Positions 1 through 34,767 of a stretch of DNA of 34,767 nucleotides are shown piece by piece. This DNA comes from a virus. The stretch's first letter is position 1. Each line of letters starts with the position of its first letter. The position numbers and the translations under genes were made by a program. The DNA is taken from IMG/VR virus record IMGVR_UViG_3300031658_000045, positions 1 through 34,767 of that record. One strand, given 5' to 3'. The notes under the pieces were generated by a model. That model saw only the letters and a program-made list of their open reading frames with translations, had not been told where the DNA came from and did no database searches.

Positions 1-635
1 TGATCGACGATAATAGAAACCTCACGAACTTTAGACAGTTCAGCGGCAACGATAGCGCGGTGGGAAATACTAACGCCGCAACGGTGGACAATAAATGGAT
101 GCGTTGTGACCATAGAAATTTGACAGGTAGCTCAACTATTTCTAATTTTGATCTATTTTCTAACGATTACACAACCAGCTACAAAAAACACTTGGTGGTA
201 TTCAACTCAGTTAACGCAGATACAACGAACGGAACTTACTCGGCAATTAGAATTTGGGTCAGGGCTACTAACGGACAAAACTATTTAATTTCAACCAGTA
301 CGGCTTACAAGAATGTCGGAAGGCGGTCTTCCAATTATGTATCCAGAAACAACACGAGCTTTATTCCCCTTTCTTATTATTACAACTATGGGGGCTATGG
401 GCACGGAAGCCATAACGGTTGGTGTGAATTTTGGACAGACAGTGCTACTAAATTTACCGTTTTCCACGGTGAAACTAGAAACTACCAAAACAGTTCGTAC
501 ATGAATTTCTGGTCGTTTTCTGGGATGTTCGCAGACGAAAGAAAGTTTGCTGGTATACAGTTTCTCCCACACAGCGGCAGTTATAATTTCAGAAGAAACG
601 AGGGCGCGAGTGCCACTCTCTACAGATCAGTATGA
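1..635 (+). CDS. Tail fibre / minor structural protein, C-terminal part (5' truncated)
   Basis: The reading frame is open to the left edge with no stop, so the gene begins outside the window; the GTG at 60 is only an internal codon. The visible ~210 residues are rich in Asn, Ser, Tyr and Phe with no charged helices, as in beta-rich fibre tips. The pattern of a YKKHLVVFNSV-like strand, a long Gly/Tyr-rich middle and an ending GIQFLPHSGSYNF...ATLYRSV resembles a common C-terminal module of phage tail fibres (recognised by pattern only). It probably contacts the host surface. The next gene, 10 bases downstream, looks like a fibre assembly chaperone, which supports the fibre reading. Which receptor it binds cannot be said. 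Confidence 0.65.
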   Translation, partial: IDDNRNLTNFRQFSGNDSAVGNTNAATVDNKWMRCDHRNLTGSSTISNFDLFSNDYTTSYKKHLVVFNSVNADTTNGTYSAIRIWVRATNGQNYLISTSTAYKNVGRRSSNYVSRNNTSFIPLSYYYNYGGYGHGSHNGWCEFWTDSATKFTVFHGETRNYQNSSYMNFWSFSGMFADERKFAGIQFLPHSGSYNFRRNEGASATLYRSV

Positions 636-645
636 GGAACGATAA

Positions 646-936
646 ATGTCAGAAGAAGAAGTAGTCGAACAAAGATTTATACAGATGCCAAACGGTGATA
701 TTCTCCCATACACGGAGGAGAACTGGGCAGCTAGTATGCCAACTGAAACAGAGGTGGCGGAGGAAAAAAATAGGGTTATGAGGGACCACTACCTAATAGA
801 GACGGACCTCTTCGCCCTTGTGGATCGTAACATAAGCGACGAAATGGTGGCTTATAGGGCGGCGTTAAGGAATATAACAACACACTCTAACTGGCCCATG
901 TTAAACGATGAAGATTGGCCCACCAAACCTGAGTAA
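646..936 (+). CDS. Phage tail assembly chaperone-like protein (Phage_tail_APC type)
   Basis: A 96-residue acidic protein. The C-terminal half has the pattern RDHYLIETD...AYRAALRNIT...WP..DEDWPTKPE, which matches small chaperones encoded next to tail fibres (RD.lL..tDW...aYRqaLRdi....WP.kP). The N-terminal MPNGDILPYTEENW segment is typical of the same group. Such proteins help fibre trimerisation or attachment and are usually absent from the finished virion. An SD-like TGAGGA lies before the ATG and overlaps the stop of the fibre gene, so the two are translationally close. The family is recognised by eye. Confidence 0.65.
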   Translation: MSEEEVVEQRFIQMPNGDILPYTEENWAASMPTETEVAEEKNRVMRDHYLIETDLFALVDRNISDEMVAYRAALRNITTHSNWPMLNDEDWPTKPE

Positions 937-941
937 TAAGG

Positions 942-957
942 TGTTAACACGTTAACA
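942..957. promoter_or_regulatory. Operator-like palindrome, site A
   Basis: TGTTAACACGTTAACA, a near-perfect palindrome (7 of 8 base pairs symmetric). It is directly followed by TATAAT at 958-963, a consensus -10 box, with no matching -35. It lies in the 59-bp gap before the lysis-region genes, 38 bp before the ATG at 996. It is one of seven intergenic copies of TGTTnACnnGTnAACA in the window. Confidence 0.7.
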
Positions 958-995
958 TATAATATGAGTAAATTAGTACAAAAGGCGACTGGGAA

Positions 996-1229
996 ATGGA
1001 AATGGATGCACTTTGGAACGTCGGGTTAACCGCTGGGTTCGGGTTCATCGTGTGGTGGGCTAAAGCACAGCACGCCGAACTAGGGCGTGTCCAAATACTT
1101 TTGAACCGTACCCGCGAAGAGATGGCAAAGGAGTACGTCACCAAGGCGGATTCGTCCCAAGTTCTTAGCCAAATAATAACCAAGTTTGATCGAATCGAAG
1201 AGAAGATAGACCGACTTATGGAGAGATAG
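996..1229 (+). CDS. Small membrane-anchored coiled-coil protein (lysis region)
   Basis: A 77-residue protein. A hydrophobic segment at about residues 5-22 (LWNVGLTAGFGFIVWWA) is followed by a charged helical stretch ending in IITKFDRIEEKIDRLMER, a heptad-like coiled coil. One TM plus a cytoplasmic or periplasmic coiled coil is common for small proteins next to phage holins. It could be a class III-type holin, an antiholin or a spanin-like partner; the sequence does not decide. ATG at 996 and ATG at 1002 are both possible starts. The SD is weak (GGGA). It stands first after operator A and is followed 2 bases later by the next gene. Confidence 0.65.
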   Translation: MEMDALWNVGLTAGFGFIVWWAKAQHAELGRVQILLNRTREEMAKEYVTKADSSQVLSQIITKFDRIEEKIDRLMER

Positions 1230-1231
1230 TT

Positions 1232-1702
1232 GTGGACCCGGTTACATGTATTGCAGCTGCCAGCGCCGCTTTTAAAGGCATCAAGAAGGCAGTCGAATTC
1301 GGCAAGAGCATACATGAAATGTCTGGGACTATATCGCAATTTGCGAAGGCTGCGTCAGACATAGATTTTTTAGAAAAGAAAGCAGAGAAACCGCCCCTGT
1401 ACAAAATGTTTGGAGATGTTGAGGCCAACGCGTTGGAAATTTGGTCCCAAAAACAGAAATTGGCGGAAATGAGGGAAGAACTCCGCAGCCATATTAGTTG
1501 GAATTACGGGCCGAGTGCTTGGGAAGCCATAGTAAAAATTGAGGGACAGCAACGTAAAAGGCAACAAGAGTTGGTGTATAAAAAGCAAGAATTCATAGAC
1601 AAATGTATATCCTGGGCGGTCGGGTTAGCCCTAATGTTTGCCGGGTTCGGGGCCTTAATAGGTATCCTTTTTCTCTTAGGCGCTAAACACGGGAAGTGGT
1701 GA
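1232..1702 (+). CDS. Conserved marine-phage hypothetical protein with one C-terminal TM segment
   Basis: A 156-residue protein beginning at GTG, preceded by GGAGA. The first 120 residues are helical and charged (SIHEMSGTISQFAKAASDIDFLEKKAE, AEMREELRSHISWNYGPSAWEAIVKIE); residues ~128-150 (WAVGLALMFAGFGALIGILFLL) are a clear membrane segment with a short basic tail. The layout MDP..C.AAA.AAF.GIK.AV..G..IHEM is one I associate with uncharacterised proteins of cyanophages and pelagiphages near lysis genes (from memory). Function is unknown; a tail-anchored membrane role during lysis is a guess from context. Confidence 0.7.
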   Translation: MDPVTCIAAASAAFKGIKKAVEFGKSIHEMSGTISQFAKAASDIDFLEKKAEKPPLYKMFGDVEANALEIWSQKQKLAEMREELRSHISWNYGPSAWEAIVKIEGQQRKRQQELVYKKQEFIDKCISWAVGLALMFAGFGALIGILFLLGAKHGKW

Positions 1703-1708
1703 ATACTG

Positions 1709-1873
1709 ATGTGGTTTTTGGTTTGGATGCATTTCATGAATAACGATCTTCAGTATCACCAGCTGTCGCAGCACTCAGATCGAAGTGCGTGTATGAAAGC
1801 CAAGGACGACGCAATGGTGTTGGTAACAGCAAGTACAATAATGGTTCAATGTTTTGAGGTTATACCAAAATAG
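1709..1873 (+). CDS. Small hypothetical protein, 54 aa
   Basis: Starts at ATG 1709, 6 bases after the previous stop, behind a purine-rich GGAAGTGGTGA, and ends at TAG 1871-1873. The protein begins MWFLVWMHFM, then has SDRSACMKAKDDAMVLVT and ends VQCFEVIPK. The two Cys residues with a helix between them and the hydrophobic start resemble very small phage proteins of unknown function in the same neighbourhood in other marine phages. It fills a gap that otherwise has no gene. Confidence rests on position, start and composition, not homology. Confidence 0.55.
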   Translation: MWFLVWMHFMNNDLQYHQLSQHSDRSACMKAKDDAMVLVTASTIMVQCFEVIPK

Positions 1874-1874
1874 G

Positions 1875-1997
1875 TTGGGAAAATACGTGGTCTACGATGA
1901 AAATAACAAAGTCGTAATCATAACGCACCACAAGCAACTGGCCGTAAACCACGCAAGGAGAATACTAAATGGCAGACAAAGACCCAAGACTAGCTAG
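1875..1997 (+). CDS. Possible small protein, 40 aa
   Basis: A TTG-initiated frame directly after the previous stop, reading GKYVVYDENNKVVIITHHKQLAVNHARRI and ending at TAG 1995-1997. It overlaps the next gene by 29 bases. The alternating beta pattern followed by a helix looks protein-like. The only SD candidate (TTGAGG at 1853-1858) is too far upstream for comfort, so this is a tentative call. Confidence 0.35.
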   Translation: MGKYVVYDENNKVVIITHHKQLAVNHARRILNGRQRPKTS

Positions 1998-2256
1998 GGC
2001 AGGGGTGTCGGGCTTTAACAAACCGAGGAGAACACCGAGCCACCCTAAGAAATCGCACGTCGTCGTTGCTAAAGAAGGTGAGCAGGTAAAGACGATCCGT
2101 TTTGGTGAGCAAGGTGCTTCCACTGCGGGAAAACCGAAGGCCGGTGAGAGCGACAAGATAAAGAAGAAACGTACAAGTTTTAAAGCTAGGCACGGCAAAA
2201 ACATAGCCAGAGGCAAAATGTCAGCAGCCTATTGGGCAAACAAGGAGAAATGGTGA
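1969..2256 (+). CDS. Basic conserved phage protein (DUF6321-like)
   Basis: A 95-residue, strongly basic protein. It has the stretches DPRLARAGVSGFNKPRRTP, HPKKSHVVVAKEG and KTIRFGEQGASTAGKP, and a C-terminus with KKKRTSFKARHGKNIARGKMSAAYWANKEKW. I recognise this pattern from marine-phage proteins given a DUF6321-type name; the domain number is from memory. The charge suggests nucleic-acid binding or virion packaging. The final SFKARH..NI..GKMSAAYWA segment is also seen in unrelated phage proteins. AAGGAG precedes the ATG. The stop overlaps the next start (TGATG). Confidence 0.75.
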   Translation: MADKDPRLARAGVSGFNKPRRTPSHPKKSHVVVAKEGEQVKTIRFGEQGASTAGKPKAGESDKIKKKRTSFKARHGKNIARGKMSAAYWANKEKW

Positions 2257-2405
2257 TGCACAAGAAAACTGGATTGTATTCTAACATCGCGGCCAAGAAG
2301 AAACGCATAGCCGCTGGTTCGGGCGAAAAGATGCGCAAACCGGGCACCAAAGGTGCTCCCACAGCGGCTAACTTTAAGCGAGCCGCTAAAACAGCGAAAG
2401 GGTAA
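2256..2405 (+). CDS. Small Lys/Arg-rich protein, 49 aa
   Basis: Starts at the ATG overlapping the previous stop (GGTGATG), with GGAGAAA as SD, and ends at TAA 2403-2405. It begins MHKKTGLYSNIAAKKKRI, followed by AAGSGEKMRKPGTKGAPTAANFKRAAKTAKG. The GSGEKMRKPG.KGAPT pattern is a hallmark I associate with tiny basic proteins of marine phages, often next to the DUF6321-like gene. It probably binds nucleic acid or is a virion component; this is inference from composition. Confidence 0.65.
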   Translation: MHKKTGLYSNIAAKKKRIAAGSGEKMRKPGTKGAPTAANFKRAAKTAKG

Positions 2406-2412
2406 AACGACG

Positions 2413-2478
2413 ATGAGAAGATGTTCTAACTGTTCAAAAATGATAAATAAATGCAAATGTAGGAAGGATAAATCATAA
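2413..2478 (+). CDS. Tiny Cys-rich peptide, 21 aa (CxxC/CxC)
   Basis: ATG 2413 to TAA 2476-2478. The peptide MRRCSNCSKMINKCKCRKDKS has four cysteines in a CxxC...CxC arrangement, enough for one zinc site, in a Lys/Arg-rich frame. It sits exactly between two other small basic genes: the stop overlaps the next ATG (TAATG), and 7 bases separate it from the gene before. The tight packing argues for translation. The SD is poor (AAAACGACG). It could be a chance frame, but four regularly spaced Cys in 21 codons are unlikely by chance. Confidence 0.5.
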   Translation: MRRCSNCSKMINKCKCRKDKS

Positions 2479-2612
2479 TGCCAAAAGTAGGAAAAAAGAC
2501 GTTCGGTTACGGGGCCGCTGGTAAAAAAGCAGCTGCAACATACGCAGCAAAAACAGGTAAACCTATGAAGGGTAAAACTGCTAAAAAACCGGCTAAGAAG
2601 TCGTATGGTTGA
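2478..2612 (+). CDS. Small Lys/Ala-rich protein, 44 aa
   Basis: Starts at ATG 2478 (TAATG overlap) with AGGAAGGA upstream as a good SD, and ends at TGA 2610-2612. It begins MPKVGKKTFGYGAAGKKAAA, followed by TYAAKTGKPMKGKTAKKPAKKSYG, a very basic, low-complexity protein. MPKVGKK.F.Y...G.KAA is a recurrent small-protein start in marine phages (from memory). Histone-like or packaging-related DNA binding is plausible but unproven. It overlaps the start of the EF-hand gene by 8 bases. Confidence 0.65.
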   Translation: MPKVGKKTFGYGAAGKKAAATYAAKTGKPMKGKTAKKPAKKSYG

Positions 2613-2931
2613 TTTCGACACGGTCGATAAAGACAGCAACGGGGCGGTAACTCGCGTAGAGTGGGATGCTTTGGAATTAGACGCCAGAGCTAAAAAGCTG
2701 GATGACGAAGACAGTAAGCGCGACATGCAACGGCGCGTGGTATATTTCTGTCTGGCCGGGATGTTACTGTATCCATTCTCGATAATAGTCACTGCTTACA
2801 TCGGTTTAAGCGAGGCAACGTCTGCCCTGTCTTCAATCGCCGGGGTGTACTTTATTTCTGTGGCTGGAATTGTTGGTGTGTTCTTCGGCGTAACAAATCT
2901 GGGGAAAACGAAAGACAGTGGAAATCACTAA
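2605..2931 (+). CDS. EF-hand membrane protein, holin-like
   Basis: A 108-residue protein. Residues 8-19 (DKDSNGAVTRVE) are a canonical EF-hand loop: D8, D10, N12, T16 and E19 occupy positions 1, 3, 5, 9 and 12. A charged helix (to about 45) follows, then two hydrophobic segments at ~47-68 and ~76-98. Two TM helices plus a soluble N-terminal Ca-binding loop in a lysis cassette suggest a holin or a regulator of one. Similar EF-hand/TM proteins occur in marine phages (from memory). Ca-gating is only a hypothesis. Operator B and a true holin-like gene follow. Confidence 0.75.
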   Translation: MVDFDTVDKDSNGAVTRVEWDALELDARAKKLDDEDSKRDMQRRVVYFCLAGMLLYPFSIIVTAYIGLSEATSALSSIAGVYFISVAGIVGVFFGVTNLGKTKDSGNH

Positions 2932-2938
2932 GTTTATG

Positions 2939-2954
2939 TGTTAACACGTAAACA
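2939..2954. promoter_or_regulatory. Operator-like palindrome, site B
   Basis: TGTTAACACGTAAACA in the 42-bp gap between the EF-hand gene and the holin-like gene, 19 bp before the ATG at 2974. It abuts GATAAGGAG, which provides the SD of the next gene; AGATAA could be a poor -10. It differs from site A at one base. Confidence 0.7.
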
Positions 2955-2973
2955 GATAAGGAGTTGAGCGGTT

Positions 2974-3360
2974 ATGTTACAATCATTATTAGGCCCGGTG
3001 GCAAATCTTGCGGGGTCATGGCTCCAAGGCAAAGCGGATAAGAACGCTGCATCCGCTCAACTCAAATTAGTAGAAGCTGAGAGCAAAGCTAAAATTCTCC
3101 TGTCCAAAGAAACTTCGACTGCCGACTGGGAACGGATCATGGCAGAAAATTCTGAGGGGTCATGGAAAGACGAGTTTTTCTCAATAATCCTCGCGATCCC
3201 CTTATTTTTATGCTTCATACCCGGCATGGAAGGCGTTGTAGCCCACGGATTTGAACAGCTTTCTCTAGCCCCGGACTGGTATTTTTGGGCACTTTTAACT
3301 GCAATTTCAGCTTCGTTCGGCGTCAAAGGCGCAAAACAGTTTATGGGGGGCCGAAAATGA
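2974..3360 (+). CDS. Holin-like protein (3-TM phage holin family type)
   Basis: A 128-residue protein. The N-terminus is a helical Ala/Lys-rich region (about 17-60), then GSWKDEFFSIILAIPLFLCFIPG (residues 62-84) starts the membrane part, and WYFWALLTAISASFGVKG (102-119) is another TM helix. GSWKDEF..I...IPL...FIP plus P.WY......A..FG.KG is the signature I know from the holin_3TMs/GTA-holin group. It would form the inner-membrane lesion that releases the endolysin encoded next. Its stop overlaps the endolysin start (ATGA), a typical lysis cassette. It follows operator B. Confidence 0.8.
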   Translation: MLQSLLGPVANLAGSWLQGKADKNAASAQLKLVEAESKAKILLSKETSTADWERIMAENSEGSWKDEFFSIILAIPLFLCFIPGMEGVVAHGFEQLSLAPDWYFWALLTAISASFGVKGAKQFMGGRK

Positions 3361-3986
3361 GCGACGCAATGCGAAATTTGCAGACAAAGGTTGGCGTCGG
3401 CGCTGATGGGTCTTTTGGACCTAATACTGCACGGGCGATTGCCAAACACTTTGGACTGTCTCCAGAACGCGGTGCTCACTTGTTGGGGCAGGCGTCCCAT
3501 GAGAGCGGGGGCTTTAAAGTAGTGCGCGAGGGGCTGTATTACTCCACGGCTGAGCGCATACAAGCAGTCTGGCCTTCGAGGTTTGCCACTGTTGAGGACG
3601 CCGAGCCATACGCTAAAAACCCCTCAAAACTAGCTAACAAGGTCTACTCAGACCGTATGGGGAACGGTGATGAGTCGTCCGGGGATGGGGCACTTTTTTC
3701 TGGAAAAGGTTTTTTACAACTCACGGGCAAATCAAATTTCCGTGAGTTTTCGTCTGACATGCGTTTGCCAGGAGTAATGATTAACCCCGACGACGTCGCG
3801 ACCGAATACGCTTTTGAGACTGCGCAATGGTTCTTCAACAAGAACAAACTGTTTAGGATCGCAGACGAGGGCGTCAACGACGACACCATCAAACGTATCA
3901 CCCGCAAGGTTAACGGCGGATACCACGGGCTCGAAGATCGAACCGATCAGACAAACAAAATTCACACTTGGTTAATGGACGCGTAA
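3357..3986 (+). CDS. GH19-family endolysin (chitinase-like lysozyme)
   Basis: A 209-residue protein starting at ATG 3357, which overlaps the holin stop (ATGA); an in-frame start further upstream would lie inside the holin gene. Residues 6-30 (NLQTKVGVGADGSFGPNTARAIAK) look like a short peptidoglycan-binding repeat. The catalytic domain follows: GQASHESGGF with E49, REGLYYS with E58, VWPSRF, NKVYSDRMGNG, then DGALFSGKGFLQLTGKSNF. These match glycoside hydrolase 19 lysozymes; E49 and E58 are the likely acid/base pair. It should cleave the glycan strands of peptidoglycan at the end of infection. No signal peptide is visible, so export depends on the holin. Confidence 0.9.
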   Translation: MSDAMRNLQTKVGVGADGSFGPNTARAIAKHFGLSPERGAHLLGQASHESGGFKVVREGLYYSTAERIQAVWPSRFATVEDAEPYAKNPSKLANKVYSDRMGNGDESSGDGALFSGKGFLQLTGKSNFREFSSDMRLPGVMINPDDVATEYAFETAQWFFNKNKLFRIADEGVNDDTIKRITRKVNGGYHGLEDRTDQTNKIHTWLMDA

Positions 3987-3987
3987 A

Positions 3988-6591
3988 ATGGCTGTCTTTT
4001 CAATAAAATCTTTCGGTGGAATCGCACCTGTTGTTCCTCCGCGTTATCTTCAAGATAACCAAGCACAGACAGCCATGAACTGCCCTGTGTTTCAAGGGAG
4101 CATCCAAGCCATTGCTGACCTCGGCGCATCGGTAGCAGACCTACCCAAGACAGGTACGATCAAGTCTCTGTACCGCTACGGACAGGACACGTTATCTGAC
4201 AACAACTACTGGTTTCATTGGCCTGCCGATGTTGACGTGTGCCGCAGTCAAATCGCTGGAGACGTCTCTGAATGGACGTTCTTTACGGGCGATGGTGGCC
4301 CTAAAGCCACGTACAACTCTCTGGCTCTCAGTGGCAGTAATTACCCCGCTGCTACACGACCTTTAGGCATCCCTGCGCCTACTGCACCAGCGGCGGCATC
4401 CGCTGACACCTTCACGTCTGCAAGTCACTCGGCCACTATTACACTGACGTCGTCTCACGTAGAAAGCTTGACCACACAGTACGGTATTTCGATAAGCACC
4501 GTGGCGGACAATGCGTCTGATTACACAGTCGTAACCTTGTCAGGAACCATTACAGCGGCGAGCGTTGTCTCGGCTATTAATACTGCGTTGTCGTCCACAA
4601 TCACTGCTTCAGAAGAAACAGGCACTGTAAAAATCGACACAGTTGCCACCGGAGCTGCGGCTAAGCTATTTGTGAAGTTTCAAACAGGCACTAAAGCAAA
4701 CACAGAGGGTACGTTTTCTTATGCCAGCCCAGTTACAGTTGACGGGGTAGTTATTACTCCTCCCGATCTTCAAGCTACAGGTGCGGCGGTTACATCTGCG
4801 TATGTCGTAATTACAGATGCTGAAATCACCTCTATCACATCGGGCGACAAAATATTTGTAAGCACTAACATCGGCACCCATGTAGACGACGCAGTCTACA
4901 CATTTTCTGGAACTCTCACGGCAGCGGCTTTTGCAACGTACTTAGACACTCAGCTTGGTACGCACGTCGAAGCAACCGCTTATGGCTCATCCGTAGTTCT
5001 TACCCCCGACCAAAGCGGCACAGGCGCGAGCGGTTCTATTACCTACCGCCGCACAGTAGGCACTGTCGTAACCACTACCATAGAAAACTCAGGGTCTGAT
5101 TCAGAAAGCCCCGCCAGAATATTTGTTACTCAGACTAATGTGGACGCGATGGAAGGCCGGTATCTGGCGATTGAAATAGATGGCGAAGAACAAATAGTAC
5201 CTGTGTTCAGCCCCGCCTACACCAGCCAGTTTAGCGCGCTATCTGGTTTTGGTGCGACGGCTGTCAACTACGGGTCGGTTACTCCGTTTGCCGTTGTCAC
5301 AACCACGTCGGTTGGCACGGAAGCAACGTTACGGATAAGAACAGGTGACTACCCCACACAGGCCACTTTCTCACTGCAACAATCCGTCGGTTACGTCGAC
5401 GAAGACGATACACTTGAAACGCGCGTCTACACATACACATTCGTAAACAAGGAAAGCGGGTTCGAATTTGAGTCTGCTCCAGCTGAAGCCTCAAATACAG
5501 TGGATGTGCGAGACGGTCAAACGGTGTCGCTATCAGGGTTTTCTTCGGTCCCTAGCGGCTACGTTACTAGCCACAAAAGAATTTATCGCGCCGTAAGTGG
5601 TGTGTTTCTTTTTGTCTCTGAAATCGCAGCGGCGGATGCTAACTTCACAGATAACGTTAAACCAGATGCGCTAGGCGAAGAGGTTCCTACACTTACATGG
5701 TCTGCACCCCCACAAACTTTGACGGGTCTAACTAATCTACCAAACGGTCTTATGGCGGGGTTTAGTGGGCGAGATATATATTTCTGCGATCCGTACCACC
5801 CGCACGCTTGGCCTGAGCAGTATATCCAGACTGTGGACTACCCTGTTGTGGGGTTGGGGCGCATGGATACTACTCTGGCGGTTTTAACTAAAGGCACACC
5901 GTACCTCATCCAAGGAGCTAACCCGCTCAACATGTCGGTGGTAAAAGCTGACATCGAGCAAGCCTGTGTATCCAAACGAAGCATTGTCAGTTTAATGGGC
6001 GGAGTAATGTACGCAGCGCCAGATGGGTTAATGCTCCTTTCCCCCGGTGGTTCGCGCATTGTTACTGAAAACCTGTTTGACTTTGCGCAGTGGCAGACCT
6101 TCTTCAAGCCAGAGTCGATCCACGCCTATCAACACGATAACCAGTATATTGCTTTCTACGACAACGGTACTCAGAGTGGTGGGTTTATCTTCGATGTGCG
6201 CAGTGGGCAGTTTATCCTGCACGATATTTACGCTGACGCGGGCTACCATGATCTCCTAAGAGACAAGTTGTTCTTAGCGGTTAACGACAGCGGCAACAAA
6301 GTCAAACCTTGGGGCAGCGGAAGTACAAAATCTTACATCTGGCGGTCTAAAAAGTTTTCACTCCCACAGGTGATGGGCTTTTCTTGCGCTCAGCTGGAAG
6401 CCGAAGCCTACCCCATGACGCTGAAATTCTACCTAGATAACACGTTGTACCACACGCAGACGGTGCAGAACCGCAACCCGTTTAGGCTCCCTGCCAAAGT
6501 TGGACGCGACCTAGAAATGCAAGTCGAGGGGTCGAACGAAGTGTTTTCGCTCTCTGTCGCCAACAGTATGACGGAGCTTGCCAGTGGCTAA
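3988..6591 (+). CDS. Tail nozzle-like / stem structural protein (podovirus type)
   Basis: An 867-residue protein. The start FSIKSFGGIAPVVPPRYLQDNQAQTAMNC resembles the 'F.GG..P...PR.L....A..A.NC' start of T7 gp12-like nozzle and related tail proteins. The C-terminal 300 residues have a beta-propeller look: PQTLTGLTNLPNGLMAGFSGRDIYFCDPYHPHAWP, VGLGRMDTTLAVLTKGTPYLI, MYAAPDGLMLLSPGGSRIVTE. Between about residues 140 and 475 is an unusual Ser/Thr/Ala-rich insertion with three repeats (~100 residues each), probably Ig-like decorations. It likely forms the lower tail tube that carries fibres. It starts one base after the endolysin stop. Confidence 0.65.
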   Translation: MAVFSIKSFGGIAPVVPPRYLQDNQAQTAMNCPVFQGSIQAIADLGASVADLPKTGTIKSLYRYGQDTLSDNNYWFHWPADVDVCRSQIAGDVSEWTFFTGDGGPKATYNSLALSGSNYPAATRPLGIPAPTAPAAASADTFTSASHSATITLTSSHVESLTTQYGISISTVADNASDYTVVTLSGTITAASVVSAINTALSSTITASEETGTVKIDTVATGAAAKLFVKFQTGTKANTEGTFSYASPVTVDGVVITPPDLQATGAAVTSAYVVITDAEITSITSGDKIFVSTNIGTHVDDAVYTFSGTLTAAAFATYLDTQLGTHVEATAYGSSVVLTPDQSGTGASGSITYRRTVGTVVTTTIENSGSDSESPARIFVTQTNVDAMEGRYLAIEIDGEEQIVPVFSPAYTSQFSALSGFGATAVNYGSVTPFAVVTTTSVGTEATLRIRTGDYPTQATFSLQQSVGYVDEDDTLETRVYTYTFVNKESGFEFESAPAEASNTVDVRDGQTVSLSGFSSVPSGYVTSHKRIYRAVSGVFLFVSEIAAADANFTDNVKPDALGEEVPTLTWSAPPQTLTGLTNLPNGLMAGFSGRDIYFCDPYHPHAWPEQYIQTVDYPVVGLGRMDTTLAVLTKGTPYLIQGANPLNMSVVKADIEQACVSKRSIVSLMGGVMYAAPDGLMLLSPGGSRIVTENLFDFAQWQTFFKPESIHAYQHDNQYIAFYDNGTQSGGFIFDVRSGQFILHDIYADAGYHDLLRDKLFLAVNDSGNKVKPWGSGSTKSYIWRSKKFSLPQVMGFSCAQLEAEAYPMTLKFYLDNTLYHTQTVQNRNPFRLPAKVGRDLEMQVEGSNEVFSLSVANSMTELASG
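4435..5400 (+). repeat. Three divergent protein-level repeats inside the nozzle-like gene
   Basis: Repeat 1 (about 4435-4730) has ITLTSSHVESL...ISISTVADNASD...LSGTITAASVVSAINTAL. Repeat 2 (about 4801-5090) has VVITDAEITSI...IFVSTNIGTHVDD..YTFSGTLTAAAFATYLDTQL. A weaker third copy (about 5116-5400) has IFVTQTNVDAM. They are seen at the amino-acid level only; the DNA has diverged. They read as tandem beta-sandwich inserts. Confidence 0.5.
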
Positions 6592-8308
6592 TATCCCCTC
6601 AGTATCGTCTCCACTCCCAAGAGACTTGCAACAGTTTATTCAGCGAGTTCGCGAGGCGTTGGACGGAGGCGGGGCGGATGCCGTTGTAACAGCGCGGCAG
6701 CTCATCGCTGCGGGAGTAGTAAAAACTACCAGTGGTGGCGGGTTTGCTCCCGTGAACGGACCAATCGAGGCTCCGCGCCCTCCGCGCAATCTAACTACGT
6801 CCGGTGCGCTTGCCAATATTATTGTGGCGTGGGCTGCTCCAAATTACAGCGGGCACGCCTATACTGAGGTTTGGGCGCACACATCAGACGTTATAGGTGA
6901 TGCGGTCCTTGTGGGTATGACAGCGGGCAACAGTTTTGCGCACAACTTAGGTGCAGCTGCCACTCGGTATTACTGGGCTCGAAACGTAAACCAAAACGGT
7001 GTTGTGAGTGCTTATAACGCTACAAATGGAACTGAGGGCACGACTGGGCAGGACGCTGCGTACTTGCTATCGGTGCTTTCGGGGAAGGTTACTTCTACTC
7101 AGCTTGCCACCTCTCTTGGCACCCGAATTGATCTGGTAGACGCAGACGCCAGCGTAACTGGTTCTGTAAACCAGCGGGTACAAACGGTAGCCACAGTGGT
7201 GGGCGATAACACAGCTGCTGTTGCGGTTAATACCAATTCGGTTGGCGGTTTAGAGGCTCAGTACACAGTAAAGATCGACAATAACGGGCATGTCTCTGGG
7301 TTTGGCCTAGCTTCTACAACGGTAGATGGGGCGCGGGTTAGTGATTTTATAGTAGCGGCAGACCGCTTTTCTGTTGTTAACCCGACCGAGACTTTCGACA
7401 TTGGCGTGTCTTTTAGTGGTTCCTCAATCTATAGACGGTACATACAAGTCTCTCTTTCTATCTATAACGCCTACACATATGTAGCGGGGGATACGCTTAC
7501 CGTGAGAGAGATGGGTGTGTACAGTAGAGAGTATAACATCACTGGAAAGGGCAATATAATCAGCCCAAACCTCGGTTACGTCCTCGAAATCGCACGAACA
7601 AGCAACTATCCCGGGACGTTGATCGATTTTCCTGTCCAATCGTCTAGTTGGTTCACTGCAAACTACCCCAACGCAAACGTCGGGATCAACCTAGAGGTAA
7701 AATCACCGTTCGTCATCAGCACAGGGTCGACCCAGATTAACGGCGTTGCTGTCCCTGCCGGGACTTATATAGACAGCGCCATGATTGCGGATGCCACAAT
7801 TAACAACGCGCAGATTAACAATCTGACGGCAGACAAAATTACGGCAAGCCTACTCAACACTGTAGACTTTTACGGGAACACTATCGCGGGTTCCACAATT
7901 TATTTAGGCGGCACCATCACGTACACCACTGACTCGGGTGGAAATAACATCGGGATTGCGTCTGTTGCCTCGCCCAAAGTTGTGATGGCACCCACGGGTG
8001 CATTCTTCGCAGTAGACGCGTTTACGATTGATAATCCCGGTGGCACCAACGCCGTACCGTTTAGCATTACTAGCGGCGTTGTGAGTATTGACAGTGCGTT
8101 AATTAAAGACGGTACGATTACAAACGCAATGATTGGAAACACAATCCAATCTACCAACTACAGCGACGCTAACAACACTGGTTGGAAACTAGAGAAAAAC
8201 GGGAACTTAGACTTAAACAGCGCGTCGATTACGGCGGGCACTCTTCAATCGACCGACGGCAACTTTGTGATTGATTTGACCAACGGCACAATAACTATAT
8301 CGGCTTAA
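6584..8308 (+). CDS. Central tail tip / receptor-binding protein with lambda J-like (DUF1983-type) region
   Basis: The longest frame starts at TTG 6578, but GTG 6584 sits 7 bases after GGAG and is the better start (574 aa, overlapping the previous stop by 8). An N-terminal linker is followed by a fibronectin III-like domain (about 60-140: PPRNLTTSGALANIIVAWAAPNY...YYWARNVNQNGVVSAYN). Then comes a segment typical of the phage lambda J C-terminal region: QYTVKIDNNGHVSGFGLAS, VSDFIVAADRFSVVNP. The end has repeats such as DATINNAQINNLTADKI and DGTITNAMIGN, a beta-helical fibre shaft. It probably contacts the receptor. Such a domain is more usual in siphovirus tail tips. Confidence 0.7.
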   Translation: MANIPSVSSPLPRDLQQFIQRVREALDGGGADAVVTARQLIAAGVVKTTSGGGFAPVNGPIEAPRPPRNLTTSGALANIIVAWAAPNYSGHAYTEVWAHTSDVIGDAVLVGMTAGNSFAHNLGAAATRYYWARNVNQNGVVSAYNATNGTEGTTGQDAAYLLSVLSGKVTSTQLATSLGTRIDLVDADASVTGSVNQRVQTVATVVGDNTAAVAVNTNSVGGLEAQYTVKIDNNGHVSGFGLASTTVDGARVSDFIVAADRFSVVNPTETFDIGVSFSGSSIYRRYIQVSLSIYNAYTYVAGDTLTVREMGVYSREYNITGKGNIISPNLGYVLEIARTSNYPGTLIDFPVQSSSWFTANYPNANVGINLEVKSPFVISTGSTQINGVAVPAGTYIDSAMIADATINNAQINNLTADKITASLLNTVDFYGNTIAGSTIYLGGTITYTTDSGGNNIGIASVASPKVVMAPTGAFFAVDAFTIDNPGGTNAVPFSITSGVVSIDSALIKDGTITNAMIGNTIQSTNYSDANNTGWKLEKNGNLDLNSASITAGTLQSTDGNFVIDLTNGTITISA

Positions 8309-8310
8309 TT

Positions 8311-8919
8311 ATGAGTATAACGATCACTGATGCAGCAGGAGTACTACGAGAGTTTAGGGTGCATAACCCTTGGAACTTCGCGCGTTTTTATGAAGAAAGT
8401 TTAGCCTTGCTCGGTCAGCGCGTAAATGTGGTGTTGGGCGATCTTGTTGCAGACGAAAATGGACCTCTAGTCGTAAGCGATACACTTCTGGCAAACAGCA
8501 TTCTTGTGAGTTCACGCAAGCAGACTGCCGTAGCGATAACTGCACTCAAAATTGCGCAGCCTTACACTCGAATGAAGAATGACTGCATTTCTCTTTCCGC
8601 ACGATTTATGGACGAACTGACAGGTACAAAAAACTATACCACGCGTTACCGTCAGATTACGGTTCGAGAGTACCTTGCAAACTTAGGCGGCGGCGCTGCC
8701 GACTACATTTTAGAACTCGGGTTGCAAGAGGTCGACCCAGAAACGTTGCAGGTAAACGACATCATCCTTGGGGGTCTGCCAGATATACCAGAGATTACTT
8801 CGCATACGGCGATCTATCTTGGTAACGATAAAATCCTTCACCACAGGCCGTACAAACTTTCTTCCATAGACGATCTTGCTACCGCCGACGTCCAGAGGGT
8901 CTTTCGTCATGCCAACTAA
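8311..8919 (+). CDS. NlpC/P60-like tail protein (putative cell-wall peptidase)
   Basis: A 202-residue protein. The C-terminal half has KNDCISLSARFMDELTG (C92), then VNDIILGG, then SHTAIYLGNDKILHHRPY (H165, H177/H178), the Cys...(G)D...H-x-A-I-Y-L-G order of NlpC/P60 peptidases. In lambda-like tails the K protein has this domain next to J, and here it directly follows the J-like gene. It may cut peptide cross-links during genome entry. The N-terminal 80 residues are not recognised. There is no obvious SD, so translation may be coupled to the gene before (2-base gap). Confidence 0.6.
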   Translation: MSITITDAAGVLREFRVHNPWNFARFYEESLALLGQRVNVVLGDLVADENGPLVVSDTLLANSILVSSRKQTAVAITALKIAQPYTRMKNDCISLSARFMDELTGTKNYTTRYRQITVREYLANLGGGAADYILELGLQEVDPETLQVNDIILGGLPDIPEITSHTAIYLGNDKILHHRPYKLSSIDDLATADVQRVFRHAN

Positions 8920-9166
8920 AACGCTGTATATGAACAAAGTAACCGGGGCGTTGATGATTACCGATTACGTCTCCGACGCTTCTACCCGTGAAGCTACAAT
9001 GGCGTCTCGCCTAGCTAACCCTAACTCTAATCTGGCCACAATTAATTTCCATACCGACTTTGAGTTCATAAGTGTCCTCGATGAATTGACCTTATCGTCC
9101 GCAAGTTTTTCGAGCCAAGCTTTGAGTACACGAGTGTGGAGTACAGGCGGCGGGGGCTGCTGTTAA
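8909..9166 (+). CDS. Small hypothetical tail-region protein, 85 aa
   Basis: ATG 8909 with GAGGGT upstream is preferred; an in-frame upstream start at 8876 would lie deep in the previous gene. It overlaps the NlpC/P60-like stop by 11 bases and its own stop overlaps the next ATG (TAATG). The protein starts MPTKTLYMNKVTGALMITDY and ends STRVWSTGGGGCC, with an unusual four-Gly, two-Cys terminus. No family is recognised. Tight packing between tail genes suggests a small virion or assembly protein. Confidence 0.6.
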   Translation: MPTKTLYMNKVTGALMITDYVSDASTREATMASRLANPNSNLATINFHTDFEFISVLDELTLSSASFSSQALSTRVWSTGGGGCC

Positions 9167-9435
9167 TGGCAACAATTTATGTACCAGAACTTCAAGTTGA
9201 GAGTGTTAACGTCGGAACGACCAGCGTTAGTAATCCATCTTTGTTCGTTTTGGAAATTGGGGGCGTTTTGTACGGCGACCAGTACACAGATTCCACAGCA
9301 ACTTATTCGCGCACAGTTTTTTGTACGTTCGATAGCGCTTCGAGCATGGTTAAACTAACCTGTATATCAGTCGCCATTCGAGCAACCTGTCCTGCGTTGT
9401 CTCTAAGCAACGTAAAGGTTTACATCATTGGTTGA
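9166..9435 (+). CDS. Small beta-rich hypothetical tail-region protein, 89 aa
   Basis: ATG 9166 overlaps the previous stop, with GGCGGGGG before it. The protein starts MATIYVPELQVESVNVGTTS and is made of short alternating polar/hydrophobic stretches with many Ser, Thr and Val and three Cys. It looks like a small beta-sandwich. No family is recognised. The stop overlaps the TTG start of the next gene by 8 bases, so it is part of the same translation chain. Confidence 0.6.
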   Translation: MATIYVPELQVESVNVGTTSVSNPSLFVLEIGGVLYGDQYTDSTATYSRTVFCTFDSASSMVKLTCISVAIRATCPALSLSNVKVYIIG

Positions 9436-10171
9436 TCGCATCTCTATAACAACAAGTCGGATTGTAACGCGCAACAGCTCAAATGCTGTGACGTTTGATA
9501 CCAACGATAAGTATATTAAAACCGTTAGCAGCGGCGCTTTCAAGGTTGGTGGGTTAGCTCGCGGACCATGCCTTGTGGGCTTCGCAGTCGAAAACAACGA
9601 CCAGTTTTTTGACTACCATCAGAACAAAGGGTTTACCAGTTTACTTAGTCGTCCTGCTACTACTCTAACCCCCGGCACGGCGCTTGCCTTAGAATTCTTT
9701 GTCCCATCTCACAACTTTTCTTCGACAACTTATTCTGCAAGTTTTAGCGCGTCTAACATCGGGCAGCTTAACTTTGGCGCAATTAGAATTCCGCCTGCTT
9801 CATTATCGGGCGCGTCTATTAATAACAACGGCCAAACGACCAGCAACGTAGTAATGTTAAACCGCCGAGAAAGCCCATCTGACAACTGGAGCTTCGTGAC
9901 TTCAGGAAAAGTTATTTACCAGACTTTGTATTGGACTGAGAATAGTCTTAACGTTTCAGGCAGCGCTTACTTACTAAACGTTGATCTGCTTAACTTCGCT
10001 GCAAGCGGGCGAAGCACATCTTACTACTATCGCCTTTCGGTGTCTTCATCGTGGAACAATACCATGCTGGCGGGCGGAAACTATGCAAACTACGGCGCGC
10101 AATCGTACCGAGTTGCTGGGCCTTCAGTGGGACGTCCCCCCGCTGAATTAGACTTGGACGTGACACCATGA
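9428..10171 (+). CDS. Beta-rich virion protein, 247 aa
   Basis: Begins at TTG 9428, the only reasonable start near the previous stop. The start DRISITTSRIVTRNSSNAVTFDTNDKYIKT resembles the start of the next gene (LRVDSTKIYIENAAGDTKFDSTQRLVF), so the two may share an N-terminal module. The rest is rich in Ser, Asn, Tyr and aromatic residues with almost no charge, as in fibre or tail-tip decorations. No family is recognised; a minor tail or adsorption protein is inferred from position and composition. Confidence 0.6.
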   Translation: MVDRISITTSRIVTRNSSNAVTFDTNDKYIKTVSSGAFKVGGLARGPCLVGFAVENNDQFFDYHQNKGFTSLLSRPATTLTPGTALALEFFVPSHNFSSTTYSASFSASNIGQLNFGAIRIPPASLSGASINNNGQTTSNVVMLNRRESPSDNWSFVTSGKVIYQTLYWTENSLNVSGSAYLLNVDLLNFAASGRSTSYYYRLSVSSSWNNTMLAGGNYANYGAQSYRVAGPSVGRPPAELDLDVTP

Positions 10172-10638
10172 GTTTGCGCGTTGATAGCACTAAGATTTAC
10201 ATTGAGAACGCTGCTGGGGATACAAAATTTGATAGCACTCAGCGACTGGTATTTCGGGGCGGAACAAAGACTGGTAGCACCACGATTACCTCCACGCAGT
10301 ACAGCAAACAAATAAGCCATGGACTGACGTTTGACCCAGACAAGTTTTTCTACAACCTGTTTATCACCATAACGGCATGTAGCGGAAATGGGGTGAGTGA
10401 CCTAATTAACGTTCGCGTCCCTGCCAACAATCAACTTTTGATTAACTTAGACACAACCTTGGTAAACTCGGTGGTTGACGCGTACTCCCTTGTTTTATCG
10501 GCGGCGGTTAGCAAGTCTGAGTTGATTTTTACATACGGAGAACACGGGGTAGCGACACTGGTGTTTCCAGAGTACCGGCCCCCCGGCCTGTCAATTAGCT
10601 TTGACTACGAACTTTATCTGTTTCGGTTCAGCGAGTGA
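10168..10638 (+). CDS. Beta-rich virion protein, 156 aa
   Basis: Starts with ATG 10168 overlapping the previous stop (ATGA). The first ~30 residues share a pattern (S/T-K/R-I...N....T.FDS/T) with the gene before, suggesting a duplicated attachment module. The rest, with KQISHGLTFDPDKFFYNLFITITACSGNG, is beta-like. It is probably a minor tail component. No known family is recognised. Confidence 0.6.
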   Translation: MSLRVDSTKIYIENAAGDTKFDSTQRLVFRGGTKTGSTTITSTQYSKQISHGLTFDPDKFFYNLFITITACSGNGVSDLINVRVPANNQLLINLDTTLVNSVVDAYSLVLSAAVSKSELIFTYGEHGVATLVFPEYRPPGLSISFDYELYLFRFSE

Positions 10639-10645
10639 GGATAAC

Positions 10646-10861
10646 ATGGATTTAACCAATAAAACTATTGACGTTGAGGGGTTGGCTATCAACCCACAAG
10701 CTAACGAAACCACTGCTCAAGTGGTGCTACTAACTCAAGTGGCGGCGGGTGTTTTTCAGAAAAGCGATAGCTACGCGCTTGTGCTGGCTGATACCTTTTT
10801 ATCTGTCGATGACCCCAACCTAATGGTAGAGATAGTAAACATACTAGAGCAGTTGCCATGA
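10646..10861 (+). CDS. Small acidic hypothetical protein, 71 aa
   Basis: ATG 10646 with TGAGGA 5-10 bases upstream is the clear start; an in-frame upstream start (10601) lies inside the previous gene. The protein begins MDLTNKTIDVEGLAINPQAN and has a hydrophobic, acidic C-terminal half (YALVLADTFLSVDDPNLMVEIVNILEQLP). No family is recognised. It is the last gene before operator C, so it closes the tail cluster. Confidence 0.6.
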   Translation: MDLTNKTIDVEGLAINPQANETTAQVVLLTQVAAGVFQKSDSYALVLADTFLSVDDPNLMVEIVNILEQLP

Positions 10862-10894
10862 AGCTTTTTTGGTCTATGAATACGCAATCTAATG

Positions 10895-10910
10895 TGTTAA
10901 CATGTGAACA
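10895..10910. promoter_or_regulatory. Operator-like palindrome, site C
   Basis: TGTTAACATGTGAACA in the 70-bp gap between the tail cluster and the GNAT gene, 21 bp before its TTG start. TGTATCGT just downstream is only a weak -10 match. It likely marks the start of the operon for the acetyltransferase and internal virion proteins. Confidence 0.7.
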
Positions 10911-10931
10911 TGTATCGTTTGGTTCGCGGCT

Positions 10932-11354
10932 TTGTTAGTTTTTGACAACAAGAAACGGGTCGGCGATTGGGTCGCCAATCGGGTAGGTCAAACGACCTCA
11001 TGGGGCGACTTTTACGCAATGGGCGCTGAGAAAAAAGGTGAACTTGCTGCTGGGGTCGTGCTGAACAACTTCACTCCTTGCAGCGCAACGGTCCATCTTG
11101 CGGTTAGCACACCCACGAAGAGCTTGTCGGAGCTGCTGGACCACGCTTTTTTATACGCGTTCAAGACCTGCAAGCTCCGAAGGTTAACTGGGTTGGTAGA
11201 GGCGAACAATGCAAAGTCACTCAAAATTATTAAGCGCCTTGGCTTTGTCCAAGAGGGCGTCATGCGTGAAGCTGGCACAGACGGGCAAGACATCATTGTC
11301 CTTGTTTTGTGGCCTGAAAATTACCGGAAAGGTCGACTAAATGGGCAAAAGTAA
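10932..11354 (+). CDS. GNAT-family N-acetyltransferase
   Basis: A 140-residue protein beginning at TTG (an in-frame TGA at 10905 blocks longer starts and there is no in-frame ATG). The start LLVFDNKKRVGDWVANRVG fits phage GNATs. The core shows GELAAGVVLNNF (strand beta4 region), then LRRLTGLVEANNAKSLKIIKRLGFVQEG, where N-A-K-S...RLGF is the usual C-terminal acetyl-CoA-binding part. It should transfer acetyl from acetyl-CoA to an amine; the substrate is unknown. It sits at the head of the internal-virion operon, where it might modify a virion or host protein. It overlaps the next gene by 14 bases. Confidence 0.75.
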   Translation: MLVFDNKKRVGDWVANRVGQTTSWGDFYAMGAEKKGELAAGVVLNNFTPCSATVHLAVSTPTKSLSELLDHAFLYAFKTCKLRRLTGLVEANNAKSLKIIKRLGFVQEGVMREAGTDGQDIIVLVLWPENYRKGRLNGQK

Positions 11355-12381
11355 TCCAACCCCGGCCCCCGACTACCAACCGCTTGCCGACGCAAGCCGT
11401 GCGGCGATGGAAAGTCAAACGCAGTTAGGTAGAGATCAGCTTGCTTTCGCTCGGGAACAGTATGACCGTTCCGCTCCGATCCTTGAGGGTATAGCTAACC
11501 AGCAGATGACTGCGCAATCCGAGCAAATGGCTCAAGCTCGAGATTATTATAATTACCAAAAAGACACGTACCGCCCTCTGGAACGAGGGCTTGTAGCGGA
11601 CGCCCAGAGATTTAATACAGACGCGTACGCAAATGAGTTAGCATCTAAAGCCTCGGCGGACGCAGGTTTGGCCTTTGGTCAGGTCCAAGCGCAGAACCAA
11701 CGAGCATCTCGTTCAATGGGCGTAAACCCCAACTCAGGTCGGTTTGCTGGTATGCAGAACGCCACAGGATTACAACAAGCCGCCGTTCGGGCTAACGCTA
11801 TGACAGGGGCTAGAAACCAAGCGCAGCAGATGGGTTACGCACGTAAGCTCGATGCAGCTGGTCTCGGTCGCGGGCTTGCTGGTGCCTCAGCAGCTGCCTA
11901 CGGCGGCGCGTCCAACGCGGGTTCCATGGCTGGCGGAAACGCACAATCGGCGGGTCAAAACTATATGGGCAACTCAGCTATCGGCGCTGGCACTATAAAT
12001 GCGGGTTACGGACAAGGTATATCTGGTCTCGGCAGTGTGCTGAACAACTCTGTGAACCAGTATATCAATACCCAAGACAGCACTCTTGGTGACATCGGCG
12101 CTATCGCTGGTGCGGGTGCATCTATCTACGCGACGTCAGACGAACGGTTGAAAGACAACATCAGGGAAGTCGGTGTAGACCAACGCACGGCTCTGACACT
12201 TTACGAGTTTAATTACAAAGAAGGGTTCGGTGATCCAAAAATCCGCTACCGTGGTGTAATGGCCCAAGAGGTTGAGCTTAGCTACCCAGACGCAGTCTTC
12301 ACCCGTACAGACGGCGTGTTCAACGGCTACAAAACAGTCGACTACGGTATGCTCGGCATACAAATGAAAGAGGTCGCGTAA
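11341..12381 (+). CDS. Virion protein with C-terminal S74-type intramolecular chaperone domain
   Basis: A 346-residue protein. Residues ~15-170 are helical and Gln/Ala-rich; ~175-235 are Gly/Ala/Ser-rich. The last 80 residues, from SDERLKDNIREVG (S266, D267) through LYEFNYK, RYRGVMAQEVE and TVDYGMLGIQMKE, match the peptidase S74 / intramolecular chaperone domain that trims itself off trimeric fibres (S-D of SDERLK at the cleavage site). It is found on phage fibres and on some podovirus internal or tail proteins. The stop overlaps the next start (TAATG). An internal core or adsorption role is inferred from neighbours. Confidence 0.75.
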   Translation: MGKSNPTPAPDYQPLADASRAAMESQTQLGRDQLAFAREQYDRSAPILEGIANQQMTAQSEQMAQARDYYNYQKDTYRPLERGLVADAQRFNTDAYANELASKASADAGLAFGQVQAQNQRASRSMGVNPNSGRFAGMQNATGLQQAAVRANAMTGARNQAQQMGYARKLDAAGLGRGLAGASAAAYGGASNAGSMAGGNAQSAGQNYMGNSAIGAGTINAGYGQGISGLGSVLNNSVNQYINTQDSTLGDIGAIAGAGASIYATSDERLKDNIREVGVDQRTALTLYEFNYKEGFGDPKIRYRGVMAQEVELSYPDAVFTRTDGVFNGYKTVDYGMLGIQMKEVA

Positions 12382-13907
12382 TGGCACGTAAATCACAGTG
12401 GGCGCAATTCGCTGAAAACTTCAAAAGTACTTACGAGATTGGGCAGAAACTACAGCAAGGTTATGCAACCAAACAAGTAATGGACGACGAAAAGTTTATG
12501 TCCGAAGACGGTGGCGCGGGGTATGGCCTAAAAGGCGACAACCTCGAAAGAGCGCGGTATAAAGCTCTTGGTGACATCGCCACGAAGTATGGCGACACTG
12601 CCGGGGGTTTAGCCAATAGAACGGCGCTTGCTGACTTAAACGCTAAAGACCGTGATAACAGGATAGACGCTAACAACGAGCAGTACACCACCGCGCTGAG
12701 AGGTTTGATTGCGCAGAACGCTGCTCTAGCCAACATAAGAAACACCGATTCGGGCACGGGCCTAAACAAGGCTAACACTGCGGACGTACTAGCGATGACG
12801 CCTGAGAGGGTTGCCAATCTGCGAGCGGACACCCAAGATGCGCACACTGGAATAGCGAAACAAAATGCTGAAACCGAAGCGATAAAGCTAGCAAACACTA
12901 GCACAACAAACCGACAAGGTTCTGCGGACGCAGCTGTTATCGCGGAAAATAAACTAAGATTAGAACAGTTTAGAACCGACCTTACGAACGTAGATTTGCG
13001 AGATGCGGCTCAAGCAGAACAGTTTAGAGCGCAAGCGGCACAGTATCGAGCCGATGGTGCAACTGCGGAAGCAAATATAATGGAGACCCACGCGTTTTTA
13101 GACTACTCCAATAGATTTTCAAACGGAGAGTTCAAGACAGGCAAAGACGCAGCGGAAGCCTACGTCAATGTGGTGGCTCAGTTCGACCCGATGAAAGCCA
13201 CGGAACTTAGCAAGAATTACACCGAATCTGAAATTGCCGCGATAGCCAACCAAGGGATAAAGTTTCAGTCGACGGTCTCTAGTTTAGTCCAGAAAAATGA
13301 TTTTGAAGGTATTCGAGCGTTTTTCGATGAACAGAACGGTGACGCGACTGGAGTTACTCTCGAGATAGACTCAGAAACTGGTGGGGTCAAAATGTTCCAA
13401 ACCGGTGCCGAGGGCGAGGTCATCCCGATTATGGATGCTCCTAACGCCGCAGAGGCAAGAGCGCAGCTTGAGAGTGTTACAACTTACGGTAACGCTGCAT
13501 CATACGCAGAGAGTTTGTTTGCCCGCCGCAAAGGTGAGGCGGGGCTTGGGAAGGTTGCGGCTGAGACTGCGGTTCACAACGCTCAAGCGGATGATCTAAA
13601 GTCTCAAGACGGGGTGGACAAAGTAGCAATTGAGAAGATGGACGCAGAAATTGCGAAGATCAACAATCAAGTTAAAAACAGCGACCAGGCAGACTCTGAA
13701 ACAGTTAGACAAGAAGGCTTACAGCGTTTCTTGGGCGGCGACACTTACGCCTACATGCAAGCCGACAACCCCGAGGGAGCTAAAACTCTGCTCCAGACCT
13801 TTAAATACCAAACTGGCATGTTGAACATGGCCGCGCTCAAAGAAGGCGGTGTCAGTATGGAAGCTTTCTTAAATATGACTCCCGAAGACCAAAGACAATT
13901 TGAGTAG
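12381..13907 (+). CDS. Helical internal virion protein, 508 aa
   Basis: An Ala/Gln/Asn/Glu-rich protein with long predicted helices (for example AEAIKLANTSTTNRQG, AQAEQFRAQAAQYRADGATAEA, DKVAIEKMDAEIAKINNQV) and no membrane segment, signal or catalytic motif that I can see. Its place between the S74-domain protein and the giant protein, in a tight operon, matches the internal core proteins of podoviruses (T7 gp15-like position). These are ejected with the DNA to form a channel across the envelope. Function is inferred from position and composition only. Confidence 0.6.
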   Translation: MARKSQWAQFAENFKSTYEIGQKLQQGYATKQVMDDEKFMSEDGGAGYGLKGDNLERARYKALGDIATKYGDTAGGLANRTALADLNAKDRDNRIDANNEQYTTALRGLIAQNAALANIRNTDSGTGLNKANTADVLAMTPERVANLRADTQDAHTGIAKQNAETEAIKLANTSTTNRQGSADAAVIAENKLRLEQFRTDLTNVDLRDAAQAEQFRAQAAQYRADGATAEANIMETHAFLDYSNRFSNGEFKTGKDAAEAYVNVVAQFDPMKATELSKNYTESEIAAIANQGIKFQSTVSSLVQKNDFEGIRAFFDEQNGDATGVTLEIDSETGGVKMFQTGAEGEVIPIMDAPNAAEARAQLESVTTYGNAASYAESLFARRKGEAGLGKVAAETAVHNAQADDLKSQDGVDKVAIEKMDAEIAKINNQVKNSDQADSETVRQEGLQRFLGGDTYAYMQADNPEGAKTLLQTFKYQTGMLNMAALKEGGVSMEAFLNMTPEDQRQFE

Positions 13908-13922
13908 AAAGCGGAAAAACTT

Positions 13923-16900
13923 ATGGCGCTTACAGCAGGACAACAAGCAGCAGTAGACCGTATGAACGGCGGGTCGACGCGGGTAATTGATGATGATGAA
14001 GAAAACCAGTCAGTACTAACCCAAGGCCAACGGGACGCTATTGAGCGTATGAACTCGGGTCGTTCTGCGCCTGCCCCACAACAAGACGACGACGCGGGAT
14101 CGTTTGACCCGTTCGCCAATTACAAACAAATGTACAACATGACGGTTGGTGCAGCCAGCGCTGTTCCAAAAGCTGCGGGGGCGCTAGTAGGGCTGGGCAC
14201 TTATGTTAAGGGGCTAAACAAGATTGCGGACCCAGTGGCCGAAGGCTTGTACGCGGCTGGTGATTTTATAGACAACACGCTGATGACCCAAGATCAGCTA
14301 GATAAGAAAGCCAAACTCCAAACCGAGCTACAAACCGCTGTTCAAAACATGCCTCCTTTTCCAGAAGATGCGTCAGTCGGCGACAGGATAAAGTTTGTCT
14401 CTGACTACGTTATAAATCAAGGGGGAGCCGCTGGAACTTTCCTCGCAGAAAACCCAACCCAGATAGCTAACTTCGTTGCTGAAACTATACCTCATATTGT
14501 TCTGGGTGGCGCTGTCGGTAAAGGGGCAAAAGCCGTAGCCGTAGGCGCAACGGGTATAACAAAACCTACCAGTTTAATAGGACGCGCAGCAAACAGGGCA
14601 GCAAACGCTGGCGCTGGTACGTTCGGTGCCGTCGGTGAAGGTGTGATAGCCGCCGGAGACGTCGGCGCTGGTACCGCGATTGAGCAACGAGCCCAAGGTA
14701 ACTTCGACTATTCCCCAGACCGGTTGTACGGGCTGTTAGCCGCTCCAACTACGGCCTTGATAGGTCGTGCGGGAAGCAAGTTCTCGGGGATAGCCGACGC
14801 CGACAGTTTAGCGACGGGTCTAGCTGCTAACGCAGCTAAAGATTTGGTCAAACTTGGGGCGCTAAAGAAAGTTGCCAAGGGCACAGTCGTCGAGGCTGGA
14901 GAGGAATTTCTTCAGAGCGGTACGGAGCAATCATTTTCTAACTTAGCCAACGACAAGCCTGTTTACCAAGACGTCGGTAGTTCAGCGGTAATTGGGGCCG
15001 CAACAGGCGCAGGGTTGGGCGCGGGTGTTAACACAGTGTCAGCTTTGCCTAGTGAGACGGGAACTCAGTTGCCCTCGAGCATAGTCGAAGAAGCGGCTCC
15101 CTCGATAGAAACCGAACTGGCGGAAGCGCGGGTTGAAAACGAACGGGCTCTCGCAGAGGCAAAGCAAGAAGCCGAGGCAGTCGACACTGCGCGTGAAGCA
15201 GCTGCGCCGTCGTTCATACAGTATGACAAATTTGTGGAAGCCAGAGTTAGCCAAGTAGACGCAAAAAACAAACTAGACCTTGAAGACCCAAACTCAGAGA
15301 TCAGTACGGCGTTTAAAGCGCATTTGAACGAATACAGAGCAAGCGCTAGTCAGGCAGACAAAGCAAAATCGTATAGTGAGATAGGTCTTAGTAAGATAAA
15401 AACAGACTTTTTAAAATCTGTTAAGGAAGGGAATACTGACACAGAGGCGGACGCTGCTGCCTACATGGAAGCACTAGACAACTACGCCGCCGAAATAGCA
15501 GCCAACCCGCCAATCGCGGAAGACCCAGCGGCCATCGCGGCGAGAGAGCGCCAAGCTATTATAGATAAACCAGTTAAGGGTACGGTCCAAGCTATTGAAA
15601 AAGCCGAAGCGTTATACGGAAAAGACTGGGTCGACAGTGGCAAGTATGACGACTTAGCGGCGGTCGTTAACGGAAACAACTACAGGCAGAAAAGCTTCAA
15701 CGCTGCCATCGACAAAATTGAGAACCCGCCTATAGATGTTAACGCGTCAACAACTACGAGAGAGCAAAAGCTCTTAGCGGTACGTCAGGCTGTCGGGAGA
15801 GTGTCCGAAGGACTGACGGGGAAGAACGACAAAGCGGTCTTTGATACGTTCTCCCAAGCTATATTTAACTTTGAGGGGGACAAGTACTTAGAGCAACGCG
15901 TTCTGGCAAACAAGAAAGACGGTACTGGGGCTAAGAGCTTTACGCAGTTGGCAAAAGACGCTGGCGTAAAAGACGCATCCTCGGCCAAAACAGTTCTAAA
16001 AAGAATAGGCCCGAAACTAGCTGAAGCCCTTGGTGTAACGACAGAACAACTTCCTGCGTTGCTGGCGTCGCTTCGCCCGGTAAACGTAGTAAGCGCCCAA
16101 GACGGTGATACTGCTCAACTCGATCAACAATCTGCCGCAGAAGACGCCGACGTTAATCAGGCTGGGGATAACGTTGCGAACGACGAAACTGGTGCGTCAC
16201 TAGATGCAGTAACTGGCACAAGTGAGGCGGCTACAACTGAACGCGCAGGCGTACTTAAAAACATGAAAGCCGTCGACGCCCCGATCCAAAGAAGTGCAAA
16301 TTTAGCAGACGCGGACGAGATAACAGACGCTTCCGAAGCCCTCGATAAAGCAGAGTTTGGGGTAGGTGGGGGCTTTGGAACAAAAGCCAGTGCGAACCAA
16401 GGTGCCTACGACGGGTTTGAAGATGTAAAAGAGTTTACCAAAGCCCGTTCGAACGAAGTAAACGAGGTCAACGAAGAACGAGTTGAAGCGGCGAAAGTTA
16501 ATTACGAAGCCCAAAGAAAGGCCATGATCGCCGAATTTGGTGCCACTGCGTTAAAGATGTGGAGAGACGGCGTCTCAGATGGCGGACCCAGTTTTGGCCA
16601 AATAAGCACAATAGATCAAGCCGACTGGGTGGGTTCCGTGATGGAACACGCGTCGACTAACGACGACGCTCAGCTTGCAGAAGACCTGCGCAATATAGAA
16701 ACCTTGTACGACGCCGCGAACGATGGCGTAACTATGGAGAACACTGATGTCCAAAACAACGAAGAAGATGAAGCCAGCGGACCTGATACCAGTACTAAAG
16801 GAAGCGAAGGCAGTGGGGTTGAGACTAGGAGCAGCAGAAACACGGATGCTAAACCGCGCAGAACAACAAAGCCAGCAACAGCAAAAGAAGTAACACCGCC

Positions 16901-19900
16901 TGATAGCAGCAAACCTAAGAGCTTTTCTAGAAAACGCACGATAACTAACGCTACTACTACGTCAAACTTACAAGTAGTTGCGGACGGGCTGTTTGAAGAC
17001 TTTGTCGCTATGAACGACAAGGACTCGGAGACACTTACAGTCGAACCGGGTGGGATTTACAGCCCCCTCCAGCTACATAAAACTGTCAAAGACGCGTTCC
17101 GGGCACTCGGTGGGTCTGTTTCCCTCGAGGAGCTTAAAAAAGCGCAAGGGGTTATTGATCCGAGGGACGGAAAACGGGCTCACTTTATCGCAGAGAACAT
17201 AAACGTTGGAACTGAAGCGGCGGTTATTGCGCACGAAGTTGGAGTTCACCTCGGGCTAGAGAATAAATTACTTTCTAACAAAGAAGTAGTGGCGCTGTCG
17301 CAGGAAGTTAACAAGTGGAGCAGCCTAGACGAAACCGCTGTCGAACGGCAAATACATGACGCCGTAGTGGGACGGATCGCTTTTGCTCGTATGCATGGGC
17401 TGGTCGAGGAACAGGTGCCTATTGAGATTATTGCGTACGCCGTTGAAGAGGCTGTAGCGCGGGGGGTTACGCCAAGGGCAGACGAAATAGCCAATGCAGC
17501 TGGGTGGCTGTCTAAAGTTCAAGACTTTTTCTCAGAGTTAACTAACCGATGGTTTAACGACAAAAACCCTGATCCGTTTTTTGGTCTTCCACGAGGCTCC
17601 GATCAAGCAATCTTTCAAGCATCAGAGCTTGTTGCCCTTGCCCAAGGCGCTGCTCAAAGTGCGATGCAAAAGGTTGCTGTAGAAAAAGGTGCTGTGTCGA
17701 AAAACAAAATTGACGTTATGGCTTACTACGCGAACACCTCAAAAGCAAAAGTTGCGGCAAACATCAATAATAAACGCGCCGTACTGTTTGAAACTAACGA
17801 TCAAGATGAAAAAGCCGACCGAGGTGCAGAGTTTTTTCTATGGGGTGATGATTCGAAATTTGGTACCAAAACAAACATTAGTACCGAAGCAAATTTTGAT
17901 TTTCCCGGCGACATGGCAATGGCCGTGTACGGTGACGTAACTACTGATGAGGGAGTGGCCAGTCCAATATTGACAGTTGTCTTAGACAGAGCAGAGTATA
18001 ACAACGCGCCCGGTGAATTTGTGCCTAACACCTACCTGCTTACGATCATCGGCCCAGAAGGCAAAGTTGTCGAAGACATAGGAATACCCGAAGATTTCGA
18101 CATCACTACGACTAAAGACATTGACGGGGCTGATTGGGTTCGTTTGGAAGGTGTCCGTCACCGAGACGTCGTTCGTGTACTCACAGAAGCCAGACGGCGC
18201 ATGACACGTTATAATAATGGTCGAGTACCTAACATTGTGTACAACCGCGTAACGGGTGCAGCCGCTGCTAACACAAACACTGGCCGAGTGGGTTCCAAGA
18301 CCGACAAACAATTGTTCAAACGGTTCTCGTTCAAGGATCAGACGTCGATACCAGCTGTTAAGAAGAAAGCTAACCGCGAGTGGGTCCGTGATAATATGGG
18401 TGGTGACGGCGCGGTCGACATCTATGACAACACGGTTGAAATTGCTAAACAAGCGGCGTCCTCGCTAAAGTTTGTCCACAACATTGTTCGTGATGCACGA
18501 AAAGATATGCCGAGTGTAGGCAAGTGGTGGGACACAATGATCGCCGCAGACGTTACCCGGAACGAGATCAAGCAGTCGTTCTCTGACGTGCAAAAACAGG
18601 TTCGTGCTCTAAAGAAGGGCCGTTTGGAAACGGTCAACAAGTTCTTAGGAGACTCTACATTTAACCAGAAGTGGGGCTACGACCCTAAAGTTTTCCACCC
18701 AGATTTGTTCAGTAAAAAGACAGTCGCTGTCGATAAAGTAGCACAGGTACAGTTTAACCGTCTTAGTGAAACTGAGAAAACACTCGTCGCAGACATCTTT
18801 GCGCACGGCGAGCGGATGCGTCAACGGAAAGTTGCACTCGCTAAAAAGTTAGGGGTGTCCGCCAAGTTCTTTAACGACTCTTCGCTGGAAGGTCCGTATT
18901 CTCCGCTAAAAAGATTTGGTAATAACGTGGCAGAACTCAAGTCTGCTAGGTACATGGCAGCTGAAACAGCTGCGGAGGCTGAAGGCTCTACAAAAGCTCA
19001 AAAAGATTTGTTTGAAAAACTAAAGTCCGACGGCGACCATTACGTCATAAGTTTCTTTGACACGAAAGGTGCCGCAAAAGCATTTGTCGACCAAAACAAA
19101 AAGACCTTTTCTTTCAGCCAGACTACAAAAAGGGCTCCTAACTTAGAATCCGACCGGGTCTCAAACCCAGAGGTTTACGAAAAGGTCATGGCTGCTTTGG
19201 CTGCTAACGACAGTTCTAGTATGGACGCTAAGTCTAAAACTGCGTTTCGTGAGATGGTGCGAGACATGTACTTCCAGTCGATGGATGAGCGTAGCGCTAG
19301 AGTGTCTGGGGCGAGACGTCTGAACCGGGCAGGGTACGAACAGAACATGGTCCGGTCGTTTTTAAGTCACGCTAAAGCAGAAGCTGGCCTCATTGCCCAG
19401 ATGGAAAACGGTACTGAAATAAATACGGCTCTCGCTGAAGCTGCTAAAGAGGTTAAGATAAACGGCAACCGTGATGAGGAAAGACAGCGGGTCTTTAACA
19501 CGATTACGAGCCACTACCAGAAAGTACTAACGCGCAGCGACACACCGATCCAAGACCGTATAGCGACGGCGAACTCGGTTTACATGCTGCTTACCAGCGC
19601 CGGGTACCACCTCACAAACGCAACGCAGCCGACTATGGTTACAGTCCCTCGTATCGCCGGAGACTTTAATGACTACAGCGGTACTTGGAGCGCGTTGTTC
19701 AGGGGCTATAAGGTAGCTCTGTCAGCTTCTAAGATAGGTTTAAACCTAGAAACTGAAATTAATTTCGACAAGGTTCCGGTTAAATACCACTCCTTGCTCA
19801 AAGAACTACAAGACCGTCAGATACTAGATCAGGGTATGGAAGAGGATGGAGCGTTCGACCGTTTTAACACGGGCTGGGAAGGGCTTAACAAAGCTTCTGA

Positions 19901-21095
19901 TGTTCTGGGGACTACCACTCGTAAGCTCTATAATGTCGCCAAGTTTGTAGAATCACAAAACCGTATTTCTTCTGCCATAGCAGCGTACGACATGGCTTTG
20001 TCTAACCCGACGGCCAACACGTCTAAAACGCTAAAGAACTCACCAGAAGGACGCGCACAGCAGTACGCAATAGACGTTGTCGAAGACACCCAAGGTAACT
20101 TCTCGGAGTTGGACGCCCCACTTCTTATTAAACAACTTAGCTCTGTCAAGCTTGCGGTACAGTACCGCAAGTATCAGTTGCTGATGGCGTGGCACTATAC
20201 AAACGCGTTTAACGAAGCTTTTAGGGGTGATACCAAAGAAACTAGAGCAGCTGGCAAACGAATATTAGGTTACTCTTTAGTCCACGCGGCGATGGGTGCT
20301 GGCGTTGTTGGTGTGCCGGGCGCGTCTCTGGCTTTCTGGGTGTCGACTTTCTTCAACGGTGGCGAAGACGAGCCACAAGATTTAGAGCGATGGATCAAAG
20401 AGCACATCGACGACGGGTTACTGGGGGATGTGTTATCGAAGGGCATGTTTACAACTGTCGGGCTCGATTTGACCACTAAGTTATCTCAAGACAAGATAAT
20501 GAGTCCGCTGCCATATGTTGACTTAACGCCGGGTGCCGCTGGGGCATCCGACTTAATAATGGGCTTGGCTGGTCCGTTTGGGACTACGGCCACTAACTTT
20601 TTCCGTGCTTGGGAATACTTTGCACAGGGCGATACGTTGAAGGGTATAGAATACTCTACACCAAAAGGCATCCGAACTGCGGTCGAAAGCTATCGTCTGG
20701 GCACCGAAGGGCTAACTACCAAGAGCGGCGTAACGCTCGTGAAACCCACAGAGTTTGACGTAACAAGTCTTTTGGTAAACGCGCTGGGTTTACCAGCGAC
20801 AGAGGTCAACAAGATAAAATGGACCAGAGGACAGCAGTACGAACTGACACAGTACTTCAACAAGGAGTCTTCCAGAATCCGCAAAAACTACATCGAAGCT
20901 ACTAGAGCTAGAGACCGCGACGGCCAAGCCGAAGCTAGGGAAGCGTTTCGGGAAAACGAGAAGGCCAAAGCTAGGGTTCGTCCGTTCTTCAATAATACTC
21001 GAGGCGTTCTGGCAAGACAAAGCATGAGTGAGTTGATGAAAGCCCCCAGAAACAGATCAAGGCTCGAGCGTAAGGAACAAAACAAACTTAAATAA
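13923..21095 (+). CDS. Giant internal virion protein with HExxH metallopeptidase-like site
   Basis: A 2390-residue protein. The N-terminus has two copies of LTxGQxxAxxRMN.G (residues ~3-15 and ~32-44), then an Ala/Gly-rich amphipathic stretch (~60-250). Long charged helices follow to ~1000. Residues 1098-1110 (AAVIAHEVGVHLG) hold HEVGVH (H1104, E1105, H1108), a zinc-peptidase HExxH; E1168 or E1175 in EIIAYAVEEA could be the third ligand. A beta-rich part (~1265-1400) is not recognised. Residues ~1887-1905 (YMLLTSAGYHLTNATQPTM) and a hydrophobic stretch at ~2115-2145 recall LPD38-type regions of large polyvalent phage proteins. It is probably ejected into the host, like N4 vRNAP or T7 gp16. 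No RNA polymerase motif is visible. Confidence 0.75.
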   Translation: MALTAGQQAAVDRMNGGSTRVIDDDEENQSVLTQGQRDAIERMNSGRSAPAPQQDDDAGSFDPFANYKQMYNMTVGAASAVPKAAGALVGLGTYVKGLNKIADPVAEGLYAAGDFIDNTLMTQDQLDKKAKLQTELQTAVQNMPPFPEDASVGDRIKFVSDYVINQGGAAGTFLAENPTQIANFVAETIPHIVLGGAVGKGAKAVAVGATGITKPTSLIGRAANRAANAGAGTFGAVGEGVIAAGDVGAGTAIEQRAQGNFDYSPDRLYGLLAAPTTALIGRAGSKFSGIADADSLATGLAANAAKDLVKLGALKKVAKGTVVEAGEEFLQSGTEQSFSNLANDKPVYQDVGSSAVIGAATGAGLGAGVNTVSALPSETGTQLPSSIVEEAAPSIETELAEARVENERALAEAKQEAEAVDTAREAAAPSFIQYDKFVEARVSQVDAKNKLDLEDPNSEISTAFKAHLNEYRASASQADKAKSYSEIGLSKIKTDFLKSVKEGNTDTEADAAAYMEALDNYAAEIAANPPIAEDPAAIAARERQAIIDKPVKGTVQAIEKAEALYGKDWVDSGKYDDLAAVVNGNNYRQKSFNAAIDKIENPPIDVNASTTTREQKLLAVRQAVGRVSEGLTGKNDKAVFDTFSQAIFNFEGDKYLEQRVLANKKDGTGAKSFTQLAKDAGVKDASSAKTVLKRIGPKLAEALGVTTEQLPALLASLRPVNVVSAQDGDTAQLDQQSAAEDADVNQAGDNVANDETGASLDAVTGTSEAATTERAGVLKNMKAVDAPIQRSANLADADEITDASEALDKAEFGVGGGFGTKASANQGAYDGFEDVKEFTKARSNEVNEVNEERVEAAKVNYEAQRKAMIAEFGATALKMWRDGVSDGGPSFGQISTIDQADWVGSVMEHASTNDDAQLAEDLRNIETLYDAANDGVTMENTDVQNNEEDEASGPDTSTKGSEGSGVETRSSRNTDAKPRRTTKPATAKEVTPPDSSKPKSFSRKRTITNATTTSNLQVVADGLFEDFVAMNDKDSETLTVEPGGIYSPLQLHKTVKDAFRALGGSVSLEELKKAQGVIDPRDGKRAHFIAENINVGTEAAVIAHEVGVHLGLENKLLSNKEVVALSQEVNKWSSLDETAVERQIHDAVVGRIAFARMHGLVEEQVPIEIIAYAVEEAVARGVTPRADEIANAAGWLSKVQDFFSELTNRWFNDKNPDPFFGLPRGSDQAIFQASELVALAQGAAQSAMQKVAVEKGAVSKNKIDVMAYYANTSKAKVAANINNKRAVLFETNDQDEKADRGAEFFLWGDDSKFGTKTNISTEANFDFPGDMAMAVYGDVTTDEGVASPILTVVLDRAEYNNAPGEFVPNTYLLTIIGPEGKVVEDIGIPEDFDITTTKDIDGADWVRLEGVRHRDVVRVLTEARRRMTRYNNGRVPNIVYNRVTGAAAANTNTGRVGSKTDKQLFKRFSFKDQTSIPAVKKKANREWVRDNMGGDGAVDIYDNTVEIAKQAASSLKFVHNIVRDARKDMPSVGKWWDTMIAADVTRNEIKQSFSDVQKQVRALKKGRLETVNKFLGDSTFNQKWGYDPKVFHPDLFSKKTVAVDKVAQVQFNRLSETEKTLVADIFAHGERMRQRKVALAKKLGVSAKFFNDSSLEGPYSPLKRFGNNVAELKSARYMAAETAAEAEGSTKAQKDLFEKLKSDGDHYVISFFDTKGAAKAFVDQNKKTFSFSQTTKRAPNLESDRVSNPEVYEKVMAALAANDSSSMDAKSKTAFREMVRDMYFQSMDERSARVSGARRLNRAGYEQNMVRSFLSHAKAEAGLIAQMENGTEINTALAEAAKEVKINGNRDEERQRVFNTITSHYQKVLTRSDTPIQDRIATANSVYMLLTSAGYHLTNATQPTMVTVPRIAGDFNDYSGTWSALFRGYKVALSASKIGLNLETEINFDKVPVKYHSLLKELQDRQILDQGMEEDGAFDRFNTGWEGLNKASDVLGTTTRKLYNVAKFVESQNRISSAIAAYDMALSNPTANTSKTLKNSPEGRAQQYAIDVVEDTQGNFSELDAPLLIKQLSSVKLAVQYRKYQLLMAWHYTNAFNEAFRGDTKETRAAGKRILGYSLVHAAMGAGVVGVPGASLAFWVSTFFNGGEDEPQDLERWIKEHIDDGLLGDVLSKGMFTTVGLDLTTKLSQDKIMSPLPYVDLTPGAAGASDLIMGLAGPFGTTATNFFRAWEYFAQGDTLKGIEYSTPKGIRTAVESYRLGTEGLTTKSGVTLVKPTEFDVTSLLVNALGLPATEVNKIKWTRGQQYELTQYFNKESSRIRKNYIEATRARDRDGQAEAREAFRENEKAKARVRPFFNNTRGVLARQSMSELMKAPRNRSRLERKEQNKLK
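15737..15752. promoter_or_regulatory. Intragenic operator-like site
   Basis: TGTTAACGCGTCAACA inside the giant-protein gene, a full match to TGTTnACnnGTnAACA. It codes for part of the protein, so it may be chance, but it fits the consensus as well as the intergenic copies. Confidence 0.35.
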
Positions 21096-21107
21096 ACTTG
21101 TTCACTG

Positions 21108-21137
21108 ACCAGACGTCTCTCTCCCTAGTCGTCTGGT
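21108..21137 (+). terminator. Hairpin after the giant gene
   Basis: ACCAGACG and CGTCTGGT form a perfect 8-bp stem around a 14-base loop, 12 bases after the stop codon. There is no T-run behind it, so alone it is a weak terminator; it may protect the late transcript's 3' end or work with the hairpin that follows. Confidence 0.45.
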
Positions 21138-21142
21138 AAACT

Positions 21143-21188
21143 GCCCTCCATTAGTCAGGTTTCGCACTGCTTTTGGGGGGCTTTTTTT
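21143..21188 (+). terminator. Rho-independent terminator of the late operon
   Basis: GCCCTCC (21143-21149) pairs with GGGGGGC (21175-21181) with one G-T wobble, followed at once by seven T residues. The 25-base loop is long. Position after the last late gene and the T-run make this the likely end of plus-strand late transcription, insulating the integrase. Confidence 0.6.
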
Positions 21189-21336
21189 ATTTGTGACGAA
21201 TAAATGACTAACGGCCTTACTAAATAATTGATATTAAATAGATTTGTGTACCGGCCGCGGGTACCACCAAACAACTTACAAAATAGCATAAAGTTATAAG
21301 ATAAAGGGTTTTTTCCTTATTTATAGAGTTTTAATC

Positions 21337-21352
21337 TGTTTACACGTAAACA
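21337..21352. promoter_or_regulatory. Operator-like palindrome, site D
   Basis: TGTTTACACGTAAACA, symmetric except at the two central bases, 85 bp before the integrase ATG. It is followed by CATAATAG, which overlaps a -10-like ACATAAT, as site A overlaps TATAAT. Confidence 0.7.
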
Positions 21353-21376
21353 TAATAGTGACCGGTGCGACGCGTT

Positions 21377-21406
21377 TTGACATTCAATGACGAATAAAGT
21401 ACGAAT
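21377..21406 (+). promoter_or_regulatory. Possible sigma70-type promoter for integrase
   Basis: A perfect -35 TTGACA (21377-21382) is followed after 17 bases by TACGAA(T) at 21400-21406, a poor -10. The whole element is covered by the TGACGAA inverted repeat, which could let a bound protein block it. Confidence 0.3.
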
Positions 21407-21437
21407 AGTTCGTCATTTGTAGGCGGGGTAAACTAAC

Positions 21438-22427
21438 ATGGCGTCTATCAAGAAACTAAAAACAGGCATGTGGCAAGCACAAGTTCGAATGGACGGTGTA
21501 CGCGCGTCTAAGACCAAGCCAACAAAAACAGAAGCTAAAGACTGGGCTGCTGCAAAAGAGCATGAAATTAAAACCTCTGTCGTGGTTAAGACGACGTCGT
21601 CCACTTTTGGAGAAGCAGCGCTCCGCTACGAAATGGAATTTAGCCGTGGTAAAAAAGGTGTGAAGTGGGAGCAAGGACAGATCAGTCGGTTACTCAAGAT
21701 GCCAATCGCTAAGATAAACATACAGAAAATCGAGCGTTCTGATGTCCGTTCGTGGAGAGATGCTCGCCTTAAAAAAGTTCAAGGTTCCACAGTTAACCGA
21801 GAGTGGAACTTGCTGTCGCATATATTTTCAACTGCCAGAGACGAGTGGGAACTTATCGAAGCTAACCCGATGACGGGGGTGAAGCGGCCAAAAGAAAACC
21901 CACCACGGGATCGTCTTATATCAGACAGCGAGATTGAGCAGATTTGTTTAGCCGCCGGTTTTGATGAGACTACGACGACGACGGTACAGGGAGAGGTGTG
22001 TGTTGCGTTTCTCTTCGCGATTGAGACCGCCATGAGGGCAGGAGAGATTTGTCAGATGGTGTGGGGTAACGTCGACACTGAAAAACGAACAGTGTTCTTA
22101 CCCTCAGAAATTACAAAGAACGGTAAGAAAAGAACAGTAGCGCTTTCTGCACGGGCGGTGGAGTTACTGGCTTTACTGCCGCCTACGAACCGCGCCACAT
22201 GCTTTAGGTCAAACAGTAAACAACTGGATGCCACCTTCAGAAAACTCAAAAGTAAGACGACCGTAGTTGACTTGCATTTTCACGATACGCGCCACGAAGC
22301 GATTACGCGGCTGTCCAAGAAGCTACCTGTGCTGGCGTTGGCCCGAAACGTGGGGCACACGAATATTAACCAGTTGATGACTTACTACAACGAAGACGCC
22401 GAAGACCTCGCGAAGCTCCTAGAATAA
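21438..22427 (+). CDS. int: Tyrosine recombinase / phage integrase
   Basis: A 329-residue protein. The N-terminal ~50 residues (GMWQAQVRMDGVRASKTKPTKTEAKDWA) look like an arm-binding domain, followed by a helical core-binding domain (~55-150). The catalytic domain contains ETAMRAGEI (R200), the beta-hairpin EITKNGKKR (K227 or K230), HDTRHEAITRL (H282, R285), GHTN (H307) and MTYYNEDAEDLA (Y316 the likely nucleophile): the full R-K-H-R-H-Y set. It should insert the circular phage genome at a host attB site. Purine-rich AGGCGGGG precedes the ATG. Its 3' end overlaps by 9 bases the end of the excisionase-like gene on the other strand. Confidence 0.95.
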   Translation: MASIKKLKTGMWQAQVRMDGVRASKTKPTKTEAKDWAAAKEHEIKTSVVVKTTSSTFGEAALRYEMEFSRGKKGVKWEQGQISRLLKMPIAKINIQKIERSDVRSWRDARLKKVQGSTVNREWNLLSHIFSTARDEWELIEANPMTGVKRPKENPPRDRLISDSEIEQICLAAGFDETTTTTVQGEVCVAFLFAIETAMRAGEICQMVWGNVDTEKRTVFLPSEITKNGKKRTVALSARAVELLALLPPTNRATCFRSNSKQLDATFRKLKSKTTVVDLHFHDTRHEAITRLSKKLPVLALARNVGHTNINQLMTYYNEDAEDLAKLLE

Positions 22428-22664
22428 GTCCGCTGGGTCTAGCCGAATTTGGTTACCGATCCGCTTACACTTTAGCCGACCGGACTTGACCATGCGCCGC
22501 ACGGTTTCTTCGCCGCAGCCTAATCTTTTCGCTGCGTCGCGAACTGTTATTAACTTCACCTCAACATTTGCGCCCACGTGGTCGCTTATCAAAGTTTTTA
22601 GAGACGCGATCTCAGCCACCAGTGGTTCAATTACCGCCCTGATTTCTTCTTGAAGTGCGTTCAT
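22419..22664 (-). CDS. Excisionase-like HTH protein
   Basis: An 81-residue protein. Residues ~1-30 form a charged helix, and 37-81 form a HTH_17/excisionase-type fold: VKLITVRDAAKRLGCGEETVRRMVKSGRLKCKRIGNQIRLDPADL, with the helix-turn-helix followed by a K.KRIG..IR wing. Such proteins act as recombination directionality factors or small regulators. Its location tail-to-tail with int supports a role in excision. The start has a very strong SD (AAGGAGGAAGT). It overlaps the stop of the gene before by 4 bases (ATGA), so it is the last gene of the minus-strand operon and is co-expressed with replication genes. Confidence 0.75.
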   Translation of the reverse strand: MNALQEEIRAVIEPLVAEIASLKTLISDHVGANVEVKLITVRDAAKRLGCGEETVRRMVKSGRLKCKRIGNQIRLDPADLF

Positions 22665-22849
22665 ACTACTTCCTCCTTTTCCCCATCCCAGAGTTTCCCG
22701 TCGGCGACTTCTCGCTCGAGCATCTCGAACAGGTACCCAATTTCCTCCAGCTGCTGCTGAAGACCGTACCTTGTCCTGCTCGTCGCTTCGGTCGACATGC
22801 CATGCAAGCGGTGTCTGATAGTCTTTCTTATTTGTGGGATATTGCTCAT
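22661..22849 (-). CDS. Small hypothetical protein, 62 aa
   Basis: Begins MSNIPQIRKTIRHRLHG and has a helical C-terminus (LQQQLEEIGYLFEMLEREVADGKLWD). A GGAGG SD precedes the ATG at a good distance. It is sandwiched in the operon between the 94-residue gene (2-base gap) and the excisionase-like gene (ATGA overlap). No family is recognised. The packing and strong SD make it real. Confidence 0.6.
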   Translation of the reverse strand: MSNIPQIRKTIRHRLHGMSTEATSRTRYGLQQQLEEIGYLFEMLEREVADGKLWDGEKEEVV

Positions 22850-22851
22850 TC

Positions 22852-23136
22852 TCAGCCCTCCGCTCTTGGTAGATTGTATTTTGACATTATCTGCGTAACG
22901 GTCAGTGTAGATGACTGTACGCAGTGGGCTATATCAGCCACGTCGAGTTGTTTAAGTAGCATCCGGTTTATCAAACTCGCTTTGGCAGGCAGTGGGTAGT
23001 ATTTCTTTAGCTTTTCGTTGTAATTTATGCGGTCAAGCGCTGGCGACCCACCAGCCTTGGGTAGTGCTAGTCCCGCTTCTGTTTGGGCGAGTAAAAGCAT
23101 TCGCCGCCCCAGTTCTGCTTCCTCGTTTTCAGTCAT
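22852..23136 (-). CDS. Small hypothetical protein with possible HTH, 94 aa
   Basis: It overlaps the primase stop by ATGA, with AGGAAG as SD. The C-terminal part, LINRMLLKQLDVADIAHCVQSSTLTVTQIMSKYNLP, reads like a small helix-turn-helix (DVADIAHCVQSSTLTVTQIM). It is therefore a possible DNA-binding regulator but no family is recognised. It is translated with primase, so any effect would be tied to replication-gene expression. Confidence 0.55.
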   Translation of the reverse strand: MTENEEAELGRRMLLLAQTEAGLALPKAGGSPALDRINYNEKLKKYYPLPAKASLINRMLLKQLDVADIAHCVQSSTLTVTQIMSKYNLPRAEG

Positions 23137-25919
23137 CCTGCTTCCTCCTCTGCTGGCACGAGCGCGAGGGCTTTGCCGAAATAAAGTTTATTGAAGTTCA
23201 ACTCGTAACAACGGGCCTGACCCGACGGTACTGTCGACCCTTGGCCAATATACATACGTGAGCTAGACGACCCGTCTGCTTGCACCATTAGATAACCGGC
23301 ACGGTCTAGTTCGTCGCGTATCGCGGCGGGAGCTACACCAAATTCTTTGCACCAATCCGAGATAGATTTTACTGTAACAAAAGCCTTTTGGCTTTCGGTT
23401 GCTATCCGGCCAACCGCAGGGGCGCGAAGTGGAAACGCCGTGTCTTCCTTATTTGCGTTCGCATTGCCCATCCGTTTTGTGACGATGAGACGGCCCTGCA
23501 ACGTCGCGATGAACGCTGCTAAATGCTCGGCGATGTCTGTATTCGTTTCACGTCGACCTTCGCGCAGCTGTTTAACTTGACCCTCCGCCCACTTTTGCAT
23601 CTTGCCCACGTCGAACGATATAAGGCCAAGCTTCTGTGCGATCTTAGCTGCGACAATGGCGGTGACGATAGTATCGCGGTAGAAACGTTCCTTATTATCC
23701 TCCTCAGATTTTGGATTAAACTTGACCCGCGCAGCCGCCAGCTGACGACGGACCCAGTCCATGTTTTTTATGATGAACCTTATGTACGGTAGACACGCTT
23801 CGCCGTAGACGTGGTCCATATGGTTTTCTATGAACGTCTGCGTGACGTCTGGGAATACTCTGGAACGGTAGTCTTTTGGCAGAGAGACCTCGAAGAAACG
23901 AAGCTGCGTTGCCTCAACTCTATACCCCGCTGGGAGTTTGCTTATGCTCTCCAAGATGCTGTCGTTACTTGTGATGAACGAGTTCTTGAACCACTGACCG
24001 CCGACCGTAGCAAACTTACCGCTAGTCCCCAGACGCTCTTTATCTCGACCGTTGGCTAAAGCATATCCAGTGCGTGTTAGTTCGTCTGGAGTTCTGCCAG
24101 AAAACTCGTCTAGCAGCATGGGCATAGACCCCATTATGGCGATCCTTTTTATCACCGCGTTCAGTGTGGAACCTTGCTCCCCCGTCTGACGCTCCATCAA
24201 CTCTGGGTTGCCGAAAAACCCGCAGGCTATCTTACACGCCGTCGACTTACCCGTACCGCCGAACCCTGTGAAAGCCAAAGGCAAACCGTGCCAGTTACTA
24301 CTGCCCATTAGTTCAACAAGGACTGACCCCATCGAGTGACAGAGAGCGAACTGAAACGGCTCTGCGTCCTTGCGGTTGTAAAGTGTGTCGATGTTTGCGA
24401 CCCATTCGTCTAGGGTACCGCTCCGGCCAAAATCAACAGAGATGTCTTGGGGAACGCCGTCGTCACACAGTACTCTGACACTACTGTCATGCGTAATCAT
24501 GTTGGTGCCCATCACAAAGCCGCTGCGATCAGGGAGCCACCCGAATTGTCCGTAGGTTTTTGTTTCAATTTTCCACGCTTGAAGCGTTTCTATTAGGTTT
24601 TCTGCAAATTCTGCCATGTCGGGCCTCCCGTTTTTTGTTCGAAAAAGAAATACTTCGTGTGCTGCTAACGTTTTTGCCATCAGATCGGTGGATGCTAATT
24701 CGGATGTCGGCATGAAAAAATCACGCCAATCGCCGTTCTTCTCAAGGGCTTTCCAGTGGATAACCCACGTACCTTCGGCGTCTTTGATGCGGTTGAGCGG
24801 GTAGATGAAAGAACGGCAGAACGGTCGCCACTGTGGTACGCCGTCGGCGTCGACGATAGCCCGGCTGAGAGCGACACCGTTCCATTTCCAGCCACTTGCT
24901 GGCCAGTACGGTATGTTCTCGCCCTCGATGACAGCCCCCCCACCCGTCGTCGGTGCTGCCGCTGCCGCAGATGACGTCGTCGGATCAACTTCGACGGGAG
25001 CGAAACCTTTGGCCCGAGCCCCGTCGATCATTACTTGTATATCGTTGAGTGTCTCCTCGGACGAATAATCGTCGAGTGTGTAGCGCCCCGCCAAAGCGAT
25101 TATCTCTTCGTCGGTGTTGCCCTTGGACACGTAGCTTGCGACAAGCTTCAAAACATTGTCGTGCCAGTCGTCGCCTGACAGAGCTGCGGTAGACGCGGCG
25201 ACGCGGTCCAGTTTAGGAATGCTTTCTATAACCCCGAACCCAGAAACAGCTTTAGTTTTTATCTCGTTGTCGTCGATGAAGTCCTGGAGCGCGGATCGGA
25301 TGACAGCCACCGAGTAACGCGGTCCAGCTTTGAGTAGTTTAACTTCGCGTGGCTCACCGTACTTGCGGTTGTACAATCCGACGGGGCGAAGCACACGCGC
25401 ACTGTCTGTGTCGACCTGATTGTCTACTAAAATGCCTAGATGAGTCGTCACTTTTCTTTTGAGTAAAGCCAACTCATTCCACGTAGCCGCGTCCATTTCT
25501 TCTTCAGTGTGCAGGTATGTATGGTAGCCGCCCCCGCTGTCCACCACGCTGGGCGTCAGGCGCAGAGCTTTTGATAGAGTAACGATACCCGCGATGGCTT
25601 CTTCTTTGGTTCCGTAGTGACCAACTTTGTCTTTGACGTCGTAGTCATCAAACAGGGCTCGGGACGCAACTACGTTCTCCTTCTTGCGGATAACATCTTT
25701 ACCGTCTTTGTCTTTGTACCAAGGGCCGAAAGTGTTGACCGCAAAATACGCAGTCATCCCCGGCCCGTCGATCTCTACAGCAGCTGCGGCGGCGTCGTCG
25801 ACCGTCTCGTAGCTTCGGTGGCTCCACCTAGTTTTCCCGTGGGCAGTCTCCTCGAGCAACCCGAGGACAACCGTTCCAGTCGTTGGTAGAACCCACTCTA
25901 AAAATTCTAGTGTGTTCAT
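23133..25919 (-). CDS. PrimPol-helicase fusion (AEP primase plus DUF927-like/SF3-type ATPase)
   Basis: A 928-residue protein. The N-terminal part is an archaeo-eukaryotic-type primase: ALFDDYDVKD (D91/D92/D94, metal binding), DSGGGYHTYLH (H133) and DTDSARVLRPVGLYNRKYG (D172 onward). A linker with Ala/Thr-rich PTTSSAAAAAPTTGGG follows (~320-340). The C-terminal ATPase has a Walker A GFGGTGKST (K558) and a Walker B MLLDEFSG (D604, E605), with a GWLPDRSGFVMG stretch typical of DUF927-type helicases before it. It likely primes and unwinds at the replication fork with the SSB and polymerase of this region. The ATG lies 12 bases after operator E. Confidence 0.85.
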   Translation of the reverse strand: MNTLEFLEWVLPTTGTVVLGLLEETAHGKTRWSHRSYETVDDAAAAAVEIDGPGMTAYFAVNTFGPWYKDKDGKDVIRKKENVVASRALFDDYDVKDKVGHYGTKEEAIAGIVTLSKALRLTPSVVDSGGGYHTYLHTEEEMDAATWNELALLKRKVTTHLGILVDNQVDTDSARVLRPVGLYNRKYGEPREVKLLKAGPRYSVAVIRSALQDFIDDNEIKTKAVSGFGVIESIPKLDRVAASTAALSGDDWHDNVLKLVASYVSKGNTDEEIIALAGRYTLDDYSSEETLNDIQVMIDGARAKGFAPVEVDPTTSSAAAAAPTTGGGAVIEGENIPYWPASGWKWNGVALSRAIVDADGVPQWRPFCRSFIYPLNRIKDAEGTWVIHWKALEKNGDWRDFFMPTSELASTDLMAKTLAAHEVFLFRTKNGRPDMAEFAENLIETLQAWKIETKTYGQFGWLPDRSGFVMGTNMITHDSSVRVLCDDGVPQDISVDFGRSGTLDEWVANIDTLYNRKDAEPFQFALCHSMGSVLVELMGSSNWHGLPLAFTGFGGTGKSTACKIACGFFGNPELMERQTGEQGSTLNAVIKRIAIMGSMPMLLDEFSGRTPDELTRTGYALANGRDKERLGTSGKFATVGGQWFKNSFITSNDSILESISKLPAGYRVEATQLRFFEVSLPKDYRSRVFPDVTQTFIENHMDHVYGEACLPYIRFIIKNMDWVRRQLAAARVKFNPKSEEDNKERFYRDTIVTAIVAAKIAQKLGLISFDVGKMQKWAEGQVKQLREGRRETNTDIAEHLAAFIATLQGRLIVTKRMGNANANKEDTAFPLRAPAVGRIATESQKAFVTVKSISDWCKEFGVAPAAIRDELDRAGYLMVQADGSSSSRMYIGQGSTVPSGQARCYELNFNKLYFGKALALVPAEEEAG

Positions 25920-25931
25920 AATATACCTAAA

Positions 25932-25947
25932 TGCTTACGCGTTAACA
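25932..25947. promoter_or_regulatory. Operator-like palindrome, site E
   Basis: Plus-strand TGCTTACGCGTTAACA (minus strand TGTTAACGCGTAAGCA), one base off the consensus. It is only 12 bp before the PrimPol-helicase ATG, too near for a promoter -10 to lie downstream of it, which argues for a repressor or roadblock role. Confidence 0.65.
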
Positions 25948-25952
25948 GATTG

Positions 25953-25978
25953 GGTAGCCGAAGTTGCCCTCGGCTACC
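25953..25978 (-). terminator. Perfect 9-bp hairpin between SSB and primase
   Basis: GGTAGCCGA and TCGGCTACC pair over an 8-base loop. It lies after the SSB stop and before operator E. There is no T-run on the minus strand, so it may be an attenuator, an RNA-stability element or a Rho-type end instead of a standard terminator. Confidence 0.4.
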
Positions 25979-25992
25979 GTTGAGTTTGTCTG

Positions 25993-26745
25993 TTAACCCG
26001 CCTCGTCGAACTCTAGCTCGTCGAGACCGTCCAAGATAGCGTTTTGGTCCGTAGTTTCTTTGACCACAGCCACTGCTGGAACTGCCTTGGGGACAGAAGC
26101 AACCGCCTTTGGAGCAGGAGATCCCATGTCGAAGTCGTCCTCTGCGGTTGGTGCAGGGGCAGGGGCCATAAGTTCAGTGGCAAACCCACCCGCATCGGAG
26201 TTGAACCCGCCGTCGATAACTTCAAACGCAGAGCGCTGCTTTAGTTCAGCCAACTCGATGACCTGCACCTGACGCAGACGAAGCGATACACCACAGCCAC
26301 GGGTAGGCTCGTATGTAACCAAACCGACCAGTACGTTAACTAGAGAGCCTGACGTCAGCAAGAAGTCAGAGGGCATCTGTTTGTTATTCGCGTCGAACTG
26401 CTTTGGCGGCTCAGTAAGCTCAGTACCGAATTTGCCCTTCAGCTTTGTCTCGATCATAAACATACCGTTGTCGTCGAGCTTGAAGACTTCAGCAGCCTTC
26501 GGAAACGAGTCCCACTTATCGTTCTTAGTGGTCGTGTAGTGCTCTTTCATGCTCGAGTACAAGCTGACCGCCTGTGCCTTGGTTAGCATTAAGGTCATTG
26601 AGTATTCTGACCCGTCGTCCGTCGCAGCGCAAGGAACAGTACGGCCTCGCTCTCCCGCGCTCGAGTCAAACTTGTAAGTTTGATTTATCTTTGGGTACAT
26701 CGCGGTTACGTCAGAGATAATAAGTGTCGTGTTTTTGTTAGCCAT
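25993..26745 (-). CDS. ssb: T7 gp2.5-like single-stranded DNA-binding protein
   Basis: A 250-residue protein with a beta-rich core (NQTYKFDSSAGERGRTVPCAAT, LLTSGSLVNVLVGLVTYEPTRGCGVSLRLRQVQVIELAEL), a Pro/Ala-rich linker (APAPAPTAEDDFDMGSPAPKAV) and a strongly acidic tail (ILDGLDELEFDEAG). This OB-fold core plus acidic C-terminus is the layout of phage gp2.5-type SSBs, whose tail contacts polymerase and helicase. It coats ssDNA at the fork. The start has an AGGAGG SD. It lies last in its group, with the primase operon after it. Sequence identity to gp2.5 itself was not tested. Confidence 0.75.
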   Translation of the reverse strand: MANKNTTLIISDVTAMYPKINQTYKFDSSAGERGRTVPCAATDDGSEYSMTLMLTKAQAVSLYSSMKEHYTTTKNDKWDSFPKAAEVFKLDDNGMFMIETKLKGKFGTELTEPPKQFDANNKQMPSDFLLTSGSLVNVLVGLVTYEPTRGCGVSLRLRQVQVIELAELKQRSAFEVIDGGFNSDAGGFATELMAPAPAPTAEDDFDMGSPAPKAVASVPKAVPAVAVVKETTDQNAILDGLDELEFDEAG

Positions 26746-26762
26746 GTTGGCCTCCTATGGGT

Positions 26763-27281
26763 TTAATTTAAAGTAAATCCGTCTGTCACCGCGAAAGCTG
26801 AAGCTGTGCGCGTGGACACTTTCTTGAGTTCGTCAAGCTCACCGTCTTGTAAAAAACGTGTGACCCTAAACGAGAGTGAGGTTCGATTGTTGCTCTCCAC
26901 CGTGTCGATCTTGGTGACAACATTGGATAGCTTCTCGCCTCTGCTTACGACCTGCTTCTCATAGTCTCTAAGTGCTCGTAGAGAAGTGGCCGGTACAACT
27001 AACGACAGCGTGTTTGGGCTGTTTAACTGTATAAGTGAGAGTTGACTAAACTCTCGACAGCGTTTGCCGCGTTTGCCGTTAGGTGTAATCTTGGAACCCC
27101 ACTGATTGTGTGTGCAGATTGCGCACTTTTTCGCCTGTGGGGTCTCTGTATCTGCTGCCGGAACGACGCCGTCGTCGGAGTGGCACATGTGCTCATTCTC
27201 GTTGGTGTAACAGGTACGAGCGCTGGTTACGCCCGATACTACTACAGCCTCGATAGGTAGTTCCCCAAAATCCAGCATCAT
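26763..27281 (-). CDS. Conserved phage protein with Cys cluster, 172 aa
   Basis: Cysteines at 24, 33, 53, 56 and 75 (KKCAICTHNQWGSK...KRGKRC), followed by a helical/beta C-terminal part (PATSLRALRDYEKQVVSRGEKLSNVVTKID). The C..C..NQWGS...GK.GK.C pattern is one I have seen in uncharacterised proteins encoded by phage replication regions; it suggests a zinc-ribbon DNA-binding role. Operon context with SSB (17-base gap) and with the 133-residue gene (ATGA overlap) supports replication or recombination. Function is not known. Confidence 0.6.
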   Translation of the reverse strand: MMLDFGELPIEAVVVSGVTSARTCYTNENEHMCHSDDGVVPAADTETPQAKKCAICTHNQWGSKITPNGKRGKRCREFSQLSLIQLNSPNTLSLVVPATSLRALRDYEKQVVSRGEKLSNVVTKIDTVESNNRTSLSFRVTRFLQDGELDELKKVSTRTASAFAVTDGFTLN

Positions 27282-27679
27282 TTGCGCCTAAAGTTCACAA
27301 CTTGTGTTTCGCTCCAGTTAGTACCGGGGATAAGATCGTCGTGTTCTTCGCGGAACTGCAATGCGCCTGTCTTGCTCACACGGACATCCGCAAGCTCCCA
27401 AGCGTCATGCTCTTTGATGTAATTAGTAAAAACGTCACGATCTGCTACGGTGGCGGACGAACGTGTCGACCTGTAAGCAGTCCCAAACTCACGTGAAGAT
27501 ACGTTGTCGATGCCCCGGTCGTCGAAACGACGAAGGAACTCGATCTCTATGCCGTCCTGTTTGCTCTTGTCACCAGCGTCGTCCAGCGTGTAATCCGCTT
27601 TGCGTTTAGCGCGTCTGTCCCGCAATTGGATGAAAAACTGTAGTAGCGTTTTGTCGTCCAGCTTTTGTACTTGTGCCAT
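27278..27679 (-). CDS. Conserved phage hypothetical protein, 133 aa
   Basis: Begins AQVQKLDDKTLLQFFIQLRDRRAKRKADYTLDD, a charged helix, then KSKQDGIEIEFLRRFDDRGIDNV, FGTAYRSTRSSATVADRDVFTNYIKEHDAWELADVRVSKTGAL and ends PGTNWSETQVVNFRRK. The order ...LR.RR..RK...A.DK..Q..IE...L.....G..S......G..Y...R.S..V.D........ is very typical of a family encoded beside phage SSB genes (from memory, function unknown). SD GGAGAG precedes the ATG. It overlaps the HTH gene by 74 bases and ends in an ATGA overlap. Confidence 0.65.
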   Translation of the reverse strand: MAQVQKLDDKTLLQFFIQLRDRRAKRKADYTLDDAGDKSKQDGIEIEFLRRFDDRGIDNVSSREFGTAYRSTRSSATVADRDVFTNYIKEHDAWELADVRVSKTGALQFREEHDDLIPGTNWSETQVVNFRRK

Positions 27680-27857
27680 TTATGCTCTCCTTTTTGGCAG
27701 TCAGCCACCTGTCGATGTCTGTTTCGTCCCACCTAAAGACCTTGGGTGAGACTTTGATTGGTTCGGGGAAGCTGTGCTCTCTCCTCCGAAACGAATGTAG
27801 GGCACCTTTAGTGATGCCTAGCTTAGCCGATACTTCGGTTGGCTTTAGTAAATTCAT
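27606..27857 (-). CDS. AlpA-like HTH DNA-binding protein, 83 aa
   Basis: ATG 27857 behind AAGAAGGT is the start; a longer in-frame reading from 27893 would cross operator F and is unlikely. Residues 1-58 are an AlpA/excisionase-type HTH: LLKPTEVSAKLGITKGALHSFRRREHSFPEPIKVSPKVFRWDETDIDRWLTAK, with the usual F.W...DID.WL end. The remaining 25 residues are forced by the frame and overlap the next gene by 74 bases. It could repress or activate its own operon from operator F, 19 bp upstream, and is one candidate for binding the whole operator family. Confidence 0.75.
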   Translation of the reverse strand: MNLLKPTEVSAKLGITKGALHSFRRREHSFPEPIKVSPKVFRWDETDIDRWLTAKKESINGTSTKAGRQNATTVFHPIAGQTR

Positions 27858-27876
27858 TGTGTAATACCTTCTTACG

Positions 27877-27892
27877 TGTTCACATGTAAACA
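27877..27892. promoter_or_regulatory. Operator-like palindrome, site F
   Basis: Plus-strand TGTTCACATGTAAACA. It lies between the SNF2 helicase stop and the AlpA-like gene, 19 bp before that gene's ATG on the minus strand. The close spacing leaves room only for the SD. Confidence 0.7.
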
Positions 27893-27916
27893 CATTAGTT
27901 TTTCTGGTTCAAGGCG

Positions 27917-29482
27917 TCAAGCGATTACGCGATGTGCTTTTACTTCATCGAGGAGCGCACCTTGCATCTTCTGCTTTTTACGGAGCCTCGCGTAGATGCG
28001 TTTCTCGACTGGAGTACCTTCCAAACAAATAATAAAGTTGTTCATCTTCTGCCCCGGTCGATTGATACGACCGTTAGCTTGTTCGAAAGTCTCGTTCGAT
28101 GTGATGCAGCTGTACCAGATTATTGTGCTGGCTGCGGTTAGTGTTAGCCCGTGAGACATAGCGGCTGGCTGCGCAACTAAAACCCGCGGTTCATCGGACT
28201 TCTGGAACGCTCCAAAGATGCGGTCACGTTCTGTCTTACTTACACCGCCGTGGATAACCTCGACTGAAAACGTTTTGCGTAGCTCGGCTGCTACCATCTT
28301 AACCGAAGAGACGAACGGGACGAACACGATCACCTTACCCTGAGCTGATTGAATAATAGCTCGGGTCTCCTCCACGCGAGGCGACGTCGGGATCGTAACT
28401 TCTGTGCCATCGGTTGCGTAGACAACACCACATGCTATCTGCACCAGCTTAGCCATCTTCACAGCTTCGTTTACCGCTGTGATTTCACCTTCATCTGCTT
28501 GTATGCTGAGGCGTGTAAGCATCTCTTTGTATGCTTTGTTCTGCTCCGGCGTCAGCGTCACCGCCCTCGTCTCGTACATAAGCGGGGGTAGATCGAGGCA
28601 CTCATCTCTGGTGAAGCGAACCGACGGCTGCATCACATCCTTAACGATCTGTGTGGCTTCGGGTCTGGCTACCCACTGGAACTGCGATAGCTGCTTCATC
28701 ACTGTGCCCTTGAACCTGTTAAAGTATGGCGGCACACTGGCAGGGTTTATAAGGCGACACTGTGCCCACGCATCAGTAGGCGAATTTGGCGTAGGCGTTC
28801 CTGACATACCCCAGCAAGACCGAGGTTCTTTGTGCCGGTTGACTACCAAGTTGATCTGCTTCCAACGTGTCGTCCCAGCGTTACGGGCACACTGCGCTAT
28901 CTCGTCGACGATCACTAAGTCGATGTCGGTCCGCGTCTTTAGGTGGGGCTCGAGGATGCCAACACCGTCGTGGTTGACGATGTACACGTCGAAGTCTTCT
29001 TTGAGTAACTTGATGCGTTTATCTTTGGAGCCGTGCAGAACAGCAAACGTGAGGTGTGGGAAATGGTTGAACAGTTCGTCGGCCCATGTGCGTTCTAGCG
29101 TAGACAGCGGTGAGATGATTAAACACTTGTTTAGTAGCCCGATACTTTTGAGGTAATCGTAAGCCCACAGGGACGCCAGAGACTTGCCAGTACCCAGTTC
29201 ACTGAGGTTAAACGCGCGACGGTGCATAGACAGAAAAGCTGCTGCTTCCTTCTGAGCGTGGAACGGCGTGAAGCGCCCCGGCCAATCGTAGTAAGTCCTG
29301 ATGGGGGCAGGGGCTTTGTAGCCCAAATTACGCAGCAGTCGGGTCTCTTCGGTGCGGTGTGGCACTGCAACCAACGATGTACCGTTAACTGTAAATGGTT
29401 TAGCGGTTGGGACTACGTTTAAAACTTGGGTGGAGTCTCGAAGCTTTAGCACCAGCGCTTTCTTCTCCTTCACTATTAGCAT
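27917..29482 (-). CDS. SNF2-family DNA helicase/ATPase
   Basis: A 521-residue SF2 ATPase. Motif I is NLSELGTGKS (K100, a variant of DEMGLGKT), motif II IVDEIAQ (D193, E194), motif III WGMSGTPTPNSP, and motif VI QANGRINRPGQ (468-478, R472 and R475 arginine fingers). These are the helicase motifs of SNF2/RapA-like proteins, and the length matches the compact phage versions. It uses ATP to move on duplex DNA, probably for origin opening, recombination or fork remodelling. The start has a strong AGGAGG SD located inside the DUF3310-like gene (83-base overlap). No nuclease domain is fused. Confidence 0.9.
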   Translation of the reverse strand: MLIVKEKKALVLKLRDSTQVLNVVPTAKPFTVNGTSLVAVPHRTEETRLLRNLGYKAPAPIRTYYDWPGRFTPFHAQKEAAAFLSMHRRAFNLSELGTGKSLASLWAYDYLKSIGLLNKCLIISPLSTLERTWADELFNHFPHLTFAVLHGSKDKRIKLLKEDFDVYIVNHDGVGILEPHLKTRTDIDLVIVDEIAQCARNAGTTRWKQINLVVNRHKEPRSCWGMSGTPTPNSPTDAWAQCRLINPASVPPYFNRFKGTVMKQLSQFQWVARPEATQIVKDVMQPSVRFTRDECLDLPPLMYETRAVTLTPEQNKAYKEMLTRLSIQADEGEITAVNEAVKMAKLVQIACGVVYATDGTEVTIPTSPRVEETRAIIQSAQGKVIVFVPFVSSVKMVAAELRKTFSVEVIHGGVSKTERDRIFGAFQKSDEPRVLVAQPAAMSHGLTLTAASTIIWYSCITSNETFEQANGRINRPGQKMNNFIICLEGTPVEKRIYARLRKKQKMQGALLDEVKAHRVIA

Positions 29483-29693
29483 GGTTTACCTCCTCGTCGA
29501 TCTGTCTGATGCGTTCATCGCAGATGTGTTTGATTTTCTCGTAATCCATTAGCCGCTCTCCCGGCTTGTCCCGCAGGATGCGCTTAATAATATCGGCGTC
29601 CCAAGGGTTCAAATTATACTCCAGCCATATATCCCACGGCTGGATGTTTCTCTTTGAGTAGTCAGACTTGCCGATGTTGTAGTGTCGCGTCAT
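29400..29693 (-). CDS. DUF3310-like protein, 97 aa
   Basis: The first 65 residues (TRHYNIGKSDYSKRNIQPWDIWLEYNLNPWDADIIKRILRDK...RLMDYEKIKHICDERI) follow the DUF3310 pattern (HY......iqpIdii....l....... iKYilR...K....DL.Ka..yi). The family is common in phages and has no agreed function. The C-terminal 30 residues (NSEGEESAGAKASRL...) are low-complexity and overlap the SNF2 gene. It starts next to the HNH-like stop. Confidence 0.65.
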   Translation of the reverse strand: MTRHYNIGKSDYSKRNIQPWDIWLEYNLNPWDADIIKRILRDKPGERLMDYEKIKHICDERIRQIDEEVNHANSEGEESAGAKASRLHPSFKRSPNR

Positions 29694-29962
29694 GTCTTAC
29701 CTTTAGTGTACATGCCGGGTGTCTTCCCCCGCCAACCTTTGTTGGTCTTCGCACTAACTACCCGTGTGTTCCCGTCGGTGGCGCTGCCGCCTGCGTCCAG
29801 GGGGACGACGTGGTCGACGTGTTTACCGTCGCCCTTCTTAACTTTGCCCTTAGCAACGGCGTGACGACGGGCTTTGTTCTGGGCAACACGTTTTTTCATA
29901 ACGTCTGGCCGAGCGTTGTACGCTTTTTTGGTAGCAAGTTCTTTCTTAGATGATTTGACCAT
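29690..29962 (-). CDS. HNH endonuclease-like protein, 90 aa
   Basis: ATG 29962 with GGAG 7 bases upstream is preferred to the TTG one codon earlier. The sequence runs KKGDGKHVDHVVPLDAGGSATDGNTRVVSAKTNKGWRGK, with D50/H51, N65 and N74 in the VDH..PL..GG.....N......N H-N-H order. The N-terminal part is highly basic (KKRVAQNKARRHAVAKGKVKK). It may nick or cut DNA during packaging or replication; small HNH proteins like this occur near VRR-NUC genes in marine phages. It overlaps the VRR-NUC gene by 17 bases. Confidence 0.75.
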   Translation of the reverse strand: MVKSSKKELATKKAYNARPDVMKKRVAQNKARRHAVAKGKVKKGDGKHVDHVVPLDAGGSATDGNTRVVSAKTNKGWRGKTPGMYTKGKT

Positions 29963-30251
29963 CAACCTTCTCCATTATGGCTATTACTTGTTCGACGTCG
30001 TCGACGACATGTGCTAACCCGTAAGCACGTGTAATACCGTCTATTTCACGTTGCTGGTTAGGCGTAACGTTCTTTATTTTTCCCGGCGCTTTCGTTTCGA
30101 AGGCCATGAACAGACCCTTGTAACACACCAGAATGTCTGGGCACCCGACGCGGCCCATCCCGTTGGACACTGGCATGTAGTACCAAGCACCGACGGATTG
30201 AAGGTATTCTCTGACCTTCTTTTTTACTTTGCCTTCTGGTGTCATCGCCAT
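29946..30251 (-). CDS. VRR-NUC domain nuclease
   Basis: A 101-residue stand-alone PD-(D/E)XK-type nuclease: GMGRVGCPDILVCYKGLFMAFETKAPGK gives P38-D39...E52-x-K54, and Q66/Q67 follows (TPNQQREIDGI). The length and order match phage VRR-NUC proteins, which cleave branched DNA such as flaps or Holliday junctions. It is probably involved in resolving replication or recombination intermediates. GAGG lies 8 bases before the ATG. It overlaps the HNH-like gene start, so translation is coupled. Confidence 0.85.
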   Translation of the reverse strand: MAMTPEGKVKKKVREYLQSVGAWYYMPVSNGMGRVGCPDILVCYKGLFMAFETKAPGKIKNVTPNQQREIDGITRAYGLAHVVDDVEQVIAIMEKVDGQII

Positions 30252-30254
30252 CAG

Positions 30255-30443
30255 TTAAACCTCAAGCCGCCCGACATCTATAAAGTCTCCATAAATCTCA
30301 ATATAGCTCTCAAGCCTATGTAGTAACTCGTTTTCTAGTGGTGTTACCGATTCTTTATGCGTCCCGTAAGCATGTAGTTCTACGTTATTCATGTCGATTA
30401 ACTCAGTTTTGTCTCTGCTATTTATACTCACTGTACTGTTCAT
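30255..30443 (-). CDS. Small hypothetical protein, 62 aa
   Basis: Reads MNSTVSINSRDKTELIDMNN, continues through HAYGTHKESVTPLENELLHRLESYIEIYGD and ends FIDVGRLEV. The helix ENELLHRLESYIEIYG is plausible. The SD is weak (GGCAGAA); the internal ATG at 30392 is an alternative start. It lies 3 bases before VRR-NUC in the same direction. No family is recognised. Confidence 0.5.
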   Translation of the reverse strand: MNSTVSINSRDKTELIDMNNVELHAYGTHKESVTPLENELLHRLESYIEIYGDFIDVGRLEV

Positions 30444-30479
30444 TTCTGCCAGACCTATAGTCGCTGGCGCTCTATGTTG

Positions 30480-31145
30480 TTATTTCCCGCAGTACTCACA
30501 CAAGCTGAGCCCCACGGGGCACCAATTCTTACAAAGGCCACTCGGCTTAGGTAGCCACTTGTCGTCTTTGTAAGCCATGGCAACTCGGCTTAATCGGGGC
30601 ATAAACTCATTCCATATCTCGGGTAACTGTGCACGTGTGAACACCTCTTTGTCAAACTTTTCTACTTTCAACCAGATAAAGCCAGTCACCACGTTTTCGA
30701 TCCAAGGATACATGGCAAACGCGAGAGCGGCGAACAGCTTTAATTGGTCGTTGTCGGGCCTGTGTTTACCTGTCTTCCAATCTAACAAGTACGCAGTCTT
30801 TGAGCCGACTACACCGATGTCTATGATCCCACGCACCCAGACGTCTTTTGCCATCCAAGTGGTGGATCGGAAGTCTTTAGTAAGCGCGACACGTTCTTCG
30901 ACAACACGCTTACCTTCGTAGTTTTGTATCTTCAGCACGTAGCGCTCGTACTCTGCCATCTCAGGAGGTAGTGGTGTCCTGTCTCGGGCAAACAGTTCGA
31001 GCGCCTTATGCACTTTGTTACCCCAACGGGTAGCTTCGGTCTGCTTTTCGACAACTTGCTTAGTAACGCGCGTGAGTTGGAAGCGCTTTGGGCAAGTCTC
31101 GAAAGCTGTTAACGCAGAGTAACTCCACGGTTTAGTTAGTTCCAA
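30480..31145 (-). CDS. Cas4/RecB-like PD-(D/E)XK exonuclease with Fe-S cysteines
   Basis: A 221-residue protein, TTG start (AAAGGA upstream). The motifs are WGNKVHKALE (H46), VRGIIDIG (D109), LLDWKTGK (D122, K124) and QLKLFA (Q134), the H...D...DxK...Q set of RecB/Cas4 nucleases. C18 near the start (FETCPKRF) and C205, C209, C216 and C219 at the end fit a 4Fe-4S cluster as in Cas4 and AddB. It is likely a 5'-3' or bidirectional exonuclease for recombination. There is no CRISPR array or cas1 in the window, so a phage recombination role is preferred. Confidence 0.85.
   Translation of the reverse strand: MELTKPWSYSALTAFETCPKRFQLTRVTKQVVEKQTEATRWGNKVHKALELFARDRTPLPPEMAEYERYVLKIQNYEGKRVVEERVALTKDFRSTTWMAKDVWVRGIIDIGVVGSKTAYLLDWKTGKHRPDNDQLKLFAALAFAMYPWIENVVTGFIWLKVEKFDKEVFTRAQLPEIWNEFMPRLSRVAMAYKDDKWLPKPSGLCKNWCPVGLSLCEYCGK
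30628..30643. promoter_or_regulatory. Possible intragenic operator-like site
   Basis: TGTGCACGTGTGAACA, one base from the operator consensus, inside the Cas4-like gene and upstream of the VRR-NUC group on the minus strand. It may be chance. Confidence 0.25.
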
Positions 31146-31729
31146 GGCGGTAGTCCTTTATCTTCAAATATTTCGGTATCCACGATATCCCAAAACTGGG
31201 CCAGTAACTCAGCTCTCATCTCCGTGTCTATCCGCGCTGTCTTGCGGGTGTCGCGGTAAGCGTCCAAGAACAACAGTCGGCGACCTGCCCACCCGTGTTC
31301 CAATTTAGCTACCCACTGCAACCGCTGGTGGTAGTCTGCTTCGCCGTGCAACTCTATTGCTTTGGCTACGGCCCTGCCGGACCGTTCTCGTCGTTGCTGC
31401 TGCACAAACCTGCCGTTTACACGGCGTTGGAGTTTCTGCACCTGTTCCCACGCCAAGTCTTGTTTGGAGAACGTGTCGCGTAGTTCCAGTAGATACTTCG
31501 TAAAGCCTTCCGTGTCGTGGGCGTAACGGTATATTACTGGTCCTAGGAACTCATGCGCTTTTGGTAGTAGAAAATTAAATTGGTTCTCTACAAAAGTCTG
31601 CATGTATTTGTCCGCGAGGTGCATCCACTTCTGCACAGAGTGCGGGTTTTTTTCCAAGAACGTAGTGCAACTACGCAACTCGTCCTCTGTTGGAAATTCA
31701 AGTGGTTCTTTGTGTGGGAATAAGCCCAT
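31136..31729 (-). CDS. Helical hypothetical protein, 197 aa
   Basis: A charged protein with many aromatic and Arg residues, for example QKWMHLADKYMQTFVENQFNFLLPKAHEFLGPV, LQRRVNGRFVQQQRRERSGRAVAKAIELHG and KTARIDTEMRAELLAQFWDIVDTEIFE. No motif or family is recognised. It overlaps the Cas4-like gene by 10 bases and the Cys-rich gene before it by 32 bases, so it is part of the recombination operon. Confidence 0.6.
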   Translation of the reverse strand: MGLFPHKEPLEFPTEDELRSCTTFLEKNPHSVQKWMHLADKYMQTFVENQFNFLLPKAHEFLGPVIYRYAHDTEGFTKYLLELRDTFSKQDLAWEQVQKLQRRVNGRFVQQQRRERSGRAVAKAIELHGEADYHQRLQWVAKLEHGWAGRRLLFLDAYRDTRKTARIDTEMRAELLAQFWDIVDTEIFEDKGLPPWN

Positions 31730-32225
31730 TTATCGTTTTCCTATTTCGTGAAACAAAGGCTGTGTGGTCGGTACATTTTTCTAAGCACCCTATAGTTAAG
31801 CCCATTTCGCTTCTATTATGTTCTGTCGGGACAAGGTTTCCCGGTTTTATGTGACGGGGTCGCTTCACAGAGCTACAATTTGAACCTCTTGGTTCGTTCG
31901 GCCACGGTTGCGCTTGCAAGAATGTTGCGTCTGCTGGCGTTTTATAATCCACCGCTATGTACGGCGAGGCTTGCTTTGCGATAGACCAATACATCGCTTT
32001 GTGCCTACAGCCGCCGCGCGCAGCTGCGTCGTCTTTACGGTTTTTCCACTGACTGCCCGTCGGGATACCGGGAATTGAGCGCCGTTTTGTAGATACTGTC
32101 TCTTCCGGTGCGACGTAACGCGCGTGACATGTTCGTCTCGTAATATCTATTGCTGTACTCTGCGTACTTACTTTTGCGCGGGGCCAAAAAACCTCGATCT
32201 TCAGTACGTGTGCTGTTCTATTCAT
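31698..32225 (-). CDS. Cys/His-rich basic orphan protein, 175 aa
   Basis: First gene after operator G on the minus strand, with GGGGGG 8 bases before the ATG. It is basic and contains RRTCHARY, GGCRHKAMYWS, GSNCSSVKRPRHIKPGNL and GLTIGCLEKCTDHTAF, so at least five Cys and several His could bind zinc. I recognise no family. Without it the 490 bases from 31730 would be empty in an otherwise packed genome. The last 10 codons overlap the next gene. A DNA- or RNA-binding early regulator is a guess. Confidence 0.5.
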   Translation of the reverse strand: MNRTAHVLKIEVFWPRAKVSTQSTAIDITRRTCHARYVAPEETVSTKRRSIPGIPTGSQWKNRKDDAAARGGCRHKAMYWSIAKQASPYIAVDYKTPADATFLQAQPWPNEPRGSNCSSVKRPRHIKPGNLVPTEHNRSEMGLTIGCLEKCTDHTAFVSRNRKTINGLIPTQRTT

Positions 32226-32272
32226 CTGTAATTCCCCCCAGATTTACATTTATTTAGAATCTGTTCTGTACG

Positions 32273-32314
32273 TGTTTATACGTATGTAACACAAAGTGCG
32301 CTCACGTGTAAACA
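32273..32314. promoter_or_regulatory. Operator-like sites, region G
   Basis: CGCTCACGTGTAAACA (32299-32314; minus strand TGTTTACACGTGAGCG) keeps one good half. A second element TGTTTATACGTATGTAACA (32273-32291) has both TGTT and AACA ends with wider spacing. Together they fill the 100-bp gap before the Cys-rich gene. This is the most degenerate member of the set. Confidence 0.5.
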
Positions 32315-32325
32315 CACGAACACAA

Positions 32326-32682
32326 CTAAACGTAGTCGTGTAGTATTTCTTCGATCACTTCGCGATTAGTGTCGGTAACTGTGTAACGTCTAGCGTTGCC
32401 GCGTGGCTGCGTTACTGGCATTTTCGTCAGACCTCCACAGTCTACCAGCTTTCTTGTAACCGCGTGGACAGTACCAAGCCTGTGGAGTTTCGCCGCTGAA
32501 CTGAGCTCGAATACTGAACCCTCTTCGTTATCGTAAAACCACTGAATGATGGCAATGGCTCTCGGAGTTCGGTTGGGAAACGGCTTGGCGTACCACCCAC
32601 CGCCGTTGTTCACGTGCATATAGCTACGGTCGATTGTGGCTTCGTGGGCCAACAGGGCTTGTCCATATTCTTGTTCGGTCAT
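32326..32682 (-). CDS. Winged-helix DNA-binding protein, 118 aa
   Basis: ATG 32682 with GGAG upstream is preferred; a longer in-frame reading from 32745 would run deep into the polymerase gene. It overlaps the polymerase stop (ATGA). Residues ~40-118 (TPRAIAIIQWFYDNEEGSVFELSSAAKLHRLGTVHAVTRKLVDCGGLTKMPVTQPRGNARRYTVTDTNREVIEEIL) show helix-turn-helix plus a wing (NARRYTVT), as in MarR/ArsR-type wHTH. It is encoded just before operator region G and is another candidate for binding the operator family. It could also be a replication-associated factor. Confidence 0.65.
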   Translation of the reverse strand: MTEQEYGQALLAHEATIDRSYMHVNNGGGWYAKPFPNRTPRAIAIIQWFYDNEEGSVFELSSAAKLHRLGTVHAVTRKLVDCGGLTKMPVTQPRGNARRYTVTDTNREVIEEILHDYV

Positions 32683-34598
32683 TTTGCATCTCCATACGTT
32701 TGTGCTATGTCGCCTTCGCTCCATGTGATTAGTTCTGGCCACCACGTTGGCGGCGTCCTCATTATGTTTTGCACCGTGTCCAACGTTGTTTGAGCTGCTG
32801 CCTGGGGAACGACGTAGACGAGTTCGTCGTGGACCATCAGGGCGGGGTTTAACCCAGTGACCGCTTGTACAGACAATGCGTTGTCGGCGATCACGCAGCG
32901 GGCGAGGTGCTGGACGATGTTCTCCACCATCTTGCCCCCGTAGATTGACGCCTTGGAACGCTTATGCCCGTAGACGATCTCGTCTTTGTCAAACTTCTCG
33001 TTGTGTTCTTTGCGCAGGTCGGGGTATCGGATGAACCCTTTCGGTGTTTGAAGTCCTGTCGGTGTTGGATGCACCATGCCCCAAGGGTCGATGGCGGCTC
33101 CCTCTGAACCGCGCATCATACTAGGCAGAGCGTCTTGGCACTTGCCCCACCCTTGCTTTATCTCTCGGTAGTTAGAACGCCATTGCTCTACGATGGTCTC
33201 ACTCTCTTGTTCAGTGATGTCGACGCCGCCCATAAGCCTAGCAACTTTCTGGAATGTCTTAGGCGCTGCTTGAAAGCCAAGCCCTAAGTGAGCAACCTTA
33301 CCCACCTGTCTCTGTTCTTTAGTCACCTCTGCAAACGGCACGTTGTACAGACGGCTGGCAAAGTCTTTGTATAAGTCAGCTTTCTCTGGGTCGTCTTGGA
33401 ACAGCTTCATGCTCGACGGGACTTGCCATAAGAAATGGTTGACGCGTAGCTCAATACCGGACAGGTCAGCGACGACGACGCTGTAGCCCGGTGGTGCTAC
33501 TAACGATTTGCGCAGGGCATCTGATGGCTTTGGTGCATACGGGTTAACACGCGGAAGGTTCTGTGGATTGTAGCCCCATCCAGACCAGCGCCCCGTGGTG
33601 TCAGCGCCGTAATACTTCAGCGGGATAGGCACCTTCTTATCTGGGTGAGCGTCAGACGCGTCTAGGAAGGATTGGATACGTGTCTGCAAGATCGTCGACT
33701 TCGCGTCGAGCCTCGCTGCTGCGGCCATGGCGACGAGCGGGTCGTCGTGTTCCTGCAAAGCTAAGAATGCTTCATCAGTCTTCGCCAGCGCTGGAATTTC
33801 TTTGCCAGTAGTGTTGGAAACCTTTGTTGGGACAACCACCCCTATGGTTCGCAGGAACGCTGCGAACTTAAACGCCGACGCGAGGACCGTCAAGGCTGCG
33901 GCTGCACTTTCGTCATCTGTCATCCCACTGGTGTCGATCCCCATAACGGACGCAGCTTTGACCAGCATCGCCTGTTTTCGGATGCTCTCTTCTGCTAACG
34001 TGTCAGCAAGTAGTGGCGTGTTCGCTTCAAACTGGGGCTCGATCAGCATTCGTATGGTCATGTCGATCAGGCGGACTTCTTCCTTGCGGGTCTGCGGTAT
34101 GAGTCGTCGTAGTAACTTGTAGCACTGGTCAACGTCGGCGACGTTATAGGTACTCATCTCAGCAATCTCTTGCTCAGTAAAATCACACAGGTGTTTGCCT
34201 TTAGTTGCGATCAGCGCTGACTGGTCTTTGTAGCCCAGCTTGTAGTGCGCGACTAACTTAGCCAGTGACAGCCCGACGTCCTTTGCGTGGATTGGTCGAG
34301 CCATCGCCAGAGTACAGCCCCAGAGGAGCGGCTTGATGTTGAGACGCCACGACAGGATCATAGCATCAAAGCCAGACAGGTTGTGCCCGACTACCCAGCA
34401 CTGAGACCAATCAATCTTGTTGCAGTAGTCGGTGACTGCCTGCTCGCCAAAGACAACGACGGTCGGCTCGTCATCAAACTTGAACGCACATGATATGATC
34501 TCGGTCTCGGGGTGCATACAGTATTTGATAGGCGACATCTTGGTCAGCGAGTGACCAACAGCCCAATATGTTTCTAGGTCAACGGTTGCTATCTTCAT
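32679..34598 (-). CDS. polA: Family A DNA polymerase with 3'-5' exonuclease, Leu762 type
   Basis: A 639-residue protein. The exonuclease has Exo I VDLE (D7, E9), Exo II GHNLSGFDA (D78) and Exo III YNVADV (Y151, D155). The polymerase has GRWSGWGYNPQNLPR (337-350), motif A VVADLSGIELR (D378), motif B RQVGKVAHLGLGF (R430, K434, L438, F442) and motif C VHDELVYV (D591, E592). By alignment with E. coli Pol I, L438 is position 762 and F442 is 766, so this is a Leu762 polymerase. It has no 5'-3' exonuclease and would be the main replicative enzyme. A GAGGAAG SD precedes the ATG; a partial gene lies upstream. Confidence 0.95.
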   Translation of the reverse strand: MKIATVDLETYWAVGHSLTKMSPIKYCMHPETEIISCAFKFDDEPTVVVFGEQAVTDYCNKIDWSQCWVVGHNLSGFDAMILSWRLNIKPLLWGCTLAMARPIHAKDVGLSLAKLVAHYKLGYKDQSALIATKGKHLCDFTEQEIAEMSTYNVADVDQCYKLLRRLIPQTRKEEVRLIDMTIRMLIEPQFEANTPLLADTLAEESIRKQAMLVKAASVMGIDTSGMTDDESAAAALTVLASAFKFAAFLRTIGVVVPTKVSNTTGKEIPALAKTDEAFLALQEHDDPLVAMAAAARLDAKSTILQTRIQSFLDASDAHPDKKVPIPLKYYGADTTGRWSGWGYNPQNLPRVNPYAPKPSDALRKSLVAPPGYSVVVADLSGIELRVNHFLWQVPSSMKLFQDDPEKADLYKDFASRLYNVPFAEVTKEQRQVGKVAHLGLGFQAAPKTFQKVARLMGGVDITEQESETIVEQWRSNYREIKQGWGKCQDALPSMMRGSEGAAIDPWGMVHPTPTGLQTPKGFIRYPDLRKEHNEKFDKDEIVYGHKRSKASIYGGKMVENIVQHLARCVIADNALSVQAVTGLNPALMVHDELVYVVPQAAAQTTLDTVQNIMRTPPTWWPELITWSEGDIAQTYGDAK

Positions 34599-34607
34599 GG
34601 GACTTCC

Positions 34608-34767
34608 TCACGGGTTCATGCGTCTATTGATAAGGTCTAAGCGAAAACGAAACGCATCCGTTTCCCTTCGAAAGCACGCAGTAATACCGTCATCGAGCAG
34701 CGGACAGCCTATACTAACCGCGTACCAACCTTTCGGGATTAGACCCGCTACTTCGTAACCTTCCCCC
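34608..34767 (-). CDS. Partial protein upstream of DNA polymerase (3' end only)
   Basis: On the minus strand the frame is open from the right edge to TGA (34608-34610). It reads EGYEVAGLIPKGWYAVSIG, then CPLLDDGITACFRRETDAFRFRLDLINRRMNP. The stop lies 9 bases before the polymerase ATG and the SD sits between them. The sequence is plausible, but no family can be named from 52 residues. It shows that the replication operon continues to the right. Confidence 0.55.
   Translation of the reverse strand, partial: GEGYEVAGLIPKGWYAVSIGCPLLDDGITACFRRETDAFRFRLDLINRRMNP

Follow-up and report, generated by a model that had tools for sequence, protein, structure and literature searches.

Joint evolution of a palindromic motif with an integrase and the gene g31136 points to a previously undescribed phage lysogeny repressor

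Overview

Copies of a 16-bp palindrome, TGTTnACnnGTnAACA, are dispersed over the window (the whole 34.8-kb stretch of marine phage DNA analysed here), and the joint evolution of this motif with a tyrosine integrase and the gene g31136 points to a previously undescribed lysogeny repressor. The palindromes are probably the operators of this repressor, which is most likely the g31136 product bound as a dimer. The best reading of the data is a lysogeny system built on palindromic operators/stoperators and a new repressor family, its binding and elongation block being predicted from sequence comparison. This names a candidate repressor, operator, and regulon for a group of phages that are uncultured, largely marine, and likely to infect Rhodobacteraceae and in which no repressor could be annotated before. 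The motif and a single gene would also tell temperate from virulent members of the group in metagenomes.

A family of palindromic sites

Six exact copies of TGTTnACnnGTnAACA start at positions 942, 2939, 10895, 15737, 21337, and 27877 of the window. Sites with one mismatch lie at 25932 and 30628, and those with two mismatches include 32299 and 33993. The window holds 6 exact sites, 8 sites with at most one mismatch, and 14 with at most two, whereas 0.005, 0.12, and 1.98, respectively, are expected by chance (the mean over first-order Markov sequences with the window's own composition). The pattern read backwards, used as a control, matched once at up to two mismatches. Conserved positions are mirrored between the two halves of the site. 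A search of the literature for the motif string yielded no match.

The first-pass annotation of this DNA, all of whose listed coordinates are correct, had treated the copies as one family of binding sites at the operon heads of early, late, and integration genes. Both the enrichment over random sequence and the conservation in related phages bear this out: copies are kept at the same positions in relatives, including sites within genes, where the codon choice is constrained. The palindrome family is therefore confirmed as a real motif, and the comparison shows that its sites are evidently under selection as DNA. The in-gene copies and the “symmetric variant” at 33993 proved to be genuine members, and two supported sites absent from the earlier list, at 27464 and 30012, are backed by relatives as well.

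Palindromes can fold, and two positions indeed pair somewhat above expectation (86 vs. 63.5 of 236), as if the sites acted as RNA hairpins instead of DNA operators. This reading was rejected on the pairing statistics over the 236 sites, and we assign it almost no probability: positions 5 and 12 are Watson-Crick pairs in only 36% of the sites, single mismatches are common, and a centre of two bases would not let the inner pairs form.

Co-occurrence of the motif, g31136, and the integrase

The unannotated gene g31136 (31136–31729, minus strand) encodes a protein of 197 aa. Among records with the pol–cas4 region covered, the motif is present in all 64 that carry g31136 and absent from 15 of the 16 that do not. 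Sixty-four newly fetched g31136 loci, 628 kb altogether, contain 52 exact and 194 one-mismatch copies, vs. one copy of the reversed control. Scanning IMG/VR with the motif alone brought up a distant 57-kb phage that has 16 sites; a divergent g31136 was then found in it by profile search (E = 1e-37).

The tyrosine integrase (21438–22427, plus strand, in the window; PF00589, 4.4e-23) covaries with g31136, being found in 16/16 records with the gene vs. 0/9 without it, and an independent Pfam search detected no integrase in six long g31136-negative relatives. The regulator is thus accompanied by an integrase, as in a lysogeny module; we refer to phages as temperate on the basis of the integrase alone. 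On the polymerase tree, at least three independent changes are needed in all bootstrap trees, and a single clade of negatives is rejected (AU p = 4e-5, or 0.0045 with the long-branch row omitted). The comparison shows that the motif and g31136 have been lost or gained together, and so has the integrase in records covering its region.

A few records depart from this pattern. Two related phages distant from the window, G044 and G045, have seven to eight copies of TGTTAACGCGTTAACA and no detectable g31136 or integrase, and g31136 stayed undetected in G045 even at a higher search sensitivity; hence, the motif word can occur without the gene. A contig of a Flavimaricola MAG carries g31136 and an integrase, but only three sites at up to two mismatches in a 20.6-kb locus. 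A search of motif-negative relatives for palindrome families, i.e., for a swapped operator, gave nothing clearly above shuffles, with the exception of AAGTCCACCGGTGGACTT, present in two exact copies in G020.

Use of host regulators is common among phages, and the phage-encoded binder proposed here is a candidate only, so that the sites might belong to a host transcription factor and be borrowed by the phage. The probability of this is very slim: on the tree, the motif and a phage gene have come or gone in concert at least three times, and a host regulon is disfavoured because the 4-Mb MAG with the g31136-bearing contig (a single MAG, in which binning may be wrong) has only two motif matches, as many as the reversed control gives.

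Candidate binding protein

The model of the g31136 product is all-helical. The protein has no match in Pfam, PHROG, NCBIfam, PADLOC, PDB, or BFVD, and a fold search with the model returned nothing at E ≤ 0.001 in PDB or BFVD, weak sequence hits being disregarded. In particular, no helix-turn-helix (HTH) was recognized by Pfam, PHROGs, or NCBIfam or by fold match. No relatives were found at E of 0.1 among 50,697 phage records. The product is a candidate binder by virtue of its co-occurrence with the motif and one very basic conserved helix. In the conserved basic stretch, N and R lie eight residues apart, like in bZIP basic regions; this was noticed by eye only and is not counted as evidence.

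The first-pass annotation had proposed AlpA, an HTH_17 protein, and the protein encoded at 32326–32682 as binders. None of these gained support, the motif-covarying gene being 31136–31729, which was not named there. Only the closest relatives yielded the 32326–32682 protein, and the HTH_17 protein turned up in just three records. AlpA was rejected as the binder, as motif-negative relatives have it too, with no fixed difference between the groups; hence, sites do not occur wherever AlpA is conserved.

It is nevertheless conceivable, though unlikely, that the same sites serve lysogeny through another phage protein (that of the small gene g30255, AlpA, or a fast-evolving repressor that escaped detection), with g31136 performing another lysogeny task or acting as a corepressor. 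The correlation of g30255 with the motif is nearly as good (9/10 vs. 0/16), and the AlpA-like and HTH_17-like proteins belong to real DNA-binding families. However, the g30255 product has only 55–86 aa without a DNA-binding signature, and no copy of the gene was detected in the motif-bearing G007; moreover, it was g31136 that the profile search recovered from the distant 16-site phage.

Sites at promoters and gene heads

The exact site at 27877–27892 lies over the alpA promoter in its start region; this promoter (27892–27920, minus strand) consists of TTGACG (27920–27915), a 17-bp spacer, and TAATGT (27897–27892). In aligned relatives, the promoter follows the pattern TTGACn-N17-TAATst, and the final base of its -10 box is also where the operator starts. 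Most motif-negative, virulent-looking relatives keep the -35/-10 pair at alpA and lack the operator. The first-pass annotation had described sites A and D as abutting a downstream -10 box; the letters do show this, but the arrangement is not conserved, and in the best-conserved promoter, that of alpA, the -10 box instead comes first and shares the operator's first base.

The g31136 gene lies within the replication operon, and late genes are also preceded by sites. Both observations would suit a role in lytic-cycle timing, in which a protein produced along with the replication genes would turn off early promoters or bring on the switch to late genes, without any function in the dormant prophage. 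We regard this as improbable, since g31136 is fully associated with the integrase and missing from relatives without it, and since virulent relatives should need such a switch too, yet keep the alpA promoter without an operator.

Other exact sites likewise occupy gene heads. The site TGTTAACACGTTAACA at 942–957 precedes a lysis/holin-like operon (996–1229) and has a copy in the same gene neighbourhood of a related phage (G028, position 4271). The site at 2939–2954, before a holin-like gene (2974–3360), recurs at 6229 of G028 with the conserved flank AAGTTTATG/TGTTAACACGTAnACA/GATAAGGAG. The site at 10895–10910 is situated before a GNAT gene (10932–11354) and the late operon, with counterparts in G028 (13322) and G032 (12409), and that at 21337–21352 lies upstream of the integrase gene.

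The one-mismatch site at 25932–25947 is located between a hairpin and the primase gene. This putative hairpin, GGTAGCCGAGGGCAACTTCGGCTACC (25953–25978, minus strand), lies 5 nt upstream of the operator and corresponds to hairpin-like segments of changed sequence in relatives. The operator is conserved in the g31136-positive records read at this position, with one clear exception (L111), and each copy in those records is preceded by a GC-rich hairpin without a T-run, whereas motif-free relatives have a hairpin plus T-run.

Upstream of g31136, the segment comprising g31698 and g31136 has a putative promoter region (32273–32314, minus strand) with a two-mismatch operator at 32299–32314 and a degenerate one, TACATACGTATAAACA, at 32273–32288. 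Many relatives have an equivalent promoter with degenerate half-operators between pol and g31136.

Across the genome, many sites thus fall on promoters and in short gaps between genes. Copies occur on both genome arms, several of them within genes, and this dispersal would also be expected of parS-like sites for DNA segregation, packaging, or nucleoid organisation rather than transcription. Such a function is very unlikely, given the exact overlap with the alpA -10 box, the location of many copies 9–22 bp upstream of start codons, and the replacement of the terminator T-run upstream of primase.

Sites within genes

The exact site at 15737–15752 lies inside the gene of a 2390-aa PLxRFG protein, with the same codons kept in G028. 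The site at 27464–27479, inside 27278–27679, has two mismatches here and one in most relatives; it ranks first among the 128 windows of that gene in synonymous-codon conservation and shows codon bias too. At 30012–30027, inside the VRR-NUC gene, the codons GGG (59/60), TTA (59/59), and GCA (59/59) are retained, compared with fractions of 0.16–0.20 elsewhere in that gene. In the Cas4/PDDEXK-like gene, the one-mismatch site at 30628–30643, the first one downstream of g31136, has the Arg codon CGT in 65 of 65 cases. Overall, GGG, TTA, GCA, and CGT are near-fixed at in-gene sites vs. 16–28% elsewhere. The two-mismatch site at 33993–34008, in the DNA polymerase A gene, is retained, in better-matching form, by part of the g31136-positive clade and is absent at these codons in g31136-negative records. 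The two-mismatch match at 33534 was dropped, as the protein motif LPRVNPY, conserved there in both groups, explains the letters.

The placement of in-gene sites relative to g31136 is also conserved. A strong site is found 0.4–0.6 kb downstream of the gene in 71/71 loci (all within the interval of 300–650 bp), and a second one about 1.1 kb downstream in 70/71, each within a lytic gene.

Proposed mechanism

Under the preferred reading, i.e., a lysogeny repressor encoded by g31136, the bound protein would prevent RNA polymerase from initiating at alpA and similar promoters, and at promoterless sites the same protein would halt or slow the moving polymerase. Such roadblocks are proposed, on positional evidence, at three locations: ahead of primase and within two genes that closely follow g31136, the Cas4-like and the VRR-NUC gene. 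The repressor gene could then be expressed in the prophage from its own weakly self-regulated promoter, with the replication genes further along that operon left off.

More tentatively, and with somewhat less than even chances, g31136 may represent a new class of phage repressors, defined by a non-HTH, all-helical DNA-binding fold, by stoperators that are palindromic, direction-neutral, and embedded in coding sequence, and by a repressor gene amid a replication operon that is transcribed in the prophage, with the polymerase stopped a few hundred bases on.

Comparison with known systems

The resemblance to stoperator logic suggested by the first-pass annotation holds. In L5 and other cluster A mycobacteriophages, more than 20 stoperators are distributed genome-wide at promoters and short gaps, and a block of initiation as well as elongation has been proposed for them; the L5 repressor, a monomer of 183 aa with an N-terminal HTH, recognizes asymmetric 13-bp sites oriented with transcription (PMC9283540). 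The phages studied here share with L5 the dispersed sites at promoters and gaps, a candidate repressor of similar size, and a probable temperate lifestyle. In contrast, their sites are 16-bp palindromes, conserved copies lie inside coding sequence, and g31136 has no HTH match and no sequence relation found to the L5 repressor. The system would thus be an independent case of stoperator-like silencing beyond mycobacteriophages, and its palindromic site makes it directly testable whether an elongation block needs site orientation.

Dispersed operators are also known for the C1 repressor of phage P1, which has 22 of them on the genome, asymmetric 17-bp sites ATTGCTCTAATAAATTT, and represses its own promoter as well (PMC8546580). 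The consensus described here differs from them in being palindromic.

The operators of phage lambda are clustered at two control regions, whereas the sites reported here are genome-wide and also lie inside genes, and the candidate repressor, unlike lambda CI, has no HTH found. Features in common with lambda-type CI are a palindromic operator over promoters, expected binding as a dimer, and self-regulation of the repressor gene.

Distribution of the proposed operator

The palindromic 16-mer TGTTnACnnGTnAACA occurs in the 34,767-bp window as six exact copies, 8 copies at ≤1 mismatch, and 14 at ≤2, against 0.005, 0.12, and 1.98 expected in first-order Markov sequences; the coordinates listed for it in the first-pass annotation are correct. 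As a virus record the window is linear, and its phage genes encode PolA, a DUF927 primase, an SNF2 helicase, an AlpA-like protein, a PDDEXK nuclease, and a tyrosine integrase. Among 31 relatives, taken from IMG/VR by polymerase, primase, and integrase, 15 contain the motif at ≤1 mismatch and the remaining records have none; the control, i.e., the pattern read backwards, has no match in these 15. Conservation at equal positions in related phages is borne out by synteny and aligned upstream regions, with recurrently marked places before alpA, primase, holin-like, and GNAT genes. Synteny and alignments also identify recurrent sites within vrr (VRR-NUC), cas4 (Cas4/PDDEXK-like), g27278 (27278–27679), and part of pol (DNA polymerase A).

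At both late sites (934–957 and 2931–2954), the operator is accompanied 8 bp upstream by a partial third half-site, which has 2–3 mismatches when read as a shifted 16-mer. The region 13923–21095 encodes a 2390-aa protein matching the NCBIfam PLxRFG domain NF032893 (tail-700, E = 7e-54).

A candidate repressor

Clustering of all ORFs yielded a single cluster shared by all 10 motif-positive core records and absent from all 16 negatives, namely g31136, a 197-aa candidate repressor (31136–31729, minus strand). Its alignment, reused as a search query, retrieved 72 loci. Over the 628 kb of the 64 loci new to the set, the motif occurs 246 times at ≤1 mismatch and the reversed control once. Records covering the region from pol to cas4 comprise 64 with both g31136 and the motif, 15 with neither, and one with the motif only. 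A scan for the motif alone reached a distant phage of 57 kb that has 16 sites, where the g31136 profile then found a divergent g31136 (E = 1e-37). AlpA has no fixed difference between the motif-positive and motif-negative groups. The small gene g30255 (62 aa, 30255–30443) is almost as confined to motif-positive phages as g31136 (9/10 versus 0/16).

Two distantly related records carry nearly identical copies of TGTTAACGCGTTAACA in one early region, eight in G045 (68 kb) and seven in G044. g31136 was found in neither, and no integrase was found in G045. Either a different protein uses this word there or g31136 has diverged past detection. The copies span 7162–16622 of the G045 locus L196 and occur in the G044 locus L226, with the word ACTACACTaCCGC recurring nearby. 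The motif-negative locus L057 (G020) has two exact copies of another palindrome, AAGTCCACCGGTGGACTT, at 1791 and 2567, and a similar sequence before its primase; it is possibly a different operator.

AlphaFold2 predicts, with confidence (pLDDT 90), an all-helical g31136 monomer of seven helices, in which helix 92–128 is very basic and has invariant Arg residues. Searches of PDB and BFVD with the model gave nothing at E ≤ 0.001, and no family was assigned in Pfam, PHROG, NCBIfam, or PADLOC. The nearest systems in logic are the L5 stoperators (PMC9283540) and the 22 dispersed operators of P1 C1 (PMC8546580). The window system belongs to neither, because both have asymmetric sites and the L5 repressor is an HTH monomer. 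The motif string had no match in a literature text search.

Among 84,980 species genomes, g31136 has one match, in a contig putatively binned to a Flavimaricola MAG, whose 4 Mb contain two motif matches, equal to the control count. This contig (C86 of G043, locus L123) also encodes an integrase and a primase, and an SNF2 helicase match is limited to the first 57 residues. It is perhaps a decayed prophage or a satellite with few operators.

Context of the sites

In aligned relatives, the region upstream of alpA contains TTGACn separated by 17 bp from TAAT[CG]T, a -10 box on whose final T the operator begins. A TTGACA-N17-TATTCT-like promoter is retained without the operator in most motif-negative relatives. 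The operator preceding the primase comes within a few bases after a GC-rich hairpin whose sequence varies, and a T-run is absent; locus L111 is a clear exception. In many motif-negative relatives a T-run follows the hairpin, an arrangement that by its sequence is an ordinary terminator.

The in-gene copies, judging from codon choice, are selected as DNA. The vrr site uses GGG in 59/60, TTA in 59/59, and GCA in 59/59 cases, compared with 16–20% for the same codons elsewhere in vrr, and the cas4 site encodes Arg by CGT in 65/65 cases versus 28% elsewhere. By synonymous identity, ranked for these three genes, the site is 2nd of 96 windows in vrr, 3rd of 216 in cas4, and 1st of 128 in g27278. Motif-negative relatives mostly use other codons at these positions.

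Many relatives carry, upstream of g31136, a promoter-like stretch that ends in TATGT. It is followed by TATATACATGTAAACA, in which the left half of the operator is degenerate and the right half perfect; a degenerate left operator lies further upstream. In the window, this region contains an operator with two mismatches at 32299 and a poorer one at 32273. Downstream of g31136, sites at ≤2 mismatches are located 300–650 bp away in cas4 (71/71 loci) and 800–1500 bp away in vrr (70/71). If, as we infer, the bound protein stops polymerase, the upstream half-operators and the cas4 and vrr sites would meet the needs of a repressor gene that sits within a lytic operon and limits itself.

Integrase and the polymerase tree

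A group-specific profile detected the integrase in 16/16 g31136-positive and 0/9 g31136-negative records covering the region; since this profile was seeded from g31136-positive records, the unbiased result is that of Pfam PF00589, present in most long g31136-positive records and in 0/6 long negative relatives. With groups fixed prior to building the polymerase tree, at least three state changes were required in all bootstrap trees: at G022, at the G008/G011/G015 group, and at L119, a positive locus within that group. The AU test rejected placing all negatives in one clade (p = 3.9e-5; 0.0045 without G022).

Immediately upstream of the integrase, the window contains an inverted repeat, AATGACGAA...TTCGTCATT (21386–21417), a candidate attP core, integrase arm site, or int leader hairpin. 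The arms in the related record G002 are AATCACGAC...GTCGTGATT, and hence both have changed together.

What the first reader, a model, noticed from the sequence alone, without database searches (positions are those of the whole stretch)
13923..21095. 2390-residue internal protein with HEVGVH zinc-peptidase signature
The HExxH at residues 1104-1108 lies in an otherwise predicted helical protein that also has an LPD38-like C-terminal region. Such polyvalent proteins are thought to be injected with DNA and act against host defences or the envelope. A metallopeptidase delivered by the virion could cut a host protein at entry. The region ~1265-1400 next to it is beta-rich and unassigned.
Basis: partly seen in the sequence, partly recalled or inferred. 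Interest (0 to 1): 0.55.

Follow-up and report, generated by a model that had tools for sequence, protein, structure and literature searches.

The report
Injected phage protein with swappable cargo
A giant phage protein, probably packed in the virion and injected with the DNA, carries a protein-cutting-enzyme-like domain of a known but uncommon type beside a slot where related phages hold different domains or none, which suggests that it may cut itself to release what it delivers.

Summary
The 2390-aa ORF (13923-21095) is real, but the motif was misread. Residues 1104-1109 are HEVGVH, i.e. HExxxH; the protein has no HExxH. The motif is still meaningful: it sits in a domain (about 1051-1210) found in 107 of 120 loci, with a Glu (E1168) conserved in 98 of 98 rows. 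The domain folds confidently (pLDDT 87.6), with HExxxH and E1168 on two helices; its best fold matches, modest in score, are a zincin. Ten matched cultured-phage homologues carry HExxH at the same site. HEXXXH peptidases in polyvalent proteins are already published (PMC5512222). The C-terminus is not LPD38. Not expected: the beta-rich region (1228-1480) fills a slot between peptidase and conserved C-terminus; in 27 relatives the slot is empty (13), holds this module (6) or an ADP-ribosyltransferase-like insert (8). In the close relative L121 the peptidase is strongly diverged and the module absent. Short [FY]S tags cluster at the slot's end. Most likely mechanism: an ejected polyprotein that processes itself to release cargo (confidence about 0.5; no cleavage shown). 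The beta module has no family match; a GNAT-like fold is only hinted.

The parts
13923..21095 (+). ORF of the 2390-aa DarB-like polyvalent, predicted internal virion protein
   Evidence: residues 1633-2350 match phrog_10089 DarB-like antirestriction, E 3.5e-24
17073..17552 (+). HExxxH zincin-like metallopeptidase (MPTase) domain, residues 1051-1210
   Evidence: profile match; model of residues 1036-1225, pLDDT 87.6, pTM 0.81
17232..17249 (+). HEVGVH, residues 1104-1109: candidate zinc ligands H1104 and H1109, candidate general base E1105
   Evidence: in helix 63-78 of the model
17424..17426 (+). E1168, candidate third zinc ligand, in helix 127-144 of the model
   Evidence: 98 of 98 rows with a residue; invariant in alignments A2 and A4
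17604..18362 (+). beta-rich cargo module, residues 1228-1480, between MPTase and C-terminal region; begins with a linker helix (ELVALAQGAA) whose counterpart precedes empty and filled slots in most of the other rows printed
   Evidence: also in L021, L023, L067, L079, L115, L120 and L123, L165
18318..18332 (+). KRFSF, residues 1466-1470: [FY]S tag at the end of the slot
   Evidence: [FY]S at this boundary in 19 of 23 non-redundant rows, expected 3.3
16917..16931 (+). KSFSR, residues 999-1003: possible tag before the MPTase domain (weak)
   Evidence: 18 of 43 rows, expected 6.0; not reproduced in a second set
18378..21092 (+). conserved C-terminal region, residues 1486-2390, shared with some DarB-like phage proteins; not LPD38
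11341..12381 (+). neighbouring virion structural / DNA ejection-like protein (346 aa)
   Evidence: phrog_8003 E 1.1e-46, phrog_4287 DNA ejection protein E 5.9e-10
3988..6591 (+). internal virion protein homologue (867 aa)
   Evidence: phrog_511 E 4.2e-145

Best explanation
The ORF encodes a DarB-like polyvalent protein that is packed in the virion and ejected with the DNA (inferred from neighbours and a cultured homologue). Residues 1051-1210 are a zincin-like metallopeptidase of the HEXXXH variant, with H1104, H1109 and E1168 as zinc ligands and E1105 as base (inferred from conservation, helix placement and fold; metal and activity not shown). It acts mainly on its own polypeptide: during or after ejection it cuts in the linkers around the neighbouring slot, freeing the cargo domain (here the beta module, residues 1228-1480) from the C-terminal region and perhaps from the N-terminal part. 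Cargo differs between phages with the same scaffold. Shown: domain, conserved residues, slot, alternative contents, tag enrichment at the slot's end. Inferred: proteolysis, cut sites, timing, exchange by recombination, cargo function.
For: Conserved HExxxH + E1168; confident model with both on helices; the top five VIA entries are all anthrax lethal factor, Z 5.9-6.6, next unrelated entry Z 4.7. 10 of 10 cultured-phage rows that match the profile have HExxH and the same Glu. Of 27 loci with MPTase and the same C-terminal region, 13 slots are empty, 6 hold the beta module and 8 hold other inserts, ART-like by Pfam (6) or by blastp to those (2). Window versus L121: the C-terminal 1501-2390 is 60-85% identical and 541-720 is 77-90%, but 961-1260 is 16-40% and the beta module is missing. 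[FY]S at the slot's end: 19 of 23 vs 3.3 expected; after the MPTase in rows without this C-terminal region 11 of 24 vs 4.7, and in a later-fetched set 8 of 13 vs 2.8. JC1 gp69 in virions (PMC9144972 passages). Iyer 2017 proposes self-processing for such MPTases (passages).
Against: No cleavage data. N4 virion RNAP, with a zincin-like HExxH domain, is packaged unprocessed according to PMC5512222. The upstream tag did not replicate (4 of 17 vs 2.4; 3 of 10 vs 1.7). L121 has no [FY]S at either place. [FY]S occurs 18 times in the window protein, so its two sites prove nothing alone. The tag was first noticed in the data first tested, and it is also present in empty-slot rows, so it may simply be the conserved start of the next region. 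Fold Z is under 8 and Foldseek found nothing at E<1.
Confidence: 0.48

Rival explanations
1. The metallopeptidase is itself the effector: it is injected and cuts a host protein (defence, envelope or regulatory), and the slot is unrelated to its proteolysis.
For: The best fold match is the lethal factor peptidase domain, which cuts host proteins (recalled). PMC5512222 lists effector use as an option (passages). The MPTase occurs with the slot empty in 13 of 27 loci.
Against: The domain keeps a fixed place beside a slot with differing contents, with tags at the slot's end, which a host-targeted protease would not need. Sister MPTases can have different slot contents: L084 filled, L006 and L098 empty.
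Confidence: 0.23
2. The domain is a structural or packaging element that keeps the zincin fold and perhaps bound zinc but does not cut during infection.
For: In N4 virion RNAP the region with the zincin-like HExxH domain is needed for encapsidation and the protein is packaged unprocessed (PMC5512222 passages). The N4 structure preprint names the motif in domain C1; the passages my terms found mention no proteolysis (PMC12633501).
Against: Both His and the catalytic Glu are kept in L121 and L123, which were found without the motif pattern, and in the 10 matched cultured rows; the third Glu is kept in both motif forms.
Confidence: 0.21
3. HEVGVH is a chance match in a helical scaffold.
For: Neither Pfam nor PHROGs has a model that matches the window's domain (NCBIfam and PADLOC not searched).
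Against: Expectation 0.013 per protein; conserved E1168 and domain in 107 of 120 loci.
Confidence: 0.03

Closest known systems
HEXXXH zincin-like MPTases of polyvalent proteins (Iyer et al. 2017, PMC5512222)
   Same: HEXXXH motif, Glu in a following helix, located in giant phage or mobile-element proteins; [quoted passage not shown]
   Different: The window's beta module, the slot census and the tags were not in the passages I saw. The paper's alignments were not available, so membership in one of its clades is untested
DarB-like proteins of Bcep22-like podoviruses and relatives (JC1 gp69, Parlo, LASTA, ZX1, POI1126)
   Same: Homologous MPTase domain; in ZX1, SopranoGao, LASTA and POI1126 also the same C-terminal region; JC1 gp69 is virion-associated
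   Different: They carry HExxH and are larger (about 3760-4840 aa from the records); JC1 gp69 has an LPD38-type region and not the window's C-terminal region
Other HExxxH metallopeptidases: DPP III (M49), TldD, MATCAP/TMCP
   Same: HExxxH fits an extra residue by helix distortion in TldD and DPP III (PMC5810440 passages); MATCAP chains are among the weak Foldseek hits (E 2.5 and above)
   Different: No sequence relation found; TldD uses a Cys as third ligand; precedent for the motif only
ART-PolyVal (PF18760)
   Same: Lies in the same slot in relatives (L044, L058 above cut-off)
   Different: The window's module shows no ART match
N4 virion RNA polymerase C1 domain
   Same: Zincin-type motif in an ejected giant protein (PMC12633501 passages)
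   Different: HExxH; no such slot mentioned in the passages seen

Membership tests
Zincin-like MPTase of polyvalent proteins | HEXXH, or HEXXXH in the variant set, on a helix | tested here: met
   HEVGVH at 1104-1109 in helix 63-78 of the model; the HEXXXH set is described in PMC5512222
Zincin-like MPTase of polyvalent proteins | conserved Glu on a second C-terminal helix | tested here: met
   E1168, 98 of 98 rows, helix 127-144; two further helices lie between the two
[quoted passage not shown]
   three strands (14-17, 41-43, 51-54) and the two C-terminal helices are predicted, but the early helices lie between strands 1 and 2; lethal factor is the best fold at a modest Z 6.6, rmsd 4.3, 140 aligned
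Zincin-like MPTase of polyvalent proteins | zinc binding and peptidase activity | not testable with these tools
Canonical HExxH zincins | HExxH | tested here: not met
   no HE..H in the 2390 residues
LPD38 (PF18857) | match to the Pfam model | tested here: not met
   no match at E<=1; no hit with an LPD38 profile built from these loci, hhalign probability 0.9%
DarB-like phage proteins | homologous C-terminal region and place among virion genes | tested here: met
   phrog_10089 E 3.5e-24; 18 phage records by tblastn, 20.9-22.3% identity
Polyvalent proteins | several unrelated effector domains in one injected polypeptide | tested here: inconclusive
   one enzyme-like domain supported; the cargo's function is unknown; injection inferred
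ART-PolyVal (for the beta module) | match to the Pfam model | tested here: not met
   no ART family among matches of the 7 members at E<=10
GNAT acetyltransferases (for the beta module) | GNAT fold and CoA-binding RxxGxG/A loop (loop recalled) | tested here: inconclusive
   VIA: HAT1 Z 5.8, and about 28 of the 50 rows are acetyl- or acyltransferases by title, many of them one enzyme (SpeG); under the level to trust. RxxG invariant in 7 of 7 rows (R1407, G1410) but without the last G/A; no Pfam match, no profile match to the Parlo/ZX1 GNAT
M49 dipeptidyl peptidase III | HEXXGH plus second Glu motif and its fold | not tested
   only the HExxxH form is shared; details recalled

The most novel reading that the evidence does not exclude
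These phages inject a self-cutting polyprotein: an HExxxH peptidase recognises short [FY]S tags that mark domain boundaries and releases exchangeable domains (ART-like, GNAT-like, or the new beta module) inside the host. It would be a modular cargo system with a built-in protease and address tags, and the window carries a cargo type that matched nothing in Pfam or PHROGs.
Probability: 0.25. Interest if true: 0.72.

Novelty: new variant of a known kind. Interest (0 to 1): 0.45.

Why it matters
The HEXXXH peptidase itself is a published kind. The slot turns a general proposal (MPTases process polyvalent proteins) into a test: the same scaffold with no, ART-like or beta cargo, and candidate cut tags at a fixed place. 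A one-residue difference between HExxH and HExxxH within one family also offers a clean case for how an active-site helix tolerates an extra residue. If self-release is right, such phages carry a plug-in delivery protein whose slots can be mined for new host-directed enzymes.

Tried and rejected
HExxH as written: rejected. LPD38 C-terminus: rejected. H1108 as ligand: it is Val. E1175 as third ligand: less conserved than E1168 (74 of 97 against 98 of 98).

tblastn of residues 1039-1426 gave no phage or plasmid match at E<=1 and the first viral scan no relative; the motif pattern scan found the family. Of three other family members sent to the phage collection, L077 gave no match, L120 four records, L054 seventeen. 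Pfam and PHROGs gave nothing for the window's own domain; among 72 members the largest Pfam count was 2, one such family being DUF6782, putative metallopeptidase, best E 0.046; 44 of 72 hit phrog_873 (endolysin) and 23 of 72 phrog_10089. PDB sequence searches gave nothing below E 0.1. Foldseek gave nothing at E<=0.001 in PDB; BFVD gave one hit, E 7.8e-5, a phage protein named only by a large polyvalent protein associated domain. Beta module as ART: no match. As GNAT: fold hint only.

The upstream [FY]S tag was enriched in the first set and not in the second. Homology of the 508-aa neighbour with JC1 gp68 (510 aa, same place): not found.

Selection and dropping of rows: the pattern scan stopped at its limit (119 stretches), so HExGVHxG is conserved in those rows by construction; 13 of 120 loci had no domain match. 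Of 107 matching loci 74 remained after removing near-copies, and 71 of these plus the window went into A2 and A4 (three short or incomplete rows left out). Cultured phages: 9 loci were chosen by the C-terminal match (of 18 records, duplicates and near relatives left out) and 3 of these 9 match the MPTase profile; 7 were chosen by a match to the MPTase domain itself and 7 of 7 match it. The 10 matches are not independent: five are one genus (Lessievirus), three another (Lastavirus). Some of the 6 unmatched have HExxH elsewhere. Second set: 5 of 18 loci and 11 of 15 match the profile.

Full report
1. The observation. The frame 13923-21095 is open for 2390 residues in a virus record of 34,767 bases. 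The motif is H1104-E-V-G-V-H1109, which is HExxxH. A search for HE..H finds nothing in the protein. By composition 0.013 HExxxH would be expected.

2. It is a conserved domain. A profile grown from the window's domain finds it in 107 of 120 loci (these plus L121). Residues in the pattern are conserved by construction. E1168 is not in the pattern and is Glu in 98 of 98 rows with a residue there; Y1172 is Tyr in 88 of 98. L121, found with patterns from other parts of the protein, has HEVGGH and the matching Glu. The usual context of the Glu is (E/D)E.LAY.

3. Fold. Residues 1036-1225 with 71 relatives give pLDDT 87.6 and pTM 0.81. The motif lies in helix 63-78 and E1168 in helix 127-144, after three short strands. 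[quoted passage not shown] here the early helices lie between strands 1 and 2, so the fit is not exact. In VIA-align the top five entries are all anthrax lethal factor (Z 5.9-6.6, rmsd 4.1-4.4, 138-146 aligned) and the next unrelated entry has Z 4.7. Z below 8 is modest; PMC5512222 reached the same protein by HHpred for the N4 domain. Foldseek gave no hit at E<1.

4. HExxH relatives. Of 16 cultured-phage loci, 10 match the profile and these 10 have HEAFH or HELFH with the same Glu. Nine of the 16 had been chosen by the C-terminal region (3 match) and seven by a match to the MPTase domain (7 match); five of the ten are Lessievirus and three Lastavirus. A tree of 99 rows (89 HExxxH, 10 HExxH) needs one change between forms; the HExxH group is joined to 7 HExxxH rows at 99/94 support (the bootstrap had not fully settled). 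The root is unknown, so the direction is open. Keeping the third Glu across the switch supports a real metal site in both. Helix distortion by the extra residue has precedent in TldD and DPP III (PMC5810440 passages).

5. The neighbour looks like cargo. Profiles for the MPTase, the beta module (1228-1480) and the C-terminal region (1486-2390) match the window in that order. In 27 other loci with MPTase and this C-terminal region, 13 have 38-62 residues between them, 6 have the beta module and 8 have other inserts of 216-559 residues. Of the 8, Pfam ART-PolyVal matches 2 above its cut-off (L044 1.1e-23, L058 2.6e-20) and 4 below it (L017 7.2e-7, L103 2.2e-6, L093 9.8e-6, L084 0.004); L018 and L070 have no Pfam ART match and resemble other inserts by blastp. 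A linker helix of the type AQDIVDLAYGAA precedes empty and filled slots in most rows. In cultured phage Parlo a weakly matched GNAT domain follows the MPTase (PF13508, E 3e-4, below cut-off); its C-terminal region lay outside the stretch fetched.

6. Comparison with L121. Five of ten other window proteins tested match in the 25.9 kb fetched of this contig, at 49-90% identity. Along the giant protein, residues 541-720 are 77-90% identical, 721-960 45-70%, 961-1260 16-40%, the beta module is missing, and 1501-2390 are 60-85%. The first 540 residues are also only 20-38% identical, so low identity is not confined to the cassette. The two MPTase domains lie in different tree groups, though L121 is a long branch; the nine rows of the window's group carry the beta module. 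Exchange of an MPTase-cargo block is the simplest reading, not a proven one.

7. Tags. [FY]S occurs within 30 residues before or 10 after the C-terminal start in 19 of 23 non-redundant rows (expected 3.3, sd 1.6) and 20-60 residues before the MPTase in 18 of 43 (expected 6.0, sd 2.2); control pairs stayed near or below expectation. I saw the tag first in these data. In rows without this C-terminal region [FY]S follows the MPTase by 15-70 residues in 11 of 24 (expected 4.7, fraction of random draws 0.003), and in a later-fetched set in 8 of 13 (expected 2.8, fraction 0.002), one of the eight inside an ART-like stretch. At the C-terminal start of 6 further loci it is present in 5, by eye; two of these are near-copies. 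The upstream tag failed to replicate (4 of 17 against 2.4; 3 of 10 against 1.7). The window has KSFSR at 999-1003 and KRFSF at 1466-1470 among 18 [FY]S in all. L121 has neither.

8. Virion role. Genes at 3988-6591 and 11341-12381 match internal virion and ejection proteins. JC1 gp69, with the homologous MPTase, was found in CsCl-purified virions with 51 unique peptides (PMC9144972 passages). For the window's protein this is inference.

9. The beta module. Seen in the window and eight other loci, one from a Geobacteraceae genome assembly (L165). Pfam gave only noise at E<=10; no PDB sequence match below 0.1; no PHROG match of the window's row. In the two-domain model it resembles GNAT folds (HAT1 Z 5.8), too weak to rely on. 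An invariant RLxG and a basic helix (R1424-R1426) stand out.

10. Verdict. The enzyme type is known (PMC5512222, passages only). The beta module, the slot census and the tags were not in the passages I saw; I ran seven paper searches and make no wider claim that they are unpublished.

Noticed in passing
window 13929-14051: Two short N-terminal repeats, LTAGQQAAVDRM and LTQGQRDAIERM. L067 has a different tandem at its start (LPPGFVLQD twice). Possibly packaging tags.
   Followed up: no
window 10932-11354: Stand-alone GNAT-like protein (140 aa; phrog_4470 E 6.8e-31) upstream of the ejection genes, 84% identical in L121.
   Followed up: partly
L140 (Parlo) and L127 (ZX1): A similar GNAT-like stretch lies after the MPTase in Parlo but before it in ZX1, suggesting that cargo can sit on either side.
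   Followed up: partly
L161-L175: A strict HExGVH pattern found only 15 stretches in the genome collection; 11 of the 15 loci match the domain profile, 8 of these 11 from Pseudomonadota by record title.
   Followed up: partly
window 12381-13907: The 508-aa ORF just upstream has no PHROG or Pfam match at E<=0.01 and no match in the fetched stretch of L121, though the neighbours on both sides do.
   Followed up: no
window 21438-22427: Integrase gene directly after the giant protein; suggests a temperate phage.
   Followed up: no
alignment A2: 44 of 72 rows match phrog_873, annotated endolysin; the label may come from another domain of the same giant proteins.
   Followed up: no
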